DNA from: Imbricaverruca yamaguchii | Taxonomy: Eukaryota > Arthropoda > Thecostraca > Neoverrucidae | Reading direction: 5' to 3' | DNA length: 64,000 nucleotides | Assembly: GCA_034440575.1 (NCBI GenBank) | Contig: JAOTOL010001552.1 | Span: forward strand, 484,501 to 548,500 | Shown here: piece by piece, positions 1 to 64,000 of the stretch | Layout of the letters: the number at the start of each line of letters is the position of its first letter | Numbering within the stretch: the stretch's first letter is position 1 | Notes under the pieces: model-generated | What the model was told of the DNA's origin: nothing | The model's input: the letters and a program-made list of their open reading frames with translations, nothing else | Database searches by the model: none | Program-made: the position numbers and the translations under genes

Positions 1-1330
1 CGAATTAGCGTATAAATAACATGGTGCGATTAACATTCGCATTCAAGCGTGTGCATTCAGGCATGGCTTCGACGTTCATTCAGTAACCACCAGTGAGGAG
101 GTGATCTTATGTCCTCGCCATCTAGCATGCACATCTAAACCACTGCCTGCAATTAAAAAAGAGTACGTGCTGGGAAGACATTTTGAGTGTGCGTCTCCCC
201 TCCCCCACCACCACCACCAAGAAGCGCCTGCTGCGTGGATCCCCAACCCTTCGCCAGAGTGGGGGACTTAGTCGTACATCATTTTACGAGAGTGTAACCC
301 TCAGAGAAGGACGGTCGCCAATACCGGCGATTTCTCGCGGGCACCCGGCAGCGGCGGAGGCAATGCGCCACCGTTTGGCTTCACTGATGACACATCCTGT
401 GCGGATCTTTAAGTGCAAAAGGACTTCGACATGTTCGGTCGCCGATTTGACAGCATTTCTGAAGTTTCGATCGGCGCATTTTGTGCTGAATTACTAGTTA
501 TTGACTACTTCAGTGCATTTAATCCACTCAGCAAATTAAAATGGAGTGCTCTTGGACGTTCTCAGACACCATCTCACCGGATACCGCATCGAAATCAAAC
601 GTAGCAAACGACCTCGGACGACCTTTTAACGAAGCATACATTCAAGACATACGCAGCCCGAATTCGATGGTGAATTCGACCATTGGTGGCGGCGGTGATT
701 TGTGCTTTAGGCCGCAGCGACTATCTGGGCCATTATGCGCCATCAGCGCCCTTGGGAATAGCAAAGACGCCATTTGGACGCCTTTCCCTGCCTTCGTATA
801 TCACACTTTGCGTGCACTGCTAGGGTTTGACTTGAGCCATGTACACTTGAAGACCATACTACAATGTTTCATGCGAAACTAGCTGCACTCTAGGGCCCAG
901 CGTGCGATTTAAGTTGATTGTTTTGGTTTTAGGGCGCATCGACCACAATGACCACGTGGCGCACACAGCTGGAGGCTTTATCGCAACTACATGTGCGGTC
1001 CGGTCGAACCTGCTGATACCGGACGTGTAGGACACCTTTCACATTTTACCAGTTCTGAAGCGTCACTGGTGGACCGAAAACATGAACGCCGGGGAGACAA
1101 TGCACTCGTCATGCACATCGCATGACACGTTTCACAGTTTGGCTCTTTCTCAGTTGGAGACGAAATAACGAGCGGGTGACGGGCCTTCAGACCTTCTCCA
1201 ACGGGAAGGAAGGCCGGCGAGATGCGCTCGCTACGAGCGCATCTCGCCGCTACGCTAGTGTTAACCACTAACTGACACAGTGCTCCACACTGACACACTG
1301 TGTCGCCAATGCTCCGAAACAGCCGCCGGC
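1..1330. other. No gene recognised (LCMT1 intron, left edge)
   Basis: This should be intron of LCMT1 downstream of the 1619 donor. I could not find the remaining LCMT1 exons here. Open frames such as 541-882 (+) match nothing I know. It holds a copy of a short dispersed motif around 914-953 (TTTTAGGGCGCATCGAC) and a perfect hairpin at 1216-1248. Confidence 0.4.
1216..1248. repeat. Perfect hairpin, 15-bp arms, 3-nt loop
   Basis: GGCGAGATGCGCTCG is followed by CTA and then its exact reverse complement. It lies in an LCMT1 intron about 370 bp below the exon 3 donor. Function is unknown; it is too long and too perfect to be ordinary chance, and could be a mobile-element end. Confidence 0.85.
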
Positions 1331-1515
1331 TGGCGCATCCCCGACCACCTACCACCAGCTTCCACCAGCTGGAGCATCCCCGACCACCTACCACCAGCTG
1401 CCACCAGCTGGAGCATCCCCGACCACCTACCACCAGCTGCCACCAGCTGGCGCATCCCCGACCACCTACCACCAGCTGGCACATCCCCGAACATCTGCCA
1501 CCAGCTGCCACCTGA
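1325..1515. repeat. Minisatellite, about 39-bp unit, about 4 copies
   Basis: Tandem units with core GGAGCATCCCCGACCACC followed by TACCACCAGCTG. It lies in the LCMT1 intron downstream of the 1619 donor. Similar sequence (GTGGTCGGGGATGCGGCAGC on the minus strand, near 1540-1560) lies closer to the exon, so the array seems to have grown from intron sequence near the donor. Confidence 0.9.
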
Positions 1516-1618
1516 CCTGCTTATCATCCGACACAGCCGCCCGCTGCCGCATCCCCGACCACCTGCCGTCTAACCTGCCCAGCCGGCAGCCAACTCGAAC
1601 ACGCCCGCCGCCGCTCAC

Positions 1619-1860
1619 CATCTCGTAGTTGACGAAGAGCGCAGTGACCAGTGTGGCGGCCAGGTGGGAGAGCAGCTGGCGCGCCGCCGCCGGCTCCATG
1701 TACACCAGCACACACTCGGCCAGCACCAGCGTGGGCCGATCGGCGCGCAGCTCACACTCGGCGAGCGCGCGCCGCACGGCCGCCAGGTCGGCCAGGTCCA
1801 CCGGCGCCAGGTGGTAGTCGGTGGCGTGCAGACTGCTGCCCGTCAACCGGACCTCGCCGT
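1619..1860 (-). CDS. LCMT1: LCMT1 exon with LVLAECVLVYM motif
   Basis: Acceptor ttccacag|AC fits the phase-1 end of the previous exon and gives FHFDDGEVRL, then TDYHLAPVDLADL, RPTLVLAECVLVYM and FVNYEM. It ends at donor ATG|GTGAGC, phase 0. The acceptor region is the founding unit of the minisatellite that fills the intron just upstream, so many copies of CCCACAG|ACGG lie in tandem beyond it. A longer or shorter form through one of those decoys cannot be excluded from sequence alone. Confidence 0.9.
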
Positions 1861-4800
1861 CTGTGGAACCGGAGAGTGTCGGAGCTTACCGTCTGTGGGA
1901 GGAATCGGACCTTGCTGTCTGTAGGAGGGAGCCGGATCTCGCCGTCTGTGGGGGCGGGGGTGGGAGAAGGATCCCATCGTCAATGGGAGGGAGAGTTTGA
2001 CCTCACTGTTTGTGGGAGGGGAGTCAGACCTCACCGTCTGTAGGAGAGTTTGGCCTCACGGTCTGTGGGAGGTGAGTCAGACTTCATCTTCTGTGGGAGG
2101 GGAGTCAGACCTCACGGCCTGTAGGAGGGAGATTCGGACCGAAGAGTAACTAAATATAATAACTGAAATTTAATAAACGTTACCGACCGACTTTACCGTT
2201 TGTGGGAGGAGTCGAATTCACGGTATGTAGGACGGATAATTTGACCTCACCGTCTGTGGGAGGGGCGTCAGACCTAACCGTCTGTGGGAGGGGCGTCAGA
2301 CCTCACCGTCTGTAGGAGTTGGACCTAACCGTCTGTGGGATGAGTTGGACCTAACCGTCTTTAGCAGGGGAGTCAGACCTAACCGTCTGCGGGAGGAGTC
2401 AGACCTAACCCTATGTGGGAGGGGTGTCCGACCTAACCTTCTGTGGAAGGTACGTCAGACATAATCGTCTGTGGGAGGAAAGTTTGACCTATTCATCTGT
2501 GGGAAGAGAGTCAGACCTAAGCGTCTGTGGGAGGGGAACCAGACCTAACCGTCTGTGGGAGAAGTCGGACCTCATTGTCTATAGGAGGGTTTGACCCCAC
2601 CGTTTGTGGGAGGGGAGTCAGACCTAACCGTTTGTGAGAGTAGGACCTCATCGTCCGCAGGAGGGTTTGACCCCACCGTTTGTGGGAGGAGAGCCAGACC
2701 TAAGTGCCTGTGGGAGGAGTTGGATGTCACGGTCTGCATGAGGGAGAGTTCGACCTGACTGTCTGTGGGAGGGGATGGGTGGTGGTCTGTCACGTGAAAA
2801 CTTCTGCCAGTGTGTAACCTTGAAGGTTTAGAGGACAGGCTCGAATCACTCAGCACACATGACGTCGACGTAGGAGTCACTGGGCCAATTTTAAAGCTAT
2901 TTTTTATATCGCACAATTTTTAACTCGACAGCCACAATTCCAGTGCCACTGGAAGCGTGAGGACAGCAGACGGCAAAGGAGCAGCTGTCACCAATTTTGG
3001 AAGAAAAAAAATGACAGCCAATTGACACCGCTTTTCGAGTCCTTGTACACAGCGAGAGCGCACATCATCTGCGGCACCACCAGCTCAGATAAGATCTGGC
3101 AATGCCCTGCTCAGCGTTACCCGGTGTCTGGCAACCCACACGGTACAATTGGAACGCTTCATACGCTATTGCACCATGTTCCAACTGAATATCGACAGCA
3201 ATTTATCTGCCAGAGTAAGATTTCCTACCGAGATTAGCACCATCCACCCTCGCCGCCACTTGATGTTGCCCTGTGTGATAGGACTGAAACACCTTCACAC
3301 TTAAGTCCTGATTTCTGGAACATGCTTAAGTTGTCGCTCCACACAGACGCAGAGTAGCAATGTAAATGCGCTGGATCATCCTAAATCGCTGCCCAAGTGT
3401 CGCTATGCGACAGAAATCATGCTAACACGAGCATTCCAAATGAATGTAAAATGCGGCGCCAAAATTGGTATGAAGGGTAGTGAAATGCATATCGGCAGAC
3501 AGGAAATAAGCTGTCCTGCCTGTTATAGGTTTTTTCAGCAATGTTTGTTTATCGTGATTACTGAAGCAAAAACTTGACTGCTTGAGCATAAGATATCGCC
3601 GAGTATTGCAAACAAACCCAAAGTCTCGCGCCACAGTTAACATTTTTTTAATGCATTTTTTTTAAATTAGATCCGAGTTGTTGCTGGTGTGGTTTTAGGA
3701 ACCAAGATTCTATTGCTAAGCAGAGCTTGTTGCGTGAACCCTGGCCCACCATCCATGAAGTCCAGTTCAACGGCAGAATTTTGATCGAAAGTTTAAAGTG
3801 CCGTCAATGCACCGATACGACCACCCGGTAGCTCGTCCCCGGCCTTATCGGGCCAGCTGCCAACTAACATTCCCGGCCGGGGGCTAAACGCGAGCGCGCG
3901 AAGCGACTGGAACCCTGTGTTCCCATGACAGGGGAGACTAGTGCAGGCCAGCGCTCTAACCAACTGAGCTACCTGTACCACTATTTACTCTGTAAATAGT
4001 GAAATGCACATCAGCGGACGGGTATCGAACTTGCCAATCTCTCCACAGCGTGGGCTTTTACAAACGGGGCTATGTGTAGATTGCATATGGTCTGGTCGGT
4101 TGTATTCCATGTTAATTGAAGGAGTAAGGGTCTTTAACATCAGTGATTGATTGCCGCGCGGAAAATTTCCAAAGTTGCTATGGAACCAAACTGGTAAGAG
4201 GCAGTGGCATATACTATTCCATTACGGGATGGACTTTTCAAAAGACGTTTAATTTTTATTTTTCCCAGGAATTTACAGACTAACGTTTAGTTCTCCTTGC
4301 TGGCCACACCACGGCGCTGGTAGTCAATGCACGGGCTTGTCTCATAACGTGCTTGTCACCATTTCGTGGCGTTGCTGCCTTCCAACAGTTAGCTGCCTAT
4401 TGGCAGCGGACTTACCGTCAAAGTGAAAAGCCGATAGCAGACCCTTTTGTCTTTTAATGTGCATGACCTTGGAGGACGTGACTTGTGGGAAGTCGAGCTC
4501 CACGTAACTGCTGAAGCGCACGCCACCACTCTTCAGACGCCAGTAGAGTGTATCGAAGCCAGCCCCTACGGACAAAACCTGCCACCGGGAGCAGCAGAAG
4601 CGCTCGTCACATCAGCACCGAATCCAACCATTGCCAAATCCTGAGTAAGAAATACGGCTTTCATAGGCACTGGTCGCTGCCGTCTCATTTCATGTAAGCG
4701 CTGGCGTACACTGGGTGAGACGTAATTGGTCTGAGTGAAGTTGGATTGGTTTGTGCGATAAATAGGTGGTACGAGGCAGGTATAACGGAACACCTGGGGT

Positions 4801-5727
4801 GTCCGGCAAACGCCTCACCTGTGAGCACCACATATTGGTTTGCTGGTTCAGGAACTGCGATTTGTGGCTGGCTGTCTACAATACTGGGTACCTGAATTGG
4901 TGGGTGGGATATCTTTTGGGGATCCTAGTCATAATTAGCGTAGTGATATATGCCCTTCCACAGTTATGGGTTAGCAGTGCACCAAAATGTGTAAACGTGG
5001 GTAGAAAATCAATCCCAACCTGGAATAATCTTCCACCACCCATCCAAGCAATGTGATCTATAATTTCCCACTTCCGTATTTGAATTATCTTGCACACAAA
5101 ATAGGCATTACACCAAAAACGTTCAGCAGTCAGAAAGCGGCATTCAATGTTATCGCTACCACCATTGAGTTCAAGGTAAACTAAATATTGGCTTCAAACG
5201 TGTTGCTCTGAAATCCTGTATTGCACTTCCTTCCTACCTCAATTTTTCACCTTCATACAACCAGTTCAAAAATGTTTTTCTCCCCGAACATCCAAGTCCA
5301 AAATGAATTTGTGACAAGGTATGTCAAATTGCATATGATGCAGTTTCATTGAACTCTAGGTGAAATAGTTTTCAGACAAAAAAATGTTTGAAAACATTCC
5401 GAAATCAAACTCCTAACAGGTCCTCGTGATGATGATTACTGTCTTTTACGACACATCGACCGTTGAGTCATGTAGCGTCACCAATCTCTCACACCGATTG
5501 GTCGCGGGCGAAGAGTAGCGACAGCCTAACAGGTCCTCCTAACCGTACCATAGAGTACCATAGACAGGTCACTGTAAACTTAATGTCGCATAAATCACAA
5601 AATAAGCAACAAATCATTTAAGGATCGGAATGATTCAGCTGTTTTCCTTTGCTCCCGTTCTACTTATCGCTTCCTGTCTCATTTTTTTCTGTCTATCTGT
5701 CTGTCTGTCTGTCTCCCTCCCTCCCCT

Positions 5728-5758
<31 letters not shown>

Positions 5759-6225
5759 GCACACTGTTTTCCTCTCTCTTTCTTTTTGATTTCCGGATAC
5801 ATCGGGTTATGATCAGATCAACATGTCAATCAGCCACGTTTCATTCAATCTCTGGCCAGCATGAAGTAACTGCAACTTGGAGGACGTCAAACTCCACCAA
5901 GAACCCCGAGCCCACAAACAATCCAAGTGCCCATCAATGACTGGAAGCCCACCAATCACACCAGGGCCCACTAGGAGCCCAAGAGCCCACCAGCGAGACG
6001 TGAGCGCACCTGGGAGTCGGCGCCGCAGCGCGACACGAACGCCTCCACCAGGCGGCGCACGGCCAGCGTGCGCGCGTAGTAGCCGCGGTGGATCTCGGGT
6101 GCCTTGCGCTCGAAGCGGCGCACGAAGAACGGCAGGAACGGGTCGTCCCAGTAGCCATGCGCCACGGCGCTGCGCTTGCAAGCGCTGGCGTCGTCGTTGG
6201 TGAGCATGACGCCCTCCTGGCCCAT
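1619..6225 (-). CDS. LCMT1: Leucine carboxyl methyltransferase 1, 5' part (three exons; runs off the left edge)
   Basis: LCMT1 is a cytosolic SAM-dependent enzyme that methylates the C-terminal leucine carboxylate of the PP2A catalytic subunit and so steers assembly of PP2A holoenzymes. Three exons join in frame: 6010-6225, 4416-4578 and 1619-1860, together 621 nt or 207 residues. Family landmarks in order are the ASACKRSAVAHGYWDDPF block, RKAPEIHRGYYAR, the SAM-binding VLSVGAGFDTLYWRLK, YVELDFPQVTSSK, the LVLAECVLVYM strand and FVNYEM. All match the family order known from human LCMT1 (334 residues), so roughly the last 125 residues should lie left of base 1. The first ATG is uncertain because the reading frame stays open upstream into a 21-bp repeat. 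The gene lies in the same direction as RSF1, about 3.9 kb away. Identification comes from remembered family motifs, not from a search. Confidence 0.95.
1861..2790. repeat. 28-bp minisatellite made of LCMT1 exon 3 acceptor copies
   Basis: About 33 units of 23-28 bp, plus-strand consensus GACCTAACCGTCTGTGGGAG plus a variable tail. On the gene strand each unit reads CTCCCACAG|ACGGTTAGGTC, the same as the real exon 3 acceptor and the first bases of the exon (ttccacag|ACGGCGAGGTC). The array begins exactly at the real junction and is broken by an AT-rich patch around 2140-2200. Confidence 0.92.
3648..3981 (-). mobile_element. tRNA-derived SINE, family A, copy 1
   Basis: On the minus strand a tRNA-like head with box A (TAGCTCAGTTGGTTAGAGCG) and box B (GGTTCCAGTCGC) is followed by a conserved body (GCTGGCCCGATAAGGCCGGG) and a tail ending in an A-rich run after ACTCGGATCTAATTT. 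It lies in an LCMT1 intron. The same head, body and tail occur at 13915-14262 and 54034-54335. Confidence 0.88.
4416..4578 (-). CDS. LCMT1: LCMT1 exon with SAM-binding motif
   Basis: Acceptor ggcag|GTTTTG joins directly to the preceding exon to give SQ|VLSVGAGFDT, the SAM motif I of the family. It continues with LYWRLK and YVELDFPQVTSSK and ends at a consensus donor G|GTAAGT, phase 1, after FHFD. Length is 163 nt. Confidence 0.93.
4766..5260 (+). other. Possible retroelement remnant in LCMT1 intron 1
   Basis: A plus-strand stretch around 4990-5055 reads IPTWNNLPPPIQAM, which resembles the WNxLP motif near the C terminus of LINE-encoded proteins. No other domain is visible, so this is weak. 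The rest of the stretch shows nothing I recognise. Confidence 0.25.
5451..5526 (-). mobile_element. SINE family B body fragment
   Basis: CGACACATCGACCGTTGAGT through GGGCGAAGAGTAGCGACAG matches the body of the full copy at 32508-32657 nearly base for base. The tRNA-like head is missing. Confidence 0.8.
5695..5765. repeat. (CTGT)n / poly-C / (TC)n microsatellite
   Basis: Simple repeat of CTGT units running into CCCTCC, a C run and TC dinucleotides, in LCMT1 intron 1. Exact length is assembly-sensitive. Confidence 0.9.
5880..6009. repeat. Degenerate about 20-bp repeat next to the LCMT1 exon 1 donor
   Basis: Reading the gene strand from the donor, GGTGGGC-type words recur every 17-25 bp (CTGGTGGGCTC, TAGTGGGCCC, TTGGTGGGCTT and so on). 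It is weak but fits the pattern of tandem growth at splice junctions seen elsewhere in this window. Confidence 0.45.
6010..6225 (-). CDS. LCMT1: LCMT1 first recognised coding exon
   Basis: Encodes the N-terminal family block with ASACKRSAVAHGYWDDPF and RKAPEIHRGYYAR. It ends at a donor reading CAG|GTGCGC, phase 0. I start it at the ATG at 6225 (MGQEGVML), where the conserved part begins. The frame continues upstream to an ATG at 6315, but that stretch encodes a 7-residue repeat from a 21-bp tandem repeat, so translation there is doubtful. An untranslated first exon further upstream is possible. Confidence 0.88.
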
Positions 6226-6249
6226 GGTGATCCGGCTGGCCGACGCCAG

Positions 6250-6465
6250 GGTGGCACCACTGTTGGTCTTCACAGCACTGCTGATGGCCTCAACAATACT
6301 GCTGATGGCCTCCACAGCACTGTTGGTGGCCTACACAGCACTGCTGATGACCTCTTTAATGCTGCTGATGGCCTCCGCAGCACTGCTGATGGCCTTCACA
6401 GCACTGTTGATGGTCCACACAGCACTGCCAATGGTTTACACAACACTGCTGGTACCACTGATACT
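6250..6465. repeat. 21-bp tandem repeat at the LCMT1 5' end
   Basis: About nine units of CAGCACTGCTGATGGCCTTCA, period exactly 21, so frames stay open as 7-residue repeats on both strands. It lies directly upstream of the first recognised LCMT1 exon and makes the true start hard to place. Confidence 0.92.
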
Positions 6466-6499
6466 ACTACACAGCTGACCAAGTTTACTGCCATCCCCT

Positions 6500-7860
6500 C
6501 TTCTTAGCACTTCATCTGAAAGAAATGCAACCATCAAGTAGCTAGTTATTTTGGCATTGGAGCAAGATGGTGATGAATGTTTTGAATGATTCTGGCTTTC
6601 TGGTTAGGTTAGGTTAGACTAGATTACATTATACTATAATACATTTTTATATATTATGCTACATTACCTTAGACTATGTCAGGTTAGGGTATATATGCTT
6701 TATTTAGTATTCATTTATTCATATATATACATATATATACTTTTTAAACTCTTGATTATAAGCAGAACACCCAGTGAATGTCAGTAGAAAAACCAGATAT
6801 GGCTACATGCAAGATACACCATGTATCAGTATAAATTTAGCTTTGATTTGTAGTGGTTGCATTCCAGTATCCCACATAATTATTAAGCTTTCTTTTCGGA
6901 AAAATCATGCAGGTTTATAATTTTCCAACAACACAGTGTCATTCCTATGGAGGTTAATTGCTCAAATTGTTCGAAGGTATGCCTGTATTTGTTTTCAAGG
7001 AATTCCACAGCCACAAAATTTATAAGCTCCTTCTTGCAGCATCAAAGCTTCATAAGCCACAGTTTAATATGGTGCAGGTCATACACCAAAAAGGTACAAA
7101 TAAAGGAGCCACATCCTGGATGAGCACATTATGGTCGGTAAATGTTTGCACTATTAACTTATAAAACACTGTTAATGTCACAGCACATTTCCTCTGTATC
7201 ATGCCTGATGTCATCAATTATATTGTCTGCCTTTGACATAAAAGAAATCATTTGCAGAGAAAATGAATGTTTTCATCATCTTAACCACATCAAAAGCATT
7301 ATTACAAAATTCCAAAGAAATAAATTTTAGCTTGCTATCCAAATTTACAGGTTAGGTTTGATCAGGATCTATATCTTCAAAATGTTTTAGAATAAAACAA
7401 AGTTTTATATTTTTTAATAATTTGCTTTCTTGCATTGAAGGTTAGGCAAGGCTATGCTACATTATGTTACATACTTTTTCTTGATTTTAAACATTACTTT
7501 TTATGCTATAATATCGAACACCAAGGCCCTTTCAGTATTATTTTGTATCCAAACTGAAGGGTGCATTTGCAGGGAAATAAATTGTCCCATCAATGTCCAG
7601 CACATTCATTAACGTTGCATTAGGAAAACAATTCAAGAAAGCACAAATTACCTTAAAATACAAACCTGCCGCAGCCTTTTTCTATGCCACTGCTTTTGGA
7701 AAATCGCAAAAATGAATAGAGTACGCCACATTTGTCTCAGTTCATAGCTGCCAAATTTGCTTTCCGTGAAAATCCCCTGGTACCAAAAAAAAGGATTCTC
7801 ACGCAGTTCGAAATAGCGGAGTGAAAAGAGAGCTGGAGGTTTTTTGTGCTTTAATTATGT
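6500..7860. other. AT-rich, CpG-poor intergenic DNA
   Basis: No gene is recognised. Short TTAGG-like runs occur near 6600-6630. A motif around 7600-7660 (CATTCATTAACGTTGCATTA, then AAATTACCTT) resembles stretches at 22455-22505 and 38435-38495, so part of this is an unnamed dispersed repeat. Confidence 0.5.
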
Positions 7861-7879
7861 CTTAGGTGCATTTTTGTAT

Positions 7880-8930
7880 TGATTCGATGTGCAAGATTGT
7901 TTGTGCGGACTGCAAAGCCAATAAATGAAGGTCCCTGAGCCAACCGGGAAGCGCCCTGAGGTAACGGAAGGGTCACCTGAACTGATAGAGCCCTAAACAC
8001 CGCAGATTCCTGATCGTCGGAAAGCGTCCCGAGCCAACATGACGCGTACCTGAGCCGACGGAGGGACCCAGGCCAATATGAGGGGCTCTGGACTGACGGA
8101 GGGGTTTCGGATCGTTGAAGGGCTCTTGGCCTGATGGAGAGGGCCCCGACTAGTAAAGAGGGCCACTGAGTCAACGAAGAGAGATCATGGACAGACGGAA
8201 AGGGTTCATGGTCATCAGAGGACCCAGGGCCATTGGAGTAGGTCCAGACAGGCATGAAGGGGTCTGAACTGGAGGAAGGTCCTCGGATCATTGTTAAAGC
8301 CATCGGCGCGACGGAGATGACTACACCATGTAGAGGGGTCCGGAGCGGTCAAGGGGCCCATGCGAGTCAAGGGAGGCCCACTTTACCATGGAAATTTTTT
8401 AATGTTTGCGCCCTCTTCGGGAAATTTTGAACTTGAATCCTTGAACCTGGGAGCCCTCTGGCTGCTAGGAATCCTCTCCGTCGGCTGTGATCATCCGAGT
8501 CGGCCCAATGGCCCCCTCCATCCGCTCAGTGGACCTTCTTACTGGTTGAGCCTTCGCCGTCAGTCCGAGGATCCATTCACTACCTTGGCCCATTCCCTCG
8601 GCCTAGAGGCTCTTTAAATTGGCCCGGACCGGGGCCCTAGGAACTCTGTCCGTGGGATCTATCATCCCTCCTGTAGTTTCAGTGCTCTCTTCATCATCCA
8701 CCGGCACCATCTCCACCGGCCGGGTGCACCTTTCATCAGCCCAGTGGGCCTTCACATCGGTGCAGCGGCCATTCACGGGGGACTTGCCTTTCAACTGTCG
8801 GCACAGAGCCCTTTCCGGTCGCCTGAATACCCCTAGAGCGACACATTCATCGGATGATTCGTCACGGCCTATGCCAAAACACGTGCTCAACGGCCACTTT
8901 AGCCATGGAGTGGCCATGTTAAGCAGGGGC
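7880..8930. repeat. Two degenerate minisatellites in inverted orientation
   Basis: 7880-8390 holds imperfect units with words such as GGACTGACGGAGGGG and GGCCACTGAG. 8440-8930 holds the reverse complement of the same family (CCGTCAGTCCGAGG, CCGCTCAGTGG). The two arrays face each other around 8390-8440, in the gap between RSF1 and LCMT1. No gene is seen. Confidence 0.7.
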
Positions 8931-10113
8931 GTGCGAGCATCCCGGAACCATTCTACAAGTTTTTCGGTACAATGCCGACGGGGTCGACGTTCGTAGTGAT
9001 GTTCCCAGACCCAGCATTAGCTGGGTGCGGCTGACCCCACCAACATTCACAAGCTTTACCAGAACAAACTGATTAGTGAAGCCAGTGATAGTAACACGTG
9101 TATATATATATATGCATATTGCGTACACTGAAGACAGCTGGATCGCTAGAAGAGAAGCCCAGTGTATTATGGGATGCAGGGATGATTGGTGATTGCAAAT
9201 GTCAATTGTCAATTACAAATAAAGGCCTGAAGGTATTGACGGCAGGACCAGCTCTACAGCATCTCCCAAGTATCCATATAGTTTTTCCTTCCCGTACGTC
9301 CCCAAGGGGAGTACTGTCCAGGCAGCAGTCGGCCGCAGTCGGCCGCTGGCCGAGGCTCAGGCCGTACGCACGGAGCACAAAATAAGAGTCAAAACTGAAA
9401 TGTGAGAACCGGGGAAAATGCTATCTTCCGGGGGCGGAGATGCGAAGTAACGGAGACTGAATTCTGAATGAAAATGCACGGATCTCGCGACGGAGACCTG
9501 CACTACTTGAAATTCGCACGCCGAGTGATTGATGTTAGGTACCACACATAATTTCGGCCGCGGAAGAGACATGTTGTGCAGAGCATGGTTAGAAGCGCAT
9601 GTATTTCACTTCAGTCTTATTCTCTATGGATTGTACAAAACATGAAGACGCATCAGCTACAGCTACGTCTAAATATTAACGACGCACTGTTACAAAAGTA
9701 AAACAGATACCCTCGAAGTCGACTAATGCACATCTCCTAGAGGCGGAAGTTACCAAGCCTTGCAAGGGCTCCGTTAAGATGACATTCTGTTCGCCAGAAA
9801 AAGCTGCTGCATATAGTTCAATACGGCAAACGCGAAGGGAAATAAATATTCTCTGGCTTCCCTTCACGGCGGCCACGCACAATCCCGCATTCGCCCCGCT
9901 CGAAGCCGGCGGCCAGCGATCATTTCAGCGGGCAAATCGAGCAATGAGTTGCGACAATGACGCCATGACGTAAAATCGCGGTCAGCCGCCACCGGCCGGC
10001 TCCGAACAGGGCCGATAACCAACAGTGGACAGAGGAGAGAACAACAGGTAACGATGAGAGTGGTGCATGAGTGGGGGTGATGATTATGGGCGGCTGCAGC
10101 GGCGGCGGCGGCA
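8931..10113. other. Region downstream of RSF1, including its 3' UTR
   Basis: No further coding exon is recognised. The RSF1 3' UTR must begin at 10113 and run leftward. I did not find a clear AATAAA on the gene strand close to the stop; AATAAG near 9616 is a weak candidate. A short (TA)n run lies near 9100-9115. Confidence 0.4.
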
Positions 10114-11036
10114 TCAGTCGTTCTGCGCCTGGCTCGTGAAATACGAAACCAGACCGCCGAACTCGCGAGTGCCGTCCGCCTCGCTGGTGTCCGGCGGCAG
10201 CTGCTGCGGCTGGGCGGGCCGCTGCTGCGGGTACTGCGGCGGCGGCGGAGGCAGCGGCGGCCCGTACCGCATGGCATACATGGGCGGCGACGAGCGCCAC
10301 GGCTGGTGCGGGCTGGGCGCCGGTCCGCCTGGCATGGTGGCTGGCGGCCGTAGCGCCGGGTGGTACGGCTGTCCCGGATAGAACGGCGGCGGCGGTGGCG
10401 GCCGGCCAGCCGCGCCGTACGGGTGCGGCAGCCGACCGGCGGTGCTGCTCGGCAGGCCCGGGTGCGGGTGGAACGACTGGCCGGGCACCGGCACGGGCCC
10501 GGACACGGGCACAGGCGCGGCGGCGACCGCCGCTGGCGGCGGTGCGCCCGGGTAGCGCGCCGGCGGCCGCACCAGCATGTGGCCGCCGGCCATCGATACG
10601 GGCAAGCCGCGGCCGGCCGGCGGCGGCGGCGGTGGTGGCGGCCGCAGCGGTGTCAGGCCCTGCAGGCTCACCGGCGGCGGCGACGCCGGGCTGGGCGACC
10701 GCTGCAACGCCTGTAGCAGCCGGTTGGGCGGCGGCGGCCCGGCCGGCAACGACTCGCCGGCCGGCGCCGCCTCGGGCTCCCGCTCGAGCATGGGCTCGGG
10801 CTGGGGCACGGGCTGCAGCTGCGGCGCGGCCGCCGCCTCGGCCGGAGCGGGCGCCAGCTCGATCGCCGCCTCCTCAGGCGAAGGCTCGACTGGAGACGGC
10901 GCGGGAGCGGCGGCAGGCTCGGCCACCGGCTCCGGCGAAGGCGACAGCGGCTTCTTGTCCTTCCTCTGTGGGATCTTGTTCATGTCTTCGTCGCTGTCGC
11001 CTTCCTCGTCTTCAGCCGCATCTTCCATTTCTTTCT
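10114..11036 (-). CDS. RSF1: RSF1 exon 15 (terminal, Pro/Ala-rich)
   Basis: Acceptor acccacag|AG completes Glu and gives KEMEDAAEDEEGDSDEDMNK and KDKKPLSPSPEP, followed by about 240 residues rich in Pro, Ala and Gly (YPGAPPPAAV, PPPPPFYPGQPYHP) and the terminus FGGLVSYFTSQAQND with a stop at 10114-10116. The proline-rich tail is not something I know from vertebrate RSF1. The DNA is very GC-rich and both strands stay open. Confidence 0.88.
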
Positions 11037-14000
11037 CTGTGGGTGCGGCCGTAAGGTCGGTTTTACGTTCGGTCTCACAGCGGCCGCCAATGTTGGCAGG
11101 CGAACACTCACGAGCACCACTTGCCAACAAAATAACGTCAAGCAATCCAACAAAAGCTTCCAAAATAGCATGAAATAATTACCGATCGCATGTAGTGTCA
11201 ACATTCATACTGTGGCACCCACTTACCCATGGGCTCGTCCGACTCGCTCTTCTCGTCGGCCGGCGGCTTAAACTCGTCGCTCTCGTCTGAGCTGCGTTTG
11301 AATTTACGCCCGAAGCTCATCGGTTCGATCGGCCGCAACTGAAAAGATCACACGTTATCAGCCCTAACTCAGCACAGCCACAACCGGGATTCCTATCTAT
11401 GCCTCTGGTATCTCTTCATGAGGTCTGGGGAAATAGTGACGGTCAAAAGCCCAGATCAGCACCCAAACGCCGATTCACCAAGCACAGTTAGTTATTAGAG
11501 CTTTAGGGCGCATCGATTCACCAAGCCCTATTCAAACAGCTTAGTACATGGTTAGTAATGACTGGCCATGCGGCAAACTCCATCGCGAACACGTATCTTT
11601 CGATGTCAGCATTACCGATCGAATCGATCCACAGACGTCGACGAAACATAATCTGACCACAATCAAAATGAAAAGTTGGTGTACCACTGTCTGGTGCACC
11701 AATGGGCAGTGTAGTTTGCACTCAAGCCACGGTAGATGGGGAGGGGGCACACTTTCGAGATCCACCATGACTTTTCGCATCAGCCCTCCTGCCGAAACAA
11801 TGAAGCCACGTTTGCTATTATTCGCCCAGCTAAAACTACATCTGCATTGTGTTGTGATCAGCCGATACATAAACATACCTAGGATAATTCATTTACAAGC
11901 GGCCACAACTGAAACGCATTACCGAGAATCCAGTAATAGCCGCCCAAATTCAGATGCAGGATCAAGTCCAGTCACAGCAGCCCACAACTGATGGGCGCTG
12001 GATGACCGACGCCGTCGATGCGCCCATAAACCCAAATAGCCAACCAACCAGCTCACAACTAACGCCAGAAGCCCAGTCACAATTCCCAATAACTGACACA
12101 CCAGAAGCCCAGTCACATTTTTTTTCTCTCCTTTTTAGCAGAGGCAGAATGCCATCTGCTAAAGATGTATTACGTTGAAGAAAGGGTTACGTTAATCCGG
12201 CTTATGTGGCATCCGTTAATTTTATTATATCAAATAAGCAAGAGAGGAAAGATGAGCCCAGTTCCTAACAATCGACACAACGCCGGCAGTGCGGCCAGTC
12301 GCCCACAGCTGTCCGCCCGAACCTGCTCACCGTATCACTGTCCGACTCGGACTCCAGGATGGCCGCGTAGTTGGCTATCTTGCCGCGCGTGCGGCGCGCC
12401 AGCGGCTCCACCTCGGGTTCCGGGTCGGCGCGCTGCACGCGCCGGCGCGGCTTGGCCGCCGGCGGGTCGCCGGAAGTGACGCGCTTCTTCGGTCGCGACT
12501 TGCCGCCGCTCTTCTTGCGGGATTTGGCTGGCGGTCGTCGGCCGGCAGACCGCACCGGCGCCTTCCTCCTGTGAGAGGAGGGCAGCGGTGAGGGAACAGA
12601 TTTCGAGATCGGGCGACGTTTTCGGGGAGAGAGAGTGAGAGAGAGTGAGTGAGTGAGAGAGTGAGTGAGAGAGTGAGATAGTGAGATAGTGAGTGAGTGA
12701 GAGAGAGAGTGAGTGAGTGAGTGAGTGAGTGAGTGAGTGAGTGAGTGAGAGAGTGAGTGAGAGTGAGTGAGAGTGAGTGAGAGTGAGTGAGTGAGTGAAT
12801 GAGTGAATGAGTGAATGCGTGAGTGAGTGAGTGAGCGAGTGAGATAGTGAGTGAGTAAGATAGTGAGAGAGTGAGTGAGAGTGAGTGAGAGTGAGAGAGA
12901 GAGAGAGAGAGTGAGAGTGAGAGAAATATATAGTGAGAGAGTGAGAGTGAGAGAGAGCGAGAGTGAGAGAGTGAGATAGAGAGTGAGAGTGAGAGAGAGT
13001 GATATAGAGAGAGTGAGAGAGTGAGATAGTGAGTGAGAGAGAGAGAGTGAGATGGTGAATGAGTGAGAGAGTGAGTGAGTGAGTGAGTGAGTGAGAGTGA
13101 GAGAGAGTGAGAGTGAGAGTGAGTGATAGTGAGAGTGAGAGAGAGAGGAGAGAGAGAGGAGAGAGAGAGGAGAGGAGAGAGTGAGAATGAGAGATAAAGG
13201 GAATGAGATAGACACATAGATAAATAGAGATGAGGGAGGGAGGAAGAGAGAAAGGGAGAGAGAACAAAAAAGAGAGGAGAGGAGAGAGGAGAGAGGGGAG
13301 AGGGGAGAGAGCACGACTGCCGAGAGCGAGGGAATAGAAGAACGAGGAGAGGAGCAGTGCAGAAAACAAGCATTTGAACTTCAGACACAGCACAGCGCTT
13401 ACACAGCACTAACAGCGTCACGTACTTTTTCTTCTTGCGTCCCCAGGTTCCGTCCGACTCGTCAGAGTCGTCGCCGGATACCACGAAATCTCGCATTGGC
13501 GGCGGTCGCCTCCTGCCGCCCCATTCCTCGTCACTGCTATCGTCCGACACGTATCGCTGCCGGCGTCTGCAACCAATGATAGAGATAAGGGCTTTTGCTA
13601 GCGTTCGTACCCCGCACCAAAGGTCACACCTCGAACACGACCCGCTGTTACGTAGCTGTAGTCCGTGCCAGGGGTCACAGCCAGCCACGGACCGACACCG
13701 ACGTATGCAACCATGCCAGAGATCACAGGTCAAATACGGACCCCTGCCGGCATCGGTAACGGTGTCAGAGGTCAAACGCACGGACCGTTGTCGGCGTCTG
13801 TAACCCGTGTCAAGTATCACAGTCACACATGGATCGCCCCCAACGTCTGTAATCTCATCAGAGGTCACAGGTTAGACAAGGATCGCTCCATCCCGTTGGT
13901 AGATCGCAGGTCTATTTCTTCTTCTTTTTTAAATAAATTTAATCCGAGTTCTTGTTGTGCTGGCTTTAGGAACTAGGGTCCTATTGCTAAGCAGAGCTTG

Positions 14001-17000
14001 TTGCGTGACCCCCGGCCCCACCACCCGATCTATGAATTCCAGTTCAACGGCAGAATTTAGACCGAAAGTTTAGCGTGCCGTCCATGCACTGACACGGCCG
14101 CCCGGTAGCTCGTCCCCGGCCTTATCGGGCCAGCTGCCAACTGACACTTCCGGCCGGGGGCTAAATGCGAGCGCGCGAAGCGGCTCGAACCCTGTATTGC
14201 CAGGACAGGGGAGATCAGTGCAGGCCAGCGCTCTAACCAACAGAGCTACCGGGGCGGCACGTGACACGCTGGTGGCAGCGACAGGACGAGTTATGACGCG
14301 TTGGTGGTCTCCGTGGATATAGAGTGTGCTTCAACTGGCGAAACACAATATCTATAACTGGTGAATTGGAAAACATCTCAGCATGTTCACGATCGAAGCG
14401 GAAAAAAATACTACAGAAGGTCTAACAACAAACGCGTCGGAATCAGGGTAGATGAAAGCCAATAAAAGACAAAGTGAATGGCAATTCAAATAAATTCATC
14501 GAATTCCAAATAATACAGGAGCAAACGCACCAAACGCCAAGTTGAAAAGGGCATGAAACAAAAAGCATACAGGTCTAGGAGCGAAACGGGTAGAGCAAGT
14601 CGATAATCTTATTACCTAATACCTGACTGGGACCCGGTTGATACCCTGCCCTCTCATCGTGACCCGGCTGACACATACAACTCTCATCGTGACCCGGCTG
14701 GCGCAAATCCCTCTCCCCGTGACCTGATCGACACCCCCTCATTGACCACGACTCAACCGGCACCCCTTCCCTGAGCATGATTCGATCAGCACCCCCTCCC
14801 CTTACCACCGCGGCCCATTTGACACCCTTCCCCTTAGCGGCTCAGCCAACGCCCTCCTCCCTCACCGTGACACGGCCAACACCCTCCCATCTCACCGTGA
14901 CCCAGCCAACACCTGCGCCTCCCACCGTAATCCGGCCATCGTCTTTCCTCTCACCGTGACTGAACCAACACCCTCCCTTCTCATCGTGATCCGACCAACA
15001 CCCTCCCTCCCACCGTAACCCGACCAACACACTCCCCTTTCATCGTGACACGACCAACACCCTCCCCTCTCATCGTGACCCGACCAACACCCTCCCCTCT
15101 TACCGTGACTCGACCAACACCCACCCCTCTTATCGTGACCCGACCAACACTCTCCCTTCCACCGTAGCCCGACCAACACCCTCCCCTCTTACCGTGACCC
15201 GACCAACACCCTCCCCTCTCATCGTGACCCGACCAACACTCTCCCTTCCACCGTAGCCCGACCAACACACTCCCCTTTCATCGTGACACGACCAACACCC
15301 TCCCCTCTCATCGTGACCCGACCAACACCCTCCCCTCTTACCGTGACTCGACCAACACCCACCCCTCTTATCGTGACCCGACCAACACTCTCCCTTCCAC
15401 CGTGACCCGACCAACACACTCCCCTCTCATCGTGACCCGACCAACACTATCTCCTCTCGTTTATTGATTGGTTATTTGGGCTTCGTGGCACCTTAACTGC
15501 TACTGGTTATGCAGCACCCATCACCTTGGCCTCTCACCGTGATCCGGTCAAAACCAGCGCCTCTCACCGTGATCCGACCAACACCCTGGCCTCTCACTGT
15601 GACCCAGTCAGCACCCGCGCCTCTCACCGTGCCCGTGTGGAGCGGCGAGTCGGCTCGCCAGTGGCCTTGCGCCGTCGACGGCGAGTATCCAGCTCGCTGT
15701 CGTCCGACTGCTCGTCCGGATTAAATTCGTCATCCTCCTCGTCCTCGCTGGTCGCCTTGAAGTTGGCGTCCGCCTGGAGGCAGGACTAATGTCAGGCCCG
15801 ACCACAGCGAGTGGCCGCTGATCGCATACGAGTTGTGATGATCACAAAAACAATTCAGTTGACTTACTTCACATGGTGCTGTTGTGCAATTAGAAGCTCC
15901 GCGCACATAGCACATTGGGGATTCTGGTAGAGCTTCTTACTTCCTAGGTTGGTTATTGGGGTCCGTTATGTCCCAAGTGTGTCGACTGCATTGGTTACTC
16001 TGGTTGCTGTTACTGGAGTTTAAGGGCGCATCGCGTTGGTTACCCCAGCCCATCTCCTTTTTAGGTCAGGCTCTTCATGATATGTGCATTGTATGATATA
16101 TATTATTACTAGAACAGGTTATTGGAGGACATATTGGAACATAACTGGCGACTACATGTATGCCCACCATCGGCAGGCCACACACACATACAAACACGCA
16201 CCACGTCGTCATCGTCGGAGCCCTCGTCGTCCAGGTCGTTGATGCGCCGCTTGCGCCGCTTGGCCGGCGGCGGCGGCGCCACGGCGCTGCTGTCCGAGTC
16301 GGCCGCGTCGGCCGCGTCGGCCGGCAGCTCGCTCGGCTCGGCGTCGCCGTCGGCGCTCGGCTGGCCGTCGCCCGCGGCCGTCGGCTCGGCGTCGCTCCCA
16401 GCGGCCGCCGGCGACCGCTGCGCCTCGGCGATGGTCTCCATCGACTTGCCGCGGCCGGCGTTGCCGGCGCCGCGCACCAGGTCCAGCTCGTCCTGCCGCC
16501 CAGCGTCAGCACATCATGGGTGTACAGGGGCGGCTATGCTCGGGCATGTTACGGTACGGTTCTACGATTCTAGCAAGGGATAGAATATCCGGCTCGATTG
16601 TGGACTGACGGCGTTTGCCTCCCGTCTGGTCATCCCCAGGTGTATTAGATCCCACTTATATTTGCAATATCGCTTGGGGGGGGGGGGGTGGATAGATCCC
16701 GCATTTGTTTTTGGAAGAATACGTATGTCCTCAAAATCACAACAAAAACGTATCGTTTCTGTAGCTTGCGTAAAATTTGGTGATTTGACTGGGGTGACAC
16801 TTGCTCTACCCCTGGATTTCCCACTTGCTGCTAGAGCCCGAAGAATGTATGGCTGGCATGAACGCGTTGCTGAGCAAACGTTGAGATATTTTAACGTAAA
16901 CATGCGATCTGCAGACCGCATCGCATGCAGACCGATCTGCAGATCGCATCGCATGCAGAGCGATCTGCTGACGTCAGGATGCAGGTATAGGCACACCTGA

Positions 17001-20000
17001 AGAGCCATATATGCGTGTGCCTAGTAAACATCATATTACGTTAGCTCAACATAAAACAGCTGTCAAACAATGCGATGTGCCATTTCAAACACTGCGATCG
17101 GCCCAGCGACAGAGGACCATTGTAAAAAAACCAAACGGCGGTAACACAAAACACAAGGCCAACCGTAACTCAAAACAAACTCATGCGCTCAACACACTCA
17201 TATGACCACTGCATTGGGACAGCGGGATGGGGAGATGGGCTGAACCTCACTGCGGCCGACTAACCCGAATAGCGTCGTCGATCATCTCGTCGAACTGTTT
17301 GACCTTCTCGCTAATCTCGGCGGCCGGCCGCCGCGCGCGCAGCGTGTAGATGGGCTCGTCCGACTCGGCCGACACCTCCGACTCGGACTCGGCCGACTCG
17401 TCATCGCCGGACGAGCCGTCCGACGAGCTGCTGCCGCCGTCCCCGCCTACCGACGCGTCCGAGTCCTTGTCGTCCTGCCATCGAGACAACAGCAACCAAG
17501 TTAGAACACAGCCAGGATTATAACGGAACCCAAATCTCAGTAGTCAAGGATATTTTGATCTTGGAATTGTGCAGGACGAAGTGAAATTTCTGGCATCTAG
17601 CCATGTAAGTAGGCAAGCGTCTTGTAATGCAGGGACCCAGCCACGACGTTTTCATTTCACGGATGGCAATCAGAGTTAGGGTTGAATACCGTAAGCGAAT
17701 TGGTTGCGTCGCACCAAGCACCAATTTTCACTATGCTTCCAGATATTTTTCGGACATAGTTCTCGCTCACTTCATATTTTTTTTCGCGTTCAGTTTTCAT
17801 GTGTGGCAATTTTTCACGTTGGCCTAACATCACTGCACATGGACCAGAGGGGCTGAAAATTGACTACATTACTACCAAGTTCAAAACCATCCATGCACTT
17901 ACATGTGCCACTTTGGCACAATTACTATTGGAAACATTTGAAAGCCACGATGAATCCCCTAATACGTTAAGTAAATAGTAGCAAAATTAGACATGTTACC
18001 CAAAGGATAATATCTCGAACGTGTTGTGTCATCATGACAAAAGACATAGTATCTGTGTAATACAATATACCATAGTAACAGTGGACTATGAACAATTGGT
18101 TGGTATGTCCTGTAGCAGGTTAGTGGCCAATTTGGCTGGGGGGGCACGCAGTAATACAGCCGACCAATGGTTCGTGACGAGCATAGAGATTAGACGTTAG
18201 CGCACCGGAGACACTGCAGGGCCGTTCCATTTCGCAACAGGGCCAAAGCATAACCAGCCGCCGCCCGGAGCAGAACCAAATCACCTATGAACTCACTTCT
18301 ATTAATAGATGGAAAATGGCGTAACACACGACCACAACAGAACTTAAGATAATCAATTGTGAACGATTCCGTGAAGTTTGGCCTCACCTAAGCTACGTAT
18401 CCTGAGATAACACACGCATGAACCCTGTATAACCAAGGCAGTTGATGCGCCCACAAACCCTAATAAGTAACTAAATAACCTGATAAACTGAATAACCGCC
18501 CTGACCGACCACGAGACAACGATCTACAGTGGGGAATGGTAAACCGTTCGTGATTCAGGGTGGAATATGCTACCCTCTGAACATTGAATATACATTCTTC
18601 CAAAATATGAATAAACTTGGTGCTTCTGTATGTGTTTATGAAGTCTTCATAGCTTGTTTTAAACAGCGGTATAGTAATAATCACCATTGCGGATTGTTTC
18701 ACACAAAAGCATCTTGCAGCACAAATAAAGAGGGATTACCTATGATGTGGCCTGTTATGCCATGCTGTTTTTTTTTTCCCCAAAAGATTTTAAAAAAATT
18801 TTTTTTAAAAAAGAAAAGGGGGTTGGGGGGTACCTAAAAAAAACAAAAAAATTTTTTTTTTAAATTTTTTTTTATTTAAAAAAAAAATTTTAAAAAAAAA
18901 AAAAAAATTTTTTTAAAAAAAATTTTTTCTAAATTTTTTATACATAAATAAAAAATTCCCAAATTATTTAAAAAAAAAAAAAAAAAAATTTTTAAAAAAA
19001 AAAGTGGGTCCCCGGTCATGCCTTCCTACCCAGGGACCGGTGAAGCCGGTCGAGCGGCCATGCCGCGGCACGCAGCCTCGCCACCCAACGGCCTGGCGGA
19101 GGCACACCAGCAGCAGGAGGCGGCCACTACAGTCAGACAGTCAGACAGCCGGTACACCAGCGGCAGGAGGCGGCCACTACAGTCAGACAGTCAGACAGCC
19201 GGTACACCAGCAGCAGGAGGCGGCCACTACAGTCAGACAGTCAGACAGCCGGTACACCAGCAGCAGGAGGCGGCCACTACAGTCAGACAGCCGGCACACC
19301 AGCAGCAGGAGGCGGCCACTACAGTCAGACAGTCAGACAGCCGGTACACCAGCGGCGTGAGGCGGCCGGCACGTCAACGGTCGCCACCCAGCTCTCTCTT
19401 GTTGTTTCAGGCGAGCCGAGTTCGCGCTGCAGCTCGTAAACAGAACGCCCGCAGCCGCCACTGGGACACCAGACATTGGATGTCCGTCTGGCGGTCGGCT
19501 CTGTTGTACGCAGTGAACACTCAGCTCGACTCACCGGGTCGGAGGTGCGGCCGGTCCGCTTGGGACGTCGCGGCGGCAGCACGTTGCCCATGCTGATGTT
19601 GACGTACTCAAGCCGCTGTTTCCGCAGGAGGTCGTTCTCGCGCTGCTTCAGCGTCACGTCGAACTCGTCCAGTCGTAAAGTTAGCGCAGCTATCAGCCGG
19701 GCCTGCCGGGTCACGGCACAGACTGTTAGTCAGTGGCAGGCAAGAGACCTGCAGGGTTACAGCACAGACTGTTAGTTAGTGGCAGGCCAGAGACTTGCAA
19801 GGTCACGACACAGACTGTTAGTCGGCGTCAGGCCAGGGACATGCAGGGCCATGGTACAGGCTGTCAGTTAGGTCAGTGACCTACCGGGTCACAGCACAGG
19901 TTATCCAGGTTATTTTTGCTATCCAGAGCAAGATACTATTAATAGCTAAACTTCTTCTTTTATCACCTAAAGGCTGAAGGATGCTATACCACAGCAATAA

Positions 20001-23000
20001 CCAAACACATACATTCCATTAAAGATTCCGATTATAGAAATCCACGGATATGTTGATCTTTATCCCGCGATTTTCACATTCTAACTCAGCCTACACACAC
20101 CAGAAAGGACGTTCGTCACAGGTTAAATAGATAATTTGTTTTCGATGACAAATATAAAATGGCAATATATTACGTAGTACAGCAATTGTACACCCCAGCT
20201 GTTACAATCTGTCGAAAAGCATGCTCCAGCATCTTGGAGTGCAAATAAAAAATATAACTCCACCCGGGGCCCAATATCGATCGTTAATCGGGTTCCACCA
20301 CGGAATATTAGACGGCAAAGCAGAACTAATTCCAAATCGGAGATCAGATGGCTTTGCCGAGCCCAACACGATGCTCGGCTGGGCTCACCGGGTGCCAATA
20401 AATGCAGACATCCACGTCCGACCAACACGATCGGTCACCATCAGGTCATGCACAGACGACAGCCTGTGTCATTCACACTGCGGCCTCTGTGGTATGTCAT
20501 CACCAGACTCAGGGGAGCTGGCGTATCGACGACTGCTCTAGTTGCCTACTATATACGGAGCATACTGAAAGGAACAGGTGGAAACGAGAGATGTCGATCC
20601 CCCACCCACCAACCCTCGCCAATCGAGAGGAAGGGGTGGTGCGGAATGCCACCACCAATCCATCCATTCGCCGTCGCACAATAGCGCGGTGGCACGCCGC
20701 AGTTTGTAACGATTAACGACATATCATAGGGGTATCCTCTGGTGATTTAGTGACGTCATGCCAAACATCTAACTTTGATATCCTTTTCGAGGAACGTTTA
20801 GCGCGTTTTTGGAGCTCTACTTTCCATATTCTAGTTCAGTTAATATGATCAACGGACTGGTCTTGTATGTCTACACATTTGACTCATGTCATCTATTTGG
20901 CGCAGGGTTAAAATAACGGTTTTTTCGTTGGATGTGAGATGTCGAAGCGAGCACGGTAGGATGTTGAAATTTGTCATGGAATTAGTGTCATTTAAAATGC
21001 TTTTGATGCCCCAGACTCAAATTCGAGCTGATGGTGTAGGTTCCAAGGAGCAGGATGTCGATTGAGCGTTCAGAAAGTAGTATATCCACCCTATTTCACA
21101 AATAATTTATCACTGCTTTGGCGACCTTTCCAGGGCCGATGCCAAACCATTCAGGTCGATTAATCTGAGAGCACATTTAACTGATGTGCGATTGATGTAG
21201 TATGTAACTGATGTTTTCAGAAGCAGTCACGTGCTTACCTTATGCGCCGCTACATATGGACGGATGACTAGTAGTGATACCACCATTAAGCTCAACGATA
21301 CAGAGAACTTGTCCGCTGACACCGACGAAAAAGTATGCTAGTCGCGGCACTCCCAGCAAAGCTGGAAAATAAACTAAGATTTTGAAGCAAAGCCTAAGAG
21401 TTGGTATTGTGCTATCGTGGTAGTCAGCGTAGTGTTAACCGAGAGGCAAACACAATGCATGCTGAAATGTAGTTATGACCAGCGTTGGAAAAGTGGCCCT
21501 TTTTTGGAACTTTTGCCATCCAAAGAATTATACACTCCAGAAAAAAAAAATACACTCCTTGCATTGCTGGACGAATACATGCTTAACTAGCAAGACAGTT
21601 AGATGTCATTATACAATAGTGATAACTTGGGTGGAGAGGAAGATTCAGTCATACTGGGTCCCCTACCACTTTAATGCCACTTAACATTCCATATTTCATA
21701 ACATTCCATCTTCCATATCATTCCATAACATTCCATTTGTGCATGTGTGATTTCTGGTGAAGTGCAGGTTAATTAATAAACAGCCATAAATGCATTCATG
21801 TGTATGTTCTCCATTTGTGAACAAACCTCAGAAGAGTCCAGATGTGCCCAGAAGAATGTATGGATGAACACCAAGAGCTAGAGTGGCATCCACACAACTG
21901 TTAAGCCACAAAGTGTAGCACTTCCCCCAAATCCCCAAAATACTGGTGGATATGAGCCATGTTTTGCCACAGGATAGGAATCTTCATGGGATCTACTACT
22001 TTTCCACACATGTTTTACACACATTTTACGTCCATGAAGCATACAAAGGTTTTTGTGGGTTTGGCTATGGCTAAGCCAAAGGGTTTGGCTAAGTTATGCT
22101 AGATGAGTTTTTTTGTTGTTGTAAGTTAGCCATTTATCAAATTCCTTTGGGGATCATTCAGGATTATAAAGTTTCTTATAAAAAAAAACACTCAGGCTAG
22201 CATAGGCTGTTTGGTTAGAATAGGCCATTTACTTTTAAATTATTAAAGGAAAAATTACTTAGAAAATTTCCATTAAAAATGTCTTTCTTGCATCCAGTTA
22301 GGCTGCAGCTTTTTTCTTCATTTTTAACATTACATTTCATGGCATATTTCCAAACCGAACCAGAGTCACTTTTTTGGTGTCATTTTGTTACCCAACTGCA
22401 CTTGCCAAAAAAATGTGTGGTAACATCATATAGGTACCTACATTATGAATACATTCATAATCATTGCACAAAAAATAAATTTCAAGAAATCAAATCACCT
22501 TAAACTGCAAATTTGTTCATTCAGAAAGTCAGAGACCAGAAATGTTAAAAGTATAATGGTATTCAATGGAGAATGGCGACAGGATGCACCTAACAATTCC
22601 CTGAACATTTCATGAATGCACAAATAATGCTTGAATGCATGCATATCTATAATATCTCCAGTCAATGTGCACTGAAGACCCCCAGCCCCCATTTTGAAAG
22701 AAAAACATTCACGCTTCAAAATGTGGTAAGTGAAAACAGGATTTTCCAGACAAAAGCAAAGCAATCAGTTTTGTTCATTACTACGCTTGTCGGCAAAACA
22801 TCGCAGCAATTAATATTATCATGTCCTTTTCCTTGTATTATCTGAAGACATGCCGTCACACAACACAAGCTTACAGCTTTGGTTTACCCAAATCAATAAC
22901 TCGAATGACCGCGAAGATATTTGATATAGGTAAGTAGGTAGGTACCAACCACTTACCAGGTAATATACGTATCAGGTATATATTCAGGTAATACCAACTC

Positions 23001-26000
23001 TCTCATACCTCGAGCCAAACACGCAGTCAATTCCATCCGGATAGCAGTGAAGAGCTTTAAAGAAAATCCTTCGTTGAATACAAAAATCACTACGCTCCGA
23101 TAACCAAATATAGGAATTCACCTTTACCAGCCCGACCGCGTAGGAAGGTCCGTTCTTGGATTCAATGAATTCACCGCCCTCCATTTCCCACTCCGGCCGG
23201 AGCTATTGAAACCATTGCCAAGAAAAGCCATGGATAATGCATTTCTTCGAAATGAGAAGCTAATTTCCCCTCGTCCGTGACGATAGTCTGTTTTACAGCC
23301 GCAATTTGCCCGCCTGTCTAGTCGCTTTTCATCCTTCCAAGCATTCCTTGCTTGAACTAAACATTCCAGACATGAACTAAAAAGTGCATCGAAATACATT
23401 TAATATTAATAAGAATTGACTTCAATATCTTTTTTTCAGCTTTCTCATTTGAAAAAAGAAAATTTCGTGGTCGAGAGAAGAAAGGATTTTAGACGGATTG
23501 TTTTAGTATAACCTTCCTTACACCATTATACATTCCGAAACTCATATCCCGAAGTAACATTTTAGACCCTCCCATTTTAGACCCAGCCGGTGCACGAACG
23601 TCCTGCTCTCGAGGTATGCTGTGAATTTGTATTAGTTGTGCGGTGTTGGTATGTCAGGAGTGGCAGGTATTGATATATAAACTTGGTTGACATCGATTAA
23701 GTATACTTTTATGATCATTTTCTCTACCATTGCTCAGGAAGTTGCCTTATAAGTCATTCACGTAACGTGGATGACTTCAGACGACGATGTGTGGTGGACC
23801 CCATCTGGTTGTCTGTAAGACGCCAGGATAGGAACCTAACAAATGACTTGAAGGCGTCTTATTCTTGAAGAAGAATTATCGGGTTATTTCACGACGCATT
23901 CAACCGCAAGGTTGCATAGCGTCGCCAACCTATGACACCGATTAGTCGTGGGTGGACTCTGCAAATGCCGCCGGCCGCGAGATTCGAGTCCCACGCTCCA
24001 CCATCTAAGCAACCGAGGCCTCCGGGTTTTTATTCTTCATTCCAGGAAACATCACTGCATTTTTCAAAATGTATACACTTCGTTATTTATAAAATGTATA
24101 TACTCCGTTACTTGGTGCTTCAATATACACCCCATAATTTTGCAAACTGGGAAATTATACACCTCATAACATAGTGCTTCAAGATTTTACACTCCATGCT
24201 TTAGCAAGCCAAAAAATTATACACTCTGAATCCAAGACCGAGAAGTGAAAATCCAACACTGGTTATGGCTGTATGTTGGCATCACATTCCCTAACTTCCA
24301 GGGCTAATTGGATATCATATTAGCATTTTTAACTTGAAAGACACTCCCTGGTCAAACATGTGAGGTCGATTGGGGTAGTTACATCAGGGTCGAGGAAGCT
24401 AACTGTGAGCTTGTTACTCCGGGACTCCTCAGGGATACTGGATATGGACGAATAGAAAACGTTTTGGATAGCATATATGCAAAAATACTAGGAGAATCAG
24501 CATATTATTTAATTACTATGCAACCTGATGGAATGCCATTTAATTATTATATTTACAATATGCTTAGAGTATATAAGGCAACTCGTTCACAGAGATTTGA
24601 CTCCATAATTTGGGACCCAAGGATGGAGTTGTAAAAAGCCGGTAATCTCCGTTCGAAGCTGGTCCTCAAAATACATTACTTGTCTTGTTCCAAAATGTTG
24701 GGGTTCTCCAAGTATAAATGTTCAGTTAAAGGCTAGTAGCTATGCTATGAATTTGTGGATGAATATTATCGTTTGTGATTTTCCTAGGTCAGTAACTTTA
24801 AAGATGCCGTAATGCTCAACTAGTGGTGAAAAACTTCACGTTGGACAAGCTTTCTTTCAATTACTTCCCTATCTTGGAACATAAAATGACTTATTGATTG
24901 CATTGAAGAAAAAAGCTGCCAAATAAATGCAGAACTCACGCCAAGGTGTTGAATCAAATACCATGCAAACATGACACCACCTAATTGGCTGACATTAGGG
25001 CCAACAGCCCAACTAATGAAGAGTACCGCGGACACCGAGGTACTCTCCCTTAGTGCTTCCTGCTTCAAGTCTCCAAAATCTTAGTGCTTCCTGCTTCGCG
25101 AACACGTACCGAGTCACGAGGCATTCTTGGGCCGGACTGACTGCCATATGCCGTGTTGGATACTCACGTGCTCGCAGGGCGGGCAGTACCAGCCGCCCTC
25201 GGGTATGCTGAGCAGCGGCGGACGGATGCAGTTCGTGTGTCTGCCGCGGTTAGGTCAGGTCAGGTCAGGTCCGGTCAGGTCAGACCAGATAAGGCTAGGC
25301 CGGACTGACTGTCATATGCCGTGTCAGACACTCACGTGCTCGCAGGGCGGGCAGTACCAGCTGCCCTCGGGTATGCTGAGCAGCGGCGGGCGGACACAGT
25401 TGGTGTGCCAGCCGTGGTCGCAGTCGTCGCAGAGCAGAATGTACTCGGGGTGGTCGGCGCGGCCGCACTTGCGGCATAGGTCCTCCTCGTCCATGGGCTC
25501 CTCCGGTGACGCGGGCGCCTCGGCTGCCGCGGCTGTCCAGTACCAGATCACGCCTTTAGACACACGCTGGCCACAGCCCACACGATAAGCACACCGACAG
25601 ACGAAGAACACCGGCAATAAGCATATGCAGGTACGAGCCGAGCAACAACCGGGTTACACGAACATGCGCTTCTTGGTCGCATATTTACGCCCATTTGGAT
25701 TTTTGCGTGCGTTTCAAACCTGAAAATCACCTTGATTCTCCTCGGCACATTATACTGACCAGGACCATCTATCAGATAAGATTGCCCCTGTGGCCAGAAC
25801 CGGATGACATAAGTGCGTTGCCCTGCCTGCACACAATGCATCACCAAACAGCACGCGCCCCGCACCGTCAGTCGCCACCCTGGCCAAGCCATGTTGGTGT
25901 CACCTGCCACAACTGATCTGGGGCTCTATCCTGATTAAGGATGGCTTCATATTTTGTAATTATGGATTGGCAGATAACATTTTCATGATGTCGAACTTGT

Positions 26001-29000
26001 GAACGGATGTGACAACTTGTGAATTCTTTTTGGTTGTGACATCAGCAACTCCGTAAATTTTCAGCATTTTTTTACAGAGTAATGCATTTGCAGCTGTTGT
26101 CAAACAGCACCATTCGGACTTACCATAAGAAAAAGGAGAGGATAACTTTCTGCAGGGAACAATGCTCTCGATGACAAAAATTCCGGACTGGGGTATTGAC
26201 CTGGACCCGCTGCACCTGGGTTGGGGCCCTGGATCTGCTACACTTAGACTGGGATGCCGACCTGGACCTGGGCCTGAACCTGTCATGCCTGGGCGAAAGT
26301 ACGGACCTAGATCTGCCATACCTGGGCTCGGGCATTGACCTAACCAAAACTCGGCTGGATTACTGACCTCGACCTTCCGCAGTCCGCGCACACTTGCGCG
26401 CCGAATGCGCTGTGCGCGCGTGTTGAACGGGCACGTAGTCCTGGTCGTTGTCCGACTCTGGAGAAAACTCGTGGTCCGAGCGAAACAGCAGCTCTTCGGG
26501 CGCCTCGTGCTGCGCGAACAGCTCCTCATCATCCTCCTCATCCTCGGAGCTGGAGCTACCGAAACAGACACTCTCACCGCATCCGCCTGCAGCTGGCAAA
26601 CATGCCCAGTGAGGTCAGGCAACAGCTTGACGCATTCAGCAACGTTAAGATCACCTCGAATGTTGTCGAGAAAACCTTGGCTGACGACCACCCACCGTAA
26701 TATAGACCGTTGAAGCTGTAATGTGGCTGGGTCCACCGACAATAGCACATACGTGGATACATCGAACAGTTGCAATACAGACAGAGCCCAGCTAAATGGG
26801 AAAATATCTCATGTTTATGGTCACTTATTATAATTTAGCCTTCACATCTCGTCGGTGTCATTCCTTCATCCGGAGTTCACACCTCCCTTTTCCAAAATTT
26901 CAGCATGTCCTACAACTCACATTGCTCTCCCCCCCCCACACACTTGACCTGATTTAAAGATAAACAACAGGTGACATTCGCGCGGCCTGACCATTCGCAC
27001 CCATCCAAGACATCAGCTCTGTCCACGATCACGTGCAAGTTCCAGCAGCTACTCTCAGCTACGCCCAGTCGACACGACCTTACCTGGCTGCAGACGATGA
27101 CATCCACGGGTTGTTCCCAGCAGCCTTCTTCTTCTTCTTCGGCTTCTTTTTGTTCAGCGCCTTCATTTCCTGAGCTACAGCCTCGGCCTTCGCTCTTTTC
27201 TTTTTCCTCTTCTTGTCCTTGCGAATGGCTCGTCGGTGTTCGCGCTGCTCCTGCTTCATTTTGCGCAGGATGGCGCGTTCCTTGAGCACATGTAGCCGCT
27301 CGCCCTCGTCCACCAGACGCTGCTCCTCCTCCTTCTCGCGCAGCTTGGCGACGCGTGATGAGCGCCGTCGCGATCCCGTATCTGCCAGCACCACAGCACC
27401 GGATCAGACGTCGGCAGCCGGCGACCACCACAGCCAGCAGATTCGGCGTCCATGGAGTCCATGGTTAATCAGAAAAATGATGTTTTACCTTAGTTTTGAG
27501 GCCCACGTAGAAGCATCAAATTTTCAATCTGCCATAAAATTTGAGGGTTCAAAATCAGAAGCAATATTTTTCGCAGACTCGCGTTAACACCTGACATCAA
27601 GGCGAATATTGCGTTCAGCACCGCCAAAGTCAGACTCCAGACTTCAAATGTCACCAGACTCCAATGAGATGGCGGAATTCCTAGAAAAAAACGCTCTTTT
27701 AGAGCATGACATCTATTTCCTAAATCATAACCATTTAAAAGGTTAAATTTTGTCAGAGCATCAGAAGAGGAAAATGACCAGCACAAACAATGCATACCAA
27801 CTTCCTCACCTTCTACATCCTGGTCGGGCAGCATGAGACTTTCCAGCTCGTTCTTGCGCTTCCTGCCGCGCTTTTTCAGCTGCGTCTGTGGCCCCACCTC
27901 GCCGTTGTCTTTCGTCGGCTGTGCCGCCGGCCCGGCGGCCGGCTGCGGTGACGCGTGGCCGTTGTTCCCGGCGGCTTTCCGACTGGCCCTGCGCCGCGAC
28001 TGCACGCCGTTCCCAACCTGGCAGAGCGCGCCCCAGCCGCTCCCGGCCACCGTCACCGCCGGATCCTGCACGGCCTCGCTGACCCAGCCGGCCGGCGCCC
28101 CGCCCTCACAGTCGGCGGCGGTGCCGGACCCGGCCACAGTCACCGCCGGGTCCTGCACGGCCTCGCTGACCCAGCCGGCCGGCGCCCCGCCCTCACAGTC
28201 GGCGCCGGTGCCGGACCCGGCCACAGTCACCGCCGGATCCTGCACAGCCTCGCCGACTCCATCAACGGTGGCGCCGTCGACCGCCGCCGACCCATCTGAA
28301 GCCAGCACCTTCTCAGCAGACAACTTCTCGGATTCGTCCGAGTCCACCTTCTGCGGGTGATCGGAGTCCTTCTTCAAGGTACCCGAGTCCGTGTCCGGTT
28401 CATCAGAGTCCTCTATGGCATTCGAGCCCGCTTTCTTCGTGTTCTCAGGGTCAACCCTCTCCGCACCAACGGCATCTCCACTTTTCTGCACCTCCGTCTT
28501 TTCTGTGTCACCGGAGTCGGTCTTCCCTAGGTTGCCGATGCCAGTCTTCTCTGAACAGCCAGGGTCGTCCTTCTTTTGGCTATCAGTGTCTGTTTTATCT
28601 GGGCCACCAGAGGTTGTCTTCTCTAGATCACCGGAGTCTGCCACCTTTACGTTATCGGGGTTCTTATCTGTGTCACTAGATTCTCCAAAAGCTGGTCTAT
28701 CACAGTCTACTTTCACCGAGTCACCACAACCAGTCTTCTCTGCATTGTCTGCATTCGCCATTTTTGACGAGCCAGAGCTCGCCCGCGAATCATCTGACTG
28801 GGCCTTCTCGGTGGTGGACTTGTGTGGCTCCATCGCACCGCCTGCGGGAGATCCTACAGCCTGATTGGCTGGCTCTGTCAGGCGCCCACAGATGCTCGGG
28901 ACAGCTGGTTCTGCTGAAGTCTGGCGGTCGGTAGCTGATGGGCCGCGACTCGGCTCTGTCGGGCCAGTGGCGGCCAGACCACTCGGGGCGGTCGCCGCTG

Positions 29001-32000
29001 CCGCACGTACCATGTCGCCGCCGCCCTCCGACAGGATTGGCGCCGAAGCGCCGTCCTCCGGCCAGCTGGTGGCCACGAACGACGGCTTCCAGCCGCCCTC
29101 CTCCGGGTGGTTGACAGCCGCATCGCCCGTTGGCGCATCGGTTGAGCGCTCCGGCAATGTTGGCTCACCGCCTTTCGACTCGGTCGCGGAGGCATCAGAC
29201 TGCGGCGTACGGCGGAGCGGCGGGGCTGGCTCGGGACCGGGTCGCCTCTCCTGGAGGGGAGGTGCGTCGTCCGATCGTGCAAAGTCGGACACGCCGGGCG
29301 GCGCAACACGCCCCCGACCACCTTCCGACTTCGGCTCCGTCGGCGCCACTCCGTGAGATGTCGACGACGCCAACGCGTGGGCAGACTCCTGCGCCGGCCG
29401 TTCGGACAGAGCCTTGTACACCGCCGCCGCTGTGGTATCGGCGTTGCCGTCTCCTGAAGCCGACGTGCCGGCCAACGACTCCAACGGAGCTGGGCTCGTT
29501 CTCGCCGGCTCGTGCTGTGCGTCAATCTCAGCTGGCGCGACCCTCACGTCGAGATCCACCTCCGGCTTCGACATTTCTTCTGAGCGGCCCGTGTCCATCG
29601 AGGCGGCTGGCTTTGTGCCACTCGAGTCAGACAAACGATCGCCGGTCGTGACTGCCAACTGGGGCGGCGCCGGTGACCGGGGAGCCTCCAGTGGTGCGAC
29701 AGTCACCACCGGCTCTGAACTCTGCGGCTGGGCGTCGACGGACCTCGAAACTCCACCAACACTGACGTACTCTCCCGCTGCCGACGTGCCATCGCCCCGA
29801 CCCACGGCGAACGCGTTCGGAGAAGCAGCGACGATCGCGGACTTGGGCGCCAATTGCGCCTGGGCGGAAAGGTGCGGCTCCGTGGCCAAGTTGTCGTCAT
29901 CACACTCAGCAGTTGATCGCTTCTCACTACCCACGACTGGTTCCACACTCGCCACAGTCGACGGCTTTTCGTTATCCACAACAGACGGTTCTTCACTCGT
30001 CACAGCAGCCGACGGCTCCTCACTCCCCGCAGCTGACGACTTTTCACTCCTTGTAGCTGGCACTTCTTCACTCGCCACAGCCGGCAGTTTTTCACCCACC
30101 GCAGTCGACGTTTCTCCACTCGATGTTCGACTGGCCGACTGCTCGGCGGGGTTTTCTGACGTGGCCGACGCCAGCTGGTCGGAGGTCTCCGCGGCCGCAG
30201 TGGACCCGCCCAGGCACACCGTCGTCCTGCAGTCGTGCGCCATGTCCGCTGCCGTGGCGTCCACACAGCCCGCACCGGCGCTCCGAGGCCCACCTCGGCT
30301 CGGCTCCGACGTCGCCAGGGTCGCCAAGCGTCTCCCGGCGGATGGCTCGCCGTCGGCTTGGTTCACGTCCGCCGCTGGCACTGCACTGGCCACGGTGCCG
30401 GCGCCCGGGCGCGCGTCGCTGAGCGCCGCGCCGTCGCCTGCCTCGTCCGACGCCGGCTCCGCCACACGTTCGGTCCCGGCGGCGGCAGCAGCCGCCGGCG
30501 ACGTCGTCTCCGCCTTCACGTCGGTGGTCGGACCGGGCGATTGTGACTCGTCAGCGCGGTCGGGCGGTTCGCGTTTCGGCGAGCCAGGCTTCGTCTTGAC
30601 ATGTGGCGGCAGCCCTTGCAGTACCTCATCGCTGTTCGCCTGGGAAGTGTCTTCTGAATTAACATGTGGTGGGGGCCCTTGCAGTACCTCATCGCTGTTC
30701 GCCTTGGTTGCAGCCTTGGACTTGACATGTGGTGGCGGCCCTTGCAGCACCTCCTCCTCGCTGTTCACCTGGGACGTGTCCTCTGACTTTCCCTGCGGTG
30801 GCGAGTCTGTCTGCAGACTCTGGATGAGCGCCACCATGCTCTCACGGTCCCTGCCGGCGAGACCCACCATGTCATCAGAGGAAGGTCACCTGACCCCAGC
30901 ATGTGCCAACGACACCACCATGCCATCACAGCGACAACCGACCGCAGGCAGCTGCCACCATGTCATCACAGCAACAACTGACCTTCAGCAGCCACCAACA
31001 GCACCATGTCATCACAGCAGCAACAAACACCCCTGAGGTCACCGTCAGCACCATCAGCAATCCGTAGATCCGGCGACAGCAACCGACATCATGGAGCAGT
31101 GTCTATCGTTGGAAGAAAAAAAAACAGACCATTTCTGGATGCTTGGCACGAGGGTAGGAATTAAGGCACTTCTTTAGAGATTTCATCTCTTAAAACACTT
31201 TTTGCACTCCAGGTTCATACTGAATACAATGGGCTCCACATGTACTCTGACACAAGCATGCAGAAGGAACAAAAATACCACTAAAAAACGAATACAAGAT
31301 TGATGAAAACATCCATCAAACCTGGTATTCTACCTACGATTACCAAATAAACTAGCCACTTTTCGTACCATCAAGCACACAGACGACATCCGAACACACA
31401 CCACACCGAACCACAACCAACAAAAATGCCGACAACAACGCGCCAAACCTCGCGCCTGCGCACTGAACAGTGGCCTCCGGTCGCTACGAATTCGGCCGAA
31501 TCGTCTCCAGAAACCTGCTTGCAAGCCACCCTATAGTGGGGAAAATTGACAATTTTAGGACACTTCTTCCGGAGTCCCGGAGGCCGCCGATCAGAATTTG
31601 CTTCGTTAGCTTTTTCTGTTCTGAAAACTGCCTTTCAACCAATCGGTGCAAGGTATTTTTTATATGACGTCATAACCATTAGCAACTTTGAAAACATGTT
31701 TAACAGTGTCATACCGCAAACACAAGACCTTGACTGATCCTTTGCTTTGCGCACCGCTATCGCTCCCGATGTCGCGTGTGAGGTAGCGTGCTGGGTCCGT
31801 ATGCAGGGAATTGGCCGCGTAGGTAGGTAGGTTTGCGCTCTGACCTGAGGGTAAAGTGTGAATTATTTGTGTTTATTTTTTATTTGGCTAGCCTTGAACC
31901 GAGACCAACAGTGAAAGGAAAGAGCATTGCTCGTGTGAGTTATGAGAGACAAAGCTGAGCTGATCATTACGACTCCCTGTCTATGCTTTGATGTGACTAA

Positions 32001-35000
32001 GAATGACGATGCGTATTACTTATGCATATTACGTAGGTACTAACTAGGTACGTATGATTTTGCCATCGGTTACCGGTAAATAGACTCCATGCATCGAAAA
32101 ATAATGTCTACGAAAATGTATTCCGGAAGAAATCGGTTTGCACTCCGACTGCAAACCTAGAAAGTAAGGCTCCCACTCTGCCTGGCACCCAGATTACCCC
32201 ATTCATAAAATTATTTATATTTTCCTCATTTGGAGGCCCAATGGTGCTGTTCGACAATGAATGACAAAGTGATGAGAGTTCATTAGAAAGTGCAAAATGA
32301 GCTTTTGAGCCAATGTCACAAGTTTGTCACAAGTTTGAGCAAAAATAGTATCTCCACATTTGATTACCCAACGAGTTTCCTAATGCCATGCGGAATTACA
32401 AAGTGCAAATTCAACCATCGCCCCAGTGTCCAAAAGTTCACTCTATTCCACTGTGTCTGAGTGGAAAAGTATTCCTGAAAAGACGGTTCAAGAGTAGGTA
32501 GGTTGTTGGTTTCACGACACATCGACCGTTGAGTCATGCAGCGTCGCCAATCTCTCACGCCGATTGGTCGCGGGCGAAGAGTAGCGACAGGTGAGACTCG
32601 AAACCTCAACCTTTCGATTGTAAGACGAGCAACTTACCCCTAGGCTACTCGTCCCCACGGTACAAGAGTAGAAAATTAAGGTTCGAGTAGTGTGAAAAAA
32701 TAATACACAAAGAACATCATTTAACAAATTGGGGTTGGAAGTGCTGGGATCCCATGTATAATTGATGCATACTATTTTTTGCACCAACGTCATTTTTTAA
32801 AAGGGAAATAGCTACCTTATAATGGCAAAAAAACTGCCTGCAAATCCCAGATTCCGACTCGGTCTTCTAAAATTGAATTACAACATCAACCACCAGGACT
32901 GTGCAAGCACCCTGAAGGAAGGTCATGTGGCTAAATAATGAATGGAGGCTCTATGAGAAAATTCATGATAAAACAGGAGGATAGATTGGCCAGGGGAAAT
33001 GGCTTACTGCTGGAGAGGAAATGAATTATACTGGGAGGTTCCACACATATATGGTCCACATATATACTTATGTAGACTGCATACTTCTGCTACAAACTCG
33101 CCAGGTGTTCGTGATCCATTCAAGACGTCTTGTCCATTGGATACAAACCTAAAAACGACCAAAGACCCATATACAATGTGACACACTCTAGGGAAGTCAT
33201 AACCCTGTTCTTACATCAACAATGATCAATGGATGGAAATTAGATTAACACTTTGTGACACTGACTATAAGATTGGTCGTTGGATGAATGGAACTCTGAG
33301 AAAAGCATTACAACTTGTTCAATCCACAAATTGATTTTCCCCACCTAGCAACAAAAAAAAATTCAGCCTAACTCAGGATAAAACATTACCAAAAATGAAA
33401 TACATATCATCGATAAACAACGAAAGTTGTTGGCATGGCATAAAGCATAGCCTATAAAGCCTGTTGAGAATAAAAAGGTACAGAATGAGTCATAACACCT
33501 ATTTCAACAAGGGTATGTTCATTCTCCATACATTTTATCCGTGGTAGGATGGTTATGCCCCGTCGGCGGGGGCGCCAGCAGAACCAGCGGGCGACTGCAC
33601 TTACTCGGCCACCACCTGCCACGTCTCGTCGTCGATGTCCTCCTTGTAGATGCGGAGCTGGCAGTCGACGTCCAGCTGGTACCAGTAGTTGTTGCCGTGC
33701 CGGTCGCGGCCCAGCGGCTGTAACCGCAGCTCGCTGGCCGACTCTTTGTTCACCTCCTCCTTGAACTTCTTGTTGCGGTCGAACTGCACCTCGCAGAGAT
33801 TCTGCCAGTCAAAGAGACGCAAAATGCTGCTGGAAATCTTGCGAGGCGAATCACTCGTGATACTTTGCAAATTTACCAGGCATCAATTGGGAAAATTTTC
33901 ACTGGTATCTATTCATGTATTTCGAGACAAGTACCTGAAATCGGTCCCAGGTGGAGGTACGTGCCACAAATCAATCTCAAATTCCACAAGAGGGGCATGT
34001 GCCAGCTTTCTATATGATTTGATCCAACCCACTGACCATGTTGCCATTCATTCATTTCTTGCAGGACCTTCAAGGCATGTCAACTGTTGTGGTTATTAAG
34101 TCAGTCACTCAAGTTTGGTGAATCATGACAGCCTAGTGGGACCATTGTAGTTGACCTAGTACAGGATGCAGTGATACATCTCATGCTAATTGACCTACAA
34201 GTTATGGCACTGCAAAGCTTCCAGCATCACCACACCACTGTAAGCAAGGTTTGCAAATGAACATGATTATGTATTCCTATCATCAAAAGTAAACAAATGG
34301 CGTCTCCAAGCAATCTCCAGAAAGCCATACTCCCTCTTACCACAGGAAGCATGAACAATGCTGTTTGACAATGACCAAAACCTTATTGCTCTTTGATAGC
34401 AGTTTTGAAAACTTCCCAGAAAGTACAAGATAAAACTTCGACATCACAAATATTATGAAACCCATCCCATTTAAATGTGATGGCTCAAAAAGAATCCACT
34501 CCAAATCAAGGATTCTAAAATACATATCCAACCCTGAGTGTAAGTCACTGATATTAATCTCCATCACACAACAATCACCAGAACATGCCATCAACACCCC
34601 AAACCTTCCTCCCCTTCTCCAAAAAAAATGCAAACACATCATTTTCAATCAATATCAATCTTTAGGAGGCCAGTGGCACCACAGAGCTAGCCACACAAAC
34701 CCATAGCCTATGTTTCTGATCCTTACCTTGAGACACCGCAGCTTGACGGCCAGGTCGGCCTGTTTGTAACCAAACCGCTCCAGCTCCCAGGCATCCTGCT
34801 TGGAGATGGGTCGGCAGAAGCTAATGAGTGCCTTCTCCCACAGGTCAGGACGCACCTGGCGGCGAGCCTTGCGCAGCAGCCGGATGTGGAAGTGTTTGAG
34901 GGCATCATGCACTGTAACCAGGGTGGTTAATTACATATTTGCTTGTGTTGTCAGAGAGGTTTGATTATCTACGATCGTTTTGTGAAAATACAGATGAGAA

Positions 35001-38000
35001 AAATAGAAAAAAGCTTGTGACAGAGAAAAGCAGTGGTGTGGACAATTACTGGACATCACCAAAAGTCAACATGGAAATGCAAAGCTCTCACTAATCCAAT
35101 TGTAATTAATAGAACAATTTTTGCAAGATCAGGGAACAGCAAGGCAAATGATGGTCAGACTGCTCGAGGCCAGGATTGGCAGAGCCCCAGCAGTCTTGAC
35201 TGGACCACCCAGCATCAGAACTAACAAGGTGCTCTACAGATTCCATGTTGGCTGTTGATACCAGCTTGGAACACCAGGCAGAGGTGGTGGACTTCTGACA
35301 AACTGCACAATGCAGCTGTAGCAATTGACAAGTAGTGTGTCTAATCATCCTGAAAGTGCATGCTTTGTGCATGATCATGCTGAAAGTGCACCCATGTGTT
35401 TCAAGTTGATATTGGATGCATAGACTGGAGCAATAAAAAATACTTGTGGATCATAGAAACATAGAGGATGAGGTGCATGCAAAACTCAAGCAGAGTAGGA
35501 TGACTGGTTTTCATGATCTCTGACTAGCATCAATATATTTTTGTTCATTTTCTTTATTTGATCTTGCCACTCTGTCTGGTTTGCTTAAAATAAGCTAAAC
35601 ATAAATACATAAGAAGTAGCCCATAATATTTGTCACACCAGCAACAATCAAAACAGCCAAACATTCCAGCATTGGTGCTCATGGAGTCAAACTTTGGCTC
35701 AGTGGCCAAATAAAATGCCAGAAGCTACCTTCAATGAAACACACAGCATGAGCAACCAATCTACCTGGCTTGTGCAGCTCTGCTATGGCAGCCTCACTTC
35801 TCTCTGCAAGCTGAGGGACAGCTTACCAAAAACCACCATCAAAAATACCATTCAGTCAGTGGTTACACATCTGGCCCACAGCTTACTTTCTTAGGCCCCA
35901 CTAATATGGCAATTACACATATCAGTGAACAATGCCAAGTGCATCTAGCCTTCAGCTGCAAACCTAATGTTGACACCCACAAAAAACACCCCAACTGAGC
36001 ATGTCATACACACATGGAACTGCCTTTACCATAACTGGAATCTGATGAACCAAATGATGACTTTTATGAAAGACATCACAGCACCTCATATATCTTGGTC
36101 ATGAGTTTTGGCCAAATATCGGTAGGCATTCATATATGATTTACTGGTGCTACCTGGTAGGCATGTTTGATTTTCCAGTGTATTTTATAGTCTACTTTAT
36201 GTTGCACATCTTCTATTTTCTTTTTCAACTTTGTGCATACCTTCTTGTGTTTTGTTGTGTTCATGGTGTATTTGGTAAGTCATGCCTGCATGGCTCTATG
36301 GTAGTGGTTGATGTATGCATTAGGGCTCATTGAATGAGTTTGTCATTGTTTTCCCCATGGCACTGTGGTATATGAGCCAAAGTAAATGTGAATGTCATGG
36401 AATGCAATACAACAGAATAAAATACAATACAATTTGGATTATAGAAAATATTTCTCATTTGCAATGGTGAAACAGCAGTTAGATGAAGCTGACCCATCTA
36501 CCAGAGCAACATGCTCATCAGAAGCATGTGATGGTGGTTTCTGAGCCTGGGCAATAACATGCCATATATTTACCTTTGGCTCTGGCAAGGTGAGTGACAT
36601 AATCAGAGCATTCAGGGAGCTCACTCTATGGCAGATGAGCTTGAGGGGTTATTGGGGTTTAGGGGTGCATCAACTGCAGAGGTCATGCAGCAGACAGGTG
36701 AGCTCAGTGGCAAAGTGTTGGTCATCAGAACAAGCAGCATGGCCATTGACACAGGGAAAGGCCAGCAGCATCAATTATTTCAGCTGTTCAGTTGGAAACC
36801 TGTCCATCAGTCTATCTGCCAAATGTGCTCAAATGAGATTGCAGTATTGTAACCTGACAGAACTCTCCTAGAGTTTGGATGACTGAATAATCTGGATAAA
36901 ATTGTCTAATTGCCTGATTAGAAGGCTACTGGCCAAAGACCTAGAAACATGTCAATTACTAATTTTTGTCTGTACCTAACCAGGTTGCTAATATGGAGGA
37001 AACCATAATTGATGAACTAGGATGAGAAATTACTCAACATCCTTCGTCAACATCCTTCTCCATGAAGCACCAATGTCCTGCCCCTTGGAACCTACGCAAT
37101 CAGCTCAAAGTGCCTACACCATCAGCTCAAATTTGAGTCTGATGCATCAAAAGCACTTTAAAAATGACACTGATTCCATGACAAATTTAACATCCTAGTG
37201 TGCTCATTTCAACATCTCACACCTAATGACACACCATTATTTTAACCCTGCTTCAGCAACACATAAATTTGCACCTTAGCACAACTGTGAATTGAGCATA
37301 GGAAAGATCATTATAACCCAATTAATTGGTGCAGTATCTATAATTAATGGTTGTTTTCATTACAACAAACATATGGAGCAGTTGTCCTGCATGAACCCTG
37401 TCACCATGCCACATTATTGTAGGAACCAATTAGTGCTTTCATGCCAACAGGACCAAATGCCACTATACAGGCACCCTCTCATCATGTCATCTTTGGATAC
37501 ACTTGGCTATGACAATTTTAGCATGTGCATATTTTGGCACTTTTCAACCATTATTATATCTTCTTCCATAAACATACATGCAACATAATGCACAAAGCAG
37601 ATGGTCTTGTATATGCAGTGTAAAATAATTGACAATGTGACCTGGAAATTTGCAGTTAATGGAATTGTGCTATTTCATCCTTGTCTTAGGTTTTTACGAG
37701 TTTGCCACATGATGTATGGGCAGTCATCATGCACATGACTGCAAAATACTGTAAAATACATCTGACTGAAGTGAAAGTCATTCTGCCCTTTTAATCCTTG
37801 AGTGGTGATCCTTTATTTTCTTCCAATCTTTCACTATTCCGAAGCAACTTCTTTCTTCATCCACACAGTTAATGGTGAAGTATTTTTAGGACACTGTGTA
37901 TATGACCTCATCAAATATATGGTGTGTTGCTCAGCCAATGTCATGGTTGCATTGTTCATTATGCAAATCTAACCAATAATTAAATACTGTTCACATGTGG

Positions 38001-39005
38001 AACACTTAGCACATTCAAGGCATGAATGCCCTGCATGGCATTTGAGGCAAGAGACAGTAAACAAAGATGATAAATGACCTGCAACACCCTGATTGCACCA
38101 GCTAACTGAAGAAACTATTTGTTTTCAAAGGAAGACTGCCAAGTTAGGTATTTTATCTTAGGGATGCACTAACTGTATAGGTCATCTGAGAACTGACATA
38201 TATTATTAGGAAATCATATATAGTCAGTCATCCACTGATGTGAACTATTTCAATATCAATTTTAGAAGATCCTAAGTGGAGAAAGCAAAGCACCAATGCA
38301 CCCTTCTAGTCTGCACCTCACAACAGTTTCATGCATGTATAGCTAATCCATCATATGCTATAGGGTTTCACTCACACCATTCATCACATATTACCAAAAT
38401 TGAAAGTGAATGGATGGTTGCATCATGTTAATCACATTCATAAATGTTGCATTTAAAAATAATTGCTGAGAATTTCAAAATTACCTTGAAAATGTTTGTA
38501 ATGTTGTCACAAAGCTGAAAATATATGCAATAAATGCACATAGTGCTTTCTTGATGGACCGGCTCTAAAGCACGATTTCTGCATAACATGAATCCAGGCA
38601 TCTAGATGCACCATTTGATCAGGAAGTAATTTGCTCCAAGTAAACATCCCCTTGTGCTTGCAAAAAAGGATCGTCCAATGCATAACACCCTGCAATCATA
38701 ACTTGCATCTTCCCCTCCAGTGTCAGACCTTGCAAAAGTGACCACTCTAGCAAAGTGACCACTCTAGCACTCCTTTTACGCTAGGCATTTATCTTAACCA
38801 GCGAGATGCGCACTTGACTTCCCACCGGTACTTTAAATGATCTATGGAAAACAGCACTACCTTCATCGGTCGACTGCAGCATTTCTTGTAGACCAGAAAA
38901 GGCTGGATATGTTATTCCGCATTTTTCAGCAAATTTTTCCAAAAAAGAGCATATAACGGCAAAATTTGGATCATCACAGCACTTCCCGACGTCTGCCGAC
39001 GCCAT
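10114..39005 (-). CDS. RSF1: Remodeling and spacing factor 1, complete (15 coding exons, 2159 residues)
   Basis: RSF1 is the nuclear histone-binding subunit that pairs with the ISWI ATPase to form the RSF complex, which assembles and spaces nucleosomes. The exons are listed separately below; every junction is GT-AG and every phase matches, for 6480 nt including the stop. Domains: DDT-like PNFAVICSFLEKF and WHIM-type LRLQPLGRDRHGNNYWYQLD (residues 15-176), a huge acidic Ser/Thr/Pro region (176-1190), a Lys/Arg tract (1190-1289), a C4HC3 PHD finger (about 1371-1415), KQRLEYVNISMGNVLPP after it, then acidic and basic tracts and a Pro/Ala-rich tail ending FGGLVSYFTSQAQND. The order of NFAVICSFLE, GRD..YWYQLD, PHD, YV.IS..N..PP and FDE.ID.AI is that of human RSF1. 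Identification is from memory of the family; exons 4 and 15 have no clear family match in detail. Confidence 0.95.
11227..11338 (-). CDS. RSF1: RSF1 exon 14
   Basis: Acceptor cttttcag|TTG gives LRPIEPMSFGRKFKRSSDES, then DEFKPPADEKSESDEPM. Donor ATGG|GTAAGT, phase 1. Confidence 0.9.
11339..12330. other. RSF1 intron 13, nothing coding seen
   Basis: Holds copies of the dispersed GGGCGCATCGA motif near 11505-11520 and on the other strand near 12015-12045, and a short duplication with AGAAGCCCAGTCACA at 12067 and 12101. No gene seen. Confidence 0.6.
12331..12568 (-). CDS. RSF1: RSF1 exon 13
   Basis: Acceptor ctctcacag|G completes Lys and gives RKAPVRSAGRRPPAKSRKKS, GGKSRPKKR, then VEPLARRTRGKIANYAAILE and SESDSDT. 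Basic AT-hook-like words followed by an acidic end. Donor ACG|GTGAGC, phase 0. Confidence 0.88.
12625..13315. repeat. (GAGT)n/(GAGA)n microsatellite
   Basis: Almost 700 bp of GAGT and GA units fill RSF1 intron 12 close to the exon 13 acceptor. On the gene strand it is an endless CTCA/CT pyrimidine tract. It keeps several frames open (Ser/Leu/His/Thr repeats), which produces spurious long frames. Confidence 0.95.
13426..13566 (-). CDS. RSF1: RSF1 exon 12
   Basis: Acceptor ggttgcag|A completes Arg and gives RRQRYVSDDSSDEEWGGRRR, MRDFVVSGDDSDESDGTWG and KKKK. The DEFVVSD-like word is shared with human RSF1. Donor AAAAA|GTACGT is chosen over TAC|GTGACG because only phase 2 fits exon 13. Confidence 0.88.
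13567..13885. repeat. About 50-bp array of RSF1 exon 12 acceptor copies
   Basis: Five or six diverged units. The plus-strand words GGCGTCTGCAACC (real site), GTATGCAACC, GGCATCGGTAACGG, GGCGTCTGTAACCC and AACGTCTGTAATC recur every 42-54 bp, each followed by AGAGGTCACA-like sequence. On the gene strand these are GGTTACAG|ACGCCG acceptors plus the start of the exon. Confidence 0.82.
13915..14262 (-). mobile_element. tRNA-derived SINE, family A, copy 2
   Basis: Head GGTAGCTCTGTTGGTTAGAG and GGTTCGAGCCGC, body GCTGGCCCGATAAGGCCGGG, tail ending CTCGGATTAAATTTATTT. Nearly identical in layout to the copy at 3648-3981. Lies in RSF1 intron 11, same strand as the gene. Confidence 0.9.
14620..15627. 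repeat. 30-bp minisatellite made of RSF1 exon 11 donor copies
   Basis: About 30 units. Gene-strand unit: CACG|GTGAGAGGGGAGGGTG plus TTGGTCGGGT. The first three (15537-15627) are fused to the real donor; an approximately 100-bp interruption at 15440-15536 carries a dispersed motif (GATTGGTTATTTGGGCTTCG); the rest fill 14620-15440, where larger units of 89 and 149 bp are themselves repeated. Each unit keeps GTGAGA or a one-base variant. Reading past the real donor meets TGA at once, so use of a decoy would truncate the protein. Confidence 0.93.
15628..15773 (-). CDS. RSF1: RSF1 exon 11
   Basis: Acceptor cctccag|GCG gives ADANFKATSEDEEDDEFNPD and LDTRRRRRKATGEPTRRSTR. 146 nt, ending in phase 2 at donor CACG|GTGAGAGG. 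That donor is the seed of a 30-bp array that runs for about 1 kb into the intron. Confidence 0.92.
16202..16492 (-). CDS. RSF1: RSF1 exon 10
   Basis: Acceptor gcggcag|GAC gives DELDLVRGAGNAGRGKSMET, an Ala/Asp-rich stretch, then PPAKRRKRRINDLDDEGSDD. The GRGK and RR(R/I)NDLD words match human RSF1. Donor GTG|GTGCGT, phase 0. Confidence 0.92.
16903..16972. repeat. Short direct repeat with internal palindromes
   Basis: GCGATCTGCAGACCGCATCG is repeated about 31 bp on as CCGATCTGCAGATCGCATCG, each followed by CATGCAGA. In RSF1 intron 9. CTGCAG and GCATGC palindromes alternate. Confidence 0.85.
17265..17474 (-). CDS. RSF1: RSF1 exon 9
   Basis: Acceptor atggcag|GAC gives DDKDSDASVGGDGGSSSSDG, an acidic serine tract, then EKVKQFDEMIDDAIR, matching the FDE.ID.AI motif of the family. 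Donor CGG|GTTAGT was chosen over GCA|GTGAGG because it keeps phase 0 and joins to DELDLV. Confidence 0.92.
18770..19010. other. Low-quality A/T homopolymer block
   Basis: Runs of A and T of 6-20 bases alternate with no other content, bounded by GGGGGTTGGGGGGTACC and GTGGGTCCCCGG. It looks like a collapsed or noisy consensus more than real sequence. RSF1 intron 8. Confidence 0.7.
19087..19356. repeat. 50-bp minisatellite in RSF1 intron 8
   Basis: About five units with ACCAGCAGCAGGAGGCGGCC, ACTACAGTCAGACAGTCAGA and CAGCCGGTAC; one unit has a shortened CAGACAGT part. Sits about 180 bp below the exon 8 donor. Confidence 0.93.
19535..19702 (-). CDS. RSF1: RSF1 exon 8
   Basis: Acceptor cccggcag|GCC gives ARLIAALTLRLDEFDVTLKQ and RLEYVNISMGNVLPPRRPKR. 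The YV.IS..N..PP block follows the PHD finger in human RSF1 as well. 168 nt, phase 0 at both ends, donor CCG|GTGAGT. Confidence 0.94.
19703..19905. repeat. 46-bp array of RSF1 exon 8 acceptor copies
   Basis: About 4.5 units. On the plus strand the real site reads GCCGGGTCACGGCACAGACT and the next units read CTGCAGGGTTACAGCACAGA and TTGCAAGGTCACGACACAGA, each with CTGTTAGT behind it. On the gene strand these are repeated acceptors of the type GTAACCCTGCAG|G. The array starts at the junction itself. Confidence 0.9.
20896..21070 (+). repeat. Dispersed repeat, copy 1
   Basis: GTCATGGAATTAGTGTCATT and CTGATGGTGTAGGTTCCAAG match, in reverse complement, sequence at 37060-37255 over about 180 bp. 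In RSF1 intron 7. The family is unknown. Confidence 0.75.
21450..22880. other. AT-rich CpG-poor block in RSF1 intron 7
   Basis: No coding exon recognised. CpG is nearly absent over most of the block. Includes the CATTCATAA-type motif at 22455-22505 shared with 7600 and 38440. Confidence 0.5.
22984..23184 (-). other. Short open frame in RSF1 intron 7, uncertain
   Basis: Starts at GGGAAATGGAGGG, a good initiation context, and reads MEGGEFIESKNGPSYAVGL with a possible donor CTG|GTAAAG. I do not recognise it. It could be a first exon of a nested gene or chance; no second exon could be linked to it. Confidence 0.2.
23880..24025. mobile_element. SINE family B relative
   Basis: CACGACGCATTCAACCGCAA, then GCATAGCGTCGCCAACC and CACCGATTAGTCGTGGGTGG resemble the family B body at 32508-32600; a box B-like AGATTCGAGTCCC follows. 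It is more diverged than the other copies. Confidence 0.6.
25131..25247 (-). pseudogene. Duplicate of the second half of the RSF1 PHD exon
   Basis: Lies 168 bp downstream of the matching part of exon 7. It encodes HTNCIRPPLLSIPEGGWY then CPPCEH, in frame, followed by an intact donor GAGCAC|GTGAGT. Compared with exon 7 there is Val to Ile and Ser to Gly. Intron sequence beyond the donor is copied too. It starts inside the finger, so alone it cannot form a PHD. A possible acceptor, aaccgcggcag|ACACACG, lies at its upstream edge. Confidence 0.88.
25250..25295. repeat. (GGTCA)n short tandem repeat
   Basis: GGTTAGGTCAGGTCAGGTCA and further GGTCA units, exactly between exon 7 and its downstream partial copy. 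Confidence 0.85.
25336..25532 (-). CDS. RSF1: RSF1 exon 7 (PHD finger)
   Basis: Acceptor ctggacag|CC completes Ala. The PHD finger CRKCGRADHPEYILLCDDCD then HGWHTNC and WYCPPC has the full C4HC3 set of zinc ligands. In the family this finger reads chromatin and lies just before the YVNIS motif of the next exon. Donor GAGCAC|GTGAGT, phase 0. The 3' half of the exon plus donor is duplicated at about 25133-25245. Confidence 0.96.
26180..26366. repeat. Degenerate about 35-bp repeat after the RSF1 exon 6 donor
   Basis: On the gene strand GCCCAGGTATGGCAGATC, GCCCAGGCATGACAGG and CAACCCAGGTGCAGCGG recur every 33-36 bp with many AG|GT words. It starts right after the real donor. It is more diverged than the arrays at exons 8, 11 and 12. 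Confidence 0.6.
26368..26555 (-). CDS. RSF1: RSF1 exon 6 (acidic, before PHD)
   Basis: Acceptor tttcggtag|C completes Ser and gives SSSEDEEDDEELFAQHE, then FSPESDNDQDYVPV. This acceptor was chosen because it alone fits the phase-2 end of exon 5. Donor is CGAG|GTCAGT at 26367 or GAAG|GTCGAG at 26373; both are phase 1, so only two residues are in doubt. Confidence 0.85.
27084..27381 (-). CDS. RSF1: RSF1 exon 5 (basic, coiled)
   Basis: Acceptor ctggcag|AT completes Asp, then TGSRRRSSRVAKLREKEEEQ and long Lys/Arg/Glu helices with KKPKKKKK. It is likely a nuclear-localisation and DNA or histone-tail contact segment. Donor CAG|GTAAGG, phase 2. Confidence 0.92.
27810..30850 (-). CDS. RSF1: RSF1 exon 4 (giant acidic low-complexity exon)
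   Basis: 3041 nt open in one frame. Acceptor ccggcag|G completes Glu and continues DRESMVALIQSLQ, like the human sequence after WHIM. The remaining about 1000 residues are Ser/Thr/Glu/Asp/Ala/Pro-rich with almost no aromatic residues, so probably disordered. Three internal repeats stand out: three copies of a 21-residue unit with VLQGPPPHV near the start, SGD..EKT-type 9-10-residue units in the middle, and an 87-bp repeat near the end. It closes with KKRGRKRKNELESLMLPDQD and donor GAAG|GTGAGG, phase 1. The plus strand is also open for 540 codons at 29414-31036; that is a shadow of biased composition. Confidence 0.93.
28025..28265. repeat. 87-bp tandem repeat inside RSF1 exon 4
   Basis: About 2.4 copies of an 87-bp unit with starts at 28059, 28146 and 28233, encoding a 29-residue repeat containing SEAVQDPAVTVAGSG. 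The period is a multiple of three and the copies are nearly identical, so the duplication is recent and frame-preserving. Confidence 0.93.
30590..30790. repeat. 63-bp coding repeat in RSF1 exon 4
   Basis: Three units encode NSDEVLQGPPPHVK-like 21-residue repeats. On the plus strand the word ACATGTGG(T/C)GG recurs near 30599, 30662 and 30725, that is every 63 bp. Confidence 0.9.
31445..31680. promoter_or_regulatory. Candidate internal promoter or enhancer in RSF1 intron 3
   Basis: Within about 220 bp there is an NRF1-type CGCCTGCGCAC (31453-31463), an ETS-type CTTCCGG (31566-31572), a CCAAT box (31639-31643) and a perfect CRE TGACGTCA (31665-31672). This set is typical of housekeeping promoters. 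No linked transcript can be seen from sequence. Confidence 0.45.
32508..32657 (-). mobile_element. tRNA-derived SINE, family B, full copy
   Basis: On the minus strand GGGGACGAGTAGCCTAGGGG is a tRNA-like 5' part, GGTTTCGAGTCTCACC the box B region, followed by a body with CCAATCGGCGTGAGAGATTG and ACTCAACGGTCGATGTGTCG. The body matches 5451-5526. In RSF1 intron 3, gene orientation. Confidence 0.85.
33605..33801 (-). CDS. RSF1: RSF1 exon 3 (WHIM-type block)
   Basis: Acceptor ctggcag|AAT gives NLCEVQFDRN, LRLQPLGRDRHGNNYWYQLD and IYKEDIDDETWQVVAE. This is the best-conserved part of the protein: GRD followed by YWYQLD is diagnostic of RSF1. Donor GA|GTAAGT, phase 2. Confidence 0.96.
34727..34911 (-). 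CDS. RSF1: RSF1 exon 2
   Basis: Acceptor gttacag|TG completes a split Val codon, then HDALKHFHIRLLRKARR and ERFGYKQADLAVKLRCLK. It corresponds to the helical part between DDT and WHIM motifs. Donor AAG|GTAAGG, phase 0. Confidence 0.93.
35000..38780. other. RSF1 intron 1, strongly CpG-depleted
   Basis: Nearly 3.8 kb with only about a dozen CpG but many TG and CA dinucleotides. No exon seen. Holds dispersed repeats: about 36640-36695 (GGTTATTGGGGTTTAGGGGT), 37060-37255 (reverse complement of 20896-21070) and 37610-37905 (shared with 59735-60006). Confidence 0.6.
37610..37905 (+). repeat. Dispersed repeat, 275-bp family, copy 1
   Basis: AGTTAATGGAATTGTGCTAT, TTTCATCCTTGTCTT and ACTTCTTTCTTCATCCACAC and the sequence between them recur at 59735-60006 in the same orientation with modest divergence. 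Family unknown; no coding content. Confidence 0.85.
38861..39005 (-). CDS. RSF1: RSF1 exon 1 (start, DDT-like)
   Basis: Starts at ATG 39005 in the context GAAATGG and encodes MASADVGKCCDDPNFAVICS followed by FLEKFAEKCGI. The PNFAVICSFLE block matches the human N terminus, which favours this ATG over the in-frame one at 39074. Donor GAAG|GTAGTG, phase 1. Confidence 0.92.
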
Positions 39006-39310
39006 TTCTGCAAACAAAACATAATAGTGACGAAAACGCCAATGCAAATTTATACTCGTGTTACAGTTTCTCAAATATTATTCATTCAATTTGCCATGAT
39101 TATCAATTCCTATGTTTTTGGCAGTTCGCAAACTTGCATGTCTTGTTTCATCATTTTGATGCATTGTTTGTTGAATTTATTTGAAAGAATCTTTATCTTG
39201 AACCTGCATTCGCCACTGAAAAACTGAGATGAGAGTTCCGGTGACGTAACAACACACGGGATAAATCCCGATAAATAATTAAAAGTCTCCAACGGTTCAT
39301 AAACAAATCA
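39006..39310 (-). promoter_or_regulatory. Presumed RSF1 5' UTR and promoter region
   Basis: Directly upstream of the RSF1 start. A CRE-like TGACGTAA lies at 39242-39249. No TATA box is obvious. Assigned mainly by position. Confidence 0.4.
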
Positions 39311-39319
39311 AGATATAAA

Positions 39320-39840
39320 GCATCAGTGCAACTATGAGCCACAAGGGCCCTTCTTGGATGCACTCTGGACACTCAACCAGTAGTAGCCCACCAAATCCGT
39401 TGATCATCCCTCCCGGGAATATTGAAAAGCAAGCCCTCTATTCATATGATGTCTGCTGTTTTTAAAGATGTTCAGTGTGCTGCTATTAACAGTGGTTTCT
39501 GGAAGCTGGTTCCAGTGTTCTACAACCATGTTGGTGAAGAAAGTCTGTCTTAGCCTTGTTCTGCTGGGGTTAACTTTAATGTTGAATTTATGACCTCTTT
39601 AGGGCAATAACAGGTCACAATGGGCATATATCGTTGCAGAAAGACTTAGGCGAACTTGTGAAGTGGTCCAAAGAATGGCAAATTAAATTAAATTTCGACA
39701 TGTGCAAAATCATGCATGCAGGTAAGCAGCATATGAAGGCTCCATACTTGATGGGTGGCCAAGTACTATCAGTGACTCAACAGGAGAAGGATTTAGATGC
39801 TATTCTAAACATAAATACCGCGACACCCTTCCCCCAGCAA
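39320..39840. mobile_element. Rearranged CR1-like LINE fragment
   Basis: 39325-39600 is the 3' end of a LINE on the minus strand (WNQLP-type region, tail toward 39325). 39630-39810 encodes, on the plus strand, KDLGELVKWSKEWQIKLNF and MKAPYLMGGQVLSVTQQEKD of the same LINE's reverse transcriptase end. The two parts are thus in opposite orientations. The junction (AGGGCAATAACAGGTCACAA) also occurs at about 44100-44140. Confidence 0.85.
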
Positions 39841-39849
39841 AAAAATTAA

Positions 39850-40245
39850 TCGGGTCCCATACAAATCATATTGGGACCAAAAACGTCGCGCAGGGGTCTT
39901 GAAAATGACGCTGGGACCCCAAAATCCCATAATTGTCCCTGCAAATTACATTGGAGCTCCAAAGTCGTTCCAGCCCCATAAAAATGACGTTGCATCTCCA
40001 ACAAATAGGTCTGGGAACCAGAAAATATTTATGGCACCCGGAAAAAGTCGCGTCTGGGCCCCCGAAAATCACTCTGGGGTCAAAATGTCGTATCGGGGCC
40101 TCCGGAAATCATGCCGTGAACCCAAGAAGTATCGCTGGTGCCCCTGATAATTATGCTGGGGCCAAAAAGCCGGGCTGTACCACCGAAAATCACGTCGTGC
40201 CAATTAAATCCGGCCGGGGCTCCTTAACATCCGCCTGGGCCCTTA
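39850..40245. repeat. Degenerate about 33-bp minisatellite
   Basis: Units with GGGCCCCCGAAAATCACTCT-like words recur about every 30-35 bp with high divergence. Composition resembles, in reverse complement, the arrays at 51230-51890 and 55110-56330. Confidence 0.6.
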
Positions 40246-40728
40246 CCCTTACTTAGATGGGCTACATGAGTGACCTAACGCTACACCGTTCAGGCTCTTA
40301 ATTACAAGGCATGAAGTATACAAATAACATGCATAAATGAATGTCATATTGCGAAATGTAATTAAAAACTTGAGATAAATAAAATGACCAAATAGATGAT
40401 GCCGAGCGAGAGCGCAGAATGGCCATTTTCCACCCTGTTACTCTGCATTATAGAGTAGGTTAAGTAACACGCAATTATATCTTGCCGGCATGAGAAAGGC
40501 AATTTTGTGCATTTCAATTGAATTATCCAACCAATGTATGGGACAGATAATAGTCCACCCGATACATGCCCTTTGTTGTCAATACCGTCTTTGAGCTGAC
40601 GTAATTCTAGGGCCTCGGGTCGACCTGGTGCGTGGAAACATTCAAAGACGCGGCGAATTCTCCTTCCATCCTGATGGTTAGTTGCGGCGTGCGGTAAAAT
40701 CATTATATTGTAGCACCTACAGGCTTCG

Positions 40729-43204
40729 TGTGGTTAGGCTTGAAGGATCTGGGAAAGCCACTAAGGAGACGTCGTTGCCAAGGAATACTCAGGATGTGCA
40801 CAGCATGGCCGTACCACCCCCTCAGTGAGTTCTTGACACCTCCCTTAGGATAGAAGAAGAAAGAAGTAGGATTCAGCGGCGGCAGTGACGCGTGTCACCG
40901 CCGCTGCCCCGGCCTGCCCCGCAAACCACTCGCCGGAATGGGACACGAGAATGCTGATGTATTGCCATAACGAAGCGACAATGCATGTTACCTGTAGAAG
41001 AATTTCATAGTTAGACATTTAAATAGGCAGATAGAGAAAGTACATGCAAGTGAGTGAAGGGAACATATTAGTGAGGTGAGAGAAGTTCACGGCAATAATG
41101 ACAGATGGCTATTAGACGCAGAATGTTGGAAATGAGCAGACACGTGGTACAACGGACCTGGATATGTACAATAGCACCGTAACTGACACCTAGCGCCAAA
41201 AGGGCGAACGACTAGTTCTCAGCCGCTAGATGGCGGGCGCGCGCTCAGCAATGACTGAGTCTTCAGCCGGTCGCTTGGGGATTAGCGGACGCGCTCAAAT
41301 GCAGTTTCCCATTCCCAGACACGTCACCGCCAAAGGGGACGTGGCGAAATCGTGTTTGGGGCACCGATACGCGACAGGAGCGGGTGCGCAGAGTGGAGCG
41401 CGATGGTTGATACTGTAGATCGGCTCGACACGGTGGAGGATACTCTGGGTGCACTCACGCGGCAAGGAGTGGGCAAGCGCGATCAAGCACTGCAGGCTAC
41501 GAAGATGCGAGCAGCGGCACCGAGCGGGTGGGATCGGTGGTTGGCGGAAGAGCTGTTGCATCGGCAGTTGAGCCATACGGTATCTGATACGTGCGGCCGT
41601 TGAGACCGCTGTGACGTCAGCAAGTGAGTAGGCCGAGTTAACGTCAGGCGATGAGTTGCTGATGGTGATGCGAGTCGGCTGCGAAGTCAGCCGGTGGGTC
41701 GGCTGAGGTCGAGAAGTCAGCAAGTGGGCCTGCGGAGGTTGCTGAGGACGCCAGTGAGTCGGCTGTGGTTGCGGTGCGACGGTGATCCGGATGATACCGT
41801 GACGTTAACCAGGAGGCTAAACGGTGAGCCGGTTTATGCCGTAATGTCGGCCGGGACGTTAGACGGTGAGCGGGCTCATGCGACGCCAACCAGTGGGTCG
41901 GCTGGCGCTGCGACGTCAGACGGTGAGCCAGCCGATGCCATGACGTCAGCCATTGAGTCGGCTGTGATGTCAGACGGTGCGCCAGCTGATACTGTGACTT
42001 AGACTTCGTTGAACAGGCTGATGAAGCGGCGTCAGACGGTGAGCCAGTGAGTCGGCTGTAACATCAGCTGGTGTGCCAGTTGATACCGTGACCTCGACAT
42101 CGTTGAGCAGGCAGATGATGCGGCGTCAGACAGTGAGTCGGTTGACGCTGCGAAGTCAACGTTGGTGAGCTGGCAGATGCCGTAGCGTCAGCCAGGACGT
42201 TAGACGGCGTGCCCGTGGATGATGCGAAGTCAGCAGCGAGTCGGCTGACACTGCGACGCCGTCTGCGGTGGGCGAGCTGATGTGAAGTCAGACGGTGAGT
42301 CGGCCGGTGGTGTGACGTCAGCCAGTGAGTCGACTGTGACGCAAGCTGGTGTGCTGGCTGATACCATGACGTCGACATCAGTGATCCTCAGGAGCGATCT
42401 ATGCTGGAAGTCCGCCAACAGAGGCTTCACGGGGCGTGGAGTTGCTGACGGAGCGTCAGTGTCCGGTGGTTGGCGACGGCCGGATGGGCGTGCGCAAATG
42501 CGGCGACGCAGTGGCGAAACGAGCGAGGGGACCCTCGGTGTCCGGACGACGTCATCGGGCCTCCGGCGAGAGGGGGAGGAGAGAGAAGGGCAAAACCCGG
42601 CGGGGCGTGCGGAGAGTGGAGAGAGAGAGAGGCACAGTGGCTTCCCAGATCACGTCGGGGTCGTCAGTGTAGCGCATGCAGGCTGTGTGTGGATGTGGAG
42701 CTAGGCTTGAAGGATCTAGGAAAGCCACCAGGGAGGTGTCATTGCCAAGTAACACCCTGTATGTGCACGTCATGGCCGTACCACCCCCTCACTGTGGACT
42801 TGGCCCTTAGGATAGAAGGAGAAAGTACCCTTAAGATAGAACGAGAAAGAAGTAGGATTCCGCGGCGGCGGTCACGCGTGTCACCAACGTTGCCCCGGCC
42901 TGCCGCGTAAACCACTCGCCAGAATGGGACATAGACAGATCAAGAAAGTGCATGTAAGTGAGTGAAGCAAACATGTCAGTCAGGTGAGAGAAGTTCACGG
43001 CGATAATGACAGATGGTCATTGGACACAGAATATTCGAGATGAGAAGAGACACGTGGTTCAACAGACCTGGATAAATACAATCACTACACTGACACCTAG
43101 CGCCAAAGCGGCGAACGACTACTTCTCACCTGCTAGATGGTGGGAGCGCGCTCAGCAATGGCTGAGTCATCAGCCGGCCGCTAGATGGCTAGCGGACGCG
43201 CTCA
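40729..43204. mobile_element. Element with terminal direct repeats (LTR-like), non-coding
   Basis: Direct repeats at 40729-41297 and 42694-43204 share TAGGCTTGAAGGATCT at one end and GCGGACGCGCTCA at the other, with clear similarity throughout (CCGTACCACCCCCTCA, GACACCTAGCGCCAAA, TCAGCAATG.CTGAGTC). They begin TGTGG and end CA as LTRs do. The left copy has an extra approximately 80-bp stretch (ATGCTGATGTATTGCC...). No gag or pol is encoded. No target duplication or primer site was found, so a non-autonomous LTR element is only the best guess. Confidence 0.7.
41600..42410. repeat. Degenerate 30-36-bp minisatellite inside the direct-repeat element
   Basis: Units of the type GACGTCAGACGGTGAGCCGG plus CTGATGCCGTG recur through the internal region between the two terminal repeats. 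Confidence 0.8.
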
Positions 43205-44135
43205 GCTACAATATAAAGACATAAAGACATAAAGAAATAAAATATTAGTGCAGCTATGAGCCACAAGGGCCCTTCTTGGTTGCACTCTGTACACTCAACC
43301 AGTTGCCCCCAAATCCGTAGATCAGCCCGCCCTGGAATACTGAAAGGCAAGCCTTCTATTCTTATAATGATTGTCTATGCTGTTTTTAAAGATGCTCAAT
43401 GTGCTGCTACTGACAATGCTTTCTGGCAGCTGGTTCCAGTCTTCTACTGCCCTGTTGGTGAAGAAAGACTGTTTTAACCTTATCCTGCTCTGGTTAACTT
43501 CAATGTTAAGTTGATGACCTCTAATTGCATCATTTCTGTTACATTGAAACATTTCCCCAAGATATCCCTTCTCCAGACCATGGACAAATTTAAAGACCTC
43601 GATGAGATCTCTTCTCAGCCTTCTATATCTAACTGAAAACATACTCAAGTTCTTCAATCTTTCCTCATATGCCAGGTTGCTTATACCATTAACCATTTTT
43701 GTAGCCCTCTTTTGTACTCTCTCTAAAAGCCAACGATCTTTTTCATACATATGAGACCAAGCTTGGATGCAGTATTCAAAATGTGGCCTGCCATATGCAC
43801 AGTAAAGCTTCCTGATGACTTCCTCACTTCTGTATGATACATTCCTATTTATTGCCCGAAACATTCTCAGTGCCTTATTCCTGGCTTGCTTTGTCTCTTC
43901 TGATGCCCCAATTTTGTGTTTAGGATAGCATCTAAATCCTTCTCCTGTTGAGTCACTGATAGTACTTGGCCACCCATCAAGTATGGAGCCTTCATATGCT
44001 GCTTACCTTCATGCATGACTTGGCACATGGCGAAATTAAATTAAATTTGTCATTCTTTGGACCACTTCACAAGTTCGCCTCAGTCTTTCTGCAACGAGAT
44101 ATGCCCATTGTGACCTGTTATTGCCCTAAAGAGGT

Positions 44136-44695
44136 CATAAATTAAACATTAAAGTTAACCACAGCAGAACATGGTAAAGACAAGAGGGAGTACAAAAGAG
44201 GGCTACAAAAATGGTTAATGGTATAAACAACCTGGCATATGAGGAAAGATTGAAGAACTTGAATATGTTTTCAGTTAGATATAGAAGGCTGAGAGGAGAT
44301 CTCATCGAGGTCTTTAAATTTTTTCAGGGTCTGGAGAAGGGATATCTTAGGGGAAAGGTTTGAATTTAACAGAAATGATGCAATTAGAGGTCATCAATTT
44401 AGCATTGAAGTTAACCAGAGCAGAATAAGGTTAAAACAGTCTTTCTTCACCAACAGGGCAGTAGAAGGCTGGAACCAGCTGCCAGAAAGCATTGTCAGTA
44501 GCAGCGCATTGAACATCTTCAAAAACAGCATAGACAATCATTATAAGAATAGAGGGCTTGCATTTCAGTATTACAGGGAGGGCTGATTAACGGATTTGGT
44601 GGGCAACTGGTTGAGTGTACAGAGTGCATCCAAGAAGGGCCCTTGTGGCTCATAGTTGCACTGATCTTTTCTGTCTTTCTGTCTTTATAAAGACC
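44136..44695 (+). mobile_element. 5'-truncated LINE tail inserted in the older LINE
   Basis: Plus-strand copy of the last 560 bp of the same LINE family (AACCAGCTGCCAGAAAGCAT; tail CTTTATAAAGACC). It lies between the FADY motif and the SKEWQIKL-type motif of the host LINE, in opposite orientation. Confidence 0.85.
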
Positions 44696-44925
44696 ATCAA
44701 ATAATCCGCAAATTTCAAAACCTTACTGCTTAGGCCACTTTCAATGTTATATACAAGCATAATGAACAGTAGTGGCCCCAGTACTGACCCCTGGGGGACT
44801 CCACTAAGAACATTTTGCCATTATGACTTTGTACCATTTTGTATCACTCTTTGCTGTCTATCTGAAAGCCACGTCTATCCATTTTAAGATGCTACCTGCA
44901 ATACCATGTACCTGAAGCTACATTA

Positions 44926-45781
44926 TTAACCCGCGCCGTCTTTCCGGTCAAATCCTCACACCCCGTCTCGGGTGGTGGCGGTTGAAGACCCCCTCTAAAA
45001 TCCAAACTAACCATCGCACGAAAACGAAAGTGTCATCGGAAAGCGCTCGACGAGTAGGGTCCGGGTCCAACCCTTAAAAAAAATATACAAAAGTCACGTC
45101 ACCAGGGTGGCTAGATTTTCACGACTTTTCACGACTTACATTATGTTTTTTACTCTGGGGAGTTCATTGTGGGGGATATATGGAGAAAGAAAAGAAAAAT
45201 TATTTGGAATGAGAAAAGGACAGCGAAATCGACCATGGCTATAATTTTTGCCCCCCCCCCTCCCCACCCAATATTTTTATTATATTTTTTTTAGTTTCAA
45301 AATTTTAAGTTTTCAAGTTTTCTTTCATTTTCATTTCCCAATGGGTAGAGCAGACCGAAAACATTGTTGGAAGTCAACTTGCTATCATGAAAAATGTTTA
45401 CTTTAGCCAGATTCCTGTGTTTGAACTGCAATATGGCAAATACGCACAATTTATATGTAGTCAAAAACGAAAAAAAACGAAAAATTCAACTCGTATGTTT
45501 TACTGCATCCGTAAAGCTAAGCAAACGCTAAAAGTTTCATTAAAATATCTGTATCCGTTAAAGCGTGACGACTGGTTAAATGTTTTTGGAGGTGACCTCA
45601 TTTGACCTTGAATAACTCGTTGACCCTAGACTACCTGATCTAGAAATTTTGAATCAGCATGTCAAATTGATGTGGGAAAAGGTATGCCAAATTTGGACGC
45701 GCTACCGTGCGCCGTTCGTCCGCTATCCGCGAAAAACCTGAGGGTGGTGCGGTTGAAGACCCCCGAGACGGGACGGATTAA
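44926..45781. mobile_element. TTAA-flanked element (piggyBac-like MITE), 848 bp
   Basis: Splits the LINE reverse transcriptase between the KAFDKVPHKRL and GIAGSILKWI motifs. It is flanked by TTAA on both sides (44926-44929 and 45778-45781), the duplication typical of piggyBac elements. Ends read CCCGCGCCGTCT and, from the other side, TCCGTCCCGTCT, imperfectly inverted. GGTTGAAGACCCC occurs near both ends as a direct repeat. No transposase. A diverged copy of its interior lies at 57740-58165. Confidence 0.8.
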
Positions 45782-46953
45782 CCGTTTATGAGGTACCTTG
45801 TCAAAGGCCTTAGTAAAGTCAAGATATGCTACATCAACCTGATTTCCCTGACCAAATTGTTCTGTGGCGAAGTTCAAAAAGTCCAAGAGATTTGTGCGAC
45901 ACGATTGCCCTTTTCTAAGCCCATGTTGAGCATCTTGAGTCAATATGTTTCCTTCCAGATAACTAACTATTCTATCCTTGATAACTGATTCGAGTACCTT
46001 GCAGACTAGAGATGTGAAACTTACTGGCCTATTGTTTTCAACTTTCCCTCTTTCTCCTTTCTTGAAAATAGGAACTACATTTGCCCTTTTCCAATATGTT
46101 GGAATTTCATTTTGTGAAACTGATCTACAAAATATTATACTAAGTGGAAATGCCAGTTCCTTTTCAGCTTCCCGCAATACCCTAGCACAAATTTCGTCAG
46201 GTCCTGCTACCTTGTTTGGCTTTATTTTCCTGATATGATTAAAAACAACATCACTATCAAGGAAACCAAAATTATTTATCCGATCACGTCACTGAACTAT
46301 GGTGTACGGTCGGCAGATTGGTCATATCCTCCAATGTAAACACTGATTCAAACTGCTTGCTCAGCTCCTCAACCATCTCACTATCATCACCCAATAGAGT
46401 CCCATTTGCTTCCAGTGGACCAATTGTGCTATAAACTTTGCTCAGCTTGTAGAAACTAAAGACCTTTTTGCTGTCCCATTACAGTTCCTAGCCAAATCAA
46501 ATTATTTTGTTCGCTTTGCTGCTCTGGTTTTTTGCTTCAGTGTCTCTAGCTTTTTGATACGACCTTAGATTTACGATATTTGAAGCTTCCTTAAACACTC
46601 TAAATGCAGCTTTCTTAGCCTTAATTGCTTTCAGCAAGTCTGGTGTAAGCCATGCTGGCTTTCCTACCCTTCTTTCGCGCCTTTGCTTCTGGGGGAGATG
46701 TCTAATCTGAATGTCCTTCAAGTAAGATTCGAACTTTTCCCACATTTCACAGGCATTTAAATTGGAGAACTTTTCTTCCCATCTTGTGGTACTTAAAGCC
46801 GCTCCCATGCAGTTAATGTATGCTCTGTTGAAATGTTGGAACCTGTACCAAATTATCCTTAATTCTTCCCACTACATGTGCCTTAAATCTAACTATGTTA
46901 TGGTCACTTCTTCCCAGAGTTTCTCCTAAAGTCAAGTCTTGAACCAAGTCACT

Positions 46954-48299
46954 TAACACGCGCCCTGGAGGGCCTCTGAAAATAACGCGCACTGGAGGGA
47001 GGGGCGGATTCCGCCCCCCGAAGATCTCAGGTCCTATGAAGGCTAGAGCAACGAAATTCACAGGGTGGATGGGCACGATAGTGAACTCTATTGTATGCAT
47101 GGGTCATGACCTTAGGTCAATATCTTCAAAGTCAAATGGGGTCAAAATAGCAAATTTTTCTGGTTTTGCGTGGCTTGGCTTGTCATTGTTATGGATCGCT
47201 GTGGTTTTGTTTAAATGCTCCAACATTGGCATTAATGATGTTTTGGACATTACTAACGATGTAATACATATGTCAGATCCGCCATTTGACCTCAGGTCAC
47301 CTATATAGGAGCACTTTATTAGGTCATTACCTGCTCCAGTTACCGGAACCAGGCTCCCATCCCGACTGCTCCGTTGGGCGGCTCGGCACAATCGGCTTCG
47401 CAAAGAAATGAGTGAAATACATGAATAAAGTATGGAAACGCTTAGGCACACAATGACAAACAGTAGATTTCGGGATGTATAAGGAGCAACATGTAAAGTG
47501 ACATCAATCGCATGACAGTCATTTGCATTTATGACACATTTTAGTTGACCAAGTTTGGTTCCATTAGCCTATCATGAACTTGACCTGATCTGACCTCGGC
47601 GACCTAACATGACTTTTAAATCATATAGCATAACAATATGCGTCAAACAAGTCGCTAGTGTTGTCAAGAACACTAGAACACTATTGCCAATATACGGGAA
47701 GCGCATCAGCGCCGATTTTCGTGGTCTGGCGCTGCGAATTGTTTTTACTTTAACGGCCCCTAACTTGAAAACGTGTCGGCCTATTTCCATGTTTCTTGCT
47801 TTAAACAATGCACCGTTCATTTCTAAGTAGGTACGGGAAACATTCGGCGTATATCGGCCGGTACAATATGGAGTTATGTACGAAAAATCGGAAGGATTGG
47901 CGGATTTCGTCGTACCCCCTCCAGGGCGTGTGTTAACCTGTTATGAACTTGACCTGACTTGACCTCGGTGACTTGACATGACTCTGGAACAATGTAGCAT
48001 GACAATGTACATCAAAGAAGTCGCTAGTTTTGCCAAGAACACTTCCTTTTTGCTAATATACGGGTAGCGTATCAGCGCCGATATTTGTGATCTGGCGCTG
48101 AAAAAAAATTGTTGACTTTAGCGACCCCTAACTCGAAAAATTTTGGTCGATTTTCTTCTCTTTTTTTCACTTCAAACGACGCGCCGGTCATTTATAGGTA
48201 GGTACACAAACAATGGTATATATCGACTGGTAAAATCTGGAGTTATCTACGAAAAACCGGAGGGGTGGGCGGATCCTCCCCCTCCAGTGCACGTGTTAA
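46954..48299. mobile_element. Second TTAA-flanked element with a duplicated right arm
   Basis: Inserted in the LINE endonuclease region. TTAA occurs at 46954-46957, 47933-47936 and 48296-48299. Ends are CACGCGCCCTGGAGGG on the left and, inverted, CACACGCCCTGGAGGG (middle) and CACGTGCACTGGAGGG (right). The segments 47568-47936 and 47937-48299 are tandem copies of the right arm (TATGAACTTGACCTGA, CGCATCAGCGCCGAT, CCGGAGGG). No transposase is encoded. Confidence 0.82.
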
Positions 48300-48914
48300 A
48301 TCCGAGAATACAAGGTTCAAGAATGAGCCATGCCTGGTAGGTTCTATTACAAACTGGTGTAAGAACAGGTCCTCTTTAAGGCATTCCTAAACAATATTAC
48401 AAGAAGTACACAAAATCAGCTCAGCCGTTTGTGGTTTACAGTAAAAGTGAATGCTTTAAATATCATGCTTAAACCAATCGCCTCCTGATCGTGATTGATA
48501 TATAATGCTCTACTTACTACCGGTTTAGTGGTTGTGTCCCATGCCGGCTTTTAGGTGAATTTGATGTGATTTCAAGATTAACCGTCTTGGTGCAGTTGTA
48601 GTGGATGAATACAGATGGCATGGATATAGCAGATGGACTGGCTCTACATGTCAGCACTCAGGCACTGTATAAAAAAGTTATGACACTCAAGCATTGTATA
48701 GTATAGGTAATTGCACAGTACGATTAACACCAACCGTGATATTAATACATATTGTTCAACCACGGTTTTGCGAATCATCGCGACCCAAGAGTAATCACAC
48801 TTTCTTGCATGGGATAAGCCAATATTTTCCCACACCTAAAAAAGCAGACATGCACTTTGTGTCGCGTGCCGAAGACGTTCCTTTCAGTTTCGTTGATTGT
48901 GAAACCGACGAACT

Positions 48915-49315
48915 GACGCACTGAAGGACTGACGAAATGACCGACTGAAGGACTGACGGACTGACCGACTGACGGACTGACCGACTGACGGACTGACCGA
49001 CTGACGGACTGACCGACTGACGGACTGACCGACTGACGGACTGACCGACTGACGGACTGACCGACTGACGGACTGACTGACTGACGGAGCAGACAGATAG
49101 ACTGACTGACTGACTGATTGACTGTCGGTCTGACTGACTGACTGACGGATTGATTGACTGACTGATTGACTGGCTGATTGACTGACTGATTGACTGACTG
49201 GCTGTCGGTCTGACTGACTAACTGACTGGCTGACGGACTGACGGACTGACGCACGGACTGGCTGACTAATTGACTGACTGACTGACTGACTGACTAACGG
49301 ACTAACTGACTGCCT
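48915..49315. repeat. (CTGA)n-derived repeat, 8/16-bp units
   Basis: GGACTGACCGACTGAC repeated about ten times, grading into plain GACT. On the minus strand it encodes Ser-Val-Gln repeats, a false open frame. Confidence 0.95.
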
Positions 49316-50124
49316 ACCGCCACTCCGGTTAACTTAGTAAAGCATTATATTGATTCATTCATTCGTCATATGTTCGACATTTATTCGTTCGTTCATCCTT
49401 TCATTCGTCATTTACCAAGCTGCTGCTAATACGCTGCAGTGAAGGGAAGATATCAGGAGACATGCGTTCACTCAATACATTCCACGTCAATTGGCGTAAT
49501 TTGGCTACTTGTGCATGGTAACAAAAGTACCCCTTTCCCCCAGTACACCAGAGGCAAACTGGTATGGTAATTGGTTCTGGGGAGGAGGCACGCGATACAT
49601 AGCCCCTTTCTGTAGTGAAAATCAGTCGATTGTGCGACACAAATTGTTTGATTTGCTCGTGCCCAGGTCCTGCTAGACTCTGGGAGAAAATGAAATGGAT
49701 TCCTATTGTCAAGAGCTCGCGATGCGAGCAGCATAGGTTAGGTAAGCCCGGTGGATGCCGAGCGGTCTGACCTATTTGTATACTTATTGTTACACTTTTA
49801 TATGCAGAAAATGGCATTCGTTATTTCCTTTCATGCTAATCGATTTCTTTTTTCTCTTTGTATGACATTCAGCTAGTTCAATTCCTCCTTCCATCAATGT
49901 GTGAATTTGCACACAACGTTCTGTTCTTCGTTGGTCGTTTGATGTGGACTGTGACTCAATGCACTGATGAGTGCAATCTTCTGACCTTTTGCTCGTCATT
50001 GATGTTTGTACAGGACATACAAGTCGCCGCAGTGTTGTGATGCAGTGCACTGACGACAACACGTCCCTTTTACCAAGAGGCGAAACCGGGTAGGATACAA
50101 GCGCATGGAAAGTGGTTAAATACG

Positions 50125-50150
50125 CACACACACGCACACACACACACATA

Positions 50151-50227
<77 letters not shown>

Positions 50228-50275
50228 ACATACACACACACACACACACACACATACCCACACACCCACATACAG
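50125..50275. repeat. (CA)n microsatellite
   Basis: About 150 bp of CA dinucleotides with occasional CATA and CCCA. Gives false Cys-Val open frames on the minus strand. Confidence 0.97.
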
Positions 50276-51134
50276 GAGTGTCGATGTTTGAAAAACATTG
50301 TGGGGGGGGGGGGCGAAGTGCCAACGCACGCACCCCTTTCCGCCCCATAACCAAAAACTCATCGGATTTCGCACACTATTGTATTCGACGATGTGTATGT
50401 TTATGTTTATTCAGCTTACTCACGAACGAGGAAAATCGTCCAATAACTGGTGAAGTCACATAATTAAAAGAGCGGTGCACAGTACATGTCAACATCGCAA
50501 CTCTCAGTAATGGCATGTGACTGCAGTTTCATACAGTGGGCTCGGATATATCTTCATTGTCGCCGTCAGCACCTTCCCTTCATTCCACACACCAACAAAT
50601 ACACACCGGCTTAAATAAAAATGTTTCAGCGATTAGATGCAGGCTAAAACACATCGGCCTTGATGGAGTATCGGAGCACAGCAAACATGAACTGCGACGA
50701 CAATCGGTGAAAGTATCGGTGAAAGCATCGGTGAAAGTATGGCCTAACATTAGGGAGGGGCGAAACCAAAGTTGTGATTGGGCGAGTTCAGGACGAGTGC
50801 CCAGGAGCACACCGTCCACTATGGCGGACCACGGCCGTGAAGTACACACCGTCCACAGCATTCCGATTACTCACGCAGGGTCGCTAAAACAACAGTCGTG
50901 CACATGTACCTTGCGCACCTTGCGCACTCGGCGCATCTGCCACACTACGTGTGCTTCTCTAGTTTCTGCTAGGTCTCCAACGTTTTGCTAATTGCTGTCA
51001 CATGATAGTCTTGGGCCATACTTGGCATGTGGATTTACTGGTATGGCGGCTCGCTTGGAAAATTCGATGAATTCAATTCCATGTATTAGTTTTCTTCTTC
51101 CCACATTTGCTCGTGATTAAGAAATTATGATGCA

Positions 51135-51900
51135 CTGAGCTTTGATGCACCTCATATCTTAGGTTAAGTATGCTCCAAGATTGTCCACCGAGCCGAGACC
51201 TTAGCTAGGTGTTCGCTGTTTAACCCGTTGTTTTTATTCGTCTACGGATGTGTTTTAGAAATCCAGCCAATTTTTTTAGGGACCTGGCACATATTTGAGA
51301 CCCGGCTACTTTTTAGAGGTTTGTTGCTTTTTGTGCAGCGGTGACATGCTCCAGGTATCGGTGCGTTTTCCAAGACCCCGATGTCTTCATTCGTGCCCGG
51401 TCTTTTTGTTCCTTTTAAAGAGCAATTCTGTTTTTGGGGTTCAACCATATTTTAAGGCCCTGCCGCTTTTTGCGAAACTCGGGCTTTGGAGGGCCGGCGC
51501 ATTTTCGGCCTCCCGTGGTGCTCTCAGGGCTTCACTGTTTATTTTAGGCGTTTATTTATCGCACATTTGTGGAACCCCAGCATAACCTTGTTTCCTTCGA
51601 TATAATTTCCGGGGTCACAATGCGACATTTTGTTCCCAGGTGCATAGTTCAGGGGGACTCGGAACAGCTTTCTGGGTTCAACCCAAGTTTGTGACTTATG
51701 AATTTTTTATGTCCCAGTCTCGGCCTGATTTCTCTGGCACCTGGCGCTACGTGGGTCTCCGCAATTTTTCAACTCCTGTGCGCTTTTTTCGGGGCCGTAT
51801 GCAATTTTTTAAGGCATCTGGGGCATGCTTAGAGCTTAGGAGAAATTTTCCTGACTCGGACATATATTCTTCGGAATTTCTCCTTATGTAAGTGTTACGG
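51135..51900 (+). repeat. Leader-plus-minisatellite element, copy 1
   Basis: A leader (TTTGATGCACCTCATATCTT ... CACCGAGCCGAGACCTTAG) is followed by about 650 bp of very degenerate 30-35-bp units with CGGGGCC.T and TTTTT words. The same leader and array type recur at 55035-56330. No credible protein. Confidence 0.75.
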
Positions 51901-52030
51901 TGCCCGCTGTATTCACAGCCCGCTACGCGAATGCAGGTTGGGTTAGTGCTATGTTTCTTTTTTTAAATTTATTATCCTATGACACTTAATTCAACGCCCT
52001 TTTTGGCGATATTTTGCTCACCACCTGAAA

Positions 52031-52067
52031 AGTAGGCATTTGAACAGAAAATGTTCAAATGCCTACT
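52031..52067. repeat. Perfect hairpin, 16-bp arms, 5-nt loop
   Basis: AGTAGGCATTTGAACA, loop GAAAA, then the exact reverse complement. It is followed within 10 bp by a (TA)7 run. No poly-U follows, and function is unknown. Confidence 0.95.
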
Positions 52068-52814
52068 GTTTGATATATATATATATATCAAAAGGTATGA
52101 AGTACAAAAAAAACGAATCAGATCGACGTCACATGAGTTTGGCCACCGGGTTCAACACTGCGCGCAATTGCACCACAACTGTCTTACCTCTGCCATATTT
52201 GTCGATCGCAACCGCAAATTGAACTTTAGACTCTGTGATTTATGTAGCTGAACATATTATCCTTGGGTGCTACGAATTTGGATCTTCTGAAGAACAGCCA
52301 TCTCATTTATTTCGTGATGAGGTCTGACCTTGCATAACTACTCTTGTAAGCTATGGCTTAGTACCTGCCTGCTTCCTTTCTTCGGGAATATAAATTATAA
52401 TAGTGTGCATGCAGCTTCTTGCTCACTTTTCTTCCATGGTATCATAAGCTGTCAGATACATTGGGTATTATTGGCTGTGATGCCTATATTATTATTGTAT
52501 ATATGCACATTGTCATTGGGCATACAGGTGGGTAAGTACCTACCTAGGTAAATGTCAAGTTTATGGAGTGATGGGTTGGCTCTGAAGATAAATATAGTCT
52601 GTATATCCTCTATCTCAATGACTGCTTGTTGTTGATGACTGGACTATGTGCATGTTTGACACTGACCAGAAATTAAGAATATAATGAATTCAGTTCAAGT
52701 TCCATATGCATGTGCTTTTGCTATTGGTCATGTGTGCAAGCATCATTATGACAATGCAATTGTTGTCTAGCGGCCTTGCTAATTTTTTTATACCATCTAG
52801 TTTAAAATGCATCA

Positions 52815-53505
52815 GCATCACCTAATCCCAACATTTCACGATGCAAGCTATGCTTGCAAAGTTGAAGGAAATAAAACTTCATTGTTTTTCCACACAATCT
52901 TAAATTTTGCTGCAAGAAGTGGGTAGTCCATCCACTATCCAATCCAAATCTGTTCCATTTCATTACAGTGTGTTGGTTGACATCAACTAAGTATTTTAAG
53001 CGGCATGGTGCAATTCATTTTTTCCTTTAGCTTTCTTATCAGCATAAATATAGCAGTGGTTATTGGGGGAGCCCAAATCAACATTGAGGGGGCCAAGATC
53101 AACATTGCGGGGGCTATGGAGCCACAAAAGGATACAAATCGCCGCCCCTGAATCCATCAGCATTTTATGATGCAAGTTGTACTTCCACAGTGGAGGGTAA
53201 TCCAGTTATTTTGTTGTTTTTTGCACAATTTGTTTTATTTTGCAGCAACAGGTGGAGAGTCAGTCCACTATCTAAACCCAATCTTTCCTTTACAGTGCAA
53301 AATACTCTGGTTAATATCAACTAAGTTTTTTTTTATACAGCATGATGTTTTTTCCGTTTTTTTCTTCTTTTTTTCTTTAGCTGTCTTATGACCATAAAAC
53401 AGGATGGCTTATTGGGGGCCCAAATCAACATTTAGGGGAGGGGGCAAGTTCGACATCGGTGGGGCCATGGCCCCCACAAAATGATACAAATCGACGCTCC
53501 TGCCC
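52815..53505 (+). repeat. Tandem duplication, about 345-bp unit
   Basis: The two halves meet near 53158. Shared words in order: CATTT.A.GATGCAAG, GTCCA.CCACTATC, TTACAGTG, TCAACTAAGT, TTTAGCT.TCTTAT, GCCCAAATCAACAT, ACAAA..GATACAAATCG. A shorter relative of the TGACATC.A.TAAGTAT part lies at 23685-23705. Confidence 0.82.
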
Positions 53506-54033
53506 CCCCCCACACCACAAACACACCACACACACACACACACCGTTGATGTCATTTAATCTGGTAAACAATCCAAGTTGGTGCAAATTAGTTGGCCCTT
53601 GCTCCCGACATTTCTTTAAAACGGCTTGGTGCTGGGAAACGTTTTCACTGGCCATATGGGGTGTTATTGATGCTTTCCATAGTGCAATTCATCATACAAC
53701 TACGGCGTTAAATCCTGCTGAGTCTTGAAATAATTAACGATGGTCTTACACCAATACTGACGAATGGCCCGGTTACATGTGCTGATTGATATGAAGTTAA
53801 AAAATTAGTATTAGTTTGATGGTATTCGCGTGATACCATATTGTATTTTCAAGGAAATCTGAATATGTCGCTTGCAATGCAGCGCACAAGACACACACAC
53901 ACACACACAAAAAGATATCATACATGTTCCTTACGCCCAAAAACTTATGATTATCAATGAAATAGATGTAACTTAAGCAAGCAACCAAGCAACTTGTCAA
54001 TAATTAAGCAAGCAAGTTCCGAATAAGGATTTG

Positions 54034-54335
54034 CCGCCCCGTTAGATCAGTTGGTTAGAACGCTGTCCTGAGACTGTCTCCCCTGTCCTGGCGATCCGGG
54101 TTCGAGTCGCTTTGCGCGCTCGCTTCTAGCCCACGGCTGGGAGGGTCAGTTGGCAATTGACACGATTAGGTCGAGAGCGAACTACCGGGGTAGCCGTGTC
54201 GGTGTATTGACAGTACTGTAAAACTGCAATTCATGGATCGGGTGGTGAGCCTAGGGTTCACACAAAAAGCTCTTCTCATCAATTGCAGTCTGGTCCATAA
54301 AGCCATCCCAGTAATAATTCGAACTACATTTCTGA
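54034..54335 (+). mobile_element. tRNA-derived SINE, family A, copy 3
   Basis: Head CGTTAGATCAGTTGGTTAGA and GGTTCGAGTCGC, body GAACTACCGGGGTAGCCGTG, tail with GGTTCACACAAAAAGCTCTT. Same order of parts as 3648-3981 and 13915-14262 but more diverged and on the opposite strand. Confidence 0.85.
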
Positions 54336-54339
54336 AACG

Positions 54340-54660
54340 TATAAATGCTGGATATTCTATTACTATTTTTTGGGCAGAGAATGCTTCATTGACATCGTAA
54401 TCTTCCCATCTCCTTTCGCTGCATCTTTGCAACCGATCTTTTTCCAACCTTAACAGGCGATTCTGTGTTGCTGGAGTCAGAAATCCACAGCCAGCAATTG
54501 TTGCTTGTCGACAGAAGTCCAGTGGCATCCTGCTCGTTGCACTGCCAATTTTGTTTGGCCGACTGAGGAATGCAAGGTGGGAACAGCGTAGACCCGTATT
54601 TATCACTTCATGGCTGCAGGTCAAATGTCCACGTGACGACCACACACGCAACTACGTATG
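54340..54660 (-). other. Unrecognised open frame, possible degraded coding sequence
   Basis: Minus-strand frame with RPNKIGSATSRMPLDFCRQA, RLEKDRLQRCSERRWEDYDV. The composition looks like real protein, not repeat, but I do not recognise the family. It directly follows the SINE tail. It may be a mobile-element ORF remnant or an exon. Confidence 0.3.
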
Positions 54661-54847
54661 GCTCGGATACTGGCCGGTGGTGAAGCTGGTAGACTGTTAC
54701 GCAACGCATAACTGCGAAGCGGCGCAGCCTACCAGTAATTATTTGCGTGAACCGGAACAGTCTTCGTTCCATGTGGTCATCCATAGAAAATGTACCCTAG
54801 AACATTCAATTGAATGTTAACTCACCTTGGTGCACTCGCAGTTATGC

Positions 54848-54911
54848 GTTGGTGTACTCGCCTTCAGTTAACTGAAGGCGCCTTCAGTTAACTGAAGGCG
54901 AGTGCACCAAC
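54848..54911. repeat. 64-bp near-perfect palindrome
   Basis: GTTGGTGTACTCG, then CCTTCAGTTAACTGAAGG twice around a CG centre, then CGAGTGCACCAAC. Arms of about 32 bp differ at one base. Each half is itself palindromic about GTTAAC. Confidence 0.95.
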
Positions 54912-55034
54912 AAACTAACATCTTGAGGTTATTCTACAGTCCCCTTTGATTGAGAAGCGGAAAAGATAGCTTGGTCCACCTTTAGACTGCTTGGAGGGCA
55001 TGGCCCCGTACCCCCTCCTCTAGTTACGATAAGT

Positions 55035-56335
55035 GGCTTTGATGTACCTCATCTCTTTGCCTAAATATGGTCCAAGCTTGGGTACCGAACCGAGACGTGG
55101 TTGGATTTTCTTGTTTGGAACCGTGGTGTTTTCTTCTCTGTCAATTGATGTGTTTGAATGCCACAGCACATTTATGTTCGGGGACGTTTTTGAGACTCTT
55201 TCGCTTTTAATGGTTTCACGGTTCTTTTGTGAAGCCGCTACACTTTAAGGAAGCAACGCATCATCGAAGGTCCCGACGTATTTATTTATCGCCCGGCGCG
55301 CTTTTTTATGACCATGTCGTTTTTTTGCATGTCAGGTCATTATGCTATCTCTGCTTCTCCGGTGTGCTTTGAAGGCCTTCGGTTTGGTTCTACGGCTTCC
55401 AGTGTTTGCTTAGAACCTAGCGCGAATTTTAATGGTCTGCCTCTTCTTTCGGGACTCGGTGCGCTAGAGGGTCCCACTGCATTTTTGGCATCCCGGTGTG
55501 CATTTCGGGCCCCGTTGTGCTCTTTGGGCGCCCTCAACGGACATTCGTATTGCCTCAGCGCGATGTTTGGTGCTCCAGCGCGTTTTCTCCGAGTTCCGGC
55601 GCTATTTTTTTCGGGCCCAAGCGTGTGATCCGTGGTCTCAACGGCTCATGATTCAGGGACCGGATACGAGCAACCTGGGGTCGATATTATTTTTCTGGAC
55701 CTCTTCTGAAGTTGCGTAACCCCTAGGTCGCTTTGATTTTGCTTTTCGCATTTTGTCCGGCCCCGGTGTGTTCGCTGTTCGCTGTTCGAAATATATTCAT
55801 GTGCTCGCTGCTTCCTTTTAGTCCTGGTGCATTCAGAGCCATACACGATCTTTGGATGTTTCAGGTGCGATTTCTGATAGGTACTCCAGTAATTTTCGGC
55901 ACTTCATGATTCCTATGCATTTTTTGCTCTTTTTTGTCGAGTTCCCATGCGATGCTTGGGGCCACTTCGTATTTATTTGGAGCCCCGATTTGAATTGTAC
56001 AGCCCTGGCGCGATATTTCGCTGCACCGGCGATATTTTCCGGGGCTAGTCATAAATTGTTGGGGTCCCGATGCATTATGTCGAGCCCTTCCTCGAGTTCT
56101 CGAGGTCCCGATGCAATAATTCGAAGCCCCGATAACAATTTTGAGCGCGGTTTCTGGGGTCGCGACGCGATTGTGGGTTCCGATGCGCGGTTGCGGGACC
56201 CTGTTGTATTTCTTTGAGGTCCTCAACGGCAATGTTTGGTACTGACGGAAATTTTGGGGGCCGGACGCGGAACGTGGGGGCTCCGGCGCGAATTTTGAGA
56301 AGCTAGACCTGTTTCTTTTGGGTCACCATCCTCCG
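55035..56335 (+). repeat. Leader-plus-minisatellite element, copy 2
   Basis: Leader TTTGATGTACCTCATCTCTT ... TACCGAACCGAGACGTGG matches 51155-51215. About 1.2 kb of degenerate 30-35-bp units follows (GGGGTCCCGATGCATTATGT, GGTCCCGATGCAATAATTCG). Confidence 0.78.
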
Positions 56336-57699
56336 AGGTGTGGATAGGGGAATTTCGCCCTTTGCCCCCAACCTTCGTCACTCCATTGGGGCTTCCCGTA
56401 ACAGTTGGTGAGTGTAATTAGGTTAGTCAGCAGACAGGTGTTCAGACAGACGGGATTAATCCTCGAACTTGAACGAGATTAACATTGAACCCACTAGCGT
56501 TGCATGTAAATGATCGACTTCAACATTGTGCAAGTGAATAAGGCTTGGAAAATCCAAAAGGACACTCCCGTAATATGCAACACTTGCCCATGAATCATTA
56601 TTCAAGGAAATGAAATTCCCTGCGCTTGATTAAATATCACCGGATGTATCAATTGATACCAAATTTACCACCAGCATTAGGGAAACCTCTGTGGGGATTC
56701 GGAAACCTTGAAGGAAAAGCTCGATCTACCTTCAAAGTAAAGTAAAAATTTAGTCATGCTCTGCTGCTGGCGGAGTGCTTATGGCCAGCAGTGCTGCCCC
56801 CTATAGACAACTGTATTGGAAGAGCTGATTTTCGAAGTTTTCGTGTTCTTTCAACTTCATGGCTTACTCTAAGATAAAGTTAAATTTGTCGAGATTTGTG
56901 GAACATTGATGTACATTATATGCTAAAGACATGTCAGATGATTAATCTTTTAATCAAATATAAATATTGCTTTACGTGGCATCAGCAGAATTCTCGTCGA
57001 ATATCAGCTGGCGTCCGACCTCTTCCGCCATTTTGGCCTAAAATAGTCGGTTGGGTGCCGGTCGCGTTGGTGTGCTTGGCTCCGTTTGATTTCAAGTGAG
57101 CCGTGTTTCATATTGCACCTGGTATCTTTGCATTGACGACATTTTCTCGGGTGCTGAGTGGGTTTTGCTTTATCGCATGAGGTAGCGTGTTGCATAGTAC
57201 TGGTGGTGTGCGTAATGTGGCGCGGGTTGCACTGAATTTGAGGGAGGATGTATATTCGGTCAACACGGAAGTCTAGCTTTGTTTGATTAAGAGGGGAAAG
57301 GTAATACAGGTTAGCATTTTATTTTGGTGAGAATACACATTGCCCTGCACCCTGATGTAATGTGCACTTGTTTCTTAGGTGTAGGGGAGTAAGGGTTGGT
57401 TGAATCGATGAGCTGCATTCTCGCTACAAATTTTGATTTAGGTGTGTCCCATTAGGCACAGGTAGGTATGCACCCACACATGTTGCTGTACTTCTTTTGC
57501 ATGTTGTATTGCTTAATTTATTTATTGGGTAGAGGTGATCCTGTTCTCCATCAGTCTTGTTTAAACGAGTTGAAGATTTGGAAAAAAACTAATAACTAAC
57601 ATTTTTGCCATGAGTGATCAGAAAAAGCTGTCACATATATTTTTTAATGGTGCCATATTTACAGCTGGGACATTTTCAGCTCCAGTTTTACCTATTTAT

Positions 57700-58170
57700 A
57701 TTTATCATGCATCAGTAGGATTTCCATATTTTTTTTCCTGGTGGTGGAGCACAAAATGCTTTAGCTAGAGTATGAAATTTTGAGCTATAGTACAAGAAAA
57801 AATGGGAAAATTTGAATCAGACAAGGACAGCAAAATCAACCATGGCCATACAATTATTTTCCCTGCCCCCCAAAAAAAGCTTTTTTGTTGAAATTTCAAA
57901 ATTTTGAGTTCAAGTTTTCTTCAATTAAACTTTTTTAATGTGTAGAGCAGGCAGAGAAATGTTCTGAGGCAACTTGCTCTCATAAAAATGCTTACTTTAG
58001 TCAGAATCTTGGTTTTAACTAATAAGCAAATGTTCAAAATTACTAAGTAGTCAAAAATGGGAAAAAAAATTTAACATTCCCCTGGGAAGTTTTGTTGCAT
58101 CCCTAAAGATAAGCATACACTGGAAGTTTCTTTGAAATATCTGTCTGTTAAAGCATGACAACTGGTTGAA
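57700..58170 (+). mobile_element. Diverged copy of the 848-bp TTAA element interior
   Basis: GACAGCAAAATCAACCATGG, CAACTTGCTCTCATAAAAATG and GTTAAAGCATGACAACTGGTT match 45221-45240, 45376-45397 and 45556-45576 in order. CpGs of the 45-kb copy appear as TG or CA here. The ends were not found. Confidence 0.8.
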
Positions 58171-58399
58171 CCATGAGGAATAGAAATCAAACCACTGAGC
58201 CAATGCACAACATAACTCAAGTGATCCACATCCAACACCACCATCTGCACCCAGCACACAGAGAATGCTGAGATGGTTCCCACCTGGTTGTCTAGTTGTA
58301 TCTAGCTATCTTGGTTTCCACTGTGATTAGCTGGTTTCACAGCAGAAATTTCCTCATAGGTCATGTGGTCCTATGAACAAGATAGAGCAGTGCAGGATT

Positions 58400-59730
58400 T
58401 CCATATTTTTTCTTGGTAGTGGAGTACAAAATTTTTAGCTGGAGTATGAATTTTACTGATGCATAATACACAGCTTTACCTCAAACCTCAAAATTGGATG
58501 AGGTTAAATTATTAGCAAAGGATGAAGTTATAAGCCAACTTCATGAGCAATGGTAGAGAAAATTGTAACAAAAGTATACTTAATATATGTCAACATAGTT
58601 CACAAATGTGCACCCAACACCTGGAACCAGCTTAACACACACCTGATACAACAAACCCCAAGTGACTATTGTATATGGATGGACTATTGTTTTGGAATAT
58701 ATAATGGTTTAATGAAAATTATACTAAAACAATCTGAGCATTTTATTTTCACCACCAAGAAAGTTATTTTGCATGAATAAGCTGAAAAAAAAATTACTGA
58801 AAATGATTCTTATGAATATTAGAATCATTAGATGGTTCCTTGGCACTCATAGGTGGTTCCTTTATGTACTTGTTTAGTTCATGTCTGGAATGTTAGTTGA
58901 AGCAAGGATCAACTAGGAAGGATCCGAAGCTGCTAAACAGGAGAAGAAATTTCCCCTGTAAAAGTGCTCAGACATTTTTTGTTTGTTAAATAGAGTTGGT
59001 TGATTTGCTCACCCCAGCCCTAGGACAGCTGATCACTGGGCAGGTGACCAGTTGATGGGTCAGATTAAATTTTGAATAAGTATTACAGACCCTTCACTGA
59101 CACTGATGAACTCCAAATTCAGTTATATTTCAAGGAGCATGGTATATCTTCACACACATTTACAAAAAAATTATTTGGCAGTCATGCATAAGTGCACAAA
59201 TGGCATTGGTTTCTTGGTGTAATCACCTTGGAGAACTTGCTTGCTCCTTGGCTGATTTTTGGAAATTTGAAGTGATTTTCTTGCATTGAATGAGCTCATT
59301 GTGTCTAAAAAAAGTTTTCAAAATGACCTTGGGTTGCATGTTCAAAACACCTTACTGGCTAAACAAGACTTCAAGTATTTACTCTGGCAATACCAAGTAC
59401 CCCCACATTGCAGACTAGGGATTTCCGGTACTTCTTGGTGGGCACTCCACCAGAAACATGTAAAAATTAATCTTACATGGATATTAATTAAACTAAGTAT
59501 ATCATATAAGAATAAATATCAATAAATATTGCATAAATATTGAATAAAGTATTCACACAAATATAGTCATCTGGCTGCCAGTTGCACACAGATGTTTTTG
59601 GTGCAACACCAATGAGCATGTGCGGTATATGCTTCATACTGCCTTTCAAAGATGTATTGTGATGTTGACTGGTCAGCGTGCAGGGATCGCTGAAACTGCT
59701 AGTCGTCTTCAGGTGTGAACTTGTGGCAGG
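58400..59730. other. CpG-poor DNA, no gene recognised
   Basis: AT-rich stretch. TTCCATATTTTTTCTTGGTAGTGGAG at 58396-58425 repeats sequence at 57720-57745, so more of the same mobile element may be scattered here. No coding exon seen. Confidence 0.45.
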
Positions 59731-59734
59731 GTAA

Positions 59735-60006
59735 AATGATTGACCATGTGGCCTGGAAATTCACAGTTAATGGAATTGTGCTATTTCATCCTTGTCTTTG
59801 GTTTTTACCATTTTGTCACATGATGTGTGGGCAGTCATCATACACACGAGTGCAAAATTATGTAAAATGCATCTGACTGAAGTGAAAGGCATTCCACTTA
59901 TTTAATCCTTAAGTGGCAATCCTTTATTTTCTTCCTATCGTTCATTATTCCCAAACAACTTCTTTCTTCATCCACACAGTTAATGGTGAAGTAATTTTAG
60001 GACACT
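59735..60006 (+). repeat. Dispersed repeat, 275-bp family, copy 2
   Basis: Counterpart of 37610-37905, same orientation, from GATTGACCATGTGGCCTGGA to TTTTAGGACACTGA. Confidence 0.85.
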
Positions 60007-61099
60007 GACTTGTGGTAGCACTCAACCAACCAATTTTTTTCCTTCTGGGGTACAAAATATTTCATTTAGTCTAGTCACAATCATGGAGTACATAATCTAC
60101 TGGTTTGCATGACACCAACAAATGTCAGTTTTTCCAAAACTGTATGCATCATATATGGTGTGCCTCCCCACTAATTGTAAAAATAGGATATCATATCCTG
60201 AAGCAATTAAGCAAAGTACTTGCCATATCATTACTGGTAAAACCTGTAGCACAGCTTTGACATTTTGGTTTTTACTGGTGGTAAAGACCAGTAAAACCAC
60301 TTTGGTAGTAAGAACTTCCAACCCTGGCTATGACTGTGACAGACTGGTGTGTGGTTTGACTATGTACACCATATTTTCCATGCTTGCATACATCAGATAT
60401 GAATATCTAATGCACTAAGCAATGTGTCCAAATTCACTATCAGCCATGAATGAACTCAGGAATGCATGGATCCAGGACCGTGCCTCTGACATGGCTCCAT
60501 TCAGAGGGTGGATCAAGTAATTTCATGGGTTGGTGAGACACTAGATGATTATGGATTTGTTTCTTGAAGTGCAATTGTTATGTATATAGCAAAAGCATAA
60601 TACCAATGTTCAACAATTATCTGAAAGCTGAGTATCTGTGGTGAGCATATTCAAATACCAGCATTGCTAAAATTACAATTCAAGACATTCAAGGCATATT
60701 CTGCATTGTTCAAGACATTTGACATTCAAGACATACTTGATTGCCAGTTGTTACAAGTTATGAAGTCTGCTAAATGTTACTAAGGCTCGGTAACATATTC
60801 CTGTCAAATATGCAAATTAGGCCTATACTATATTTTTAATATCAGTCTAGCCAATCCACAGTTTCCCCAGCATCACATTGCATTGTAATGTAAAGTATTA
60901 TGCACTCTAATCTACTTCCTATATCACCTCATTGCAAGCACCAGAATGGTTCAGATGTGAAAGATGAGGAATCGCCAAGTCACAAGTACAGCCATGTGGA
61001 CTACAAAAGATGCAGGTGCTACAGAATGTTCCCTGAGCCATGTGACAGGCTGAAGATGGTCTGTCACTTCATGCAGAGAATGATGGTTGTTTTTGAGGC

Positions 61100-61345
61100 T
61101 GGGTGATTGGTTGGTTATTTGGGTTTAGGGGTTCATTGGCTGTGTCAGTCATATAGCACCCTGGAGGCTGGGATGATGAGGCTGTAGTAGCTCAGTTGGT
61201 AGTAAGTTTGGCCCTGAATTGCAAGATCAGTGGTTTGAAAGCCCACAGTTGGTAAAGTTAGTGGGTCCACCAGAACCCATCCCCCATCAGAGAATTGCAA
61301 TTATGTTGAGAAAAGAAAGAACTGCAAAGTTAACCAAATTATCCA
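61100..61345 (+). mobile_element. tRNA-like SINE, family C
   Basis: GTAGTAGCTCAGTTGGTAGT has a good box A and GTGGTTTGAAAGCCC a good box B, about 45 bp apart, as in tRNA-derived Pol III promoters. A body with CCACCAGAACCCATCCCCCA follows. Just upstream (61105-61165) is the dispersed motif GGTTATTTGGGTTTAGGGGT. Only one copy in this window, so the borders are uncertain. Confidence 0.6.
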
Positions 61346-61689
61346 GCCAGTTGCAAATGTATGATCAAACCAGTGATCTCTCACCTGGTTCTCTCACCTA
61401 GTTGGCTCCCCAAATTCTTGAGCAGCACTCACCCCGAGATGAGTTCTGTGACTGATGAAGGGGAGCCCACCTTTCCAGGTATGCCAGTCCCCTAGATTAA
61501 ATAAAAGTATGGTCATCAGATAGACAGGGCAAAACAAAGGACCTGGGATGTGTACCTTAAGCAGAAAGTGAATACTTTGAGTAGCCACTACATCTGCTAA
61601 TATGTTGTAGTCACAAACTATTTCCCATGGAAGCTAAGGAAGATGAAGTATAGAGAAGTAAAGCTACTCTACAAGTTTAATGAATATAT

Positions 61690-64000
61690 TACCATGGCTA
61701 ATCCTATTCAATATATTTGTACAACAATGCAGAGATTTGCATGCAGTGCTGCTTTAAATTTCCCAGGTCTGTTAAGGTTACCACATCTTCAGGCAGTGAA
61801 TTCCAGGTGGCACAGCATCTGAGGTTAAAAAATATCTTCCTGCAATCTACTGATGCTTGCTTGTGAGCCAATTTGAAGGAGTGACCATGTGTGCTCACTG
61901 ATGGTGCCAGTACATACATGTCAGCGATCTTAATGACAGAATGGCCATGAAAAATCTTCCAACATTTGATCATATCTGCTCAAATTAGTCTACCCTTAAC
62001 TAAGTACAAATATAGTTTCCATAATTGGTCTCCATAATCCAGACCATTCATCCCCTGTTTCTTGTCCACCTCTGTACTGATTCTAGATACCTTAAATCGC
62101 CTATGTAACCTGTGTTCCCAACACATGATGAAAACTCCAAAAGTGGCCTGAAATGAGTAATGCATAGTGCTTTCATGAATTCAGGAGAGCAGCACAAAGT
62201 AGAACTTAGCAGGTTGCCAGCCAGCCCCCAGCTTTCTGTACTATTCTGTCAACATGTTGATGAAATTGCAAGTTTGTATCCACTGTGATGCCCAAGTCAG
62301 TATGGACCTCAACAAAGCTCACATGAAATCCATCCAGGTATTAGCTTGCAAAAGGACCAAGATTTTTAGAGTCATATGAGCCATTGTGTGCTTTCAGAAC
62401 TGCACATTTCTTGGTGTTCATTGCTAGCCCCCATGATTTGGCAGTACTAACCAGAGTATCTATATCTTTTTGACCCTGTGAAATGCCAGCCAGCAGGTCT
62501 GAAACAGATTTGTAGTTCAGTTTCTTGTATATTTTTAGGTCATCTGCAAAAACCTTGAAGTGAGACTGAATATCATGAGGTACATAGTTCACATAGATCA
62601 GAAACAACACAGGGCCTAGCACAGAGCCCTGAGGTACTCCACTCAGAACATCCCTCGGTTTGCTTGAAGAACCAGAGACAAGCACTTGCATTTTCCTCTC
62701 ACAGAGAAAATGTTTGATCCAGGGGAGGATTGTCTCTGAGATCCCTAAAGCTCTCAATTTTGTTTGTAGCAGCGAATGATTAACAACATATGCCTTTGAA
62801 AAAGCAAAGAAAATTACATCAATCATATAGCCCTCATCTAGCCAGGTAGAGACAGTCTCATATATAAGTAGGTGATCCTTTATGGAATGTTCACGCAGGA
62901 AGCCAAATTGTCCTTGGTCCAGCAAATGATGGACCTCCAAATATTCTGTGAGCTTCTCAACAATTATACATTCAAGAATTTTGCATGGGACAGAAGTAAG
63001 ACCCACTGGGTGATAGTTTAGTGGATCATGCCTCAAACACTTTTTAAAGATTGGGATTACTTTTGAAGTTTTCCAACTGTCAGGAAGGCTTCCAGTAGAC
63101 ATGGATGAGCTAAACATTTTTTAACAATAGTTCTACAAGCTCCTCACGGCAAGATACAACTAATTGAGGGTGGATCCCACCAGAGCCCATGCTGGAGGAC
63201 CCATCCCCTCACTCAAAATTTTGAGCACATCAGCTCCAGAAATATTGATGCCCTGCAGTGCTGCTTCAGTGGTTTGGTGTGGTGCTGGGATTGCTAGTCT
63301 ACTTGTGCAGTATACTGAGGAAAAAGCCCCTGCAAATATTTCAGCCATTTCCTGGAAATCACTTGCGAGTCCATATTTCCCCCCCCCCCCTCAATGGCTG
63401 GAAGGATGTTTTGCCCATTTTCTGGTGTTGTATGTAAGAGTGAAATTCCTTGGAAGATAGTTTGTGAATTAATGACAATTCATACTTAATATGGGAGTGA
63501 ATACTAAAGTTTCTATACTGTTTATTTAAATCTTGGAAAGATCTTGGTGGATGATCTGCCTGCATAGTCTCCCAAGTTGATTTTTGTCCTGTTTATTCTT
63601 TGTACATGCATCCTTTCTCCTGCTCAGTAAACCTTGAGAGGGTCTGGTTGGCCATGGAGGATGCCCCCTTGGTACAACAATGGTTATATACAAATTTACA
63701 AGAGCTATACTTTCCACTAGTGTCTAAATACTCAAACTCAGTGCTCCAGTCATATTCATCCAGATGTTCCTTAATGGCTTTGTACTTTCCTCTGTGCCAA
63801 GACCTTTTCAGTGTGATATTGCTAAATATAGTTAGTTTTCTTGTCTTGAAATAATAGTCAGTTAAAACAGGACAGTGTTGGCATTGGAGAAAGGGGGGAA
63901 ATATTTCTACCATGCCAACCCTATCTACTTCAGAAGTTAAAATTAAACCCAGTGAGTGTTGGGAAATTACAAAGGTAGGCTGGTGAATCCACTGAGTTAT
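61690..64000 (-). mobile_element. Second CR1/Jockey-type LINE, degenerate, runs off the right edge
   Basis: Minus strand: end of endonuclease and linker at 63593-64000, reverse transcriptase at 62341-63117 with VIPIFKKCLRHDPLNYHPVG, SGVPQGSVLGPVLFLIY and an intact catalytic FADDLKIYKK, and a C-terminal remnant at 61704-61973 with WNSLPEDVVTLTDLGNLKQH. Several stops and frame changes separate these parts, so it is dead. It differs clearly from the LINE at 43-48 kb. CpG is depleted throughout. Confidence 0.92.

Follow-up and report, generated by a model that had tools for sequence, protein, structure and literature searches.

How does a tandem repeat come to begin just where an exon meets its intron? 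In a stretch of 64,000 nucleotides from the barnacle Imbricaverruca yamaguchii (hereafter, the window), two genes on the minus strand, LCMT1 and RSF1, raise this question, an initial annotation having reported arrays that start at their splice junctions and repeat those junctions outward. The pattern is real and it recurs in other genes, and it is not a wholly new class. What, then, do the arrays copy, how often do they lie at junctions and how might they have got there?

Junctions and arrays of LCMT1 and RSF1

Junctions in the window were assigned by reading frame and homology. LCMT1 exons 1–3 and RSF1 exons 4–15 each splice into a frame that is open throughout, with zero internal stops at the joins, and in protein comparison LCMT1 is 79% identical to Pollicipes LCMT1. 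Where LCMT1 exons 2 and 3 join (a slash marks the join), the barnacle reads FD/DGEVR, Pollicipes protein P0001 reads SE/DGEVR and Amphibalanus protein P0002 gives a near match, DE/GEVR; GEVR at the start of exon 3 is common to the three barnacles. Rfam and tRNA scans of the sequence gave no matches.

Table 1. Exons, arrays and copies at the junctions of the two genes (window positions)
Feature	Position	Strand	Basis
LCMT1 exon 3	1619..1860, acceptor at 1860/1861	-	PDB LCMT1 match, barnacle proteins P0001/P0002, frame join
28-bp array, LCMT1 exon 3 acceptor and exon start, ~33 units	1850..2775	-	TRF, unit alignment
Weak 19-bp repeats across LCMT1 exon 1 donor (6009)	5908..6051	-	lenient TRF, junction scoring
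21-bp array upstream of LCMT1 start codon, putative acceptor 6259	6254..6453	-	TRF
RSF1 exon 12	13426..13566	-	frame-consistent splice
~49-bp diverged array including exon 12 acceptor copy	13540..13887	-	TRF 13618-13887, sequence layout, exon match
30-bp array of RSF1 exon 11 donor, ~33 units	14623..15635	-	TRF, unit alignment
RSF1 exon 11	15628..15773, donor at 15627	-	frame-consistent splice
RSF1 exon 8	19535..19702	-	frame-consistent splice
46-bp array flush with exon 8 acceptor	19702..19899	-	lenient TRF, unit alignment
Intronic copy of RSF1 exon 7 end and donor, 121 bp	25130..25250	-	109/121 identical to 25298-25418
RSF1 exon 7, PHD finger	25336..25532	-	frame-consistent splice
Weak repeats adjoining RSF1 exon 6 donor (26367)	26188..26342	-	junction scoring, lenient TRF, alignment
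27-40-bp array ending 13 bp from RSF1 exon 4 acceptor	30864..31060	-	lenient TRF, alignment

Three of the claimed arrays, with units of 28 bp at LCMT1 exon 3, 30 bp at RSF1 exon 11 and 46 bp at RSF1 exon 8, do stand at real junctions of both genes, as frame-consistent exons and a blind, lenient TRF run agree. That run carries the LCMT1 array 11 bp into exon 3, where the part of the exon inside the array is conserved coding sequence, and the 30-bp array 8 bp into exon 11. The start of LCMT1 exon 3 matches the array unit at 11 of 14 positions (1 of 6009 14-mers from 13 other exons does equally well), and 22 of the 31 units that could be aligned retain AG. RSF1 exon 11 matches, at its end, the unit of its own array at 8 of 11 positions, with a gap, which is the best among 136 positions in that exon; GT is kept in 17 of 32 aligned units, and the array carries a 238-bp higher-order repeat. 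At the RSF1 exon 12 acceptor, the repeat that had been put at about 50 bp is a diverged 49-bp array, which default TRF misses and lenient TRF is needed to find; as called (13618-13887), it stops 51 bp short of the exon, and the junction is itself a diverged copy. Here, the exon start matches the unit at 15 of 23 positions, a score equalled by 1 of 1208 23-mers from 7 other RSF1 exons. All three of these exon-to-unit matches exceed chance.

The partial exon-plus-donor copy described at RSF1 exon 7 proves to be a duplication of just two copies, with 109 of 121 bp identical, that holds 83 exon bases and the donor. Exon sequence is thus copied by the main arrays and copies at LCMT1 exon 3 and RSF1 exons 7, 11 and 12; the exon 8 array takes in one exon base only. 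The lesser cases, at the donors of RSF1 exon 6 and LCMT1 exon 1, are present and, as stated, weak. The array near the RSF1 exon 4 acceptor was absent from the initial annotation. Several arrays in these introns lie away from any junction, among them 19101-19392 and 12627-13311, and the array at 1322-1602 comes to within 16 bp of a donor that it does not copy.

Both kinds of site are involved, as had been said: donors at RSF1 exons 11 and 7 and acceptors at LCMT1 exon 3 and RSF1 exon 12. The view that the units are unrelated and do not form one mobile family is also supported for the stretch searched: in 284 kb of the contig that carries the window, 10 of 11 arrays tested match only themselves, the remaining one having a single 60-bp match elsewhere. 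Within those 284 kb, we found no unit dispersed at many loci, as a mobile element or introner would be, and no mobile family is visible.

Array edges and array coverage at 109 junctions

The initial annotation went further, seeing a genome-wide tendency of junctions to seed tandem growth and proposing that arrays be compared with random intron positions. Our sample for this comparison holds 109 junctions, 34 in the window and 75 outside. Excluded from the outside set were 7 exon pairs whose profile or query had gaps, 1 low-scoring myosin intron, 2 filamin-like introns that lacked a secure donor or acceptor (by eye, one of them sits in an array) and the donor of LCMT1 exon 3, which the window set includes. 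For the myosins, 23 of 72 matches, at five loci chosen for compactness, entered the junction search.

By coverage, the tendency does not show. In the window, repeats overlap 12/34 junctions and 273/1133 intron points at score 14 (no enrichment; the other 22/34 junctions score < 14 for self-copies), 7/34 and 198/1133 at score 18 (no difference) and 4/34 and 174/1133 when two or more copies are required (no enrichment), and coverage plotted by distance from the junction has no peak there. Among the 7 that reach score 18, the exon 9 donor and the exon 10 acceptor seem due to chance or coding similarity, and we are unsure of another, the LCMT1 exon 1 acceptor. Outside the window, junctions are in fact depleted: copies that span the junction at a score of at least 18 occur at 8/75, compared with coverage at 464/1841 intron control points, and the 8 observed compare with 15.1 expected from the same introns and, under GC-matched controls, with 28.7 expected of 69 junctions.

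By the density of array edges, however, there is a concentration at junctions. Edges lying at most 60 bp from junctions are 4.0x denser than those at 60–500 bp in the window (7 vs 5 ends, P = 0.017) and 3.7x denser outside it (17 vs 13 ends, P = 0.0004); the outside excess persists without filamin (P = 0.011) and is not significant for the myosins alone (P = 0.27). Default TRF places 3 of the originally reported arrays near junctions, with ends within 20 bp for 3 of 15 arrays (P = 0.02). A jitter control is weaker: ends within 20 bp give P = 0.01-0.09, and those within 10 bp are not significant. Few ends reach 5–60 bp into an exon (only 6 in the outside sample and 3 in the window). Since coverage is lower at junctions than at intron points, the pile-up of edges depends on the measure chosen.

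The recurrence itself is uneven. Spanning copies with an exon-side alignment score of at least 9 were found at 7/69 outside junctions, those of filamin-like introns 2, 7, 9, 10, 12 and 16 and LCMT1 exon 5, and the filamin-like gene holds near-identical acceptor-plus-exon copies of 96 bp and 92 bp as well as a 22-bp donor array. None of the 24 myosin junctions at the five loci has a spanning copy at score 18. That tandem arrays arise preferentially at splice junctions in this barnacle genome, with about one in ten junctions carrying copies of itself in the genes sampled, is a proposition that we put forward tentatively and with some doubt. If true, the genome would always have alternative splice sites, micro-exons and new introns to draw on, and the choice made by the spliceosome among dozens of similar sites could be studied as a natural experiment.

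Likeness to mirage minisatellites and other boundary repeats

The claim that no such class had been described does not survive a look at lancelets: amphioxus has mirage minisatellites of exactly this kind. As described in PMC3087553 and PMC3902484, these are tandem repeats with units of 10-160 bp that span 5' and 3' exon–intron boundaries in Adh3, the globins BflGb6 and BflGb9, TnC and PGBD5, AG or GT being kept in many, not all, units; RT-PCR suggested regular splicing despite them (PMC3087553). Set against those accounts, the barnacle has boundary-spanning units at LCMT1 exons 3 and 5, RSF1 exons 7, 11 and 12 and filamin-like introns 7, 9, 10 and 16; it too has affected donors (RSF1 11 and 7, filamin-like 10 and 16) and acceptors (LCMT1 3 and 5, RSF1 12, filamin-like 2, 7, 9 and 12), and its arrays likewise keep AG or GT in many units and not in all. 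It differs in phylum, in the size of two window arrays (about 33 units each) and in the kind of evidence, being known from one assembly's sequence with 109 junctions sampled and an array-edge test.

Mirage minisatellites are thereby extended from lancelets to an arthropod and to several unrelated genes, and array edges are shown gathering at splice junctions, with controls partly in disagreement. Titles and abstracts searched, mostly in the open-access literature, yielded no report of arrays at splice junctions in a barnacle or any other arthropod; coding tandem repeats in prawn are the subject of PMC7536079. Two relatives deserve mention. In PMC4974935, a tandem duplication across an intron–exon boundary copies splice signals, as happens here, but the barnacle has many-unit arrays rather than one duplication and no new intron shown. 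In human segmental duplications, minisatellites with units of about 30 bp may create or activate splice sites where they lie at exon–intron boundaries (PMC2812944); those human cases alter transcripts, whereas the barnacle exon is unchanged as far as can be read from sequence.

How edges may come to lie at junctions

We think it likely that the barnacle arrays are of the mirage type, that is, tandem duplications that spanned a junction and later expanded into the intron. A tandem duplication would take in the exon–intron junction and be nearly neutral, tolerated because the exon-proximal copy still gives the splice site and the frame while the extra copies fall in the intron. Slippage or unequal exchange could then add copies, and selection would remove growth into the exon, so that the array would extend only outward and keep its edge on the junction.

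Might the junction be a barrier rather than a seed? Ordinary intron minisatellites could absorb their flanks until they reach the exon, where selection halts them, and such exon-bounded growth would likewise pile ends at junctions. Coverage of introns by arrays is high and flat up to the exons (at score 18, arrays cover 26% of the control points 40-80 bp away and 27% of those 300-600 bp away), and arrays lie flush with or just short of an uncopied exon at RSF1 exon 8, filamin-like introns 3 and 11 and CGL introns 1 and 6. This reading is quite possible, if short of an even chance; it sits badly with the in-register exon copies, some near-identical, at LCMT1 exon 3, RSF1 exons 7 and 12 and filamin-like introns 7, 9 and 16, as exon sequence copied in register means that the duplicated segment itself held the junction. 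Alternatively, junctions could be mutational hotspots where tandem duplications are seeded; breaks linked to transcription, or the abrupt change in GC at exon edges, are examples of what might cause this. We find this conceivable and somewhat doubtful: GC does climb from 0.44 deep in window introns to 0.59 at their ends, edge density peaks within 20-60 bp of junctions both in the window and outside and the exon-side matches point the same way, but junction coverage falls below that of intron points, the jitter controls are weak and arrays abut junctions without spanning them about as often as they span them. Both proposals are finer versions of how edges reach junctions, and both are compatible with the mirage explanation.

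It is improbable that arrays came first and exons moved, with splicing shifting to a site inside the array. RSF1 exon 6 does seem to run about 8 residues further at its 3' end than it does in relative P0242, beside the weak donor-like repeats, but two other barnacles share the residues encoded by the part of LCMT1 exon 3 that lies within the array, and the copied exon start in the filamin-like gene fits the filamin repeat. An artefact of assembly or annotation we consider very unlikely indeed: a low-complexity A/T stretch at ~18770-19010 resembles poor sequence, yet the aligned window units are diverged, the tested arrays are private, the junctions are fixed by frame and homology and most neighbouring junctions are ordinary.

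On the mirage explanation, the decoy splice sites are probably by-products, passed over, in all likelihood, because exon definition favours the site adjoining the exon; judged by frame and homology, that exon-proximal site would be the one used at arrayed junctions. In the LCMT1 array, 12 of 55 other AGs score at least as high as the real acceptor on a simple matrix, and because some decoys score like the true site, correct splicing is harder to explain. Two old questions can now be tested: how the correct site is chosen among many copies and whether copies become new introns or exons. The idea that LCMT1 intron 2 was born from the array's duplication gains no particular support: its donor scores 11 against the array, and another donor equals this score. 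Similarity along the LCMT1 array has no significant gradient (Spearman P = 0.11), and in the same gene, outside the window, it is the acceptor of exon 5 that has the junction-spanning copy.

Arrays at the junctions of LCMT1 and RSF1

Both genes lie on the minus strand; their exon models were assembled manually, with open frames and GT-AG sites as the guide. RSF1 exons 4-15 give a spliced frame without an internal stop, and the LCMT1 exon 2/3 join is the same as in two other barnacle proteins. The proteins nearest to LCMT1 come from two barnacles, at 79% identity (Pollicipes pollicipes) and 70% (Amphibalanus amphitrite), and RSF1 matches a Pollicipes protein labelled mucin-1-like, whose contig and that of the Pollicipes LCMT1 are of equal listed length (42,549,640); the sequence is thus from a barnacle.

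The initial annotation described arrays that begin at exon-intron junctions and repeat the junction outward, and blind lenient TRF with unit alignment confirmed those at LCMT1 exon 3 and RSF1 exons 11, 8 and 12. Except at exon 8, where a single exon base is included, their units contain exon sequence. At LCMT1 exon 3, where the exon copy is conserved, the array consensus is identical to the exon start at 11 of 14 positions (equalled by 1 of 6009 14-mers from 13 other exons); RSF1 exon 12 and its array unit agree at 15 of 23 positions (equalled by 1 of 1208 23-mers from seven other RSF1 exons), and the end of exon 11 is the top match to its array among that exon's 136 positions. The partial exon-plus-donor copy reported at RSF1 exon 7 is a two-copy duplication of 121 bp (109 identical) that holds the donor and 83 exon bases, and the donors of RSF1 exon 6 and LCMT1 exon 1, offered as weaker cases, do have weak repeats. 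The exon 6 donor has possibly shifted onto a repeat copy. A further array, overlooked earlier, stops 13 bp from the RSF1 exon 4 acceptor; 22 of the 34 window junctions score below 14, and the window also has arrays distant from junctions.

Features of the window (484501-548500 of its contig, C1319; assembly of 767 Mb); the first four rows are from TRF and unit alignment
Feature	Position in window	Description
LCMT1 exon 3 array		28 bp, ~33 units
RSF1 exon 11 array	14846-15458 (higher-order repeat)	30 bp, ~33 units, 238-bp higher-order repeat inside
RSF1 exon 8 array		46 bp, flush with exon, single exon base included
RSF1 exon 12 array		49 bp, diverged
RSF1 exons 12/13 interval	12627-13311	extended GA-rich simple repeat, which reads as a long pyrimidine tract in pre-mRNA sense
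RSF1 intron 8	18770-19010	A and T runs; resembles poor sequence or an assembly fault
RSF1 exons 7/8 interval	23128-23202	candidate additional in-phase exon (GT-AG, 25 codons, open), outside the gene model
RSF1 exon 6, 3' end	26368-26400	seemingly ~8 residues longer than in the relative P0242; weak donor-like repeats adjoin
RSF1 exon 4	28042-28257	coding minisatellite, 29-residue unit containing GWVSEAVQDPAVTVAGSG
Open frames	43322-46871; 62341-63120	by eye resemble LINE reverse-transcriptase pieces

The exon 4 unit recurs in relatives (~4 copies in Pollicipes P0223, ~2 in P0242), and this coding repeat is thus common to relatives, with copy number varying.

Junctions against intron positions

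The window was selected for its visible pattern; the outside genes were not. The outside sample covers ~276 kb of this genome, of which 5 kb was masked, with 75 junctions and 38 introns from filamin-like, cystathionine gamma-lyase-like (CGL) and YAP-like genes, the remainder of LCMT1 and five myosin loci; these gene names are presumptive, resting on the queries used and on Pfam PF00063. Junctions were placed using homology or profile continuity, together with the reading frame and the window's splice matrices; the filamin-like ones were picked by hand out of ranked lists.

Tandem copies that span the junction at a score of at least 18 occur at 8 of the 75: filamin-like introns 2, 7, 9, 10, 12 and 16, LCMT1 exon 5, and CGL intron 2 (exon-side score just 4). 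In the filamin-like gene, introns 7 and 9 carry near-identical acceptor-plus-exon-start copies (92-bp and 96-bp), and a 22-bp array of the donor lies in intron 16. All eight lie on the window's contig, which four outside genes, LCMT1 included, share; none of the 24 myosin junctions has a spanning copy at that score. On contigs C1082, C1138, C1171, C1376 and C1307, several myosin exon matches (~30-90 residues) are embedded in open frames 690-1080 residues long, suggesting extended arrays, with a period that is a multiple of three, next to those exons.

Are arrays more frequent at junctions than at intron positions, as had been proposed? The two measures have opposite outcomes. By coverage they are not: outside, tandem copies at score 18 take in 464 of 1841 intron control points, a larger share than of junctions (8 of 75), and for 69 junctions 8 are seen against 15.1 expected from the same introns and 28.7 from GC-matched controls. 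In the window the two do not differ (7 of 34 junctions, 198 of 1133 intron points). By array-edge density, the measure suited to abutting arrays, edges pile up at junctions: outside, the 9.1 kb within 60 bp of junctions hold 17 ends and the 25.7 kb at 60-500 bp hold 13, so that the density is 3.7 times as high close to junctions (P = 0.0004). The excess is 3.3-fold without filamin (10 vs 8, P = 0.011), 4.0-fold in the window (7 vs 5, P = 0.017) and 1.9-fold in the myosins alone (4 vs 5, P = 0.27). Uniform placement in the introns of the 69-junction set predicts that 1.9 of its 84 arrays would end no more than 20 bp from a junction; 11 do. A 100-bp jitter control gives P = 0.0115 outside and 0.03 inside the window for ends at 20 bp, and no effect in either at 10 bp.

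Amphioxus mirages and a possible route

The initial annotation knew of no described class of this kind. The arrays match the "mirages" of amphioxus Adh3, globins, TnC and PGBD5 (PMC3087553, PMC3902484): both span exon-intron boundaries, involve donors and acceptors, and keep AG or GT in many copies. For amphioxus these papers report apparently normal splicing and propose mirage copies as an intron source. Among the titles and abstracts that a literature search listed, none reported junction arrays from barnacles or other arthropods, an absence that is no proof. Ten of 11 arrays tested are private to their own locus within 284 kb, so that, as first suggested, no mobile family is visible in that stretch.

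How might such arrays get their start? We infer that a duplication crossing a junction would be nearly neutral and free to expand outward, because the exon-proximal copy would keep control of splicing and frame, and all additional copies would fall in the intron; growth into the exon would be opposed by selection. One-directional growth predicts the coverage deficit, since an array covers the junction only if the duplicated segment crossed it. Junctions may also be mutational hotspots, or may merely be barriers to growing arrays.

Decoy splice sites

Scored with matrices trained on the two window genes, the true acceptor of the LCMT1 array is equalled or surpassed by 12 of the 55 other AGs there, and the true donor of the RSF1 exon 11 array by 3 of the 127 other GTs. 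The higher-order repeat implies that many lost GT sites there were probably copied from few losses. The density of predicted acceptor-like sites rises to 13 per kb in the LCMT1 array, and that of donor-like sites to 17 and 10 per kb in the two arrays; three intron stretches used for comparison have 0.8-2.0 per kb. Of the 31 LCMT1 units, 14 have a GT three bases after an AG.
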